Assembly: GCA_949290385.1 (NCBI GenBank) | Contig: CASERY010000032.1 | Location: 1 to 46,334, forward strand | DNA: 46,334 nt | Source: an uncultured bacterium | Lineage (GTDB): Bacteria; Verrucomicrobiota; Lentisphaeria; Victivallales; UBA1829 | Direction: 5' to 3' | Shown here: in pieces, positions 1 through 46,334 of the stretch | Layout: the number at the start of each line of letters is the position of its first letter | Numbering within the stretch: the stretch's first letter is position 1 | Position numbers and translations under genes: made by a program | The notes under the pieces: generated by a model | Databases searched by the model: none | Seen by the model: the letters and a program-made list of their open reading frames with translations, nothing else | What the model was told of the DNA's origin: nothing

Positions 1-486
1 ATCAGGAGGATTGAATTTATACCAGGAAGTTTTTAATCTCTTTGTTTTTGGGTCCTCCACTATATTTTCTTCAAACGCCGGAATCTCCTTGCGCAGCCGA
101 TCGGCTGTTTCCGGATCAAATTTTTCCAACCATTCGAGAAATCCTGCGGAATACCGTAGATAAATGGCTGTTTTTGCGATTCCTCCAAAATTCGGACTTC
201 TATCGCTGAAAAAAGTTGAACTTCCGCTGTACAGAGGCATTTGTCCAAATGATTTTCCGGAAGCATAAAATTTCATCCAGCTTTTATAGAAAGTCTTGCT
301 GCCATCTGCTGTATCATCATAGTGAAGAAGACTGCGGGAAATTCTTCCTTCGGCGGCTGTTTCCCACACAATGCTTTTTGAGTTTATATCCATGAATGGT
401 TCTGCAATATAAACATTGACTTCTGGTTCTTCTTTCAGATCGAAAAGTCCCTGTGCAATAATTTCATCCATTCGTTTCAGCAGCAT
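1..486 (-). CDS. Probable CRISPR-Cas large subunit (Cas8-like), N-terminal part
   Basis: The frame is open from ATG at 486 to the window edge, giving 162 residues of a longer protein that begins MLLKRMDEIIAQGLFDL. The start lies inside the last codons of cas6 and overlaps it by 10 bases, so the two are translationally coupled. I do not recognise a diagnostic motif in this stretch. The assignment rests on position: in type I-B operons cas6 is commonly followed by the large Cascade subunit Cas8b. It could instead be another cas or csx protein of similar position. No TAG occurs in the visible part. Confidence 0.5.
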   Translation of the reverse strand, partial: MLLKRMDEIIAQGLFDLKEEPEVNVYIAEPFMDINSKSIVWETAAEGRISRSLLHYDDTADGSKTFYKSWMKFYASGKSFGQMPLYSGSSTFFSDRSPNFGGIAKTAIYLRYSAGFLEWLEKFDPETADRLRKEIPAFEENIVEDPKTKRLKTSWYKFNPPD

Positions 487-1322
487 GTTGATTGTCTCCC
501 CAGTTCCATGAGTCCCCATCCAGTTGAATTAAGCCCGCCGAGCCCTGCGGACCATACCATCCGGTGAACTGCCTCGGGAGCCACGATACGCACAGGCGCA
601 CGGAATCCGCGGATGTTGACCCCTTTAAAGCACACCAGACGCGTCCGATAGGCGCATGTCCCGGTAAGCGGCAGAAAATCTATCTGAATCGGAAGACGAG
701 GTACTTCGTCCACACTCAGATTCCCAATAGACATGATATTTTCAAATACATCCGGACGAATTTCATGCAGACGCAGCAGCTTGTGTCTCAGATTGCCTGC
801 CAACAGTGTGCGACAGGAAGGAATTCCTTCTTTCGAATCATCCGGCATTTGATAAAGCGTTTTTCCAGCTTTTTTATACGGACACACAAGAAATCCGGCC
901 TGTCCAAAAGGCCGGTAGACCATTTCCGGACGAAATTCAGGAGCCGGAACCATTTGAATGGATTTCAGATGAAAAGTCTGCTGACAGACAGTCAGCTGTC
1001 GTTTCTACTGGAGAGCATCGGCCATCTGATAGAGAAGTTCTGGCCAGATGGAAGCAAAACGCATCCAGACCCGTTTTCCGAATTTCAGTCCGTTGCGTCC
1101 ATCGGGAAGTTTTATTTGTTCAGGTTTTGGATCGCTGCTGAATAACGAAAAGACAAAGAGTTTGATTCTGCTTCGCTGTGCACCATCATGCAGTTCTGCG
1201 GCCAGTTTCGGCGCATAGTCCGTCAGAACCCTGTAAAGCGCAGAGGACAATTCATGCTGGTAATTAAAAGGCAGAGAATTGCCGGAATCAGAGGAAGAGG
1301 AAAACTGCAATTCAATTTGCAT
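477..1322 (-). CDS. cas6: Cas6-family CRISPR RNA endoribonuclease (one in-frame TAG)
   Basis: Cas6 cuts the CRISPR precursor transcript within its repeats to release crRNAs. The 281-residue product starts MQIELQF and shows the Cas6/RAMP layout: the N-terminal pattern LPFNYQHELSSALYRVL, a histidine in the ELHDGA segment (about residue 65) that could be the catalytic one, and the glycine-rich C-terminal motif GLGGLNSTGWGLMEL. Codon 106 is TAG (1005-1007); the frame continues for 176 codons to TGA. Reading it as a stop would separate the N-terminal ferredoxin-like fold from the Gly-rich loop. The start has AGGGGG five bases upstream. It is the first gene of a cas operon that leaves the window to the left. 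Cas6 of this kind serves type I-B and type III systems. Confidence 0.85.
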
Positions 1323-2078
1323 GGAAACCCCCTGTAAGTTAAAAATTAGTATATTTTGATAAAATAATAGGATCTTATCTGATTAGACAAAGATGATTAT
1401 ATATGTTGAAAATAACGTTTTCAAGAGGCCTTATGAAAATATGTTGAATAATTAATTGTTCATTGAAATGAATGTTATCAAAAAATGATGTTATTTGAAT
1501 ATCGATTGATATTGATTAATAGAGAATATAAAAAAGAGTATATTTTTTATGCAGTTAAACGTTCATTCTGTCAATCATATCCCTTGTAAGACATAATGTA
1601 TTTGAGGAAAATCCTAGATCAAAATTTGTTTTTTCTGAAGATTTATCATCGAAATTTTTTCCCTGCCAAACTCCCTTATGGAGGAATTATTACATCTGTA
1701 AGATGACTCTTAAAAAAGCTACGTATCCTAAATCAGCTTCCTGCAGATTTATATTTTCAAGATGGACGTTCCTGCAATCAGTCTATATTGGAGAAGTCTT
1801 TTCAAAAGCCGTGTTGTTGAGTTTTATTGTTTGCCAGGCTTATTTTTCTTTGTACTGCATTTTTTATACTGCCGATTTTACAGAAAGAACTGGAAGCATT
1901 TTCCCGGATCCATCAAAAAATATTCATCTTCTTTTTTCCTGCATTTTTTATACAGAAAATTCCTGCCTGTTTACGGTTTCAGTTTCCTATATTTTTACAG
2001 GAAAATGATTTTTAGTTCAGCACAGGAGTCCTGCAGGAAAAGATGAATTGTCAGGAAATTTGAGCATTCCGGAAAAAA
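1323..2078. other. AT-rich intergenic region
   Basis: About 750 bases separate cas6 from the flavin-reductase-like gene. The part nearest cas6 (1340-1680) is very AT-rich and should hold the cas promoter. I found no regular repeat-spacer pattern, tRNA or convincing gene. Short open frames on the plus strand near 1703-2046 are rich in Phe and Ser, lack a well-placed ribosome binding site and match nothing I know. Confidence 0.6.
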
Positions 2079-2576
2079 TCAGCGAAGCTGGTACCCTTTT
2101 CCCCAGTTGACCAGTCTGGAGACAGACGGATCTGCATTGATGTGGCTGGAAAGGACCTGCCCAATTACCAGTGGACAGTTTCCTGGACGGATAATATCAA
2201 CGAGCCTGCATTCAAAATTAGCGACTGCATCTGCGGAAATCGGAACATGGACTTTTTCTCCGGGAATAAACTTCAGCCCTGATTGCAGGCCTTTGTCTTC
2301 ATGATGTCCATGAACTGTACCCGCATACAGGGTCTGTTCGGCCATGGACCGGGATGGATAGGCGATAACAAATTCTTTTGTCTTACGAATCAGTTCCAGC
2401 GTATAGGCTCCGTCGTCAATCCCCGTCAGAAACATGGGTGGATCGTCTGAAACAATGCAGACCCATCCAACAGCCATGAGGTTAATTTTCCCTTCCGGAC
2501 TGCGGGTGATGACAAGAACCACCTGTTCCGGATATTTTTTGTCCCAGGCTTCTTCAATTGTAGCGATCTTCTGCAT
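2079..2576 (-). CDS. Flavin reductase-like domain protein
   Basis: This 165-residue protein resembles the FMN-binding flavin reductase-like family (DIM6/NTAB). It has the early segment VVLVITRSPEGKINLMAVGWVC, followed by conserved features such as DDPPMFLTGI and FVIAYPSRSMAEQTLYAG, and the later ADAVANFECRLVDI stretch typical of this fold. Members bind FMN and either reduce free flavin or act as small oxidoreductases; the substrate here cannot be told. The start has GGAAGG nine bases upstream. It stands alone on its strand and ends with TGA. Confidence 0.75.
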   Translation of the reverse strand: MQKIATIEEAWDKKYPEQVVLVITRSPEGKINLMAVGWVCIVSDDPPMFLTGIDDGAYTLELIRKTKEFVIAYPSRSMAEQTLYAGTVHGHHEDKGLQSGLKFIPGEKVHVPISADAVANFECRLVDIIRPGNCPLVIGQVLSSHINADPSVSRLVNWGKGYQLR

Positions 2577-3008
2577 TGTGGCAATCCTTCCTGTATCATG
2601 CTATTAGATTTTTGCAAGACCTTTCCAGTTTTTTATTTCCTGAAGAACGGACAGGAAAACGGAGACAACTCTTTCTTGAAAAAAATGTCCGGGAGCGTCT
2701 CTCTTAACGGAATATAACAGTTTGAAACAGAATGTAAAGAAACTCGAAAAGATTTCTCCTGAAATCTTGTGAAAAGGGAGGATAGCCCATGCCTTTTTAA
2801 GCTCTGTCCATCCATAAAATCCTGGCTTTTATATGGATGAATTTTTCCGTAGGCAGAGATAAAATTTGACAGTCTGAAAAACATTCTGGCAGAAAAAAAA
2901 GCAAAGCCTCTAAAAAAGGCTTTGCTCTTCTATAAAAACCGAGAGTCCTTTCTGTAGCAGCTTTTTAAGTTCCAGCAGAGCAATGAATCTGTTCTTGGGA
3001 AACTCTTT
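2577..3008. other. Intergenic region with a terminator
   Basis: This stretch lies between the regulator gene and the flavin-reductase-like gene, both on the minus strand. It holds the terminator at 2892-2926 and must contain the promoter of the flavin-reductase-like gene. A weak 83-codon open frame (2633-2884, minus) shows no protein-like features. Confidence 0.5.
2892..2926 (-). terminator. Rho-independent terminator after the gltB-gltD-regulator operon
   Basis: A perfect 10-bp stem (AGCAAAGCCT at 2900-2909 paired with AGGCTTTGCT at 2917-2926) has a 7-base loop and, read on the minus strand, is followed by a run of eight T. It sits about 80 bases past the stop of the NifA-like gene. Confidence 0.85.
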
Positions 3009-4553
3009 TCACGACTGTGCATTGCTGCGTACATACCAGGAAGGTGTGATTCCCAGTTTGGTGACCCGGTAATGCATCATACGGGGCGATACCCCGAGTT
3101 CCCGGCCGGCTGCGGACATATTGCCATTATTCCGTTTCAAGGATTCCACAATGAGTTCTCTTTCGTAGCTTGCCAGAAGAACATCAATGGAGGCGTTTCC
3201 ATCCGGAAGCAGATTGCTGCCGGATTCTTTGCCGGTTTGAAGAGACGGAGGCAGGTTATACCCGTGAATGCAGTCATCCGTCGCAGTGAGAACAGCTCGC
3301 TCCATGCAGTTCTCGAGTTCCCGTACATTGCCGGGCCAGTGATAGGACATCAGCATATTGATGGCCGGAGTGGAAAGACGGACAATTTTTTTATTGTACT
3401 TCAAATTCATTTTTTCAATGAAATGTTCCGCCAGAAGAATAATGTCGCTTTTTCTCTTAGCCAGATCCGGCATGGTAATGGGAAAAATATTCAGACGATA
3501 GTATAAATCTTCCCGGAATTTCCCTTCTGCCATAAGCTGTTCCAGATTGCGGCTGGTGGCCGCAAGAAAACGCACATTCGAACGGAGTTCCTCATTGCTG
3601 CCGACACGGGAAAAAGTTCTTTCCTGAAGGAAACGAAGAAGTTTTACCTGAGTCTGAAGCGTAAGATCTCCGATTTCATCCAGAAAGAGGGTACCCCCAT
3701 CTGCAGCTTCCGCGCGTCCGATCCGTCGGGATGTGGCTCCGGTGAATGCTCCTTTTTCATGCCCGAAAAGTTCACTTTCCACCAGGGCCTCCGGAAGGGC
3801 GGCACAGTTCAGCGTAATGAAGGGCTTGTCTTTTCTTGAGGAAAGATTTACAATGGCTTTTGCAACCAGTTCTTTGCCTGTGCCGGAACTGCCTCGAATC
3901 AGGACAGTGGCATCAGACGGCGCCACCTGATGGATCTGTTTGTAAATCTACTGCATTTCGCGGCAGTTCCCTACAATTTCTCCAGGGGCTTCGTCGATAA
4001 GCATGTTGCGCAGACGCTCATTCTCTTCACGCAGGGAACGATGCTCTTCCTGTTCCCTTGTGAAAAGACTGACGGCATCCGCTGTGATATTGCCGACAAT
4101 TTCAAGCAGTGCGGCATCTCTTTCCAAATCCATGCCGGGTTCTATTTCCCGGTCAATACTCAGTGTCCCGATGACTTCATCCAGGTGAAAAATCGGAACG
4201 CAGATGAATGCGACAGCCGCTGTTTCATCCCTGGATTTCGTCCTGTTGAGAAAACGTTTGTCTTTACGGACATCCGGCACAATCTGCGGTTTTCCTGTGG
4301 CCGCAACCATTCCGGTTACTCCTTCCCCGATATGGTAGTGGCCCAGCTGCATTTCAGATTTGTCCAACCCGTGAGAAGCTTCAATGGACAGGGTGTCTCC
4401 ATGCAGAATCGTGATCGTGCCGCGAAGCATTTTCATTTCACGGTTTAAAACCGCCAGAATGTTATTGAGCAGCATTTCGATATCGCGTTCATGCACGATC
4501 GCTTTGCTGATCTCTTTAATCACTCTGATTTCTCTTGCAAGTGTATTATCCAT
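3009..4553 (-). CDS. NifA-like sigma-54-dependent transcriptional activator (one in-frame TAG)
   Basis: This 514-residue enhancer-binding protein has an N-terminal GAF sensor domain (about 1-170), a central AAA+ domain with Walker A GSSGTGKE (about 220) and the sigma-54 contact motif GAFTGA (about 265), and a C-terminal Fis-type helix-turn-helix ([19 protein letters not shown], about 475). Codon 202 is TAG (3948-3950), exactly between the GAF and AAA+ domains inside the conserved lead-in ([24 protein letters not shown]). As I recall it, Klebsiella NifA has Gln at this site. It is last in the gltB-gltD operon, 26 bases after gltD, with a GAGG ribosome binding site. It most likely controls the two sigma-54 promoters between gltB and glnA, which would make it self-regulated. 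The GAF ligand is unknown. Confidence 0.9.
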
Positions 4554-4579
4554 GAAGCATACCTCATTTCTTTAGGGTT

Positions 4580-4594
4580 TTACAAATTATGTAA
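4580..4594. promoter_or_regulatory. Imperfect copy of the activator palindrome
   Basis: TTACAAATTATGTAA lies at the very end of gltD, 27-41 bases before the regulator start. It matches TTACAT-N3-ATGTAA except for one base in one arm. It could be an extra binding site for autoregulation, or chance in AT-rich sequence. Confidence 0.25.
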
Positions 4595-5995
4595 TATACT
4601 GGAAGACGGGTTGATTTCCAGCTGAGCCTCAAGGATGTCCGCCGCTTTTTTAGCATCGGCCATGGCTCTGACAACAAGAGAAGCTCCATTTGTGCAGTCA
4701 CCCGTGGTAAAAATTTTCCGGGCAGGATCCGCAAGAAGCGTATTTCTGGAAGTCTGTTCAAGGCCGAGCTGTGATACAAGGCCCTCTTTGGGGACGCCTG
4801 TAAATCCCATTGCCAGAAGAACCAGATCCGCTTCAATGATTTCTTCGGAATCCGGGATTTCTGTAAATTTTAATGGTTTTCCATCTTTTGAAAATTCCCA
4901 TTTGGCGGAAGCGGCTTTAAGGGCACACACTTTGCCATCCCGTCCCAGAAATTCCTTGCTGATGACATTCCACCGTCTTCCGCATCCCTCTTTCTGGCTG
5001 GAGCTGGTACGGAGCATATAGGGCCACATCGGCCATGGCGTTGAGGGAGAACGCTTTTCCGGTGGCTGCGGCATGATTTCAATCTGAAGCACGCTTTCGG
5101 CACCCTGGCGAATAGCCGTGCCTACGCAGTCACTTCCGGTATCGCCGCCTCCGATGACAAGGACCCGTTTGTTTTTGGCATTAACAGGCAGTTCGGAAAG
5201 TTCTCCGGCATTGACGCGGTTCTGCCCCTGGAGAAATTCCAGGGCAAAATGAATTCCCTGAAGTTCCCGACCGGGGATTTTCAGATCCCGTGCCGCAGGT
5301 GTTCCAATGGCCAGGACCACGGCATCAAAACGACTGTGCAGGTAATCGGCTGAAATGTCCTTACCAATTTCCGTGTCAGTTTCAAAATGGATGCCTTCCG
5401 CTTCCATAATGCGGATACGGCGATCAATGATTTTTTTATTGAGCTTGAAGTCCGGAATTCCGTAGCGCAGAAGTCCTCCCGGGGCATGATTCTTTTCAAA
5501 GACTGTTACATGAAATCCTTTGCGGTTCAATGCTTCCGCCATGTACAAACCGGAGGGACCGCTTCCAACGACGGCAATTTTCATACCGTTGCGTTTTTCC
5601 GGAATAATGGGTTTGACCAGATGATTGGCAAAAGCAGTCTCAATAATATATTTTTCACATTGCCGGATCATCACCGGTTCTTCATCGATGCCGTGGGTGC
5701 AGGAGCCTTCGCAGAGGGCCGGACAGACCCGGCTGGTGAATTCCGGGAAAAAGCTGGTTTCCGAAAGAATGGCATAGGCCAGGTTGTCATTTCCTTTGGC
5801 TACGGCCTCGTTGAATTCCGGAATGACATTGCCCAGCGGACAGCCTGAGCCGTGACAGAATGGAATGCCGCAGTGCATGCAGCGTTCCGCCTGAGAACGG
5901 ATTTCTGCTCCTGAAAAATGCCGTTCCACTTCTTCAAAATCAGCAATGCGCTGTGGAACGGGACGGTATATATCATGAATTCTATCCTGATTCAT
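4580..5995 (-). CDS. gltD: Glutamate synthase small (beta) subunit
   Basis: This is the NAD(P)H-oxidising subunit of glutamate synthase, passing electrons through FAD and iron-sulphur clusters to GltB. The 471 residues include N-terminal cluster cysteines (CMHCGIPFCHGSGCP and CPALCEGSC), a first dinucleotide fold binding FAD (AVVGSGPSGLYMAE, about 142), a second for the nicotinamide cofactor (VLVIGGGDTGSDCVG, about 275), and the C-terminal FAD motif TGDCTNGASLVV. It starts 4 bases after gltB and ends in TAA. No TAG is present. Confidence 0.95.
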   Translation of the reverse strand: MNQDRIHDIYRPVPQRIADFEEVERHFSGAEIRSQAERCMHCGIPFCHGSGCPLGNVIPEFNEAVAKGNDNLAYAILSETSFFPEFTSRVCPALCEGSCTHGIDEEPVMIRQCEKYIIETAFANHLVKPIIPEKRNGMKIAVVGSGPSGLYMAEALNRKGFHVTVFEKNHAPGGLLRYGIPDFKLNKKIIDRRIRIMEAEGIHFETDTEIGKDISADYLHSRFDAVVLAIGTPAARDLKIPGRELQGIHFALEFLQGQNRVNAGELSELPVNAKNKRVLVIGGGDTGSDCVGTAIRQGAESVLQIEIMPQPPEKRSPSTPWPMWPYMLRTSSSQKEGCGRRWNVISKEFLGRDGKVCALKAASAKWEFSKDGKPLKFTEIPDSEEIIEADLVLLAMGFTGVPKEGLVSQLGLEQTSRNTLLADPARKIFTTGDCTNGASLVVRAMADAKKAADILEAQLEINPSSSILHNL

Positions 5996-5999
5996 TTTC

Positions 6000-8900
6000 T
6001 TACTTCTGCTCCTTTTGATGCATCATGTTCAAAGCGTGACGGTATTCGACAGGGAAGACTTTTACGAAAAGCGGTCTGGTATTCTGCCAGTCCGCAAGAA
6101 TGCGTTTTGCCTTCGGGCTTCCTGTGGCATCAATATGCTCCTGAATAAGCGTTTTGAGCTCAAGCTCATCGGCACTGCCTTCCGGGACGGATTCCAAGTC
6201 GACACTGTCTGTATTGCACCATAAGTCGAAATGTCCTCCTTCATCGTAAACATAGGCAAGGCCGCCCGTCATGCCGGCGGCAAAGTTTACGCCTACTTTT
6301 CCAAGAATGACCGCACGACCACCGGTCATGTATTCACAGCCATGGTCTCCTACGCCTTCAACAACCAGTGTGACCCCGGAATTCCGGATGGCAAAACGTT
6401 CTCCGGCCATTCCGTTGATAAAGATTTTCCCGCTGGTGCCGCCATAACCGATGACGTTTCCTGCAATGACGTTTTCCTCAGCCTTGAAGCTGGCCTCTCT
6501 GGGCGGACGGATAATGATTTTTCCGCCGGATATGCCTTTGCCTGCATAGTCATTGGCTTCTCCTTCCAGATCCAGCGTGATGCCGGGGGCAAGGAAGGCT
6601 CCGAAACTCTGACCGGCAGTGCCGCGCAGATGGATTTTAATGGTATCATCGGGAAGACCTTTTTCTCCGTAACGCGATGCAATTTCTCCGGAAAGCTCTG
6701 TTGCGGCAGTACGGTCCACATTGCAGATGGTGCGTTCGAGTTCACAGGGGGTGCCATCGAGTTTTACAAAGGGGAGGAGCTTTTCACGGTCGAAGTTTTT
6801 AAGCTCTTCCGGAGCTTCCGCCGGGTTAAAGCGGATTGTGTCACCGTGAACGGTGTGGAAAATCTTGGAAAAATCAAGATTTTTAGCTTTGTAAAATTCG
6901 ATTGCCCGGTTCATTTTCAGCAGATCGCTGCGTCCACAGGCTTCTTCCAGGGAATGCAGTCCCAGCTGGGCAAGATATTCACGGACTTCTCTGGCAATGA
7001 AGGTCAGGAAGTTAATGATGTATTCCGGTTTTCCTGCGAAGTGTTTCCGGAGTTCCGGATCCTGTGTCGCTACGCCTACAGGACAGGTGTTGCTGTGGCA
7101 CTGACGCATCATGACGCAACCGATGCATACCAGAATCGTGGTGGCAAATCCGAATTCTTCAGAACCGAGAAGGGCAGCTATGACAACATCGCGTCCGGTT
7201 TTCATCTGTCCGTCTGTCTGCAGCTTCACTCTTCCGCGGAGTTTGTTCAGAACCAGTGTCTGCTGGGTTTCTGCAAGTCCCAGTTCCCAGGGAAGACCGG
7301 CATGCTTAATACTGGTAAGCGGGGATGCTCCTGTACCGCCGTCGTGACCGGAAATCAGTACAACATCTGCGTGAGCCTTGGCTACACCGGCAGCCACAGT
7401 GCCGACGCCGGATTCCGACACGAGTTTTACTGAAACCCGAGCTTTGGGATTGGCGTTTTTCAGATCATAAATCAGCTGAGCCAGATCCTCAATGGAGTAA
7501 ATATCGTGATGCGGCGGAGGAGAAATCAGCGTTACATGAGGAATGGAATGACGGATTTTTGCCACAAAGTCATTGACTTTATGACCCGGCAGCTGGCCAC
7601 CTTCACCGGGTTTTGCTCCCTGGGCCATCTTGATCTGCAGGTCTTTTGCATGACGCAGATAGTTGATGGTAACACCAAAGCGTCCGGATGCAATCTGCTT
7701 GATCGCGGAATTTTTAATTGTGTCAAACCGTTCAACGTTTTCACCGCCTTCTCCGCTGTTGCTCATGGCTCCAATGGTATTCATGGCAATGGCAATGGTC
7801 TCATGAGCTTCCGGAGAGAGAGAACCAAGACTCATAGCCCCTGAGACAAAGTGTTTGAGAATGGATTCCACACTTTCCACTTCATCCAGAGGAATGGGAT
7901 TGGTTTGTTCGAATTCAAAAAGTCCACGAAGCGTGTTGAGGTGTTCCGCCTGCTTGTCGATCATGGCGGAATATTTCTTGAACAGCTCATAGTTGCCGCT
8001 CTGGACTGCTTGACGGAAGGTCGACAACGACTGGGGATTCCAGAGATGATTTTCTCCGTCTTTACGATATTTGTAAACACCTCCATCCGGCAGAAGCGGC
8101 GAAGTGGTGTTGATGCAGGCCCTGGCATTGGCTTCTCTGGCTATTTCTTCCAAGCCGATTCCGCCGACCCGGCTGATGGTGCCTGGCAGAAAACGCTGGA
8201 TCAGGTCTTCACCAAGTCCGACAGCTTCAAAAATCTGGGCGGAACGATAACTTCTCAGAGTGGAAATACCCATTTTGGACATGATTTTGAGAAGTCCCTT
8301 TGAAATGGCATTGATATAGTTGCCGGCTGCCGTTACTGCATCGCATTTGACTTCGCCGTTTCGGACGAGCTCGGAAACCGTTTCCAGAGCAAGATATGGA
8401 TTGATAGCTGTTGCGCCATAACCGAGAAGAAGTGCAAAATGCATGATTTCCCGGGCTTCTCCCGTCTGAACAATAAGCCCGACTTCCGGACGAATGCCGG
8501 CTTCCACCAGCGCTCTGTTGACAGAGGCCACCGCCAGCAGGGACGGAATAGCCGCCATGTGTTCATGCAGAGCCCGGTCGGAAAGAACAATCATTTTCTG
8601 ACCTGCGTTTACGGCTTCCACGGCCTGTTCCGCCAGGTTTCCTAAAGCTTCTTCCAAGGCTTTCCCGTCGCCGCCAAGAGGAAATTCCATCGGAAGAATT
8701 TTTGCTTTAAAGTTGTTGAATCCAACGCTTTCAAGTCTGGAAAGCTCATCGTCTGTAAGGATGGGCCTGCTCAGCTTAATGAGTCTGGCATGTTCCGGCG
8801 TTTCCGTAAGGATATTTCCCTGATTGCCGATATAGGTTGTGAGACTCATGACCAGTTCTTCCCGGATTGGATCGATGGGCGGGTTGGTCACCTGGGCGAA

Positions 8901-10430
8901 CAGCTGTTTAAAGTAATGGAACAGCAGCTGTGGTTTGTCTGAAAGAACTGCCAGTGCGGCGTCATTGCCCATGGAACCTGTGGGTTCTTTGCCGGTTTCA
9001 GCCATGCAGCGGATAATCAGATCCAGATCCTCCCGGCTGTATCCGAAAAACTTCTGCTTGTTCAGTAGGTCATTGGGAATGTCGGATGGACGGATTTCTG
9101 TGAAGAGGCCGTTGACTGTCAGGCGGTTTTCATCAACCCAGCGTCTGTAGGGACGGCGTCTGGCCGCGCGGTTCTTGATTTCAAGATCATGAAGAATGCG
9201 GTGATTTTCCAGGTCAAGAAAAATCATTTCACCGGGTTTGAGGCGGCCTCGTTCTGCAACATCGGCGGGATCAATGTCCACAACGCCGGTCTCGGAGGCG
9301 AGAACGAAAAATCCGTTTTTACATAAAGTGTAACGTGCGGGACGGAGCCCGTTTCTGTCCAGAATGGCTCCGGCATTGACGCCGTCGCTGAATGCCACAG
9401 CGGCAGGGCCGTCCCATGGCTCCATGAGAGCGGAATGATATTCAAAGAAGGCACGCACATCACGGCCCATGTAATATTTCTTGCCCCATGCCTGCGGAAT
9501 GAGCATCAGCATGGCGTGGTCCAGAGGCCGGCCGGCCTGGACAAGCAGTTCAAACATGTTGTCGAGGCAGGCGGAATCACTCTGACCCGGTGCGATCAGT
9601 GGAAGAACTTTGGCCATGTCTTCCCCGAAAAGTTCACTGTAGAGATGTTTTTCACGGGCTTTCAGGCTGTTCAGATTCCCCCGGAGAGTATTGATTTCAC
9701 CGTTATGGGCAAGGTAGCGGAAAGGATGGGCCAGATTCCAGGTCGGAAAGGTATTGGTACTGTAACGCTGATGGACCAGAGCCAGCGGAGACTGGAAATC
9801 AGGATCGGCCATATCCTGATAGAAATTTTCAAGCTGAGTGGCCAGCAGAAGGCCTTTATAGACAATGCTGCGGCTGGACATGGAGCAGAAATACAGATCT
9901 GAGAATTTCTTTTCAATGAGTCTCCGCATGACGAAGAGCTTTCTCTCAAAGACACTTTGATCTGAAAAGTTTGTGCCATCTATAAAAATCTGGCGGATTC
10001 TCGGGCAGGCCGCTTTCGCCGCCTTTCCGATATGGGATGGATCGCAGGGTACTTCACGGAATTGAATGACTTTGCCGCCTTCCTGAGCAATCATTTCACG
10101 GATTGCTTCATCATGAGAGCTTCCGCCGAACATCATGGCTACTGCATATTTTCCCTTGGGAGGCAGATTTTTGACTGTTTTACGGAAAAAACGGTCCGGT
10201 ATGGACAGAAGCAGTCCTGCGCCGTCTCCGGTGAGAGGATCTCCTCCGGCGGCTCCGCGGTGCATGAGTCTTTTAAGGACTGTGAGGCCCTTCATAACAA
10301 TATCGTGGGATGGATGATTGTTCATATCGGCCACAAGACCAACGCCGCATGCGTCATGCTCGTTTTGAAAGGAATATAATCCCTGGTCTTCCGGACGATG
10401 CTGTCGGAAATCATTTTCTTCTCTTCTCAT
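6000..10430 (-). CDS. gltB: Glutamate synthase large (alpha) subunit
   Basis: GltB hydrolyses glutamine and transfers the ammonia to 2-oxoglutarate, making glutamate (GOGAT). At 1476 residues it has the usual bacterial length. The catalytic Cys of the Ntn amidotransferase domain is C28 (HDACGVGLV), so a short propeptide is removed. The FMN/2-oxoglutarate synthase domain follows, with the 3Fe-4S motif CVMMRQCHSNTCPVGVATQD, then the C-terminal GXGXG beta-helix domain. The ATG has AAAGGA nine bases upstream. Transcription should start at the sigma-54 promoter at 10473-10488. First gene of the operon with gltD and the NifA-like regulator. There is no TAG in almost 1500 codons. Confidence 0.97.
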   Translation of the reverse strand: MRREENDFRQHRPEDQGLYSFQNEHDACGVGLVADMNNHPSHDIVMKGLTVLKRLMHRGAAGGDPLTGDGAGLLLSIPDRFFRKTVKNLPPKGKYAVAMMFGGSSHDEAIREMIAQEGGKVIQFREVPCDPSHIGKAAKAACPRIRQIFIDGTNFSDQSVFERKLFVMRRLIEKKFSDLYFCSMSSRSIVYKGLLLATQLENFYQDMADPDFQSPLALVHQRYSTNTFPTWNLAHPFRYLAHNGEINTLRGNLNSLKAREKHLYSELFGEDMAKVLPLIAPGQSDSACLDNMFELLVQAGRPLDHAMLMLIPQAWGKKYYMGRDVRAFFEYHSALMEPWDGPAAVAFSDGVNAGAILDRNGLRPARYTLCKNGFFVLASETGVVDIDPADVAERGRLKPGEMIFLDLENHRILHDLEIKNRAARRRPYRRWVDENRLTVNGLFTEIRPSDIPNDLLNKQKFFGYSREDLDLIIRCMAETGKEPTGSMGNDAALAVLSDKPQLLFHYFKQLFAQVTNPPIDPIREELVMSLTTYIGNQGNILTETPEHARLIKLSRPILTDDELSRLESVGFNNFKAKILPMEFPLGGDGKALEEALGNLAEQAVEAVNAGQKMIVLSDRALHEHMAAIPSLLAVASVNRALVEAGIRPEVGLIVQTGEAREIMHFALLLGYGATAINPYLALETVSELVRNGEVKCDAVTAAGNYINAISKGLLKIMSKMGISTLRSYRSAQIFEAVGLGEDLIQRFLPGTISRVGGIGLEEIAREANARACINTTSPLLPDGGVYKYRKDGENHLWNPQSLSTFRQAVQSGNYELFKKYSAMIDKQAEHLNTLRGLFEFEQTNPIPLDEVESVESILKHFVSGAMSLGSLSPEAHETIAIAMNTIGAMSNSGEGGENVERFDTIKNSAIKQIASGRFGVTINYLRHAKDLQIKMAQGAKPGEGGQLPGHKVNDFVAKIRHSIPHVTLISPPPHHDIYSIEDLAQLIYDLKNANPKARVSVKLVSESGVGTVAAGVAKAHADVVLISGHDGGTGASPLTSIKHAGLPWELGLAETQQTLVLNKLRGRVKLQTDGQMKTGRDVVIAALLGSEEFGFATTILVCIGCVMMRQCHSNTCPVGVATQDPELRKHFAGKPEYIINFLTFIAREVREYLAQLGLHSLEEACGRSDLLKMNRAIEFYKAKNLDFSKIFHTVHGDTIRFNPAEAPEELKNFDREKLLPFVKLDGTPCELERTICNVDRTAATELSGEIASRYGEKGLPDDTIKIHLRGTAGQSFGAFLAPGITLDLEGEANDYAGKGISGGKIIIRPPREASFKAEENVIAGNVIGYGGTSGKIFINGMAGERFAIRNSGVTLVVEGVGDHGCEYMTGGRAVILGKVGVNFAAGMTGGLAYVYDEGGHFDLWCNTDSVDLESVPEGSADELELKTLIQEHIDATGSPKAKRILADWQNTRPLFVKVFPVEYRHALNMMHQKEQK

Positions 10431-10472
10431 AACAAAAAATCCTTTCGTGTCGTGTTTTACGCAAATTGTACA

Positions 10473-10488
10473 AGCATTTTTTGTGCCA
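10473..10488 (-). promoter_or_regulatory. Sigma-54 (-24/-12) promoter for gltB
   Basis: Read on the minus strand the site is TGGCAC-N5-ATGCT. It preserves the invariant GG and GC exactly ten bases apart and differs from consensus only in the first base of the -12 element. It lies about 43 bases before the gltB ATG, and the activator palindromes are 43-75 bases further upstream, a normal distance. Confidence 0.75.
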
Positions 10489-10530
10489 ATAAGATTTTTA
10501 GCTGGAGTGTACTGTCAGACTGTGTTAATT

Positions 10531-10547
10531 ATTACATAAAATGTAAT
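10531..10547. promoter_or_regulatory. Activator-binding palindrome 1 (putative UAS)
   Basis: ATTACATAAAATGTAAT is a perfect inverted repeat (7-base arms, AAA centre). With the second copy it lies between the two sigma-54 promoters, centres 32 bp apart, about three helical turns. This is the arrangement expected for an enhancer bound by dimers of a Fis-type HTH activator such as the NifA-like protein encoded in the gltB operon. Confidence 0.7.
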
Positions 10548-10562
10548 ACGATATGCGTCATT

Positions 10563-10579
10563 TTTACATAATATGTAAA
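10563..10579. promoter_or_regulatory. Activator-binding palindrome 2 (putative UAS)
   Basis: TTTACATAATATGTAAA is the second perfect inverted repeat (7-base arms, AAT centre), sharing the TTACAT/ATGTAA half-sites with palindrome 1. It ends 31 bases before the -24 element of the glnA promoter. Confidence 0.7.
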
Positions 10580-10610
10580 TAATACAGAAAATTTCCAGCT
10601 CAGCAATGGT

Positions 10611-10626
10611 TGGCACAGTATTTGCT
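10611..10626 (+). promoter_or_regulatory. Sigma-54 (-24/-12) promoter for glnA operon
   Basis: TGGCAC-AGTAT-TTGCT matches the sigma-54 consensus (TGGCAC-N5-TTGCA/T) perfectly. Transcription would start near 10638, leaving a leader of about 70 bases before the glnA start at 10709. It also rules out the longer reading frame that would start at 10610. Confidence 0.88.
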
Positions 10627-10708
10627 ACACATCCTGGTAAAATCTGCAAGAAGAATAACAAAAAATGGAAAACAAAATCCATCAAACAACAATCAGGAGT
10701 GTTTAGAG

Positions 10709-12841
10709 ATGAGCAATCTGAATCGAGTGAATGCCGTGAACGCCGTGGCCAACCTCAAGGGGACTGTGCCGATGGCCGCCCAAGTTGCCGGGGCTGAAAA
10801 TTACGGTGAGGACGTCTTTAATGAAGATGTAATGCGTGAATATCTTCCCAAAGATACCTGCGCAAAACTTCTGGACACCATCCATAACGGCGCACCGCTG
10901 GATCCGGCCATTGCCGGCGATGTGGCTCACGCCATGAAAAAATGGGCTCTGGAAAGGGGTGCAACTCATTATACGCACTGGTTCCTGCCGCTGACTGGTT
11001 CCACCGCTGAAAAACATGACTCCTTCCTGGAACCTCATGGCGCCAAAGCGATCATGACGTTTTCTGGAAAAAACCTGATTGTAGGAGAACCGGATGCATC
11101 CAGCTTCCCCTCCGGCGGACTTCGTTCCACTTTTGAAGCACGCGGATATACGGCATGGGATCCCACAAGTCCTGCCTTCATCAAGCGCCATGGAAATGGA
11201 GCAACTCTGTGTATTCCTACCGCTTTCTGCTCCTATACGGGAGAAGCTCTGGATAAAAAGACTCCGCTGCTGCGTTCTATTCAGGCTCTGTCTATCTCTG
11301 CAAAGCGCCTGATGAAATGCTTTGGCCTTCCGGACGAGAAAGTTTCTGTAACCCTGGGCCCTGAACAGGAATATTTCCTGATCGACAAGCACTTCTATCT
11401 TCAGAGACCCGACCTGCTGCAGACCGGCCGCACAGTGTTCGGTGCTCCTCCTCCGAAACATCAGCAGCTGGAAGACCACTATTTCGGTTCCATCAAGATG
11501 CGCATTCTGAATTTTATGACAGAAGTGGAAAAGGAACTCTGGTCTCTGGGCATTCCTGCCAAGACACGTCACAATGAAGTGGCTCCGGCTCAGTTTGAAC
11601 TGGCTCCCATGTTTGAAGAGCTGAATCTTGCCTGCGACCACAATATGCTGGTGATGGAAGTCCTTCGCCAGGTCGCAGACCGCAACGGACTGGTATGTCT
11701 GCTTCATGAAAAACCCTTTGCAGGTGTCAATGGATCCGGAAAACACAACAACTGGTCTGTCTCCTATGGCAAGATCAACCTGCTGAATCCTGGAACGGAT
11801 CCGCATCAGAACTCGATCTTCCTGACAACGCTCTGCGCGGTGATTCAGGCTGTGGACAAACATGCAGATCTGCTGCGCGCCGCTGTAACAGGAACTGGCA
11901 ATGATCATCGTCTGGGAGCCAATGAAGCACCTCCGGCTATTATCTCCATCTATCTGGGCGATCAGCTGGCGGATGTTATCAATCAGCTGGAAAAAGGAGA
12001 GCCGAAGTCCAGCAAGCATGCGGGCGCTATGAAGATTGGCGTTGACACTCTTCCGAGCCTGCCGAAAGATGCTACAGACCGTAACAGAACAAGTCCGTTT
12101 GCATTTACAGGCAACAAGTTTGAATTCCGTGCACCGGGCTCCAGCCATTCCTGCGCGGATGCCAATACCGTGCTGAACACCATTGTGGCCGAAGCTTTTG
12201 ATGATATTGCATCCAAACTTGAGAAACTTTCAAAAGAGGAATTCCATTCCGGTCTTCAGAAGATCCTTCAGAAGATCATCAAGACACACAAGCGCATTAT
12301 TTTCAATGGCAACGGATATAATGACGAGTGGGTGAAAGAGGCAGAGAAACGCGGACTGCCCAACGCCAGAACAACTATGGAAGCTTTGAAAGCTCTGATT
12401 GTTCCGGAAAACATCCAGGTCTTTGAAAAGTATGGCGTGTTCAGTGCCAAAGAACTTGAGTCCCGTTACGAAGTTTTTGGCGAGGACTATTGCAGCAGAG
12501 TTAAAATCGAAGGTGAAATTGCCTATGAAATTGCTGCAAGCATGATTGTGCCTGTGGTGGAATCCCAGTATGGAAAAGTTGTACGGGATCTGGCAAATGC
12601 CAAGGCTGCCGGTATTAAAGACGGCGTCTCCGCGTTGACAGCCAATGCAAAGGAACTGGGCAAAGGACTTGAGGAACTGCATTCTAAGATCGCTGTCCTG
12701 AAAACAGCCATTGGAGAAGGATACAGCAAAATTATTCCTGCAATGACCGATTTGCGCAGCACCGTGGATGCTTTGGAAAAAATTGTTCCGGATGAATGCT
12801 GGCCGTTGCCGAAATATCGTGAAATGCTGTTCATTTACTGA
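10709..12841 (+). CDS. glnN: Glutamine synthetase type III
   Basis: It makes glutamine from glutamate, ammonia and ATP. The 710-residue length and sequence are those of the GSIII family found in Bacteroidetes, cyanobacteria and others, much longer than GSI. Visible GS motifs are [16 protein letters not shown] (about 290), [10 protein letters not shown] (about 340, ATP loop) and [13 protein letters not shown] (about 398). The frame is open upstream to 10610, but that overlaps the sigma-54 promoter. The start at 10709 ([13 protein letters not shown]) has AGGAG ten bases before it and fits the family. It is the first gene of a run that continues with purF-like, carA, pyrG and carB. No TAG. Confidence 0.95.
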
Positions 12842-12867
12842 TAGAGTTTCACGGAGAAAAGCGGATT

Positions 12868-14604
12868 ATGTCTGATACACTCAAACATGAATGTGGAGTC
12901 TCTCTGCTGAGACTCCGCAAGCCGCTTGATTATTATGTTCGGAAATATGGAACGCAGGCTTTCGGTTTTCAAAAGCTTGCGCTCCTTCTTGAGAAACAGC
13001 ATAATCGAGGGCAGGACGGCGCAGGTATTGCGTGCGTGAAATTGGATCCGGCACCCGGGCAGCCATGTTACACCGTGGAAAAGTCCGTGGCAAGCAATCC
13101 CCTGGCGGATCTGCTGGAACGGATCGGAAAAAAAATAAACAACGGCTGTGATTTATATAGCGGAGAGCTCCTGCTGGGACATCTCCGCTATGCCACATTC
13201 GGGAGACATGAGCTGGACGCATGTCATCCGTTTGTGAAGGACAGTTCCCGTCTGGAAAAAGTCCTGCTGATGGCAGGCAATTTCAATCTGACAAACACCC
13301 ATAGCCTTATGCAGAAACTGATGGAGCTTGGGTATCATCCGTCCAGCCGTGCAGACGGATATGTCATTCTGGAGCTGCTGACTCACTATCTTGAAAAGGC
13401 GCTGGCTCTTCAGGGCAGGAACTATGATCTTGTCCATGTTCTCCGCCAGACTGCAGAACAGTTTGACGGCGCTTTTACTTTCTGCGGAATTCTTGGAGAC
13501 GGAACCGCATTTGCCCTGCGCGATCCTCATGGTATTCGCCCGGGGTATTTTTATTTTGACGATGAAGTAGCTGTAGCGGCTTCTGAGCGGCCTGCCATCC
13601 AGGCGGCATTTAATTGTGCTACGGCGGAAGTACAGGAAATTCAGCCTGGACAGGCTGTCATTATTCGAAGAGACGGCTCTGTGGAATTTGCCAGCTGTCT
13701 TCCTCCGCAGGAAAGAAGATCCTGCGTTTTTGAACGCATTTACTTTTCCAGGGCAAATGATGCGGATATCCATCATGAACGCAAGAAACTCGGGCATACT
13801 CTGATCCCTCAGGTACTGCGCGCCATTGGAAAGGATTTGGACAATACTTTTTTCAGCTATATACCTAATTCTGCACAGGTTTGTTTTCATGGCCTTCTGG
13901 AATCCATGTTTGAGCTGGGTGTCCAGTGCGGGAAGTCCATCCGGTTTGGACAGATTGCCGTGAAAGATGCAAAATTCCGGACTTTTATTGCCGATGCCGC
14001 GTGCAGAAAAGATTTTTATATGCACATCTATGATGTAACCTACGGACTGGTACGGCCCGGGGCGGATAACCTGGTTGTACTGGATGATTCCATTGTGCGG
14101 GGGAATACCATGCGCAATGCCATTCTGCCGATTCTGGACCGTCTTCAGCCGAAGAAGGTGATTGTGGCGTCTTCGGCGCCTCCTGTCAAATATCCGGATT
14201 GTTACGGAATAGATATGGCAACACTTCAGGAACTGGTGGCATTCAATGCTCTGGTGGAACTCTTGAAGAGAGATCACAAGATGTACCTGCTGGAACAGGC
14301 TTATCACCGGGCTGAGGAACAGCTGAAAGGGCCGGATTCGGAAATGACAAACTGTCTGAAAGATGTCTATCAGGAGTATTCCGACCAGGAAATTTCAGAC
14401 GCTATTACCTTACTACTGAGACCGGAAAGCATGAATTCCGAACTGGAAGTTGTGTTTCAGACTTGTGCCAATCTGCGCAGATCCTGTCCGAATTATACTG
14501 GAGACTGGTATTTTACAGGGGACTATCCGACTCCCGGTGGATTCCGGGTGGTTAATCAGGCGCTAGTGAATTTTATGGAACACAAAGATGAAAGAGCGTA
14601 CTGA
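12868..14604 (+). CDS. Amidophosphoribosyltransferase-like protein (PurF family)
   Basis: The 578 residues combine an N-terminal class II glutamine amidotransferase domain with a C-terminal phosphoribosyltransferase domain. The probable Ntn nucleophile is Cys9 (KHECGVSLL), and HNRGQDGAG, GHLRYATFG and DPHGIRPGYF are typical glutaminase motifs. The PRPP-binding signature LVVLDDSIVRGNT is near residue 405. It resembles the long Bacteroides-type protein rather than the roughly 500-residue E. coli PurF. It may carry out the first step of purine synthesis (glutamine + PRPP to phosphoribosylamine), or be a paralogue with another acceptor. It lies 26 bases after glnA with a GGAG ribosome binding site. 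Confidence 0.85.
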   Translation: MSDTLKHECGVSLLRLRKPLDYYVRKYGTQAFGFQKLALLLEKQHNRGQDGAGIACVKLDPAPGQPCYTVEKSVASNPLADLLERIGKKINNGCDLYSGELLLGHLRYATFGRHELDACHPFVKDSSRLEKVLLMAGNFNLTNTHSLMQKLMELGYHPSSRADGYVILELLTHYLEKALALQGRNYDLVHVLRQTAEQFDGAFTFCGILGDGTAFALRDPHGIRPGYFYFDDEVAVAASERPAIQAAFNCATAEVQEIQPGQAVIIRRDGSVEFASCLPPQERRSCVFERIYFSRANDADIHHERKKLGHTLIPQVLRAIGKDLDNTFFSYIPNSAQVCFHGLLESMFELGVQCGKSIRFGQIAVKDAKFRTFIADAACRKDFYMHIYDVTYGLVRPGADNLVVLDDSIVRGNTMRNAILPILDRLQPKKVIVASSAPPVKYPDCYGIDMATLQELVAFNALVELLKRDHKMYLLEQAYHRAEEQLKGPDSEMTNCLKDVYQEYSDQEISDAITLLLRPESMNSELEVVFQTCANLRRSCPNYTGDWYFTGDYPTPGGFRVVNQALVNFMEHKDERAY

Positions 14605-14608
14605 CAGG

Positions 14609-14636
14609 TTGTTTATTCTGAAAAACAGAGTATATT
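14609..14636 (+). promoter_or_regulatory. Possible internal promoter before carA
   Basis: TTGTTT and TATATT separated by 16 bases lie in the 76-base gap between the purF-like gene and carA. A housekeeping promoter here would let carA-pyrG-carB be expressed without sigma-54. The -35 match is modest. Confidence 0.35.
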
Positions 14637-14680
14637 AAAAGGTTTAGAAAAATGACCTCAAGATGTTTTAGGAGTTGCTA

Positions 14681-15781
14681 ATGCCCTCTTACATGTGGAA
14701 AGAAAAGCGGGAGAAGAAAGCGTTTCTGGCTCTTGCAGACGGAACCATATTTCATGGTGTCGGCTTTGGAGCTGAACAGGATACCGTGGGGGAAGTGGTA
14801 TTCAATACGGGGATGTCCGGATATCAGGAAATTCTGACGGATCCATCCTACGCCGGTCAGTTTGTTACGCTTACTGCTCCGGAGATTGGCAATTACGGGT
14901 GCAACGCGGATGATGTGGAATCCCGGGCTCTGTTTTTGAATGGACTGATTATTCATGAATTGAATCTGCCGTCGAATTTCCGTTCCGAATGGTCTCTGGA
15001 CGAATATTTGAAGCAGAATGGAAAAAGCGGAATATTCGGGGTGGATACCCGAGCCCTGACTTTGCTCCTGAGAGACCGGGGCTCCCAGAAGGCCTATCTG
15101 CATGTTTCAAAAGAACCTGTGGATGAAAAGGAAGCCGTGCGCAGAGCGCAGGAATGGGAAGGTCTGGATGGCAGAGATTATGCGTCGAAAGTGACTTGCC
15201 AGGCACGCTATGAATTCAACGCAGAAGGACGCTTTCATGTGGCGGCATACGATTTCGGAATCAAACTGAACATCCTGCGGGAGCTGGCGGCAGCGGACTG
15301 TCGCGTGACGGTTTTCCCTGCTAAAACGCCGGCTGAAGAAATTCTTGCGGATAACCCGGATGGCGTTTTCCTGTCCAATGGTCCGGCAGACCCTTCAGCG
15401 GTAACGTATGCTCTTGAAAATATTCGGAAGCTGCTGGGGAAAAAGCCTCTGATGGGTATTTGCCTGGGACATCAGCTGCTGGGGATCGCCTGCGGAGCTA
15501 CATGCGGACGTTTGAAATTTGGACATCATGGATGCAACCATCCTGTACGCAATCTTCTTACCGGAGCAGTGGAAATTACGAGCCAGAACCACAATTATGC
15601 GCTTCAGAAGCTTCCTGACTGTCTTGAAATGACCCACCTGAACCTGAATGACAATACGGTGGAAGGTATTCGGCACAAATCGCTGCCTGCCTTCAGTGTG
15701 CAGTATCATCCGGAGGCGGCTCCAGGGCCGCATGATTCGCAACAGCTGTTTGATGAATTCAGAAAACTCATGGAGAAATAA
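14681..15781 (+). CDS. carA: Carbamoyl-phosphate synthase small subunit
   Basis: CarA releases ammonia from glutamine and channels it to CarB for carbamoyl phosphate, feeding arginine and pyrimidine synthesis. The 366-residue protein has the CarA N-terminal domain ([20 protein letters not shown]) and a class I GATase domain with the nucleophile in [10 protein letters not shown] (about 261) and the [12 protein letters not shown] end motif. A TTAGGAG six bases before ATG 14681 favours that start over TTG 14675. pyrG follows 7 bases after its TAA. Confidence 0.95.
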
Positions 15782-15788
15782 CGGTCCG

Positions 15789-17408
15789 ATGAAAACGAAA
15801 CATATCTTTATTACGGGTGGCGTGGTATCCAGTCTTGGAAAAGGCATTACCGGCGCTGCGCTCGCCATGCTGCTGGAAAAACGCGGCTATCGTGTGGCTA
15901 TGCAGAAACTGGATCCGTATCTGAATGTAGATCCCGGCACCATGAGTCCGTTTCAGCACGGGGAAGTTTTTGTAACGGATGACGGAGCGGAAACAGATCT
16001 GGATCTGGGGCATTATGAACGCATTGCAGGGGTTACTTGTTCAAAGGCCAGCAACTATACTTCCGGAAAAATTTACAGCAATGTGATTGCCAGGGAACGT
16101 TCCGGCGGATATCTGGGCGGTACCGTTCAGGTGATTCCCCACATAACGGATGAAATCAAGAAGGCTATGCGTTCGCTGCATTAGCCACATGTGGACATTG
16201 CTATTACAGAAATTGGCGGTACTTCCGGTGATATTGAGTCTCTGCCTTTTCTGGAGGCTGCGCGTCAGTTTAAACTGGAATCTGCGGCAAATGATGTGAT
16301 TTTTCTGCATCTGACACTGGTGCCTTTCATACGGGCGGCGAAGGAACTTAAAACAAAGCCTTCCCAGCACTCTGTGGCGACTCTTCGTGGAATCGGCATT
16401 GAACCCGATCTGCTGGTATGCCGTTCAGAAGTGCCGCTGGAAGAGGATCATTTCAAGAAGCTGTCCATGTTCTGCAATGTACCCACACGCTATGTGGTGG
16501 AGGAACTGGATGTCAAGAATTCCATTTATGAAGTGCCGCTGGAACTGGCGCGCCAGGAACTGGATCTGAAAGTGCTGGAGCTGCTGAATATGGAGCCTGG
16601 AACGCTGGATCTGGACAGTTACCGTCAATGGCTGGACGGCGTTCTGCATCCGCAGAAGGAATGCACTGTGGCCGTTGTCGGCAAATATATCAAGCATCAG
16701 GATGCCTACAAAAGTATTTATGAAGCACTTCACCATGCGGGTATTAAGCATTCTGCCAGAGTGAAATTCCTTCTGGTGGAGGCGGAAGATCTGGAATCTT
16801 CGGATGCAGAAAAAATCCTGGGGCCTGCAGATGCCATTCTGGTGCCGGGTGGATTCGGGGAACGCGGAGTTCGTGGGAAAGTCAAGGCTGTGGAATACGC
16901 CAGGACGCATAAAGTGCCGTTCCTTGGAATCTGTCTGGGAATGCAGTGCGCTGTTATTGAGTTCGCTCGGGATGTGCTCGGCTGGAAAGACGCCAACAGC
17001 ACGGAATTCAATGAAATGACAACGCATCCGGTCATCGACCTGATGCTGGAACAGCGGAGCATTACAGACAAAGGCGGAACTATGCGCCTGGGGGCGTATC
17101 CGTGTGTATTTGATCCGGAATCTCTGGCAGCGAAAATCTACGGGAAAACTGAAATTTCGGAACGGCATCGCCATCGTTATGAGTTCAATTCAAAATACCG
17201 AAAAGATCTGGAGGACGCAGGACTTTCGATTGCCGGAACAAATCCGGAATCAGGACTTGTAGAGGTTGTGGAATTGAAAGATCATCCATATTTTATTGGC
17301 TGTCAGTATCATCCGGAGTTCAAATCCCGTCCGCAGGATCCGCATCCGCTGTTTGCCGGACTGATTGCCGCTGCATTGAAAGGACATGAACATGCCAAAG
17401 CGCAATGA
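15789..17408 (+). CDS. pyrG: CTP synthase (one in-frame TAG)
   Basis: Converts UTP to CTP with ATP and glutamine. Read through TAG it gives 539 residues, the normal family length. The N-terminal synthase domain has the P-loop-like [10 protein letters not shown]; the C-terminal GATase domain has the nucleophile in [10 protein letters not shown] (about 380) and [10 protein letters not shown]. Codon 132 is TAG (16182-16184), between [19 protein letters not shown] and [20 protein letters not shown]. Both flanks are conserved core sequence and the frame does not change, so decay is very unlikely. The residue at this exact position is variable in the family. It ends in TGA inside the start of carB (17-base overlap), so the two are coupled. 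Confidence 0.95.
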
Positions 17409-20400
17409 TATTCATAAAATTATGCTGATCGGCTCAGGTCCGATTGTAATCGGGCAGGGCTGTGAGTTCGACTATTCAGGAGTCCAGGCATGCAAAGTCC
17501 TCCGCAGAGAGGGCTACGAAGTGGTGCTGGTCAATTCCAATCCGGCCACAATTATGACGGATCCGGAAATGGCGGACCGCACGTATATTGAACCCTTGAC
17601 GGTGGATATTCTTCATGAAATTATCCGCCGTGAACGTCCGGATGCACTTCTCCCGACGCTGGGCGGTCAGACCGCCCTGAATCTGGCTATGGAATTGAAT
17701 GAAAAAGGCGTTCTGGACCGCTATCAGGTGGAGCTTATCGGCGCAAAAGCCGATGCCATCGCCCGTGCGGAGGACCGTCAGCTGTTCAAGGAGACCATGC
17801 TGAAAATCGGACTGGATCTGCCTCGGTCCGGCTCAGCTCATTCCATGTAGGAAGCCGAAGCTGTGGCGGATACCATTGGTACCTGGCCGCTGATTATCCG
17901 TCCGGGATTCACGCTGGGAGGAACCGGCGGAGGCATTGCGCGGAACAAGGAGGAGTTTCAGACCATTGTAACTCGCGGTCTGGATGCGTCTCTGAATACA
18001 GAAGTCTTGATTGAAGAATCTCTTCTGGGCTGGAAAGAGTTTGAAATGGAAGTCATGTGCGACCGCAAAGGCAATGCTGTGATTGTGTGCTCCATAGAAA
18101 ACGTTGACCCCATGGGAGTCCATACAGGAGACTCCATTACCATTGCTCCGATCCAGACTCTGACAGACCGGGAATATCAGGCTATGCGCGATGACTCGCT
18201 GAAGGTGATGAAAGCCATTGGCGTGGAAACTGGCGGATCCAATGTGCAGTGGGCCGTAAATCCGGAGACAGGGCGCAGAATCATTATTGAAATGAATCCG
18301 CGTGTATCCAGATCTTCTGCATTGGCATCCAAGGCTACGGGATTCCCGATTGCAAAAATCGCGGCGCTGCTTGCTGTGGGCTATACCCTGGATGAACTGA
18401 GAAATGATATTACGGGAAGCACACCATCGTGTTTTGAGCCGTCGCTGGATTATATTGTCACAAAAGTGCCGCGCTTCACTTTTGAGAAATTCCCTAAAGC
18501 TGATTCCACTCTGGGCACTCAGATGAAGTCTGTGGGAGAAGCCATGGCGATCGGCAGAAACCTGAAACAGTCTTTCCAGAAGGCGTTGCGTTCTCTGGAG
18601 ACAGGCCGTGCTGGTTTCGGGGCGGATGGGAAAGACGAAAAATATGAATCTGCATCTGACGAAGTCCTAGCAGAAGAGATTGCACGTCCCAGCGCAGAAC
18701 GGATTTTCTATGTGCGTGCAGCATTCCGCCGAGGCTGGAATGTCGATAGGGTATATGAACTTAGCGGAATTGACCGGTATTTCCTGCGCCATTTTGAGGA
18801 GCTGGCCTGTTTCGAGGATGAGATCCGCTCTGCAGGAACGCTGGAAAACTTGAAAAAAGATCATTCATTGTTCCGCCAGATCAAGGAATTTGGATACAGT
18901 GACCGGCAGATCGCTTTTCTGCTGGGCTGTACAGAAAAGGATGTTTCCAGAGCACGCCGTGAAACTGGTCTGATTCCAGTATTCGGTTCTGTGGATACAT
19001 GTGCTGGAGAATTTGAAGCTAGAACCCCCTATTATTACAGTTGTTATGCGGACCATGGAGAACCCAGAAGAGATTCAGCCGGGAAAAAATCCATCATGAT
19101 TCTGGGGGGTGGGCCCAACCGGATTGGGCAGGGCATTGAGTTTGACTACTGTTGCTGCCATGCGGCATTTGCACTCCGGAAGGCCGGCTATGAAGTTGTG
19201 ATGGTGAACTCGAATCCGGAAACGGTTTCCACGGATTACGACACATCCGACAAATTGTACTTTGAACCGCTGACGCTGGAAGATGTGATGCATGTATACG
19301 AGCGTGAAGGCTGTTCCGGCGTGATTGTCCAGTTCGGCGGACAGACTCCGCTGAATCTGGCGCAGAAGCTGAAGGATGCAGGAGCCAATGTCATTGGAAC
19401 CAGTCCGGATGACATTGATCTCGCGGAAGACCGGGATTACTTTAAACAGCTTTCCGCAAAAATCGGCATTCTTCAGCCGGAAAATGGTATTGCGCATAAT
19501 CCGGAAGAAGCCATGGAAGTCTGCCGTAGAATTGGGTATCCTGTGCTGGTTCGTCCGTCGTTTGTGCTGGGCGGGCGCGGCATGGTGATTGTGCATCATG
19601 AAGAGAATCTGCGGGAGTTTGTGGAGCAGGCGGAAGCCATTGCACCGGGTAAGCCTATCCTGATTGACCGTTTCCTGCAGAATGCGGTGGAACTGGATGT
19701 GGATTGTATTTCCGACGGACACAGAACTGTGATCGGCGCTATTCTGGAACATGTGGAGCCGGCGGGAATTCATTCAGGAGATTCTGCAAGTATTACACCA
19801 CCTATGACGCTGTCTCAGGAAATTCAGGAGAAAGTTCGTGAATATGCGCGTGCTTTTGCCAAGGAACTGCATGTGTGCGGACTGATGAATATGCAGCTTG
19901 CCGTGAAGGACGGCCAGATTTACATGATCGAAGTAAATCCCAGAGCTTCACGCACGGTTCCGTTTGTCAGTAAGGCCATTGGTGTTCCGCTGGCAGGACT
20001 GGCCTCTCTGTGCCAGACAGGAAAGACACTGGACGAGCTGGGATTTACAGAAGAGGTTAAAATCCCCTATGTTGCCGTGAAGGAAGCCGTATTCCCGTTT
20101 GTAAAATTCCCGGGAGTGGATGTGGTGCTGTCTCCGGAAATGAAGTCGACAGGCGAAGTTATGAGTCTGGACCGCGATTACGGTCTGGCATACCTCAAAA
20201 GCCAGATTGCAGCAGGAAACAGACTGCCGTCTTCGGGGAATGTCTTTATCTCCATCAAGGATGAGGACAAACCGAAGGTTGTTCCACTGGCACGCCGTCT
20301 GGAGAAGTTGGGCTATCATCTGTACGCTACGCGAGGAACTTCAACCCTGCTGTACGACAATGGAATCAAAACCAATGCCATTTTCCGGATTTCCAGAGGC

Positions 20401-20658
20401 CGTCCAAATCTTCTGGACCTGATCCGGGACAAGGAAGTTCAATGGATTGTCAATACCACAGAGCAGGGTGAAGAAGCCATGGTGGATGAAGTACAGATCC
20501 GTTCAAAAGCCATTATTGCGGGAATTCCGCTGACAACAACGCTGGAGGGACTTGTTGCCGCCATTGAAGGGTTGACCGATAAAATGGATTTCGGCAGATT
20601 TGAAGTCTGCAGTCTGCAGGAATATCACCGTCATATTCATACAGCTTTGAAACGTTGA
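17392..20658 (+). CDS. carB: Carbamoyl-phosphate synthase large subunit (one in-frame TAG)
   Basis: The 1088 residues contain two ATP-grasp halves (the first opens [17 protein letters not shown]; the second [16 protein letters not shown] near 571) and a C-terminal MGS-like allosteric domain. The start [14 protein letters not shown] aligns directly with E. coli CarB, so ATG 17392 is preferred over 17386. Codon 153 is TAG (17848-17850) in [22 protein letters not shown]. coli has Glu there in RSGIAHTMEEALAVA. The ATP-grasp sequence continues directly after it. It is last in the glutamine operon and ends in TGA just before two hairpins. Confidence 0.96.
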
Positions 20659-20667
20659 CAACTCAAT

Positions 20668-20690
20668 GGAGAACGGCCAGACGGTTCTCC
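20668..20690 (+). terminator. First hairpin after carB
   Basis: GGAGAAC (20668-20674) pairs with GTTCTCC (20684-20690) around a 9-base loop, directly before the main terminator. It may help termination or protect the mRNA end. Confidence 0.45.
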
Positions 20691-20695
20691 TCAGC

Positions 20696-20745
20696 AAAAA
20701 GTCTCATATTTCCGCATTCGCAGAATATGAGACTTTTTGTTTTTC
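20696..20745 (+). terminator. Rho-independent terminator of the glnA-carB operon
   Basis: A perfect 15-bp inverted repeat, AAAAAGTCTCATATT (20696-20710) with AATATGAGACTTTTT (20724-20738), is followed by GTTTTT. The A/T ends make it a possible bidirectional terminator. Confidence 0.9.
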
Positions 20746-20880
20746 AGAAGAATGGAAGTTTTTCCCGGAAAGAAAAGAGGAAATGGGAAAAGTTTGGTCC
20801 TTTTTTTATGAGAATGCTTTTATTTTTTCAGAAAAAGGACTATCTTACCGCGGAAAACAGTTGAACTGGAGTTTGGGAAA

Positions 20881-21693
20881 ATGAAGATAACCGATCAGCG
20901 ACCTCTGATTTTTTTTGACCTGGAAACAACAGGCACAAATATTCAGATAGACCGCATTGTTGAGATTTCTCTGGTAAAAATAATGCCGGATGGCACGCGG
21001 GAGATCAAGACTCGCCGTCTGAATCCGGAAATGCATATTCCGGAAGAATCTTCTGCAGTCCATCATATTTACGATGCGGATGTGGCAGACCAACCTACTT
21101 TCAGACAGATTTCCCATAGTCTGTTTGTCTATATGGAAGGCTGTGATCTTGGAGGCTACAATGTAGGCAAATTTGATATTCCTGTGCTGATCCGTGAATT
21201 CGCCCGGGCAGGACTGAGTTTTTCTCTGGAAGGCAGACGAATTGTGGATGCCTATACGGTATTCTGCAAAATGGAGCCAAGAACGCTTTCTGCGGCATAT
21301 CGCTTTTTCTGCGGGAAAAAAATGGAAGACGCCCACAGTGCGGAAGCCGATATTCTGGCCACAGTGGAAGTTTATGAAAATCAGCTGAAACGTTACGGTT
21401 CGATGAATCGGGAAGATTTTCCGGAAAACATTGAGAAATTTCCGGAAACCATGGATGAGATGCATGAATTCTGCATTCAGACCATGCCTGGAGCCATTGA
21501 CCGGAACGGACGCTTTAAATGGCGGGCCAATGAAGCGGTAGTGGCCTTCGGACGCCATAACGGAGAAACTCTCAGATCTGTGGCAGTGGAGTCTCCGGAT
21601 TTTCTGCGCTGGATTTTGCGGGGAGATTTCCCGGAAGACGTGAAACAGATTGCATCAAATGCTCTTCAGGGGATTTTTCCCGAAAAGAAGTGA
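20881..21693 (+). CDS. DnaQ-like 3'-5' exonuclease (DEDDh family)
   Basis: A 270-residue protein with the exonuclease motifs IFFDLETTGTN (Exo I, residues 10-20), a central GGYNVGKFDIPVLI (Exo II) and DAHSAEADILATVE (Exo III with the His of DEDDh). The C-terminal 80 residues carry a second small conserved stretch (FKWRANEAVVAFGRHNGETL) seen in a stand-alone exonuclease group common in Bacteroidetes and relatives. It probably trims DNA or RNA; it is shorter and different from DNA polymerase III epsilon. A GGAG lies before the start. It begins a three-gene run with the next two genes. Confidence 0.85.
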   Translation: MKITDQRPLIFFDLETTGTNIQIDRIVEISLVKIMPDGTREIKTRRLNPEMHIPEESSAVHHIYDADVADQPTFRQISHSLFVYMEGCDLGGYNVGKFDIPVLIREFARAGLSFSLEGRRIVDAYTVFCKMEPRTLSAAYRFFCGKKMEDAHSAEADILATVEVYENQLKRYGSMNREDFPENIEKFPETMDEMHEFCIQTMPGAIDRNGRFKWRANEAVVAFGRHNGETLRSVAVESPDFLRWILRGDFPEDVKQIASNALQGIFPEKK

Positions 21694-21738
21694 ATTCGCA
21701 TCTGCATGGAAATTTTTGATTGCGGGAGCGTGAATTGT

Positions 21739-22584
21739 ATGGAACAGAAGGAACAGGAAATACGTTATCTTCTGCAGCTGCTGGATGATGAGGACCAGCC
21801 GGCAGGATTCGCCATGGCGGATCTGCTGCAGCGGGATTGTCCGGAACTGGATCATGCGATCCGGAGTCTGCAGGACTGTACAAATCCCCGTTTGCGCCGC
21901 CGGATCCATCAGCTGGAAGTGATTCTCCGCAGAAGGCGTGCACGCCATCTTTTTATTCAGAAACTGGAAGAGAAGAATCTTTCTCTATTTGAAGGTTGTC
22001 TGGAGCTGCACCTGAGCTGGTTTGACAATGATTCGGCGGATTCCGTGACGGCTCAGTGGAATGAATTGAAAAAAGAGGTTGTCCAGGAGAAACCGGATTC
22101 TCTCAGCAGAATGGCGGCATTCATGCGGCAGCAGAAGTTCCAGGTGCCTGAACGGGACCAGATGGATGCGGAATATTTCTGTATCGGCAATGTGATCGAT
22201 GAGGAGCGTACAGGATCGGATTTGATGCTCTCAGTGATTGCCTGTCTGCTTGCGGAGGAGGTTGGTCTGCACCTGGAGGTGATCCGCAGAGGGCCGGATT
22301 TCGGATTGACCGATTGTACCGGAGGATTTATTTTGCCGGCATCCGGTGGCTGGACTGTTGTGAATCGGGTGGAAATGGAAGTGCCCTGTGTTGTATGGCG
22401 CAGGGATGAAATATTGAAATTCATTGCAGCCCTTTTGTATCTATGTGCAGTCGGAACAGACAGTTTCCGCTACATTTACACGCTTGGAATGAATCTTGCC
22501 GCAGAAGCCAGTCTGCCGGATCTGAAATTTCTGCCCTATCCGTATGCGATGGACACACGGACAAAGGGACAAACCAAAGGATAA
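21739..22584 (+). CDS. SirB1/transglutaminase-like protein, uncertain
   Basis: 281 residues from ATG 21739, which has GGGAG upstream; an in-frame ATG at 21706 lacks one. The N-terminal half is helical and charged (ELDHAIRSLQDCTNPRLRRR...). The region around YFCIGNVIDEERTGSDLMLS recalls the core of SirB1/transglutaminase-core2 proteins, where a Tyr/Phe-x-x-Asn/Asp stretch precedes a 'xxRxGxPxxLS' segment. The resemblance is weak and the catalytic residues are not evident, so the function is left open. It lies between the exonuclease and the GDPD gene, 45 bases after the former and 18 before the latter. Confidence 0.6.
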   Translation: MEQKEQEIRYLLQLLDDEDQPAGFAMADLLQRDCPELDHAIRSLQDCTNPRLRRRIHQLEVILRRRRARHLFIQKLEEKNLSLFEGCLELHLSWFDNDSADSVTAQWNELKKEVVQEKPDSLSRMAAFMRQQKFQVPERDQMDAEYFCIGNVIDEERTGSDLMLSVIACLLAEEVGLHLEVIRRGPDFGLTDCTGGFILPASGGWTVVNRVEMEVPCVVWRRDEILKFIAALLYLCAVGTDSFRYIYTLGMNLAAEASLPDLKFLPYPYAMDTRTKGQTKG

Positions 22585-22602
22585 ACAAGGAAGATTTAGA
22601 AA

Positions 22603-23412
22603 ATGACAATCGAGAAAACTCATTCCTGTCCCAGTCTGACGGAATTGTATGCACGGAGCATTGTCAAGCCAGTGGCCATTGCCCATCGCGGAGCATGCGG
22701 ACTGTATCCGGAGAACACGGTTCTTGCCATGGAAAAGGCCCTGGCTTACGGCGCGGACATGATTGAATTTGATTTGAGACTTACGCGCGACGGAGTGCCG
22801 GTGCTGCTCCATGACCGTACCATTGACCGGACTTCGGACGGAAAAGGTGAACCGGGAGAATATACGCTGGATGAACTGCGTAAATTTAATTTTTCCTACT
22901 TTCGGAGCATCTGGGGGGAGCGTCTGAACAAGCCCTCCTATGCCAGTTTGATGATTCCGACTTTTGAAGAAATCCTTCAAAAATTCCGCGGAAGATGTAC
23001 CATGAATATTCAGGTGTATGATTCTTCCGAGGCCTCCTTGAAAGTGATCTGCCGCCTGTTCCGTGAATATGATATGTTTGATCTGGGATTCCTGGCAATG
23101 TCCGGATTCGCTGAAGCTGAAGCAGTCCGAAAAATAGATCCGGAAATTGAAACTGCCGTTCTGGGATCATGGGCATAGCGGGCTACGGTTCCGGAGATTG
23201 AGAAATGTCACGCTTTCGGATGCCGTTTCATCCAGCCGCCGATTGAACATCTGACAAAGGAAACGTTTGAATGCTGCAGAGATCTGGGCATGTATGCCAA
23301 TGTATTTTTTTCTGATCTGGATACAGAGATCCGGGATCTGGTGAAGCAGGGGGCTTCCGGTATCCTGAGCAATCGAATAGATATTCTCAGAGAGACGCTG
23401 GACAATCTGTGA
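22603..23412 (+). CDS. Glycerophosphodiester phosphodiesterase (one in-frame TAG)
   Basis: Cytoplasmic GDPD-family enzyme that hydrolyses glycerophosphodiesters to glycerol-3-phosphate and an alcohol. The 269 residues hold the family triad: AHRGACGLYPENT (about 28), IEFDLRLTRDGVPVLLHD (catalytic Glu/Asp and His, about 53-70) and ILSNRIDIL near the end. Codon 192 is TAG (23176-23178) in LGSWA, TAG, RATVPEIEKCHAFG; without readthrough the last quarter of the TIM barrel would be lost. AAGGAAG lies 8 bases before the ATG. It ends in TGA. Confidence 0.88.
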
Positions 23413-23475
23413 GAATGGGGCAGTTGCTCTGTCTCTCTCCCGAAGAAAACAAGAGAGGCAGAAAAAGAAAATTTT

Positions 23476-23499
23476 CCCTGCAGAGCCTCCTCTGCAGGG
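23476..23499. terminator. Hairpin between convergent genes
   Basis: A perfect 10-bp stem, CCCTGCAGAG (23476-23485) with CTCTGCAGGG (23490-23499), with a 4-base loop sits between the convergent GDPD and lipoprotein genes. On the minus strand it is followed by AAAATTTTC, so the T-run is poor. It probably ends transcription from one or both sides. Confidence 0.5.
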
Positions 23500-23583
23500 A
23501 TTGTTCCCGGGAGACGTTAAATAAAATCTGTTCCAATTCTGAAAGAGTTCTGAATCGGTTCAGCTTATCATGTCCCGGAAAAA

Positions 23584-24084
23584 TTAAATAAAGCCCATTC
23601 CCAGAATTTCAACTTTTCCATCAATGGTGCCGAATACAATCCGGAACAGAAGCTGATATTCCAGCAGATTCCCTTGCTCATCCTCTTTGACAAAGTCCAC
23701 TCTCCACACAAGATTCTGCATCAAAGGCATTTTCAGCGGACAGATAAACTGATAGTTTGTGATGGTGCCAAATTGTTCTTCAACTTTTTTGCAGGATTCA
23801 AGGAAGCCATCTCGTGAGACATCCGAACGGATTGATTGGTTCAGCAACATTTCATAGGATTCAAAATCCTCCTCCTGAATGGCTTTAAGAAGAGCATTTC
23901 CCTGCTGAAGAGCCGCTTGAAAAGACGGATCCTTCTCCTTGGATGACTGGATGGAAATGGAGGCGGAATCCGAGCCGGCCTCCATCTTTACGGAAGAGTG
24001 GAAACATGCGCTGCAGAAGATCATTATGGCAGCAGAACATGTGCTCATGAGTATGAAACGCATTTTTTTGCAGGATTTTTTCAT
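23584..24084 (-). CDS. Small putative lipoprotein
   Basis: 166 residues from ATG 24084 (GGAAAGG upstream; a TTG two codons earlier also opens the frame). The N-terminus has basic residues, a hydrophobic stretch and a lipobox ending FCSAC, so the mature protein should begin at about Cys27 and be lipid-anchored. After a Ser/Lys-rich linker comes a small domain (ALLKAIQEEDFESYEMLL ... YQLLFRIVFGTIDGKVEIL) that looks like an NTF2-like or DUF4878-type fold, though I cannot assign it firmly. It ends in TAA. Confidence 0.7.
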   Translation of the reverse strand: MKKSCKKMRFILMSTCSAAIMIFCSACFHSSVKMEAGSDSASISIQSSKEKDPSFQAALQQGNALLKAIQEEDFESYEMLLNQSIRSDVSRDGFLESCKKVEEQFGTITNYQFICPLKMPLMQNLVWRVDFVKEDEQGNLLEYQLLFRIVFGTIDGKVEILGMGFI

Positions 24085-24160
24085 AGACAACCTTTCCCCG
24101 GAAATTAAACCGGATTTTTTCTTTAGTGTGGATATTCCCCGGCAGAACCTTCTGCTGTTT

Positions 24161-24186
24161 TCCGGACTTCTTTTAAAGAGTCCGGA
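24161..24186. repeat. Inverted repeat after the secretin-like pair
   Basis: TCCGGACT (24161-24168) pairs with AGTCCGGA (24179-24186). A second small hairpin, GCAGAA/TTCTGC, lies just beside it around 24142-24155. They follow the secretin-like genes on the minus strand and could end their transcript, but there is no T-run on either side. Confidence 0.35.
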
Positions 24187-24245
24187 GTTATGTCAGCAGA
24201 ATGCCATCCGGGGAGATGGGCCGTCGAATAGAAAACAACAGAATT

Positions 24246-25955
24246 TTATGGTTTTGAATGAGAAACCGTATGGGCAGAAGCACTGGAATTCTGGGGAGAA
24301 TCCCATTCGCACTGTGCCGTGACGATAAGTTCGGAATGTTTGACCGATTCAGACTGCGTGGAAAAAAGGTAGCCAATCCAGGGAATTTCACACAGCCACG
24401 GAATGCCGGTTTCCGAGTGGACAACTTCCTGTTTATGAAGTCCTCCGATGACGAAGGAATCTTTTCCGTAGGGAAGGCTTACAACCTGCGAAACCGTGTT
24501 GCCGGATGAAATCCTGGGGGCTCCGGAAGATTCAAACCCGATAAGACTTGTATTCTGAAGCGTAATGTCGAAACGTGTTTCGTTCAGATTGACGGAGGCA
24601 TTGTTGACTGTAAGTGTGAATCCATAGCCGGAGCTCTGTGTGGTAATTTGCTGATTGCCTTTGGCTACAGGAATGTCTTTGTCCGGATCAATGGTCTGAC
24701 CTGTGATGGCGGAAAGGAGCTCGTATGCGCCAACACCCATATCCGGAGAGGAGGTGCTTCCAGGGACGGGTTGAGAGTCATCGGAATAGAATATCTGGGT
24801 TGTCCGTGCAAACTGTGCGGAAGTGTTGTTCCGGATGCAGAGTTCTCCGGTATAGGCGATTTTCGCATTCCCACGGCTGGCGAGGAAATCGAGATAGCGG
24901 GTATTCCATTTCGGATTGAAGTTGAAATAACTGGTTCGTTCAGAGCCAAAGTTCTTGCCGAGTCCGCCGAGATCATAGGCTGCGGCCCAGTTATTGCGGT
25001 AGCGTCCTCCGACAGAGAAGAAATCGGCGCCCATGTTGTTTTTCCAGTTCTGGAAATCAATGCCGATTTTGTCGTCATTTTCATCATAGACTTGGTAGAC
25101 TTTGATTTTCAGGCGTACTTGAGGAATGGGAACGTCGTACAGAGAAAGCAGATGTGCAATATTTTCGCAGGAATAATTGCAGACGTCGAAAATCAGCCAG
25201 TTCAAATCCGGATCATAAGCCACAATATCCATGCCCTGCCAGAGCTCGGTTACATCGTTGATGTTCATTCCCACATTTTCAATCATGGGCATGAGGTTCC
25301 TGGCCGGAACGAATTTGGGCAGATAAAAATACATTTGATAGCCGTAATTCAGCGGACCCATGTCGGGATTGTCCAGCATGTCTACGAGGGAGTCAATGCC
25401 CATGCCGTTTTCATGATCGTGGAAACGGTATTCTTCCGCGCTGACGATGAGCAGGCCTGTGCCATCGGCGTATTTCAGACATTCCACGGCGGTATTGCTG
25501 CCAAGCTGGGAGACAGGATTGTACCCGAGCTGGGCATTGACGGGTTCTGTGAGTTCAATGGAACTGACGGTGGAGACGTTGGGATTGCTGGTGTTGGATG
25601 GATAATTCTGCTGCGGAGATGTATTGCCAACACGTTTGGACTGAACCATCTGACGCAGATAATCACGGATTTCGTAGGGATCCGCACATTGGATAAAATA
25701 TGTTTTTGTGACAACACGCGGATCATTGTTGTCCCGTATGAAATGAACTACCTGGGTGTCCTCTTTTACCGGGACAATCAGCTGTGCTTCCACCCGGGTG
25801 CTGTCATAGCTGCCGGTGTTGTTGAAATTGGAATCTCTCGGAACTCCCGGAATGTCCGCGGAAAACGCCGGAAGCACTGTACAGAAGAATCCGGCAAGAA
25901 ATAAAACGGTGTTCAGGGAACGGATTGAAGCCAGGGTTTTTGCTGTATGAATCAT
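24246..25955 (-). CDS. Secretin-like exported protein 1
   Basis: 569 residues with an N-terminal signal peptide (hydrophobic TVLFLAGFFCTVLPAFSA). The C-terminal region matches the secretin/GspD-type ending: VSLPYGKDSFVIGGLHKQEV, then ETGIPWLCEIPWIGYLFSTQ and SELIVTAQCEW, equivalent to the 'LGGL...VPxLGDIPxLGxLF...ELxIxITP' pattern. The middle holds repeated beta-rich segments (VYQVYDENDDKIGIDFQNWKN). It is presumably an outer-membrane or periplasmic component of a type II/IV-pilus-like system. Its start overlaps the 3' end region of the next secretin-like gene, 3 bases after that TAA. It ends in TAA. Confidence 0.7.
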   Translation of the reverse strand: MIHTAKTLASIRSLNTVLFLAGFFCTVLPAFSADIPGVPRDSNFNNTGSYDSTRVEAQLIVPVKEDTQVVHFIRDNNDPRVVTKTYFIQCADPYEIRDYLRQMVQSKRVGNTSPQQNYPSNTSNPNVSTVSSIELTEPVNAQLGYNPVSQLGSNTAVECLKYADGTGLLIVSAEEYRFHDHENGMGIDSLVDMLDNPDMGPLNYGYQMYFYLPKFVPARNLMPMIENVGMNINDVTELWQGMDIVAYDPDLNWLIFDVCNYSCENIAHLLSLYDVPIPQVRLKIKVYQVYDENDDKIGIDFQNWKNNMGADFFSVGGRYRNNWAAAYDLGGLGKNFGSERTSYFNFNPKWNTRYLDFLASRGNAKIAYTGELCIRNNTSAQFARTTQIFYSDDSQPVPGSTSSPDMGVGAYELLSAITGQTIDPDKDIPVAKGNQQITTQSSGYGFTLTVNNASVNLNETRFDITLQNTSLIGFESSGAPRISSGNTVSQVVSLPYGKDSFVIGGLHKQEVVHSETGIPWLCEIPWIGYLFSTQSESVKHSELIVTAQCEWDSPQNSSASAHTVSHSKP

Positions 25956-25958
25956 GAA

Positions 25959-27521
25959 TTATTCTCCTGCTTTGGCCATTTGTTTAAGATTGTGCACTTC
26001 TCCCGTCTTCATATTCAGTGGATCCTGGACAGGCTGGGTTGTATTGAGCATAGAGGCTGTAACGGTGAGATATACATGGGTTTTCTCTTTGGAGACAGTG
26101 GTGGTCCCGAAAAGATATTTAAGAACAGGAATACGAATGAGAAAAGGTATGCCGATGGTTTGTTCGACGCTTTGTTCTTTTTCCCATTTCCCCAGAACAA
26201 TTTCCTGATTCAGAGCAATCAGTGTATTGCCCTCCACCGTGCTGGTTTCAATAAGTTCCGCCCCGAAGTTGTTCCTTTCAACAACATTGGCAGTCTGAAG
26301 GCTGTAACCGAAAAAGAGGGTCCCTTTGTATTTCGTGTAATCGCCGGGCTGATAGGGATTCATGGAAAAGGCTTCTGTAGCAGGATATCCTTCCTGGGGG
26401 TCTCCGTAATGCAGATTCACAATGGGCTGGTTGACTTTGAGATAGACCTGATTGTATCCTTCCGGAAGATTGAGCAGACCATTGGTGACACTGGTCTGAT
26501 CGCTGGAATTTTTCGCAATATTCTGGAGTTCTGGATTAAAGAAAACTTCATAACTCAGGGTGTCGGAGTTTGCCACTGTAATGGAAGCGCTGTTGCGGAT
26601 TTCCGCTTTGCCGCTCTGCTGAAGAAGACGGATAAAACTCATGTCAAACTGCGGAACGGTGAAAAAGCCTCCCACAGGACCGGAGACTTTCTGAAGGGCT
26701 TCTGTTCCCGCAGAAGTGATGCTGAAAACATCAAAGGCGGTTTCAAAAATATTGAGACCCGGACCGTTTTTCCAGGCAAGGTAGTCGACTCCGAGATCCC
26801 GGAAAGTGCTGTCTCTGACTTCATAAATCTGAAAGTTCAGTGTAATTTGCGGAGCCGGACGGTCAAGCCATTCGAGAAACTGATAGACATACTGGGTATT
26901 GGAACTGTTGTCTTTCCAGTAAATCTGGTTGGAGTTTGCGTCCCACGCATAGACGGATCCATAAGGGCCTTCGCCAACTACAGAGTTGACCAGAACGTTT
27001 AGAAGATTCTGGCCGGAACGGTAAAGCGGACGGTAGACGGCTCTGGTTATGCCGGTGCCTTTGATAATATCTCCCGGGACTTTTCCGTCAATTTCGACAT
27101 TGCGGTCTGCTTTTTCAATAAAGTCATCCACATAGGGCATCATGCCGACAGGACAGGTGACTGTGAGCATCTGCTCATTATTTGGACCATATTCGATACA
27201 GTCCGCACTGGAGTTCATGTTGTAGCGTTTGACTATACCCAGAACAAAGGGGGTAATGTCATTGGCCTGGATATATTTAAGCCTGTAAATTTTAGAAACC
27301 ATGTAATCCTGGGCATCATCCTGCACAAAACGCAGCTTTCTTACGGCAGTATTTCCGGAACTGTTTGCGGTATTGCTTTGCGGAAGAAATGAGGATTCAT
27401 AAAAGGATGAATAAGTTTCTTGTTCTTCCTCAAGAATTTCCTGTCCCTGTGCCGGGAACGGCGCAAATGCGCTGAGAAAGAAGCCTCCCAGAAGAAGAGG
27501 CTGAAGGAATGTTTTTTTCAT
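25959..27521 (-). CDS. Secretin-like exported protein 2
   Basis: 520 residues with a signal peptide (MKKTFLQPLLLGGFFLSAFA, cleavage probably after PAQGQ). It is organised like the following gene's product: an N-domain-like YRLKYIQANDITPFVLGIVKRY, the FQIYEVRDSTFRDLGVDYLAWKN segment shared with the paralogue's VYQVYDENDDKIGIDFQNWKN, and a C-terminal ALNQEIVLGKWEKEQSVEQTIGIPFLIRIP-VLKYLFG. The two are tandem duplicates coupled at the junction. No pseudopilin, ATPase or other secretion gene is next to them here. Confidence 0.7.
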   Translation of the reverse strand: MKKTFLQPLLLGGFFLSAFAPFPAQGQEILEEEQETYSSFYESSFLPQSNTANSSGNTAVRKLRFVQDDAQDYMVSKIYRLKYIQANDITPFVLGIVKRYNMNSSADCIEYGPNNEQMLTVTCPVGMMPYVDDFIEKADRNVEIDGKVPGDIIKGTGITRAVYRPLYRSGQNLLNVLVNSVVGEGPYGSVYAWDANSNQIYWKDNSSNTQYVYQFLEWLDRPAPQITLNFQIYEVRDSTFRDLGVDYLAWKNGPGLNIFETAFDVFSITSAGTEALQKVSGPVGGFFTVPQFDMSFIRLLQQSGKAEIRNSASITVANSDTLSYEVFFNPELQNIAKNSSDQTSVTNGLLNLPEGYNQVYLKVNQPIVNLHYGDPQEGYPATEAFSMNPYQPGDYTKYKGTLFFGYSLQTANVVERNNFGAELIETSTVEGNTLIALNQEIVLGKWEKEQSVEQTIGIPFLIRIPVLKYLFGTTTVSKEKTHVYLTVTASMLNTTQPVQDPLNMKTGEVHNLKQMAKAGE

Positions 27522-28113
27522 GATTTCTCCTTTTTGGTCTATTCAGAACGGTAAAAAAACGAGTCATTTTTTTGATTCTGAAAATTTGAAAACAGAAAGG
27601 CAAAAATAAAAAAGAAAAAGAATATAAAAAAGGCTGGAATATCAGTTATCTTTTGACTCAGGAAAACAGCCTGATGTTCCCGGATCTGCATGCAAATCCC
27701 TGGAATAAACCAAAAAAGACCTGGAACTTTTTTCTTCCATGAAATGGAAAAAGCAGTTGTATTTGCAGAAAAGAATTTTAAATTATTGAGTCTGATGAAA
27801 TCGTTCTATCCTGTCTATTTCGTATTCCGAAGCGGGACACTGGCCTGCAGGGGAATAAGAGCATTTGAATGGATGGATTCTTAGCATGCTGTATTTTTTT
27901 AGCATGGAACAACCCCGAATGAAGCACTTCTGTGTTTTTTTAGAAGTTAGAAGAAAGATCATTCGGGAAAGCATGAAAAGCCTGGAAAACAAGAGCAAAG
28001 TCGTTGCCTGTAAGTTTTCGCAGCAGAGAATATTCAGACGGAAAGAGGATAGAGGAAATACGCTTTGCCGCATGTTGAGAAGATGACGGCTATTCAGAGA
28101 ATTTGAGTGTCGA
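27522..28113. other. Intergenic region between divergent genes
   Basis: 592 bases between the secretin-like pair and the membrane GDPD-like gene, AT-rich on the left. It should contain both promoters. Open frames here are short; one at 27690-28012 exists only if three TAG codons are read, has no ribosome binding site, and is not called. Confidence 0.5.
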
Positions 28114-29085
28114 ATGAAAAAATTTTTAATTTGTCTGTTATCATTCATTCTTCTCCTGTTTTTAATCGGAATCACAGCCGTTCTTCTGTCATTTTCGCAG
28201 ATTCAGAGACTGATGGTTCTACATCAGGAATACCTCCCTGTATGGATACTGGATTTGGGGGTGTTTTATCCCCATGAAGCCCCTGAAACGACGGCTCCGT
28301 TGGGAGCGACGAGTAGTAGTAGGAGGAGCCAGTCTCTTGAAAACTGCCGTCCCGAACTGATTGCCCATGCAGGTGGGGAAGTGGATTTGATCCCCTACTT
28401 GAACTGCCGGGAAGCACTGGAAACATCGTTCCTTAAGGGATACAAAATGATTGAACTGGATTTAATGGTCACATCCGATGGATTTGTAGTCGCCGGCCAT
28501 GACTGGGAAACTTTTCATGAACAGACGGGGCATCCGGAAAGAAAGAAGAGTCCCTTAAAACTGGATGAGTTCCGGAAGGAGAAAATCCTTGGGAAATATA
28601 CGCCTTTGGATGCGGATGAAATTGTGGCTTTTTTTACGGAACATCCTGACTTGATGCTGGTGACAGATAAACTGTGTGATCCGGATATGCTTCTGAAACA
28701 TTTTGGACCGATAAAGGAACGCATGATTGTTGAATCCGATGAAGCGCATTATAAAGCCTGTTCGGAAGCGGGTTTCGCGGATGTAATGTTAACTGTGGAG
28801 GATCTCTTTGCCGGAAATTTCCTGCAGTATCAGCAGAGACTGCGCCGGAAAGGTATCCGGAATGTTCATATCATGGTGATTCCATCCTCTTTTCTGGAGA
28901 GTCCCGTATATCGTCTTTTAAAGGAGCGTTTTCATCTGCGCTTTGCCGTTTTTGACCGTGTATCCAATATCAGTCCGGAGAATGAGGCTGCCTTCCTGGA
29001 GAAGTGCCGAATAAGATCCTGCGAGCCGGATTTCTTTTACTCCAATTACCAGGATTGCCGGAAGATGGATTTTGTTTCCCCCTGA
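28114..29085 (+). CDS. Membrane-anchored GDPD-like protein
   Basis: 323 residues with an N-terminal transmembrane segment (FLICLLSFILLLFLIGITAVLLS) and the rest outside the cytoplasm. The GDPD-like fold is visible in ELIAHAGGEVDLIPYLNCREAL, IELDLMVTSDGFVVAGHD and EHPDLMLVTDK. The usual HRG is HAG here, so the Arg of the catalytic motif is missing. This matches a divergent GDPD-like branch whose substrate is unknown. Its relative at 22603-23412 keeps the Arg. It ends in TGA with no TAG. Confidence 0.75.
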   Translation: MKKFLICLLSFILLLFLIGITAVLLSFSQIQRLMVLHQEYLPVWILDLGVFYPHEAPETTAPLGATSSSRRSQSLENCRPELIAHAGGEVDLIPYLNCREALETSFLKGYKMIELDLMVTSDGFVVAGHDWETFHEQTGHPERKKSPLKLDEFRKEKILGKYTPLDADEIVAFFTEHPDLMLVTDKLCDPDMLLKHFGPIKERMIVESDEAHYKACSEAGFADVMLTVEDLFAGNFLQYQQRLRRKGIRNVHIMVIPSSFLESPVYRLLKERFHLRFAVFDRVSNISPENEAAFLEKCRIRSCEPDFFYSNYQDCRKMDFVSP

Positions 29086-29340
29086 AGCAAATAAGACGGA
29101 GAGGCCGAATATAGTTTTTTTGACATCCTGCCCTGTTGAGAAAAATGAAGAGAATAAATGATCTATCCTTAAATAAAGAACAATTTCAGTGAACAAGTCC
29201 AGTCCAAATCCTGAAACCCCATCCTGAAAAAGAAAAAAGAGAAAATCTGTTTCAGGATCGTAAAATGATAAAAATGCCCTGAAACAATCGTCCCTTCCTT
29301 ATAGATTTTCCTGGAAAAATAATTTCTGGAGATCCACCCT

Positions 29341-29508
29341 CCCTTTTCCCTGTCCATGGGAAGTGTGTACACAAGACTAACAGCATTACTCCATGTGCTC
29401 CGCAAACGCACTTTTCTCTGTTCATGAGAAGAGCATGCACTTTGTTCATAGGAGACAATACGAGACAATCAGGGGCACCTTTCTTCTGTTCATGGGAAGT
29501 GCATACAG
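29341..29508. repeat. Three degenerate hairpin repeats with 68-bp period
   Basis: Related units of about 30 bases lie with their shared core (consensus TCTGTTCATGGGAAGTGC) at 29349, 29417 and 29485, exactly 68 apart. Each can fold a small hairpin around the loop TGTYCAT; the arms change together (CCC/GGG in unit 1, CTC/GAG in unit 2). A partial fifth-like core, TGTTCATAGGA, occurs at 29443, breaking the period. The intervening sequences are unlike each other. It may be a decayed CRISPR array or another structured repeat. Confidence 0.5.
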
Positions 29509-29633
29509 GAACAGAATGTTTTTATTCAAGGGCAGAGGTTTTAACTGTTTCTGCATTCCAGTGTATCTCTATTGTTTATTTCAGAATTTCTTTAACAGAA
29601 GGGGAAATGGAATGGAAAGTAAACGGATTTTAG

Positions 29634-29678
29634 TGCATAAAAAGATTCCGCAGCTCCGAAGTGCAGACGGAACTGCGG
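29634..29678 (-). terminator. Rho-independent terminator of prc
   Basis: CCGCAG and TCCG (29648-29658) pair with CGGA and CTGCGG (29668-29678) with one C/A mismatch. On the minus strand the stem is followed by AATCTTTTT. It lies about 85 bases after the prc stop. Confidence 0.7.
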
Positions 29679-29763
29679 ACGTAAATACAGATAACCCTCT
29701 GGATTATGCTTCCATCAGGAAATAAATCTTTGATGGAACAAGTTTTTTCCGAAGGAAAACGGA

Positions 29764-32010
29764 TTACTGCTTGTCAAGGGTAAGCATATCTCCCATAATG
29801 TGAAGGGTTTCATCCAGATAAATATCTTTGTCTTGATCGTTTTGTTTGTCATTGTTATGGGAAGGCATCTGATCTTCCAGAATTTTTTCCTGTTCTTCCT
29901 GAATTTTCTTTTCATTAAGATATTCTTTCCAGCGTTCCTCAAGGTTGAGAGAAAGCACTTTCTGTGCCTGAAGTTTCTGAAATTCCTAGATATCCTGGCG
30001 CATTGCCTGGAAAACAGGACTTTTATCGACTCTCTCCTGAGATCTTTTCTGGAGTTCAGGAAGAATAGCTTTTAAATGCTCAGCGCCGGAGAACAAGGTG
30101 TACTTTCTCGGAGGGACAGTGTCCCACTGCAATGCGTAGTCAAGTTTGTCCTCTCCCACATTTTCCAGGGTTTCTGTAAAGTCTGGGAAAGTAATGTCCG
30201 GGATCACCCCTTTGAGCTGAGTGGATTCTCCATTGATCCGGTAAAATTTTGCATTTGTAAGTTTTACTGTGCCGCCTTTAAACGACTGGGCCGTAAAGAA
30301 GGGCAGAAAACGGTCTATATCGGAAACCGTCTGAACTGTTCCTTTGCCGTGGGTTTTCTTGTCACCAACAATGACTGCCCGCCCGTAATCCTTCATGGCA
30401 GCTGCAAAAATTTCAGAGGCCGATGCACTGAACAGATTTGTCATAACAATCATGGGACCATCATAAAGAATCTAACCATTGTCATGGTCATTTTCAACCT
30501 GGATGCCGTTGCGGTCGCGGACCTGCACCATGGGACCTTCCGGAATGAAGAGTCCGGAGAGGTTAATGGCTTCCAGCAGACTGCCGCCACCATTGGAACG
30601 CAGGTCTATGACAAGGCCGTCGATTTTTTCTTTTTCAAAGTCTTTCAGAATTCTGGCTACGTCGCTGGAGGAGCTTTTGGCATCTGGGTCGTTCCTGCGG
30701 AATCCTTCAAAATCAAAGTAGAAGGAAGGAAGCATGATGACTCCGATTTTTTTCACAGATCCGTCATCCAGTGTGATTTCCCGGATTTGTCCTTTTGCTT
30801 CAGACTCCTTCAGCTGAACTTTGTCGCGAACTATGACAATTTTTTTCGGGATGGCCTGAAGGCCTTTGGATCCTTCCAGAACGGTCAAAGTGACTTGGGT
30901 CCCGCGTTTGCCTCGGATGAGTTCTACAACCTTGTTGAGGGGCATGTCAACAACATCGACCGGATCTCCATCTTCCTGCTGAACAGCGATAATCCGGTCG
31001 CCGGCTTTAAGTCTTCCATCAAGGTCTGCAGGACCGCCGGGGACAATTTCGTTGACTTTGGTATAGCCGTCTTCAGAGGAGAGAACAGCCCCAATGCCGA
31101 CCAGGGAAAGGCTGATGGCAATATTAAATGCCTCATCTGTCTGGGGAGACATATAAGAGGAGTGAGGATCAAAGACTCCGGCATATCTGGAAAGATATCC
31201 TTCCATAACATCCATTGGCGTCATATTGTCGTAATAAGACGAGACCTGGGAAATGCGATAGAGAATCCGTTCTTTCGGCGTTTTCTGGTGTTCGCTGCTG
31301 ACAGGTGCAGCTTCTTCCGTAGTATTTTTTTCCTGCGGGGAACCTGTCTCACTGCCGGATTGTCCGGAGGAATCCTTTTCTGCTTTTTCCTGTTGAAGAT
31401 CCTGTTCTGTTGCGCGGTCTGAAAGGATGGCTACAATGAGATCGTTCTTAATGCGTTTTCTCCAAAGTTCCTTCAGTTCATTTTCGTCTTTAGCCCAGGG
31501 GGCTTTGCTGTGGTCAAACTCAAAGGATTCATCTACAGTAAAGTCAATATCCCCGTTCAAATATTCCTTGGCAAAAGCCTCATAAGCCTTCCAGCGTTCC
31601 ATAAGACGGTTGAATACGTCGAAGGCAAACTGGACATCACCCCGCTGAAGTTGAGCGCAGAGCTGATCGCGCTGATAGTTGAATTCATCAATATCGGACT
31701 GCAGGAAAAAAACTCTCTGCGGGTCAAGACTTTTCAAATAGAGATCAAACAATTCTCTGGATGTCTGCGCATTGAGTGGTTTTTTCTGATAATGCTGTTT
31801 AGCTATCACGGTGGTTACAATGGAGGCAATGGCAGACATTTCCCGGGTAGGTTTTAAAAGGTCTTCTGTCTTGCCGGCTTGTTTTGTCAGTGTAGCGGAG
31901 GCGTCCTGTTCTGCGGAAAATACATTTGCCGGGAGTCCGAAAAACAGCAGCAGGAAAAGACAAAGCATCCGTCCTGCATTCAAAAGAGTCATTTGTGTGT
32001 GTACTTTCAT
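29764..32010 (-). CDS. prc: C-terminal processing (tail-specific) protease (two in-frame TAGs)
   Basis: Periplasmic S41 serine protease of the Prc/Tsp type, 748 residues from ATG 32010 (an in-frame ATG at 32046 is also possible). A signal peptide (LCLFLLLFFGLPANVFSA) is followed by the N-terminal helical domain, a PDZ domain (about 310-380) and the catalytic core with Ser in FSASASEIF (about 530) and Lys in HGKGTVQ (about 555). A Glu/Ser-rich insert (about 230-260) is unusual. Codons 513 and 675 are TAG (30472-30474, 29986-29988). At the first, NG-TAG-ILYDGP aligns with DGQVFYKGP of E. coli Prc, i.e. Gln. Without readthrough the catalytic dyad would be lost. It ends in TAA. Confidence 0.93.
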
Positions 32011-32046
32011 AAGTTTCAATCCGTAAATAAAGAGTTGTAAATTCAT

Positions 32047-32444
32047 TGCGGCTGCGTCTGGAAGGATTGCTTTTATGGTTCTGAAAAACTGCCTTCCCGC
32101 GAGAAAAGATTTAAAGATTAAAACAAGACCGTTTGAAACGGATCTAATTCAGTAATCTACTGTCACTTCTTGAAAAATAAAAGAAAAAGGGGGAATTTTT
32201 TCCCGTTTTTCCTGAGCCTGAAAGAAAAAACCTGAAAATGCAGTTGAAAAAACGTTTTTGTGAAGCAATGTAAAAAGGCTGACCTTCCAGAGACCGTCTG
32301 AAAAAAATCTGAAAAACTGGAAAGAAGACTTGAAATCCTGAATTGAAAAACTATATTAACTCTCACTTATGACAAGCTGCAAATGAAATTTAAAATAAAA
32401 TAGAAATGAAACCCATTGCCTGGATGGCATGCTGGAGGTGTACG
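32047..32444. other. Divergent intergenic region
   Basis: About 400 bases between prc and rpmB, AT-rich, with the rpmB promoter at 32330-32357 and a small CCGTTT/AAACGG inverted repeat near 32131-32143. No gene is seen. Confidence 0.5.
32330..32357 (+). promoter_or_regulatory. Housekeeping promoter for rpmB
   Basis: TTGAAA and TATATT separated by 16 bases lie about 85 bases before the rpmB start. The same TATATT -10 form is seen before carA, the ABC-auxiliary gene and the HU gene. Confidence 0.45.
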
Positions 32445-32678
32445 ATGAGTAATGTATGTGAGATCTGCGGAAAGAAGAAATTTTACGGCGCAAGAATTAT
32501 CCGCAGAGGATTGGCGAAAAAGAAAGGCGGTATCGGTATGCATGTGGTGAAAGTTTCTCCCCGCACATTTGAACCGAATATCCAGTCTGTGAGAGTGGTA
32601 GATGCGAATGGTGCTGTAGTCCGGAAGAAAGTCTGTGTAGCATGCATTCGCAGCGGAAAAGTGCAGAAGGCCTGCTGA
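32445..32678 (+). CDS. rpmB: 50S ribosomal protein bL28
   Basis: The 77-residue protein has the bL28 pattern: N-terminal VCEICGKKKFYG, the central RTFEPNIQSVRVV and C-terminal VCVACIRSGKVQK. The CxxC pairs (CEIC and CVAC) mark the zinc-binding version. An insertion-like RIIRRGLAKKKGGIGMHVV replaces the short usual loop. GGAGG lies 6 bases before ATG 32445, so the longer frame from 32406 is rejected. Confidence 0.93.
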   Translation: MSNVCEICGKKKFYGARIIRRGLAKKKGGIGMHVVKVSPRTFEPNIQSVRVVDANGAVVRKKVCVACIRSGKVQKAC

Positions 32679-32716
32679 TGATTTTTCTGACCTGCTGCGT
32701 GAAATAAGCAATTCTG

Positions 32717-32760
32717 CCGGAGCTTCCTGATTTTTCAAGATGCTTCGGTTTTGCTTTTTA
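32717..32760 (+). terminator. Possible terminator after rpmB
   Basis: CCGGAGC (32717-32723) pairs with GCTTCGG (32742-32748), with one G-T pair and an 18-base loop, followed by TTTTGCTTTTTA. Confidence 0.5.
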
Positions 32761-32822
32761 TATGATCTTATTCTTTGAATTCATGGAACTGGTCGCAAGA
32801 CTGAAAAACGAGGGAGTGAATG

Positions 32823-33593
32823 ATGGCTGAGAAAAAGGAAAAAAATATGATTCTTCGCATTATTAGCTGGATTTTTGCCGTCCTGATTGTGCTGATTATC
32901 ATCGCAGTTGTATAGATCAACCCGATTGCAAAGAGTCTGATTGTGAACGCAGGGTCTGCTTAGACTGGCGTTCAAATTTCCTTGGATTCTATTAATATTT
33001 CACTGCTTCGCGGGCGTGTTGAGATTCGGAACCTGATTGTGGATAATCCGGAAGGGTATTCTTCTGATCATGCCATTCTGCTGGGAACCGTGAATGCAGA
33101 AATTGACCCTTGGAGTCTACTGGGCAGCAAACTGATTATTCATGAGCTGACTTTGAAGAATATCAATGTGAATTTTGAGACCAAGCTTTTAACCAACAAT
33201 ATCTCTGCCATTCTGGATAATGTGAACTCAAAAATAGGTTCATCTGAAAAATCGGGAACCTCCGAGAAATCTTCTACGGATGAAGAAGGCAAGAAAATGC
33301 AGATCGATTATCTTGTCGTTGAAAACGTAGGGGCGCACTTGGTTTTAAGCGGAGTCAGCACAGAAGGCGCCGGCGTTGCTGTGACGATTCAGCCGATGAG
33401 GGACCTGGGACGCGGAAATGACGGTATTACACCTGGGGAATTGATTGCAAGGGTCCTGACAGCTTTCCTGACGGATTCCTAGGAACAGGGGATTTTAACC
33501 GTGTCCGGATCGGTGGAGGATTCTGTCCGGGAACTGAATGTCGGCAGTTTGAAGAGTCTCCTTGGCGGCAAAGACGACAAGGATAAAAATTAA
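32823..33593 (+). CDS. AsmA-like membrane-anchored protein (three in-frame TAGs)
   Basis: 256 residues with a short cytoplasmic lead, one transmembrane helix (WIFAVLIVLIIIAVV, about 16-30) and an AsmA-type domain: VQISLDSINISLLRGRVEIRNL, NPEGYSSDHAILLGTVNAEIDP and IIHELTLKNINVNFE. AsmA-like proteins act at the inner membrane of Gram-negatives in envelope lipid traffic. TAG occurs at codons 31, 47 and 220 (32913, 32961, 33480). Under the standard code only a fragment in the middle remains, without its membrane anchor. AGGGAG lies 6 bases before ATG. It ends in TAA and is followed by a strong terminator. Confidence 0.88.
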
Positions 33594-33899
33594 GAAAAAT
33601 GAACGCGGACGGCCGATAAAAAACTACGGTGTCCGGATTGCTTTCTTGCATCTGGCTTGCATTCGGAGTATTCAATTTTTTGAAAAATCCAGAGTCAGTA
33701 AATCAAACAGTCCAGATCGGTCGCTTGTGTCGGGAGTATCCGGACGTAAGATTTGACTGAGATCTCCCCAATGGAGAAACGGTGTTTCATCGGATATTTT
33801 CCGGTGAGATGCCGTTTTTTTCTGCCTGAAAAGTTGACAGAGTTCTTCTGCAGGCTACATTATAATGTGAACTTCCAGCAATCAGGAAAGGAGGCTATT
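33594..33899. other. Intergenic region with a terminator and promoter-like sequence
   Basis: Contains the terminator at 33778-33821. Just after it TTGACA (33834-33839) and TATAAT (33861-33866) occur, but 21 bases apart; TACATT at 33856 gives a better 16-base spacing. This is the likely promoter of the cytidylate-kinase-like gene. No gene is seen. Confidence 0.4.
33778..33821 (+). terminator. Rho-independent terminator of the AsmA-like gene
   Basis: A 16-bp stem with several G-T pairs (33778-33793 with 33801-33816), a 7-base loop ATATTTT and a T-run ending at 33821. Confidence 0.7.
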
Positions 33900-34511
33900 A
33901 TGAAACTGCCTATTGTTACAATCAGCCGGGAATTCGGCAGCCATGGCCGTGAGATTGGTGAAAAAGTCGCAAAGATGCTCGGAGTTGAGTTCTACGACAA
34001 GAAAATCATTGAGGAAGCGGCTAAGGAAAGCGGACTCTAGCCTGAGATCATTGAATAGAATGAACAAAAGAACCAGTATCGTTTTTTGAATTACATGCCG
34101 ATGACTTCCTGCTATATGTGGGAACCCACATTGATGGACAAGATTTATATAGCGGAACATCGTGTGATTACCCGTCTTGCAGAAAAAGGCCCCTGTGTGA
34201 TTGTAGGCCGTGTGGCAGATTTTATTCTGTCTGATCGGAATGATGTGATGAATGTTTTCATTTATGCGGATCCTGAAGTTCGTGTGCAGAATGTTGTGAA
34301 GGATTTGGGGCTGGATCCGGTCAAGGCCAAAAGAGAAATTCGTGTTATTGACAATCATCGTGCAATGTACTACAATGCTATTTCCTCAAAGGATTGGGGA
34401 GCCAGAAGCAATTACCATCTTCTGATCAACAGCGGTACATTTGGAGATGATCTCTGTGCTGAGGTGATTCATCAGGCAGCCCTGAACTTTGAGCAGACGC
34501 AAAAAGAATGA
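33900..34511 (+). CDS. Cytidylate kinase-like protein (two in-frame TAGs)
   Basis: 203 residues of the cytidylate kinase-like family (P-loop SREFGSHGREIGEKVAKMLG at the start, then FYDKKIIEEAAKESGL, CVIVGRVADFIL and YADPEVRV). Members phosphorylate nucleotides or a related substrate; this branch is distinct from Cmk. Codons 47 and 53 are TAG (34038, 34056), in the segment after ESGL where homologues usually carry polar residues. GGAAAGGAGG lies 6 bases before the ATG, so translation does begin here. Ends in TGA. Confidence 0.85.
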
Positions 34512-34886
34512 AGTTGTCATGCTGGGCTATCCAGCCTGACACAGAATCGTGGAATACAGACAGAAAATGCCGTGTAGAAATTTCAGGCAGGATCACGGTT
34601 GCGGGATTGGGGAATGGCTGTTTGGAATGCCGGACAGATCCTGATTCCGCAGAGGCATTGCCGGATTTCTTGGTATCTTGTGAAATGGGGAAAGGTTATT
34701 CCTCATAATAGTCGCAAGAGGAAAAAGAACTTCTGGAAAGATGAAAGCCTGCAACAGGAACTTCCCGTGAGACTGAGGAAAGGCCCTTATTGACAACTGG
34801 GATTTTCTGCTGTATTTTCCCCCTCTTTATCACTGCATTACTAAGGCTGGGGGAATGAAGAGAAGGGGATCGACTTTATTTCTATC
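34512..34886. other. Intergenic region between convergent genes
   Basis: 375 bases. A 66-codon frame starts with an ATG overlapping the stop of the kinase-like gene (34508-34708) but resembles nothing known and has no conserved motif. A long-range TTCCCCC/GGGGGAA pairing around 34817-34855 is the only structure seen. Confidence 0.4.
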
Positions 34887-35270
34887 TTAAAGATCGGTTT
34901 CCAGCAGGACGGATGCTACAGCATAATCCCGCTCATGACTGATGGACAGATGAATGTGGCTGATTTTTAAAAAATCAGCCATTTTTTTTGCATTGCCTGA
35001 AAGGACAAGGAAAGGTTTACCTTTTTCATCGGGAAAAATTTCAATATCCTGCCATGAACAGTCTTTTCCAATTCCGGTGCCGAGCGCTTTGGAAAAGGCC
35101 TCTTTGGCTGCCCAACGTCCAGCAAGGAAACTTACAGGGTATGGATGGCTGTGAATTAAAGAGCTTTCTTTTTCTGTGAGAATTCTGTTGAGAAAACGTT
35201 CTCTGTGATGCTGAAAAAGATTTTGAATGCGTGCACATTGAACAATATCAATACCTGTGGAGTAGATCAT
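34887..35270 (-). CDS. acpS: Holo-[acyl-carrier-protein] synthase
   Basis: Transfers 4'-phosphopantetheine from CoA to a serine of acyl carrier protein. The 127 residues hold the AcpS signatures GIDIVQCARI (Mg-binding Asp), FLAGRWAAKEAFSKALGTG and HLSISHERDYAVA. Its ATG overlaps the TGA of radC (ATGA), with GGGGAGG upstream, so the two are coupled. It ends in TAA. Confidence 0.95.
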   Translation of the reverse strand: MIYSTGIDIVQCARIQNLFQHHRERFLNRILTEKESSLIHSHPYPVSFLAGRWAAKEAFSKALGTGIGKDCSWQDIEIFPDEKGKPFLVLSGNAKKMADFLKISHIHLSISHERDYAVASVLLETDL

Positions 35271-36016
35271 GCTTTCCTCCCCGGATTCTGTGGCCCGGGA
35301 ATGGCATCCAGTACCTTGTAGGCAGCAGGCTTGTGCGCATCTTCTTCCCGGTAACTGTAATAGGCAAATTTTGAGACAATAATATGATCCAGCAGAATAA
35401 TATCAAGCGGTTTTAGAATTCGCTTGACGGTATAGGTTGTCTGCGTGTCATCGATTGATGGAGTAACGACTCCGCTGGGATGGTTATGACACAGAACAAC
35501 AGCTTTTGCATCGTTCATTAATGCATGTTTGGCTATTTTATTGGGAAAGACATTGACCTGGTCTGTTGTTCCGAGTCCCAGAATTTCTTCTTTAATGAGG
35601 TAATTTTTGGCATTGAGGAAGAAGACCATCATTACTTCATCGGACAGGTCTCCCAGACGCATTCTTGCATAGTCATAAAACTTTGTAACGTGGTCCATAT
35701 ACGGGAGACGCTGGATGTTGGACTGCAAATACCGGACACAGAGAGCCCGGACAAGTTTCAACATAACGGCAGCATTTTCTCCGATCCCGGCCACGGCGGA
35801 AAGTTCCTGAATGGAGGCATCAAAAACGCCGCCGAGTGTCTTGAATTCTGCCATCAGCTGTTTGGCAATGGGCTTGACATCTTTCCGGGGAATGGCATAG
35901 GTCAGAAACAACTCCAGAAGCTCATAATCTGCGAATCCGGAATGTCCTGTATTGAGGAATTTCTCTCTCAGGCGCTGCCGGTGTCCTCCCTTGCCGGGAT
36001 CCAGTGTATTGCTCAT
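35267..36016 (-). CDS. radC: RadC-family JAB/MPN protein
   Basis: The 249-residue protein has an N-terminal helix-hairpin-helix-like region (LSAVAGIGENAAVMLKLV) and the MPN metalloprotease-like domain with VVLCHNHPSGVVTPS and the later Asp of the JAMM motif (SIDDTQTT). RadC proteins bind a metal; the once-proposed DNA repair role is not established. It is between rlmD (20 bases upstream) and acpS (overlapping). Confidence 0.92.
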   Translation of the reverse strand: MSNTLDPGKGGHRQRLREKFLNTGHSGFADYELLELFLTYAIPRKDVKPIAKQLMAEFKTLGGVFDASIQELSAVAGIGENAAVMLKLVRALCVRYLQSNIQRLPYMDHVTKFYDYARMRLGDLSDEVMMVFFLNAKNYLIKEEILGLGTTDQVNVFPNKIAKHALMNDAKAVVLCHNHPSGVVTPSIDDTQTTYTVKRILKPLDIILLDHIIVSKFAYYSYREEDAHKPAAYKVLDAIPGPQNPGRKA

Positions 36017-36036
36017 ATCAGAATCAGTCTTTCGTT

Positions 36037-37374
36037 TCAGTGTTTCTGAAGAATGGTCAGGGATTCAAAGTGTGCGGTGGCCGGGAACATGTCCAGCAGT
36101 CCTGCTTCAGCAATCTGATAGGGGCCTTTTTTGACCAGAGCATCCAGGTCCCGTTTCAGGGTATCCGGCGAACACGATACATAAATCAGAACCCGCGGAC
36201 ACCAGCTTAATATGGCATCAATCATGTCTTTCTGCAAGCCGGTTCTGGGCGGGTCTACCAGAATGGCTGATTCTTCCGGGGAATGGCCGTGCAGATACTT
36301 TTCCAGAAGAGTGCCGGCATTGCCTGCCTCATAGTGACAGCGTCCGGTGAGTCCGTGATTCTACGCATTGGCTCTGGCTGAATCAATGGCACGTGGATCC
36401 AGTTCAATACCGATGCAGGTGAGTTCCGGATTTTTCCGGGCCGCGGCAATGGAGAAGATGCCTGTGCCGCAGTAGAGATCTGCCAGAAAACGAATTTCGT
36501 GATGCTGAACGGTATCCGAAACTCTTCTTACAAGCTCAGAAGCAACTGGGATGTTTACCTGGAAAAAAGATTTTAGGGGAACCTGAAATGTTCCAAAGGA
36601 GCCTAGCTGTTCATGAAGAATTGTATTGGAGAGGCCGGAATCTGCATCTGTCCAGATTCTGACCCCGTCGGATGGCGTCCAGCGAAAGCTGACATGCCTG
36701 CAGGACTGGCGGTTCTGAAGGCTGGAGTTGGAGTTTGAACTTGAACTCATCAGAAAATGAGAATGTGCATCCTGGATGGCCTGTTCAGAAAGCAGGCAGC
36801 GCCGGATGGGTAGGAAAGAAACATTGTCTTCTCCCATGTATCCGGTTTGTATTTGATTGCCCCTGACTTCACAGGAGAAACGGAGTTTATTGCGCCATCC
36901 GAAACGGCTTGGTGCTCCGAATGGCGTACGAATATGATCCTTGTCGGCAAGGCCGCTCCGGAGAAGGAAGGACTCAAACTGGATTTGCTTCCACTGGAGT
37001 TCTGTTTCGTAGTCGGTTTGCTGATATGAACAGCCTGGACAGGCATGAAGGGCATTCTTTTCTGTAAGGGCATAAGGACATACCGGCTGAATTCGATGTT
37101 CTGATTTTTGGAGGATCCGCAGAAGCCTGCCTGTTGAAAAATTCTTTTTGGAGGCTGTAATTTGAATTTCTGCAAGGTCTCCTGGAACTCCGCCTCGGAC
37201 AAAACAGATTTTCCCGGAATCGAGTTTTCCGAAAGAAGCTCCGCCGAATGCAAAGCCTGTTATTGCCAGCTTCTCTATTTCGTTATGCGCCATTTGCTTT
37301 GATCTATCCTGTGTGTAGGCTGTTCGGGCACTGCCGGGTGAAAAACGCAGACGATCGGATGCGGTCTGCTGCAT
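36037..37374 (-). CDS. rlmD: 23S rRNA (uracil-5-)-methyltransferase, RlmD/RumA type (one in-frame TAG)
   Basis: Methylates a uridine in 23S rRNA using S-adenosylmethionine. Up to 445 residues; an in-frame ATG at 37293 (start MAHNEIEKLAITGF) gives 418 and may be the true start. A TRAM domain is followed by Fe-S cysteines (CPY...CPGCSYQ), SAM motif DLYCGTGIFSIAAA, VDPPRTGL and the catalytic Cys in YVSCSPDTLKRDL. Codon 338 is TAG (36361-36363) in ARANA, TAG, NHGLTGRCHY, just after the SAM-binding Asp strand. Readthrough is needed to reach the catalytic Cys. No tRNA-modifying TrmA features stand out, but the subfamily (RlmD or RlmC-like) is not certain. Confidence 0.9.
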
Positions 37375-37971
37375 GTTTTCAGAACGCTTTTGCAGAAATC
37401 CGGATGAACCCGGACGGCGTTGCCAGGGACCAAACAGCTGTGATAAAAAAGTCTGTGCAGGAAATTTGCTTGCTTTTCATGAAAATGCAACCTTCCCAGC
37501 TGGAAAAGTCTCTATTTTTCGATGTCCCATGCGTTTTTCCCACCTGAATGTTGCTTTCAAAATTTTGTTCAGGATGTCAGATCAGACAGGAAAAAGAAGG
37601 GCATGAGGGAAACGTGTTTCAGGAGGAAGAGGATCTTTGCCGAAAAACACTTTTTCAAGAAAGACTTCTTTCAAAAATACGTTATATTATTACGGCAGAA
37701 TATGGATGACCATAGTTCCTTAGGGAAGGGGCGGAAGCGTTCTTCAAAGAAAAGAGTGCTTTCTTTATTGGGCGGTTTCGTTGTGTTTTGTCCATATTGA
37801 TTCCGGCGGGTGCATTCAAGAGAAATCTCTCAGCCGCAGGGGCCGTTTTAAGGACTGTGGAGTGCCGGATGGATTTTTACAGGAAATGGGGATGAAAGAG
37901 AATTTTGTATGCGGGTATTGAGAAAATACCAGGCAGGAGAATAGAAGAGAATCGAGAAATGAGAGGAATCG
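37375..37971. other. Intergenic region between divergent genes
   Basis: Nearly 600 bases between rlmD and rsmE. It must hold both promoters; a TATATT at 37683 is the clearest -10-like site. Reading TAG as sense opens a frame from TTG 37637 (about 95 codons), but spacing to its Shine-Dalgarno is poor and I recognise nothing in it. Confidence 0.45.
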
Positions 37972-38676
37972 ATGCATTATTTCCGTTATGATTGGCTGGA
38001 GCAGCATAAGGAAGGAGATTTGATTGAACTGGACAGGGCAGAGTCCAATCATTTGTTTCGCATTCTGCGTGCTTGCGCGGGGATGACAATCGGACTTCTG
38101 GACGGCCGAGGCCGGCGGGCAAGAGCAGTGGTGGAAGAAAAAAATACGGTCTGTCTGACGGAGATGGAACTTGTGCCTGAGCCTGTCCCGACAGTTGTTT
38201 TGTACCTGGCTCCGCCTAAGAAACAGAAAAATGACGGATTGTTGAAAGCCGTGACAGAACTTGGAGTAAGGCGTATTCAGCCGTTGCTTTGTGAACGTTC
38301 TGTTTCTGTGCCGGATGCTGATTCCATTGCCGGCAGATGGCACGATCTGCTGTTTGAAGCATGCAAACAGAGTTCGAATGCGTATATGCCGGAATTGTCT
38401 GCGCCTGTGAGAATGCAGGAGGCGGTAAACGATGCTGCACGGAGCTGCGACGCTGTTTTTTACGGATCTCCCCGGACAGAAAGGAGTGTATGCTGCTCAA
38501 CGATACGGACGGTCGGCTTTTTTGTCGGTCCGGAGGGCGGATTTACCCCGGAGGAGGAACAGCTCATGGAATCTGCAGGATTCCTGCCGATGCGGATCGG
38601 ATGCTGGACTCTGCGCGTGGAAACAGCAGCAGTGGCAGGGGTGGCTGTACTGCTGGACAGACTGTCGAAAAAATGA
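37972..38676 (+). CDS. rsmE: 16S rRNA (uracil-N3)-methyltransferase
   Basis: RsmE methylates U1498 of 16S rRNA. The 234 residues show the N-terminal PUA-like domain (ESNHLFRILRACAGMTI) and the SPOUT domain with KAVTELGVRRIQPL, the SAM-binding knot VGPEGGFTPEEEQL and LRVETAAVAG at the end. GAGAGGA lies 5 bases before the ATG. It ends in TGA. No TAG. Confidence 0.93.
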   Translation: MHYFRYDWLEQHKEGDLIELDRAESNHLFRILRACAGMTIGLLDGRGRRARAVVEEKNTVCLTEMELVPEPVPTVVLYLAPPKKQKNDGLLKAVTELGVRRIQPLLCERSVSVPDADSIAGRWHDLLFEACKQSSNAYMPELSAPVRMQEAVNDAARSCDAVFYGSPRTERSVCCSTIRTVGFFVGPEGGFTPEEEQLMESAGFLPMRIGCWTLRVETAAVAGVAVLLDRLSKK

Positions 38677-38800
38677 GGATTTTAAATGAGTAACAGTTGC
38701 TTTTTTATGGATTTGGAGGTACATTTAAAGTGATCATTTACAGATCCTGGAAAAAAAGCAAAAGTTTTTTAAAATAATAAGATTTGGAAGGGTTGAATCA

Positions 38801-39625
38801 ATGAAGATGCGTCTGTTGAAACGAATTGCAGTTGCTGTGTGCCTGTCTGGCGTATGCCTCCTCAGCGCCTGTAAGGATTATGTGGGCAAAGAGGAATCCC
38901 ATGCTTTGTATCAGAAGGGGGAAACATGCAAGAACCAGTAGAAATATGCCGACGCAGTCAATGCATTTGAAGAATTCCTTCTGATTTGTCCGAAATCTGC
39001 AAAAACGCATTTTAAACTTGCCGAAATTTATAAAGATAATCTCGGAGATCCCATCCGCGCCATTTATCATTACCAGAAGTATCTGGAACTTGCCAAGCTG
39101 AGCCGTGATGACCAGCGCAATATCCGTCAGTATATTCAGCTTTGCAAGGTGGATGCCTGCAGAAATCTCCAGAATGAACTGGGCTTGACACCTCCGGTCC
39201 CCGAATCTCGAGACAATTCTTCTGAACTGGCTATGCGCAATGCCGAACTGAATGCCGTAAAATCCAAAATGATGGAATATGTGGAAGCTAACCGCAAACT
39301 TAAAAAAGACAATGAAGAATTGATGAAACGTTTAACTTCCAGCAGTAGCAGTTCTGCCAGAACACCTACAGCTTATCCTAGCCGGGAATCCACGTCTGCT
39401 GCAGCTCGCCCGGGAACTTCCAGTACTGCTGTTTCGTCCGGATCGGTTTCTTCTGTGGGTGGTACAGAATATAAAGTTGTGCGCGGAGATACACTGACAA
39501 AGATTTCCAGAAAACATTATGGATCAGCTAGTTATGTTGGAAAAATCCGGGAGGCCAATAAAGGCCGTATCGGCCCGAATGATGCAATCTATGCGGGACA
39601 GACTTTGATCCTTCCGGCCAAATAA
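38801..39625 (+). CDS. TPR/LysM lipoprotein (one in-frame TAG)
   Basis: 274 residues: signal peptide with lipobox LLSAC (Cys25 lipidated), two TPR-like repeats (YADAVNAFEEFLLICP and GDPIRAIYHYQKYLELA), a coiled coil (about 145-175, NAELNAVKSKMMEYVEAN), a Ser-rich linker and a C-terminal LysM domain (YKVVRGDTLTKISRKHYGS...YAGQTLILPAK) that should bind peptidoglycan. Codon 47 is TAG (38939-38941) in KNQ, TAG, KYADAV, at the small-residue position of the first TPR; homologues often have Gly or a polar residue there. GGAAGGG precedes the ATG. Probably links the outer membrane to the cell wall. Confidence 0.85.
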
Positions 39626-39634
39626 TGGTATATT
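39605..39634 (+). promoter_or_regulatory. Possible promoter of the ABC-auxiliary lipoprotein gene
   Basis: TTGATC and TATATT, 18 bases apart, overlap the 3' end of the LysM gene. A transcript from here would have a leader of about 100 bases containing the hairpins at 39685-39729. Confidence 0.35.
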
Positions 39635-39684
39635 AAAACCGAATACGGCCGCGGTCCTATTCAAGATTGATGTTAGTTGAACCT

Positions 39685-39729
39685 GGGGCACCTGTAAAAA
39701 TAGGTCGCCCCGTTTGTCTTTCAAACGGG
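39685..39729 (+). promoter_or_regulatory. Two mutually exclusive leader hairpins
   Basis: Hairpin A pairs GGGGCACCT (39685-39693) with AGGT and GCCCC (39702-39711, one bulged C). Hairpin B pairs CCCGTTTG (39709-39716) with CAAACGGG (39722-39729) around TCTTT. They share 39709-39711, so both cannot form completely. B is followed by AGATTTTG and lies 10 bases before the start codon, so it could block the start or act as a weak terminator. Confidence 0.5.
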
Positions 39730-39739
39730 AGATTTTGTC

Positions 39740-40363
39740 ATGAGATTTCGATTCGCGGGTGCTCGTTTTCTGGGGGCGCTGTTCTGCTGTATAGCGTCCG
39801 TTTCCTGTATTTCCATGCCGGAAGTGAAACAGACTGAACCGGTGATTTTTGATCTTGGAGAATAGTCTCCTGTGGATCTGCCTGAAGGATGCCATGTGGA
39901 AGTTCTTCCCTTTACCAACAGTTCGGCTGCAAGGTTGAAGATTCTTGTGCGTGAGGACAGTCAGAAAGTGAAGACCGATGAATTTCACCGATGGTCCCAG
40001 ACCCCGTCCAGAATGTTGACTCATTATCTGAAAGAGGCATTCCGCAGTAAAAACAGCTCTGCAGTCGTGTCGGAAGAAGACAAGTGTTTTGTGCTTGGCG
40101 GAGAGATTCTTGCCTTTGAGGGAAATGAGAAAAGCCGGACAGGAAAGCTGTCTGCAGTGCTGTCCCTGAGCCGGGACGGGCGGACGGAATATATTCCTGT
40201 CCAGCTGGAGATTCCGTTTTCAGAAGAGGATGGGGCTTCTTCGGAGAATACGGTGGTGGCATTGCGAAAGGCTTCTGCTGAGCTGGCCGCTGAAGCTGCT
40301 GAAAAAATCAGAAACTGGGGATCGTCTTCCAGTATGAAAAATGGATCCCGGCGTAACTTGTGA
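39740..40363 (+). CDS. ABC-type transport auxiliary lipoprotein (one in-frame TAG)
   Basis: 207 residues with a signal peptide and lipobox ASVSC (Cys23). The rest resembles the ABC-type transport auxiliary family (PF03886-like), partners of Mla/MCE-type lipid transporters: HVEVLPFTNSSAARLKILVR, FHRWSQTPSRMLTHYLKEAF and VVALRKASAELAAEAAEKI. No permease or MCE gene is nearby. Codon 42 is TAG (39863-39865), in the linker after the lipid anchor. Under the standard code only the signal-less domain would remain. It ends in TGA. Confidence 0.75.
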
Positions 40364-40530
40364 TATGCAGAATGAGGAAGCCGGAAAAAGAACTTGTTTA
40401 AAAAAATGTCTGGAGCGGATTTCTTGAAAAAGTCCGTTTGAAATGCTATTGTAAACAGAATTTTCTGCATGGAAATTCATTTCAGAAAAAGATTATCATT
40501 CAGTTATCATCCACACAAAGGGGTGCTGCC

Positions 40531-40800
40531 ATGTATGAGAAAACGGTTGTCGTCCGCAATAAAGCGGGAATTCACTGCCGTCCATCCAGTGTGATTATTT
40601 TAGCTGCGCAGGAATATCCGGATCATGAATTCCAGATTGAAACATCCAATGGAACATGTGGATTGTCCGGTATTTTAGACCTTCTTGCATTGGGGATTCA
40701 GCAGGGAGATTCCGTAAAAATAAAAGTAACGGGGCCTTCTGAAAAAGAATGCTGTGAAAAACTTGCCAATCTTTTTGAACACGAATTCGATTTTAAGTAA
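40531..40800 (+). CDS. HPr-like phosphocarrier protein
   Basis: 89 residues of the PTS HPr family. The active-site His is in NKAGIHCRPSS and the regulatory-Ser region is GLSGILDLLALGIQQGD, where Ser aligns with Ser46 of HPr. AAAGGGG lies before ATG 40531, so the in-frame extension from 40438 is rejected. No enzyme I or HPr kinase is seen here. trkA starts 5 bases after its TAA, suggesting co-transcription with potassium uptake, as if the phosphocarrier were regulatory. Confidence 0.9.
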   Translation: MYEKTVVVRNKAGIHCRPSSVIILAAQEYPDHEFQIETSNGTCGLSGILDLLALGIQQGDSVKIKVTGPSEKECCEKLANLFEHEFDFK

Positions 40801-40805
40801 TCATT

Positions 40806-42161
40806 ATGAGAATTATCGTATCCGGTGCGGGCGAATTGGGACGCATGATCGCCTCGGCGCTTTGTAAAGCTAATCATGACGTTGTTCTGCTGGACAGCTC
40901 TGCAGAAAATCTGGATGGCATCACAGACAAACTGGATGTGATGACCGTGGAAGGATCCTGTATCAGCATTCCGACTTTGATGCAGGCAGGTATTTCGGAC
41001 GCAGATGCTTTGATTGCTGTTTCCGGTGATGAAGCCAGCAATATTCTGTGCTGCCGTATTGCGTCTCAGCTGGGGGTGAAGAAAACCATTTGCCGCCTGT
41101 ATGAATCAGAATGCTTTTCAGAAGAAAACGGCATTACGGAAAAGATGTACGGCATATGGAAGTCCTTTTCAACGCCCAGGGAGTCTGTGCGAAAAATCCG
41201 GGATGTTCTGAGCAATAATATCGTGCGTGAATGTATTCACTTCAGTCATGCGGAAGCCATGATGACGGTTTTTGAAGTAACGACATCTTCCCCATTGGCA
41301 GGAATGCGTTTAAAAGACATCCCGTGTACGGATATTATGCATTCGGTGCGCCTGGCTGCATTGGTAAGGGGGAGACAGTTCCTTGTGCCTCATGGCGATA
41401 CGATCCTGGTTCCGGGAGACAAAGTATACGCAGCAGGGCATAAAGATAAAGTGGAACAGTTTATGGCATGGATTTCTCCAGAGCAGACAAGGCCTCACCG
41501 GATTATTATTTCAGGAGGAGATCCTACGGCTGTCAACCTGATTCAGACTGCTTATGAGCTGGGGTTCGATGTGCGGGTGATTGAGGATGATGAAAAAGTC
41601 AGCGAGAAAATGCTTTCAGACATTCCTGCAAATGTAACGATGTTTCACGGGGATCCCACGGATGAGGATGTTCTGCAGGAAGCCGGCATTGAGAGTACGG
41701 ATGTATTCATCAGCGTAGATCCGGATGACGAGGTAAATATTCTTTCCTGTATTATTGCAAAGCGTCTTGGGGCAGCAAAAGTAGTCAGTCTTACGCATAA
41801 GCCTGAGTATATCCGCATTGCTCCGGCATTGGGGCAGATTGACTGTGGATTCAGTGCTACTTTGATTTCTTCCAATACAGTCCTGCGTTTGCTTGAAGGG
41901 GGCATGATGCGGGTAGATGCTGTCCTGCAGCAGTTTAATGCCAACCTGACGGAATTTAAAGTGACAGAAGGTGCTCCGCTTTGCGGGAAAACATTGAAGA
42001 ATGCAAATTTGCCTTCTTCCGTAATTCTGGCACTTGTATTCCGAGGGGATGAGGTAATTACTCCATCGGGGGATACAACTCTTCAAAAGGGGGATGTAGC
42101 AGTGGCTATTGTAACTTCAGAAAGTTCCAGAGAGCTGGAGCCTTTGTTTCGGAAACGCTGA
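40806..42161 (+). CDS. trkA: Trk potassium uptake regulatory subunit
   Basis: Peripheral NAD(H)-binding protein that gates TrkH. The 451 residues form two RCK halves: the first opens IIVSGAGELGRMIASAL with GDEASNILCCRIA, the second starts around 228 (HRIIISGGDPTAVNLIQTA) with SVDPDDEVNILSCIIAKRLG. Each is followed by an RCK-C domain (PLAGMRLKDIPC; PLCGKTLKNANLP). It ends in TGA and contains no TAG. Confidence 0.95.
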   Translation: MRIIVSGAGELGRMIASALCKANHDVVLLDSSAENLDGITDKLDVMTVEGSCISIPTLMQAGISDADALIAVSGDEASNILCCRIASQLGVKKTICRLYESECFSEENGITEKMYGIWKSFSTPRESVRKIRDVLSNNIVRECIHFSHAEAMMTVFEVTTSSPLAGMRLKDIPCTDIMHSVRLAALVRGRQFLVPHGDTILVPGDKVYAAGHKDKVEQFMAWISPEQTRPHRIIISGGDPTAVNLIQTAYELGFDVRVIEDDEKVSEKMLSDIPANVTMFHGDPTDEDVLQEAGIESTDVFISVDPDDEVNILSCIIAKRLGAAKVVSLTHKPEYIRIAPALGQIDCGFSATLISSNTVLRLLEGGMMRVDAVLQQFNANLTEFKVTEGAPLCGKTLKNANLPSSVILALVFRGDEVITPSGDTTLQKGDVAVAIVTSESSRELEPLFRKR

Positions 42162-42475
42162 GGAAAAGTTTTTGGCAGATTTCTCACAGCTTTGGAGGAC
42201 AGACCGATTAATGGAGCTTGGTATTTGCGTCCATTGATCCGGGGATTTACCGCACAATGGAGTTAAGAAGCCGAGCTGCAGGGATTGGGAAATGCAGAAG
42301 AAATGGGCCGTGGCATCCATAAGAAGATGTTCCTGCTCTAGGAATTTGATGTGGGCTATGCCGGAAATGAGTGTATAAGGATTTTTGCTCTTTTTCTGCT
42401 TAATAATGTCTGTTGGGAACCGAAAGGAACGCAGCGAGGCATTCGGGATTAAGAGGGAAGAAACAGAGAGAACAG
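42162..42475. other. Gap between trkA and trkH
   Basis: 314 bases. No gene, repeat or strong promoter is evident. trkH is probably transcribed with trkA or from a promoter here. Confidence 0.4.
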
Positions 42476-44017
42476 ATGAATTTTAAACTGATTTTTCATG
42501 TTGTTTTTATGGTGGCAGTGATTGTTTCAGGAGCCATTGCTTGTTCTGGAATTGTATCCTGGATCATGCGGGATCCGGTTGAGGATGTCCTGAAACTGAC
42601 ACTTTGCGGATTAGTTCTTGTGCTGATTTCTTTAACGGTTGTGTTCCTGACGAGGATAAGGACGGAGCAGGAACGCAAAGCCGGACGGAAGGAAGGATTC
42701 GCCATTGTGGCCTTCAGCTGGATTGTTGCTACACTGATAGGGGCTGTTCCGTATGTGGCTGTTACCGGGATTTACTGGTACGATGCTGTTTTTGAAAGCT
42801 AGTCTGGATTTACCACAACGGGAGCGAGTATCCTGGAACCGGGAACCAGGCTGATGTTTGGGGGAGTGCTTCCAAAAGGAATAGAGAGCCTTTCCTACGG
42901 GGTTTCGTTCTGGAGACTTTTGACGAACTGGCTGGGAGGAATGGGAATTGTTGTGCTTTCCATTGCGATTCTGCCTCTGTTGAATATCGGGGGGCAGATG
43001 CTTTACAATGCAGAAAGTACGGGTGTCAAGTCTCAGGACAGCCAGATTACACCGAGAATAACGTCATCCGCAAAAATTCTATGGAGTGTTTATCTCCTGT
43101 TCACAGGGGTGGGTACAGTATTGCTGATGTTGGGGGGAATGTCCTGGTTTGATGCAGTCTGCCATATGTTTTCTGCGGTATCCACAGGGGGGTTTTCTCC
43201 TCGCCAGGCTGGGCCCATGTATTATAACAGTGCATATATTGATTGGGTATTAATCTTTTTCATGTTCATGTCATCCTGCAATTTTGTATTGCATTACCGG
43301 GCGATTATGGGACATCCGAGAGATTACTGGAAAGATGATGAATTTCGCCTGTTCTGTTGGATTGTAGGATTGTCTACACTGATTATTACGCTGAGTTTGA
43401 CGTTTACGGAAGGAGTCAGGGACAGCCTTTTCGGAACGGTGTTCTACGGTGATTTTTGGACGTCTCTGCGTTTCGCGGCGTTTCAGGTCGTTTCCATTGT
43501 ATCCACCACAGGATATGCTTCCAGCAATTACTGTGACTGGCCGTCGCTTACTTGTGCGGTTCTGTTTCTGCTGATGTTTGTCGGAGGATGCGGAGGATGT
43601 ACTGCGGGCGGAATAAAATGTGTGCGACTGCTGCTGCTGGGCAAAATCAGCTATGCTGAAATAAAACGTTCTGTATATCCGCACATGGTTCCAAACGTGC
43701 AGTTAAATGGAGTTCATCTGGAGTCTGGTATTCAGCAGAAGGCCATTGCATTTTTTGCATTGTATATCAGTTCTTTTCTTGGGTTTGTTCTGATTTATCC
43801 ATTGCTTTGTCCATCCATGAGTCTGGAAACGTCTATTGCGGTTTCTCTGACCAGTCTTAGCAATATCGGACCGGGATTCGGTCAGATTAGTCCGGCATAT
43901 TCGTGTGCCTGGATTTCGGCTCCGGCAAAACTTGTCATGGCTTTTGAGATGATTCTGGGACGACTGGAATTGTATACTCTTCTTGTTGTGTTGAATCCCT
44001 TCTTCTGGAAAAAGTAA
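42476..44017 (+). CDS. trkH: Trk potassium transporter membrane subunit (one in-frame TAG)
   Basis: The 513-residue protein has the multiple transmembrane helices and repeated filter loops of TrkH (SGFTTTGASIL; SAVSTGGFSPRQ; SIVSTTGYASS; SLSNIGPGFG). Codon 109 is TAG (42800-42802) in YDAVFES, TAG, SGFTTTGASI. The pore helix and filter sit either side, so it must be decoded for a working channel. Homologues mostly carry a Val, Met, Thr or Ala here, so this site is the least friendly to Gln. The start MNFKLIFHVV is chosen by hydrophobicity; upstream extension to 42413 is charged. It ends in TAA. Confidence 0.92.
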
Positions 44018-44123
44018 TTGTCGTTGACGGACTTCCCCTGACTGTCAGGCTTTCTTGCAGGCGGAAAACATTCTTTTTTCATAGAGGAAGAAAAAGAAAT
44101 GCGCTTTTTTTGGATATCTTGAT

Positions 44124-44151
44124 TTGCCTTTCTGGCTAAAGGTTGTATATT
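44124..44151 (+). promoter_or_regulatory. Possible promoter of the HU gene
   Basis: TTGCCT and TATATT are separated by 16 bases, about 50 bases before the HU start codon. The -10 form recurs elsewhere in the window. Confidence 0.4.
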
Positions 44152-44200
44152 AAATGTCATACAACGAAAATGAAACTTATTAAGATAAGGATGGGTTAAA

Positions 44201-44491
44201 ATGTCTCTGACAAAACGTGAAATTGCAAAAGAAGTTGCCGTTCGCATCGGATCCACTCAGACAGACGCAGCCGCAGCCGTGCAGGCTATTCTGGATATCA
44301 TGGCTCAGGAATTGGCCAATGGCGGTCATATTGAGCTGAGAGGATTTGGCGTTTTTGAAATCAAGACCCGTAAAGCCAGCGTTGGACGCAATCCGCGCAA
44401 GCCTGAAAATACCGTCAAGATTCCGGCTCGTAAAATTGTGAAATTCCGTGCAGGAAAAGAGCTTGCAGCTGTCCTTGAGAAAAATTCCTGA
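44201..44491 (+). CDS. HU/IHF-family DNA-binding protein
   Basis: 96 residues with the HU/IHF fold: N-terminal LTKREIAKEVAVRIG, the ELRGFGVFEIKTRKA segment and the beta-arm RNPRKPENTVKIPARKIVKFRAGKEL. It bends DNA and organises the chromosome; the RNPRKPE form does not clearly separate HU from IHF. It stands alone and is followed by a strong terminator. It ends in TGA. Confidence 0.93.
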   Translation: MSLTKREIAKEVAVRIGSTQTDAAAAVQAILDIMAQELANGGHIELRGFGVFEIKTRKASVGRNPRKPENTVKIPARKIVKFRAGKELAAVLEKNS

Positions 44492-44807
44492 TAGATAGAA
44501 AAAGAATGGTATGAAAGGAACTGTTTTTTTAAAAACAGTTCCTTTTTTTTGTACCTTCAAGAAGCTTTAAATGCAAGTCCCTTTGGGGACAAAGTAGACC
44601 GAGTTCTTGAAAATAGTAGGATATAATCCTGGCTTCGGGGGGAGGGGGCTCCCTTCTGAAGAAAGTTTTTTCCCCTTCTCATGCTCATCCATTTTTACCC
44701 ATTTTCAACTCTTTTGGGACTTTGCAGATAAAGAGGAAAGACCGTTTGAGTGAGCAGTTATGCAAACTGGAATTCAAAAAATCCTGAAGATTCAAGACCG
44801 TCTGATT
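44492..44807. other. Intergenic region between convergent genes
   Basis: Contains the HU terminator, a small GTCCC/GGGAC hairpin (44577-44590) and a G-rich stretch (GGGAGGGGGCTCCC near 44640-44653). No gene is seen. Confidence 0.5.
44517..44550 (+). terminator. Rho-independent terminator of the HU gene
   Basis: A perfect 12-bp stem, GGAACTGTTTTT (44517-44528) with AAAAACAGTTCC (44531-44542), then eight T. Confidence 0.92.
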
Positions 44808-46334
44808 TTAATCGGCTTGTTCTGATTTCATGAGCTCCAGAGCTTTTTTCATAAAAGGATCCTCATGCAGCAGCCAGTCAGAATAATCTTCTGAACTGGA
44901 ATTCCAATAATCAAAAAATTCCTCAGGATTAATTTCCACAGGCACTTCCACATTCCCATGAAATGTATCAGCCGCTGTTTTGCAGTCAGAGATATCGACA
45001 GCGGGTTCCACGGAAAAGATTAGTTTTGAATTTGGCAAAGCAATTTGGAGTGGAGTTATTCCTTTCCCGAGACTTTCCGAATTCTGGATACCTACTGAAA
45101 TAAGCTGGTCGCATCTGTTTGCAATGGCAAGTAAGCTTCCGGTTGAGGAATAGATGTCCTGAACCAGAACATAGACAGGGCAGGAAAGGTTCAGAGAATC
45201 TTCATCCGGTGTGATTTCCAGTTTGTCCTTATCAATTAGAAAATATTGATTTCCAAGAAATGGAATCTATTTTCCGGCTTGTTCATAAACGGGGATTTCA
45301 TCTGATGAATTTTGTTCTAATTCAGGGAAATATTTAGATAGAACTTGCCTGTTTCGTTTTGTATATTCTCTAGTTTCAGGTGAGTCTGGTATTGCCAGTT
45401 GATTTTCCACTGAAATTTTTCCTTTAACTAATTTTGCGAGAATTTTTTGCCAGACTCGGTCGCTGCCTCCTCCGTTGTAACGCACATCAAGGACAACGGC
45501 CTTTATTTCCTTCCCGGCTCCTGCTTTAAGTATTTCGCTTGTGTAAAAATCTATGTGCTTGGGATTCATTTCTGCAATACGCAAATAGAGAATTTTCTGT
45601 TCCGGCAGATACAGTACAATTTTCTCAGAAGCACACTATGGATTCAAATGCCATTGATATTGAACTGGATTGTCTGTCCGCAATATGACTTCCTTGCCTT
45701 CCTTTGTACGGAACTTGAATTCCTTGGGGTAGTTTTCTAAAAGAAGATAAAAATTATCCCTAACAGACGAAAATGCTGCGCCGAAAAATATTTTGTGTTT
45801 GAAGTCAAATCGGTTCAGTTTGTCTTGCAGAGCAGGAAGCAGTTTATCCGGAGATTGCCCGTCGATACTGATAAGTTCAGATCCGTAAGGCAATTCTATG
45901 TTTCCCTGAGTATGTCGGTATTGACTGTAATATTTGCCTTGATAATATTTTAAGCGGATTGGCTATCTTCGGGTTATGTCATGATATGCTTGATTTAAGA
46001 AATCTGAGCTATAAGTTCTATTCTATTCTTCTTCTGTTACAGCAAAAAGATCCTTTGCAAATGGAGCATCACGAAGCGTATATGGGATGGTGCTTACCCA
46101 TAAATGATTGCCTTTGCATGCGGTCAAGGCATCTTCAAGCAACTCTGCAAAATCCAGCAGGGATTCATCCTCGGTAATTTGGGAGCGGTACTCTGCAAGT
46201 TTATCCCAGACATCGATTCCGAAAAGTTCCCGGTTAGCCTGTGCCAATGGAAAAGTATTGCGCAGTTTTTCTGTCATAAAATCGAAGTCCTCAAGCATCT
46301 GTTCTTTGGTGAGTTTTGGAAGAACCGCATCGGG
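44808..46334 (-). CDS. S41-family peptidase, N-terminus outside the window (four in-frame TAGs)
   Basis: The frame runs from the right edge to TAA at 44808, 508 codons, interrupted only by four TAGs (46023, 45963, 45636, 45267). The core S41 pattern is clear: AVVLDVRYNGGGSDRVWQ, then PVYVLVQDIYSSTGSLLAIANRCDQLISVG and LGKGITPLQIALPNSK. The Ser in YSST is the likely nucleophile, but the Glu usual in the SAxE motif is replaced by Ser. A PDZ-like part is around GSELISIDGQSPDKLLPALQ. Presumably exported; the signal peptide, if any, lies beyond the window. Confidence 0.8.

What the first reader, a model, noticed from the sequence alone, without database searches (positions are those of the whole stretch)
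477..46334. UAG is reassigned to a sense codon across a bacterial chromosome segment
Thirteen genes contain 20 in-frame TAG codons: cas6 (1005), NifA-like (3948), pyrG (16182), carB (17848), GDPD (23176), prc (30472, 29986), AsmA-like (32913, 32961, 33480), kinase-like (34038, 34056), rlmD (36361), TPR/LysM (38939), ABC-auxiliary (39863), trkH (42800), S41 (45267, 45636, 45963, 46023). In every case the same frame and the same protein family continue after the codon. No internal TAA, TGA or frameshift was seen in these genes. None of the 32 visible gene ends is TAG (18 TGA, 14 TAA). Several affected genes are essential or nearly so. This is an alternative genetic code. Recoded UAG is known from some phages and ciliates; I do not know of an established case for a bacterial chromosome read this way.
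Basis: partly seen in the sequence, partly recalled or inferred. Interest (0 to 1): 0.97.

Follow-up and report, generated by a model that had tools for sequence, protein, structure and literature searches.

The report
Bacterium reads UAG as amino acid
An uncultured Lentisphaeria bacterium lacks, in the place where its relatives carry it, the gene for the protein that ends translation at UAG, and has UAG inside genes in every large stretch of its chromosome that was sampled, where it is likely read as glutamine; this would be the first bacterial chromosome known to use UAG as an ordinary codon.

Summary
In detail: all 20 TAG codons in 13 window genes are in frame. It holds across the part of the genome that I sampled. 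In 505 kb of this 2.68 Mb MAG, 348 called genes hold 165 TAG codons, in all 22 large stretches. Where relatives' proteins align well there are 29 in-frame TAG against 2 TGA and 1 TAA; five relatives treated alike show 0-3 TAG each. None of 89 homology-anchored gene ends is TAG. Release factor 1 is not in the assembly. In 31 of 32 relatives prfA follows rpmE; here rpmE is followed by 402 bases without prfA and then by an exporter gene that follows prfA in six of them. RF2 is present. No CUA tRNA was found in an assembly that is 78% complete, so the decoder is unknown. No PylS. Glutamine fits best; Ala, Lys, Arg and Glu fit worse, but Pfam scores were mixed. Six literature searches listed no UAG reassignment in a bacterial chromosome.

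The parts
477..1322 (-). cas6-like gene read through one TAG
   Evidence: TIGR01877 35.9 bits, below its cut-off
1005..1007 (-). in-frame TAG, cas6-like codon 106
3009..4553 (-). NifA-like sigma-54 activator read through one TAG
   Evidence: PF00158 238.9 bits across the TAG
3948..3950 (-). in-frame TAG, NifA-like codon 202; relatives L,Q,Q
15648..17408 (+). pyrG (CTP synthase) read through one TAG
   Evidence: PF06418 383.7 bits
16182..16184 (+). in-frame TAG in pyrG; relatives A,A,E,N,S
17386..20658 (+). carB read through one TAG
17848..17850 (+). in-frame TAG, carB codon 155; 80 other genomes: E45 D16 A10 Q4 S2 V2 N1
22603..23412 (+). GDPD family gene read through one TAG
23176..23178 (+). 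in-frame TAG, GDPD codon 192
29764..32046 (-). prc/tail-specific protease read through two TAG
   Evidence: TIGR00225 278.6 bits, above cut-off
30472..30474 (-). in-frame TAG, prc codon 525
29986..29988 (-). in-frame TAG, prc codon 687
   Evidence: TIGR03545 38.5 bits, below cut-off
32913..32915 (+). in-frame TAG, codon 32
32961..32963 (+). in-frame TAG, codon 48
33480..33482 (+). in-frame TAG, codon 221
33753..34511 (+). kinase-like gene read through two TAG
   Evidence: TIGR02173 32.4 bits, below cut-off
34038..34040 (+). in-frame TAG, kinase-like codon 96
34056..34058 (+). in-frame TAG, kinase-like codon 102
36037..37374 (-). rlmD-like methyltransferase read through one TAG
36361..36363 (-). 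in-frame TAG, rlmD-like codon 338
38801..39625 (+). TPR/LysM gene read through one TAG
   Evidence: LysM model 46.6 bits, below cut-off
38939..38941 (+). in-frame TAG, TPR/LysM codon 47
   Evidence: no NCBIfam match
39863..39865 (+). in-frame TAG, codon 42
42413..44017 (+). trkH read through one TAG
   Evidence: PF02386 184.4 bits
42800..42802 (+). in-frame TAG, trkH codon 130
   Evidence: no NCBIfam match
45267..45269 (-). in-frame TAG, codon 344
45636..45638 (-). in-frame TAG, codon 221
45963..45965 (-). in-frame TAG, codon 112
46023..46025 (-). in-frame TAG, codon 92

Best explanation
This Lentisphaeria chromosome lacks prfA (release factor 1) in the slot where its relatives carry it, ends none of its 89 checked genes with TAG, and is predicted to read UAG as a rare sense codon, most likely glutamine. 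Shown: in-frame TAG on every large stretch sampled, no TAG among the checked gene ends, prfA absent from its conserved slot and not found elsewhere in the assembly, an RF2 gene. Inferred: the history was codon capture (UAG had almost vanished as a stop in this family, RF1 then became dispensable and was deleted, and UAG came back by CAG-to-TAG mutation); the decoder is a glutamine tRNA, either a CUA tRNA in the unassembled part of the genome or the existing CUG tRNA reading UAG by mispairing at the first codon base. Termination would rest on RF2 alone.
For: In-frame stops in aligned genes 29 TAG: 2 TGA: 1 TAA, against 0-3 TAG in each of five relatives. 165 TAG in 348 called genes, 1.37 per 1000 codons, in all 22 large stretches. 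Homology-anchored ends 45 TAA, 44 TGA, 0 TAG. The RF-1 domain search finds only RF2 and a short PrfH/ArfB-like gene; prfA is present in 38 of 40 relatives. prfA follows rpmE in 31 of 32 relatives; rpmE-prfA-exporter in 5 of them; here rpmE, 402 bp, exporter, inside one contig. TAG stops are already rare in four members of the family: 0/55, 2/47, 2/57, 1/70. The RF2 gene itself carries an in-frame TAG. Meaning: homology columns rank Gln first (25 sites; 40 sites); flanking context of 156 TAG sites gives Gln over Ala by 26.9 nats (true-Gln samples 14.4+-8.0, true-Ala -26.7+-10.3), over Lys 11.6, over Arg 10.8; Gln minus Glu -0.9 (true Gln 0.0+-6.8, true Glu -16.0+-7.5). PylS not found.
Against: No CUA tRNA in the assembly. 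The MAG is 78.5% complete, so RF1 could sit relocated in the missing part; 22 of 197 genomes of the class have no RF1 match over the cut-off, most likely for incompleteness, so absence alone is weak and the argument rests on the slot. In the genus with the nearest rpmE (g5) the exporter is not next to prfA. Glutamine is not clean: at 40 TAG columns relatives carry Ala 9.7 (site-weighted) against Gln 5.2; the likelihood gain over background is 4.7 nats against about 26 (lowest 11.7) for real Gln codons; my sum of Pfam bits over 30 proteins leans about 5 bits to Ala; the fucose isomerase column is Ala in the five structures shown. With all residues used for training, context alone put Glu 5.2 nats above Gln.
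Confidence: 0.85

Rival explanations
1. UAG is a sense codon but means alanine (or is decoded ambiguously), through an alanine tRNA with a CUA anticodon.
For: Ala is the commonest residue of relatives at TAG columns (7.4 of 25; 9.7 of 40); Pfam scores lean to Ala in the RuvA, GT4, thioesterase and HAD genes, among others; AlaRS does not need the anticodon (recalled).
Against: Flanking context lies about 5 standard deviations from true-Ala samples; Gln is 4.7-fold over background at TAG columns; the AlaRS structures shown carry R or Q at the TAG column; the TrpC column is R in 116 of the best 120 homologues; GCN to TAG needs at least two mutations.
Confidence: 0.07
2. UAG is unassigned: RF1 is lost and no dedicated tRNA exists, so near-cognate tRNAs (mainly tRNA-Gln CUG) read it slowly and with errors, and TAG survives mostly at tolerant sites. 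This overlaps with the best explanation where the main product is Gln, so the two confidences do not add up to one.
For: No CUA tRNA found; TAG is under-represented in aligned columns (40 of 165, 24%, against 39% of CAG and 28% of CAA) and conserved less than real Gln codons; engineered RF1-free E. coli inserts Q, Y, D, V at UAG (PMC6207430, passages).
Against: TAG lies in the genes for RF2, AlaRS, PyrG, CarB, RuvA and UvrC; slow decoding there should be costly. No Tyr was seen at TAG columns and Lys is near background.
Confidence: 0.2
3. Pyrrolysine: UAG encodes the 22nd amino acid across the genome.
For: UAG is the pyrrolysine codon in known systems (recalled).
Against: No PylS in the assembled part: one 20-bit fragment match, far below the 178-bit cut-off. 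Context and columns look like an ordinary polar residue.
Confidence: 0.01
4. Pseudogenes, assembly errors, or contamination by a recoded phage or other organism.
For: MAG in 168 contigs, 2% contamination estimate.
Against: Only TAG is enriched, not TAA/TGA; TAG is in all 22 large stretches; many affected genes are housekeeping genes; the missing prfA is seen inside one contig.
Confidence: 0.01

Closest known systems
Genetic code 15 phages (TAG = Gln) of the gut
   Same: UAG read as glutamine in a bacterial setting; metaproteomic evidence is reported for two crAss-like phages (PMC9523058, start of abstract in the listing only)
   Different: Those are phage genomes whose code differs from that of the host; here housekeeping genes of the chromosome carry TAG and RF1 is gone from its slot
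UGA-recoded bacteria (Mycoplasma and symbionts UGA=Trp; Gracilibacteria/Absconditabacteria UGA=Gly)
   Same: Stop codon captured in a bacterial chromosome; RF2 is lost in some and kept in others (XS4 keeps it, PMC12213064, passages)
   Different: There the captured stop is UGA; PMC8629427 (2021; passages) says that the bacterial changes known before it were all UGA, and itself adds arginine codons. Here UGA is still a stop and UAG/RF1 is lost
Ciliates and other eukaryotes with UAG as sense
   Same: UAG as sense, often Gln (PMC8629427, passages)
   Different: Eukaryotic nuclear genomes; UAA and UAG nearly always change together there (PMC10553269, start of abstract in the listing). Here UAA is still a stop
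RF1-deleted, recoded Escherichia coli (GRO, RFzero)
   Same: Bacterium without RF1 (PMC6207430, passages; PMC4434889, start of abstract in the listing)
   Different: [quoted passage not shown] here it is natural and TAG is re-used in genes

Membership tests
UAG-to-sense chromosomal genetic code | TAG in frame in conserved essential genes, across the genome | tested here: met
   on 505 kb of 2.68 Mb
UAG-to-sense chromosomal genetic code | TAG not used to end genes | tested here: met
   0 of 89 homology-anchored ends
UAG-to-sense chromosomal genetic code | Loss or change of the UAG-reading release factor | tested here: met
   slot empty, and no copy in the 78% assembly
UAG-to-sense chromosomal genetic code | tRNA with CUA anticodon | tested here: inconclusive
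   none among 46 tRNA matches nor by pattern; several needed tRNAs are also missing from the list
TAG = Gln code (NCBI table 15 type) | The amino acid is glutamine | tested here: inconclusive
   Gln best; Pfam comparison mixed
Code 15 phage or prophage | Recoding confined to phage genes | tested here: not met
   TAG in pyrG, carB, alaS, prfB, uvrC, ruvA
Pyrrolysine code | PylS present | tested here: not met
   in the assembled part only
UGA recoding (codes 4/25) | TGA not a stop | tested here: not met
   44 of 89 ends are TGA; RF2 524.7 bits, cut-off 370
Any of these codes | Peptides across UAG seen in the proteome | not testable with these tools
   no protein data

The most novel reading that the evidence does not exclude
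A normal-sized bacterial chromosome has deleted release factor 1 and gives UAG to glutamine: the first natural UAG-sense code in a bacterium, caught early enough that the empty prfA slot, the near-extinct stop in sister genera and the still-rare new codon (5% of CAG) are all visible.
Probability: 0.83. Interest if true: 0.95.

Novelty: new variant of a known kind. Interest (0 to 1): 0.92.

Why it matters
The stop-codon changes on record for bacterial chromosomes, as far as I found, are UGA. A natural loss of RF1 with re-use of UAG would show that UAG can be captured too. Related genera give a rare before-and-after view (TAG stops about 2% of checked ends in four relatives, RF1 gone here, TAG as sense here), so codon capture becomes testable with genomes in hand. 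It also warns that annotation with table 11 cuts the proteins of such lineages into pieces, and it is a natural counterpart of RF1-free engineered E. coli.

Tried and rejected
Tried without result: a CUA tRNA by Rfam tRNA at lax E-value and by a loop pattern; of its six hits ARAGORN calls none a CUA tRNA, one is a chance hit in a tRNA-Arg, one stretch only contains the neighbouring tRNA-Gln, and one resembles a tmRNA piece by eye. One of the 46 tRNA matches, cut by a contig end, was not named by ARAGORN; I read its anticodon by eye as UUC, Glu. Two multi-TAG proteins searched in the family gave only distant relatives or none, so no close orthologues for the meaning test. First homology counts were swamped by antisense frames; I replaced them by best-frame filtering. 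tRNA-Gln of relatives was not in the DNA I held, so no comparison. Paralogues inside the genome gave three columns (A, F, Q), too few. The structure search of two more genes and of GDPD did not help the meaning. Considered and rejected: phage island, pseudogenes, pyrrolysine, contamination (see rivals). My notebook says that RF2 has a TGA frameshift site; that is wrong: the TGA lies at its end, overrun by the alignment, and the RF2 frame is whole from its ATG.

The Pfam comparison covers 30 of 110 TAG genes, chosen by me for recognisable families; three of the 30 had no family over the site and add nothing. Column counts use only sites with aligned relatives: 25 and 40 of 165. Terminal-stop counts leave out the 21 'far' cases here and 6-16 per relative.
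Full report
What it is. The window is contig C32 of a metagenome-assembled genome, 2,680,693 bases in 168 contigs, 78.48% complete, 2.03% contaminated. Its order also holds Lentisphaeria bacterium SUG133: the closest CarB among named records (80% identity) lies there, and that genome is G041 = G178, placed in the same order but another family (identity of the two handles inferred from identical prfA coordinates). The habitat is not known to me.

The observation. To test this without circularity I aligned proteins of 212 loci from relatives and other bacteria (3.48 Mb) to 504,832 bases of this genome. After keeping the best frame at each place, 661 alignments covered 53,352 codons. Well-aligned in-frame stops were 29 TAG, 2 TGA and 1 TAA; before the flank filter 46, 7 and 2. 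The same procedure on five relatives gave internal TAG/TGA/TAA of 1/1/0 (G041), 1/1/0 (G008), 0/1/0 (G002), 1/6/2 (G020) and 3/1/1 (G119), from samples of 352-400 kb each.

Genome-wide use. A codon-usage gene call with TAA and TGA as stops gives 348 genes, 120,334 codons, with 165 TAG in 110 genes, 1.37 per 1000 codons, against 27.8 CAG and 5.8 CAA. All 22 stretches with more than 1500 codons have TAG, 0.6 to 2.4 per 1000. This call found 16 of the 20 window TAGs, as it left out the four-TAG gene at the contig end. Affected genes include those for RF2, AlaRS, RuvA, UvrC, PyrG, MreB, MurF and TrpC and CarB.

Gene ends. Where an alignment reaches the end of a relative's protein, the next stop here is TAA 45, TGA 44, TAG 0, and in 21 cases lies more than 12 codons on. 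In the same family TAG ends are 0 of 55 (G008), 2 of 47 (G002), 2 of 57 (G020) and 1 of 70 (G119); in the other family 6 of 48 (G041). So in the relatives sampled from its own family UAG is a rare stop.

Release factors. A search for the RF-1 domain over the whole assembly finds two genes: RF2 (524.7 bits to TIGR00020, read through its one TAG; SPF and GGQ motifs, names recalled) and a 192-residue PrfH/ArfB-like gene below all cut-offs. prfA is found in 38 of 40 relatives (37 genomes over the cut-off, G001 just below it and full length; G016 and G035 without), and over the cut-off in 175 of 197 genomes of the class. By my reading of the E-values, of the 21 others below it only G163 is over 90% complete. 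So absence alone is weak evidence.

The empty slot. In 31 of 32 relatives whose prfA region I held, prfA follows rpmE at 59 to 367 bases, the exception being G008. In five of them the order is rpmE, prfA, exporter gene, and in G008 prfA is followed by the same exporter; in the others, including genus g5 with the nearest rpmE, the exporter was not found within the stretch held. In this genome rpmE (L248 944-1147) is followed by 402 bases without a prfA remnant (tblastn hits of prfA to the first 6 kb of the contig have E 0.35 or worse), then by that exporter (1550-3355). All this is inside a 13,571-base contig, so incompleteness does not explain it. Relocation of prfA into the missing part remains possible but needs a second event.

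Decoder. 46 tRNA matches were found; none has a CUA anticodon (the one that ARAGORN did not name reads as Glu-UUC). Relaxing the threshold added one 13.7-bit match and a loop pattern gave no CUA tRNA. Several tRNAs that a cell needs, for instance Ser-GCU, Ile-GAU and Ala-UGC, are also missing from the list, so absence says little. Both tRNA-Gln genes, CUG and UUG, are present with five-pair anticodon stems as I read them (sequences).

Meaning. Three tests. (a) Residues of relatives at TAG columns, against substitution tables learned from the same alignments: Gln first, Ala 1.5 nats behind (25 sites; bootstrap Gln 491, Ala 416 of 1000); Gln first, Ala 4.3, Ser 8.3, Glu 10.4, Lys 12.5 behind (40 sites; bootstrap Gln 315, Ala 156 of 500), smaller when a share of neutral sites is allowed (1.8 for Ala, 4.4 for Glu). 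(b) Pfam bit scores of 30 TAG genes read as Gln or Ala were mixed; my sum over the covering families is about 5 bits in favour of Ala. (c) Flanking-residue context of 156 TAG sites, no homology used, half of the data for training: Gln over Ala 26.9 nats, over Lys 11.6, over Arg 10.8, Glu 0.9 above Gln; true-Gln samples give 14.4+-8.0, 6.3+-8.0, 5.3+-7.1 and 0.0+-6.8, true-Ala samples -26.7+-10.3 for the first, true-Glu samples -16.0+-7.5 for the last. With all data in training Glu is 5.2 above Gln and Ala 20.0 below it. So (c) speaks strongly against Ala; (a) and (c) together speak against Glu. Two deep columns, TrpC R in 116 of the best 120 homologues and AlaRS R or Q in the five structures shown, suit Gln better than Ala; fucose isomerase is Ala in the five shown, three of them near-identical chains, and suits Ala. 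I conclude Gln, at about 0.85, and note that TAG sits at more tolerant sites than normal Gln codons do.

How it likely works. Steps shown: prfA absent from its slot; UAG absent from the checked gene ends; UAG inside genes. Steps inferred: near-extinction of UAG stops made RF1 dispensable; RF2 now ends all genes; a glutamine tRNA reads UAG, so C-to-T changes in CAG are silent.

Other genomes. I take these four for terminal stops overrun by the alignment, because their frames end near the match end and all four have RF1, but did not check. The genomes without RF1 match G035, G132, G133, G151, G047 and G079 show no TAG in the rows printed, some of them partial or paralogous; one protein has little power (about 1.5 TAG expected), so this only says that I found no second recoded member.

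Literature. Searches of an open-licence full-text library without preprint servers listed no UAG reassignment in a bacterial chromosome; I saw listings (20 of 42, 20 of 77, 2 of 2, 14 of 14, 15 of 24 and 15 of 17 papers). PMC8629427 (passages) says that the bacterial changes known before it were all UGA, adds arginine codons, and mentions 290 bacterial stop codons with an inferred amino acid as candidates; it does not say in the passages seen whether any was UAG in a relative of this genome. PMC13092985, PMC12213064 and PMC6207430 were read in passages only.

Noticed in passing
L047 2388 (contig C8): The only full class-I release factor gene found, prfB, itself contains an in-frame TAG (codon 42), so making RF2 would depend on UAG being read.
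   Followed up: partly
L147 3131-3907: trpC has two adjacent TAG codons; the first falls on a position that is Arg in 116 of the best 120 homologues.
   Followed up: partly
genome G163 (class survey): A 92% complete relative (8% contamination) with five RF-family matches but none at RF1 level; its CarB shows one TAA and no TAG inside the match.
   Followed up: no
G000 contigs C5 and C158: A tRNA-Gly/tRNA-Tyr pair occurs twice with equal scores, on two contigs.
   Followed up: no
window 477-1322: A cas6-like gene lies near the contig edge with no repeat array in the first 3.2 kb.
   Followed up: partly
L248 1148-1549: 402 bases between rpmE and the exporter where relatives have prfA; no recognisable remnant.
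   Followed up: yes
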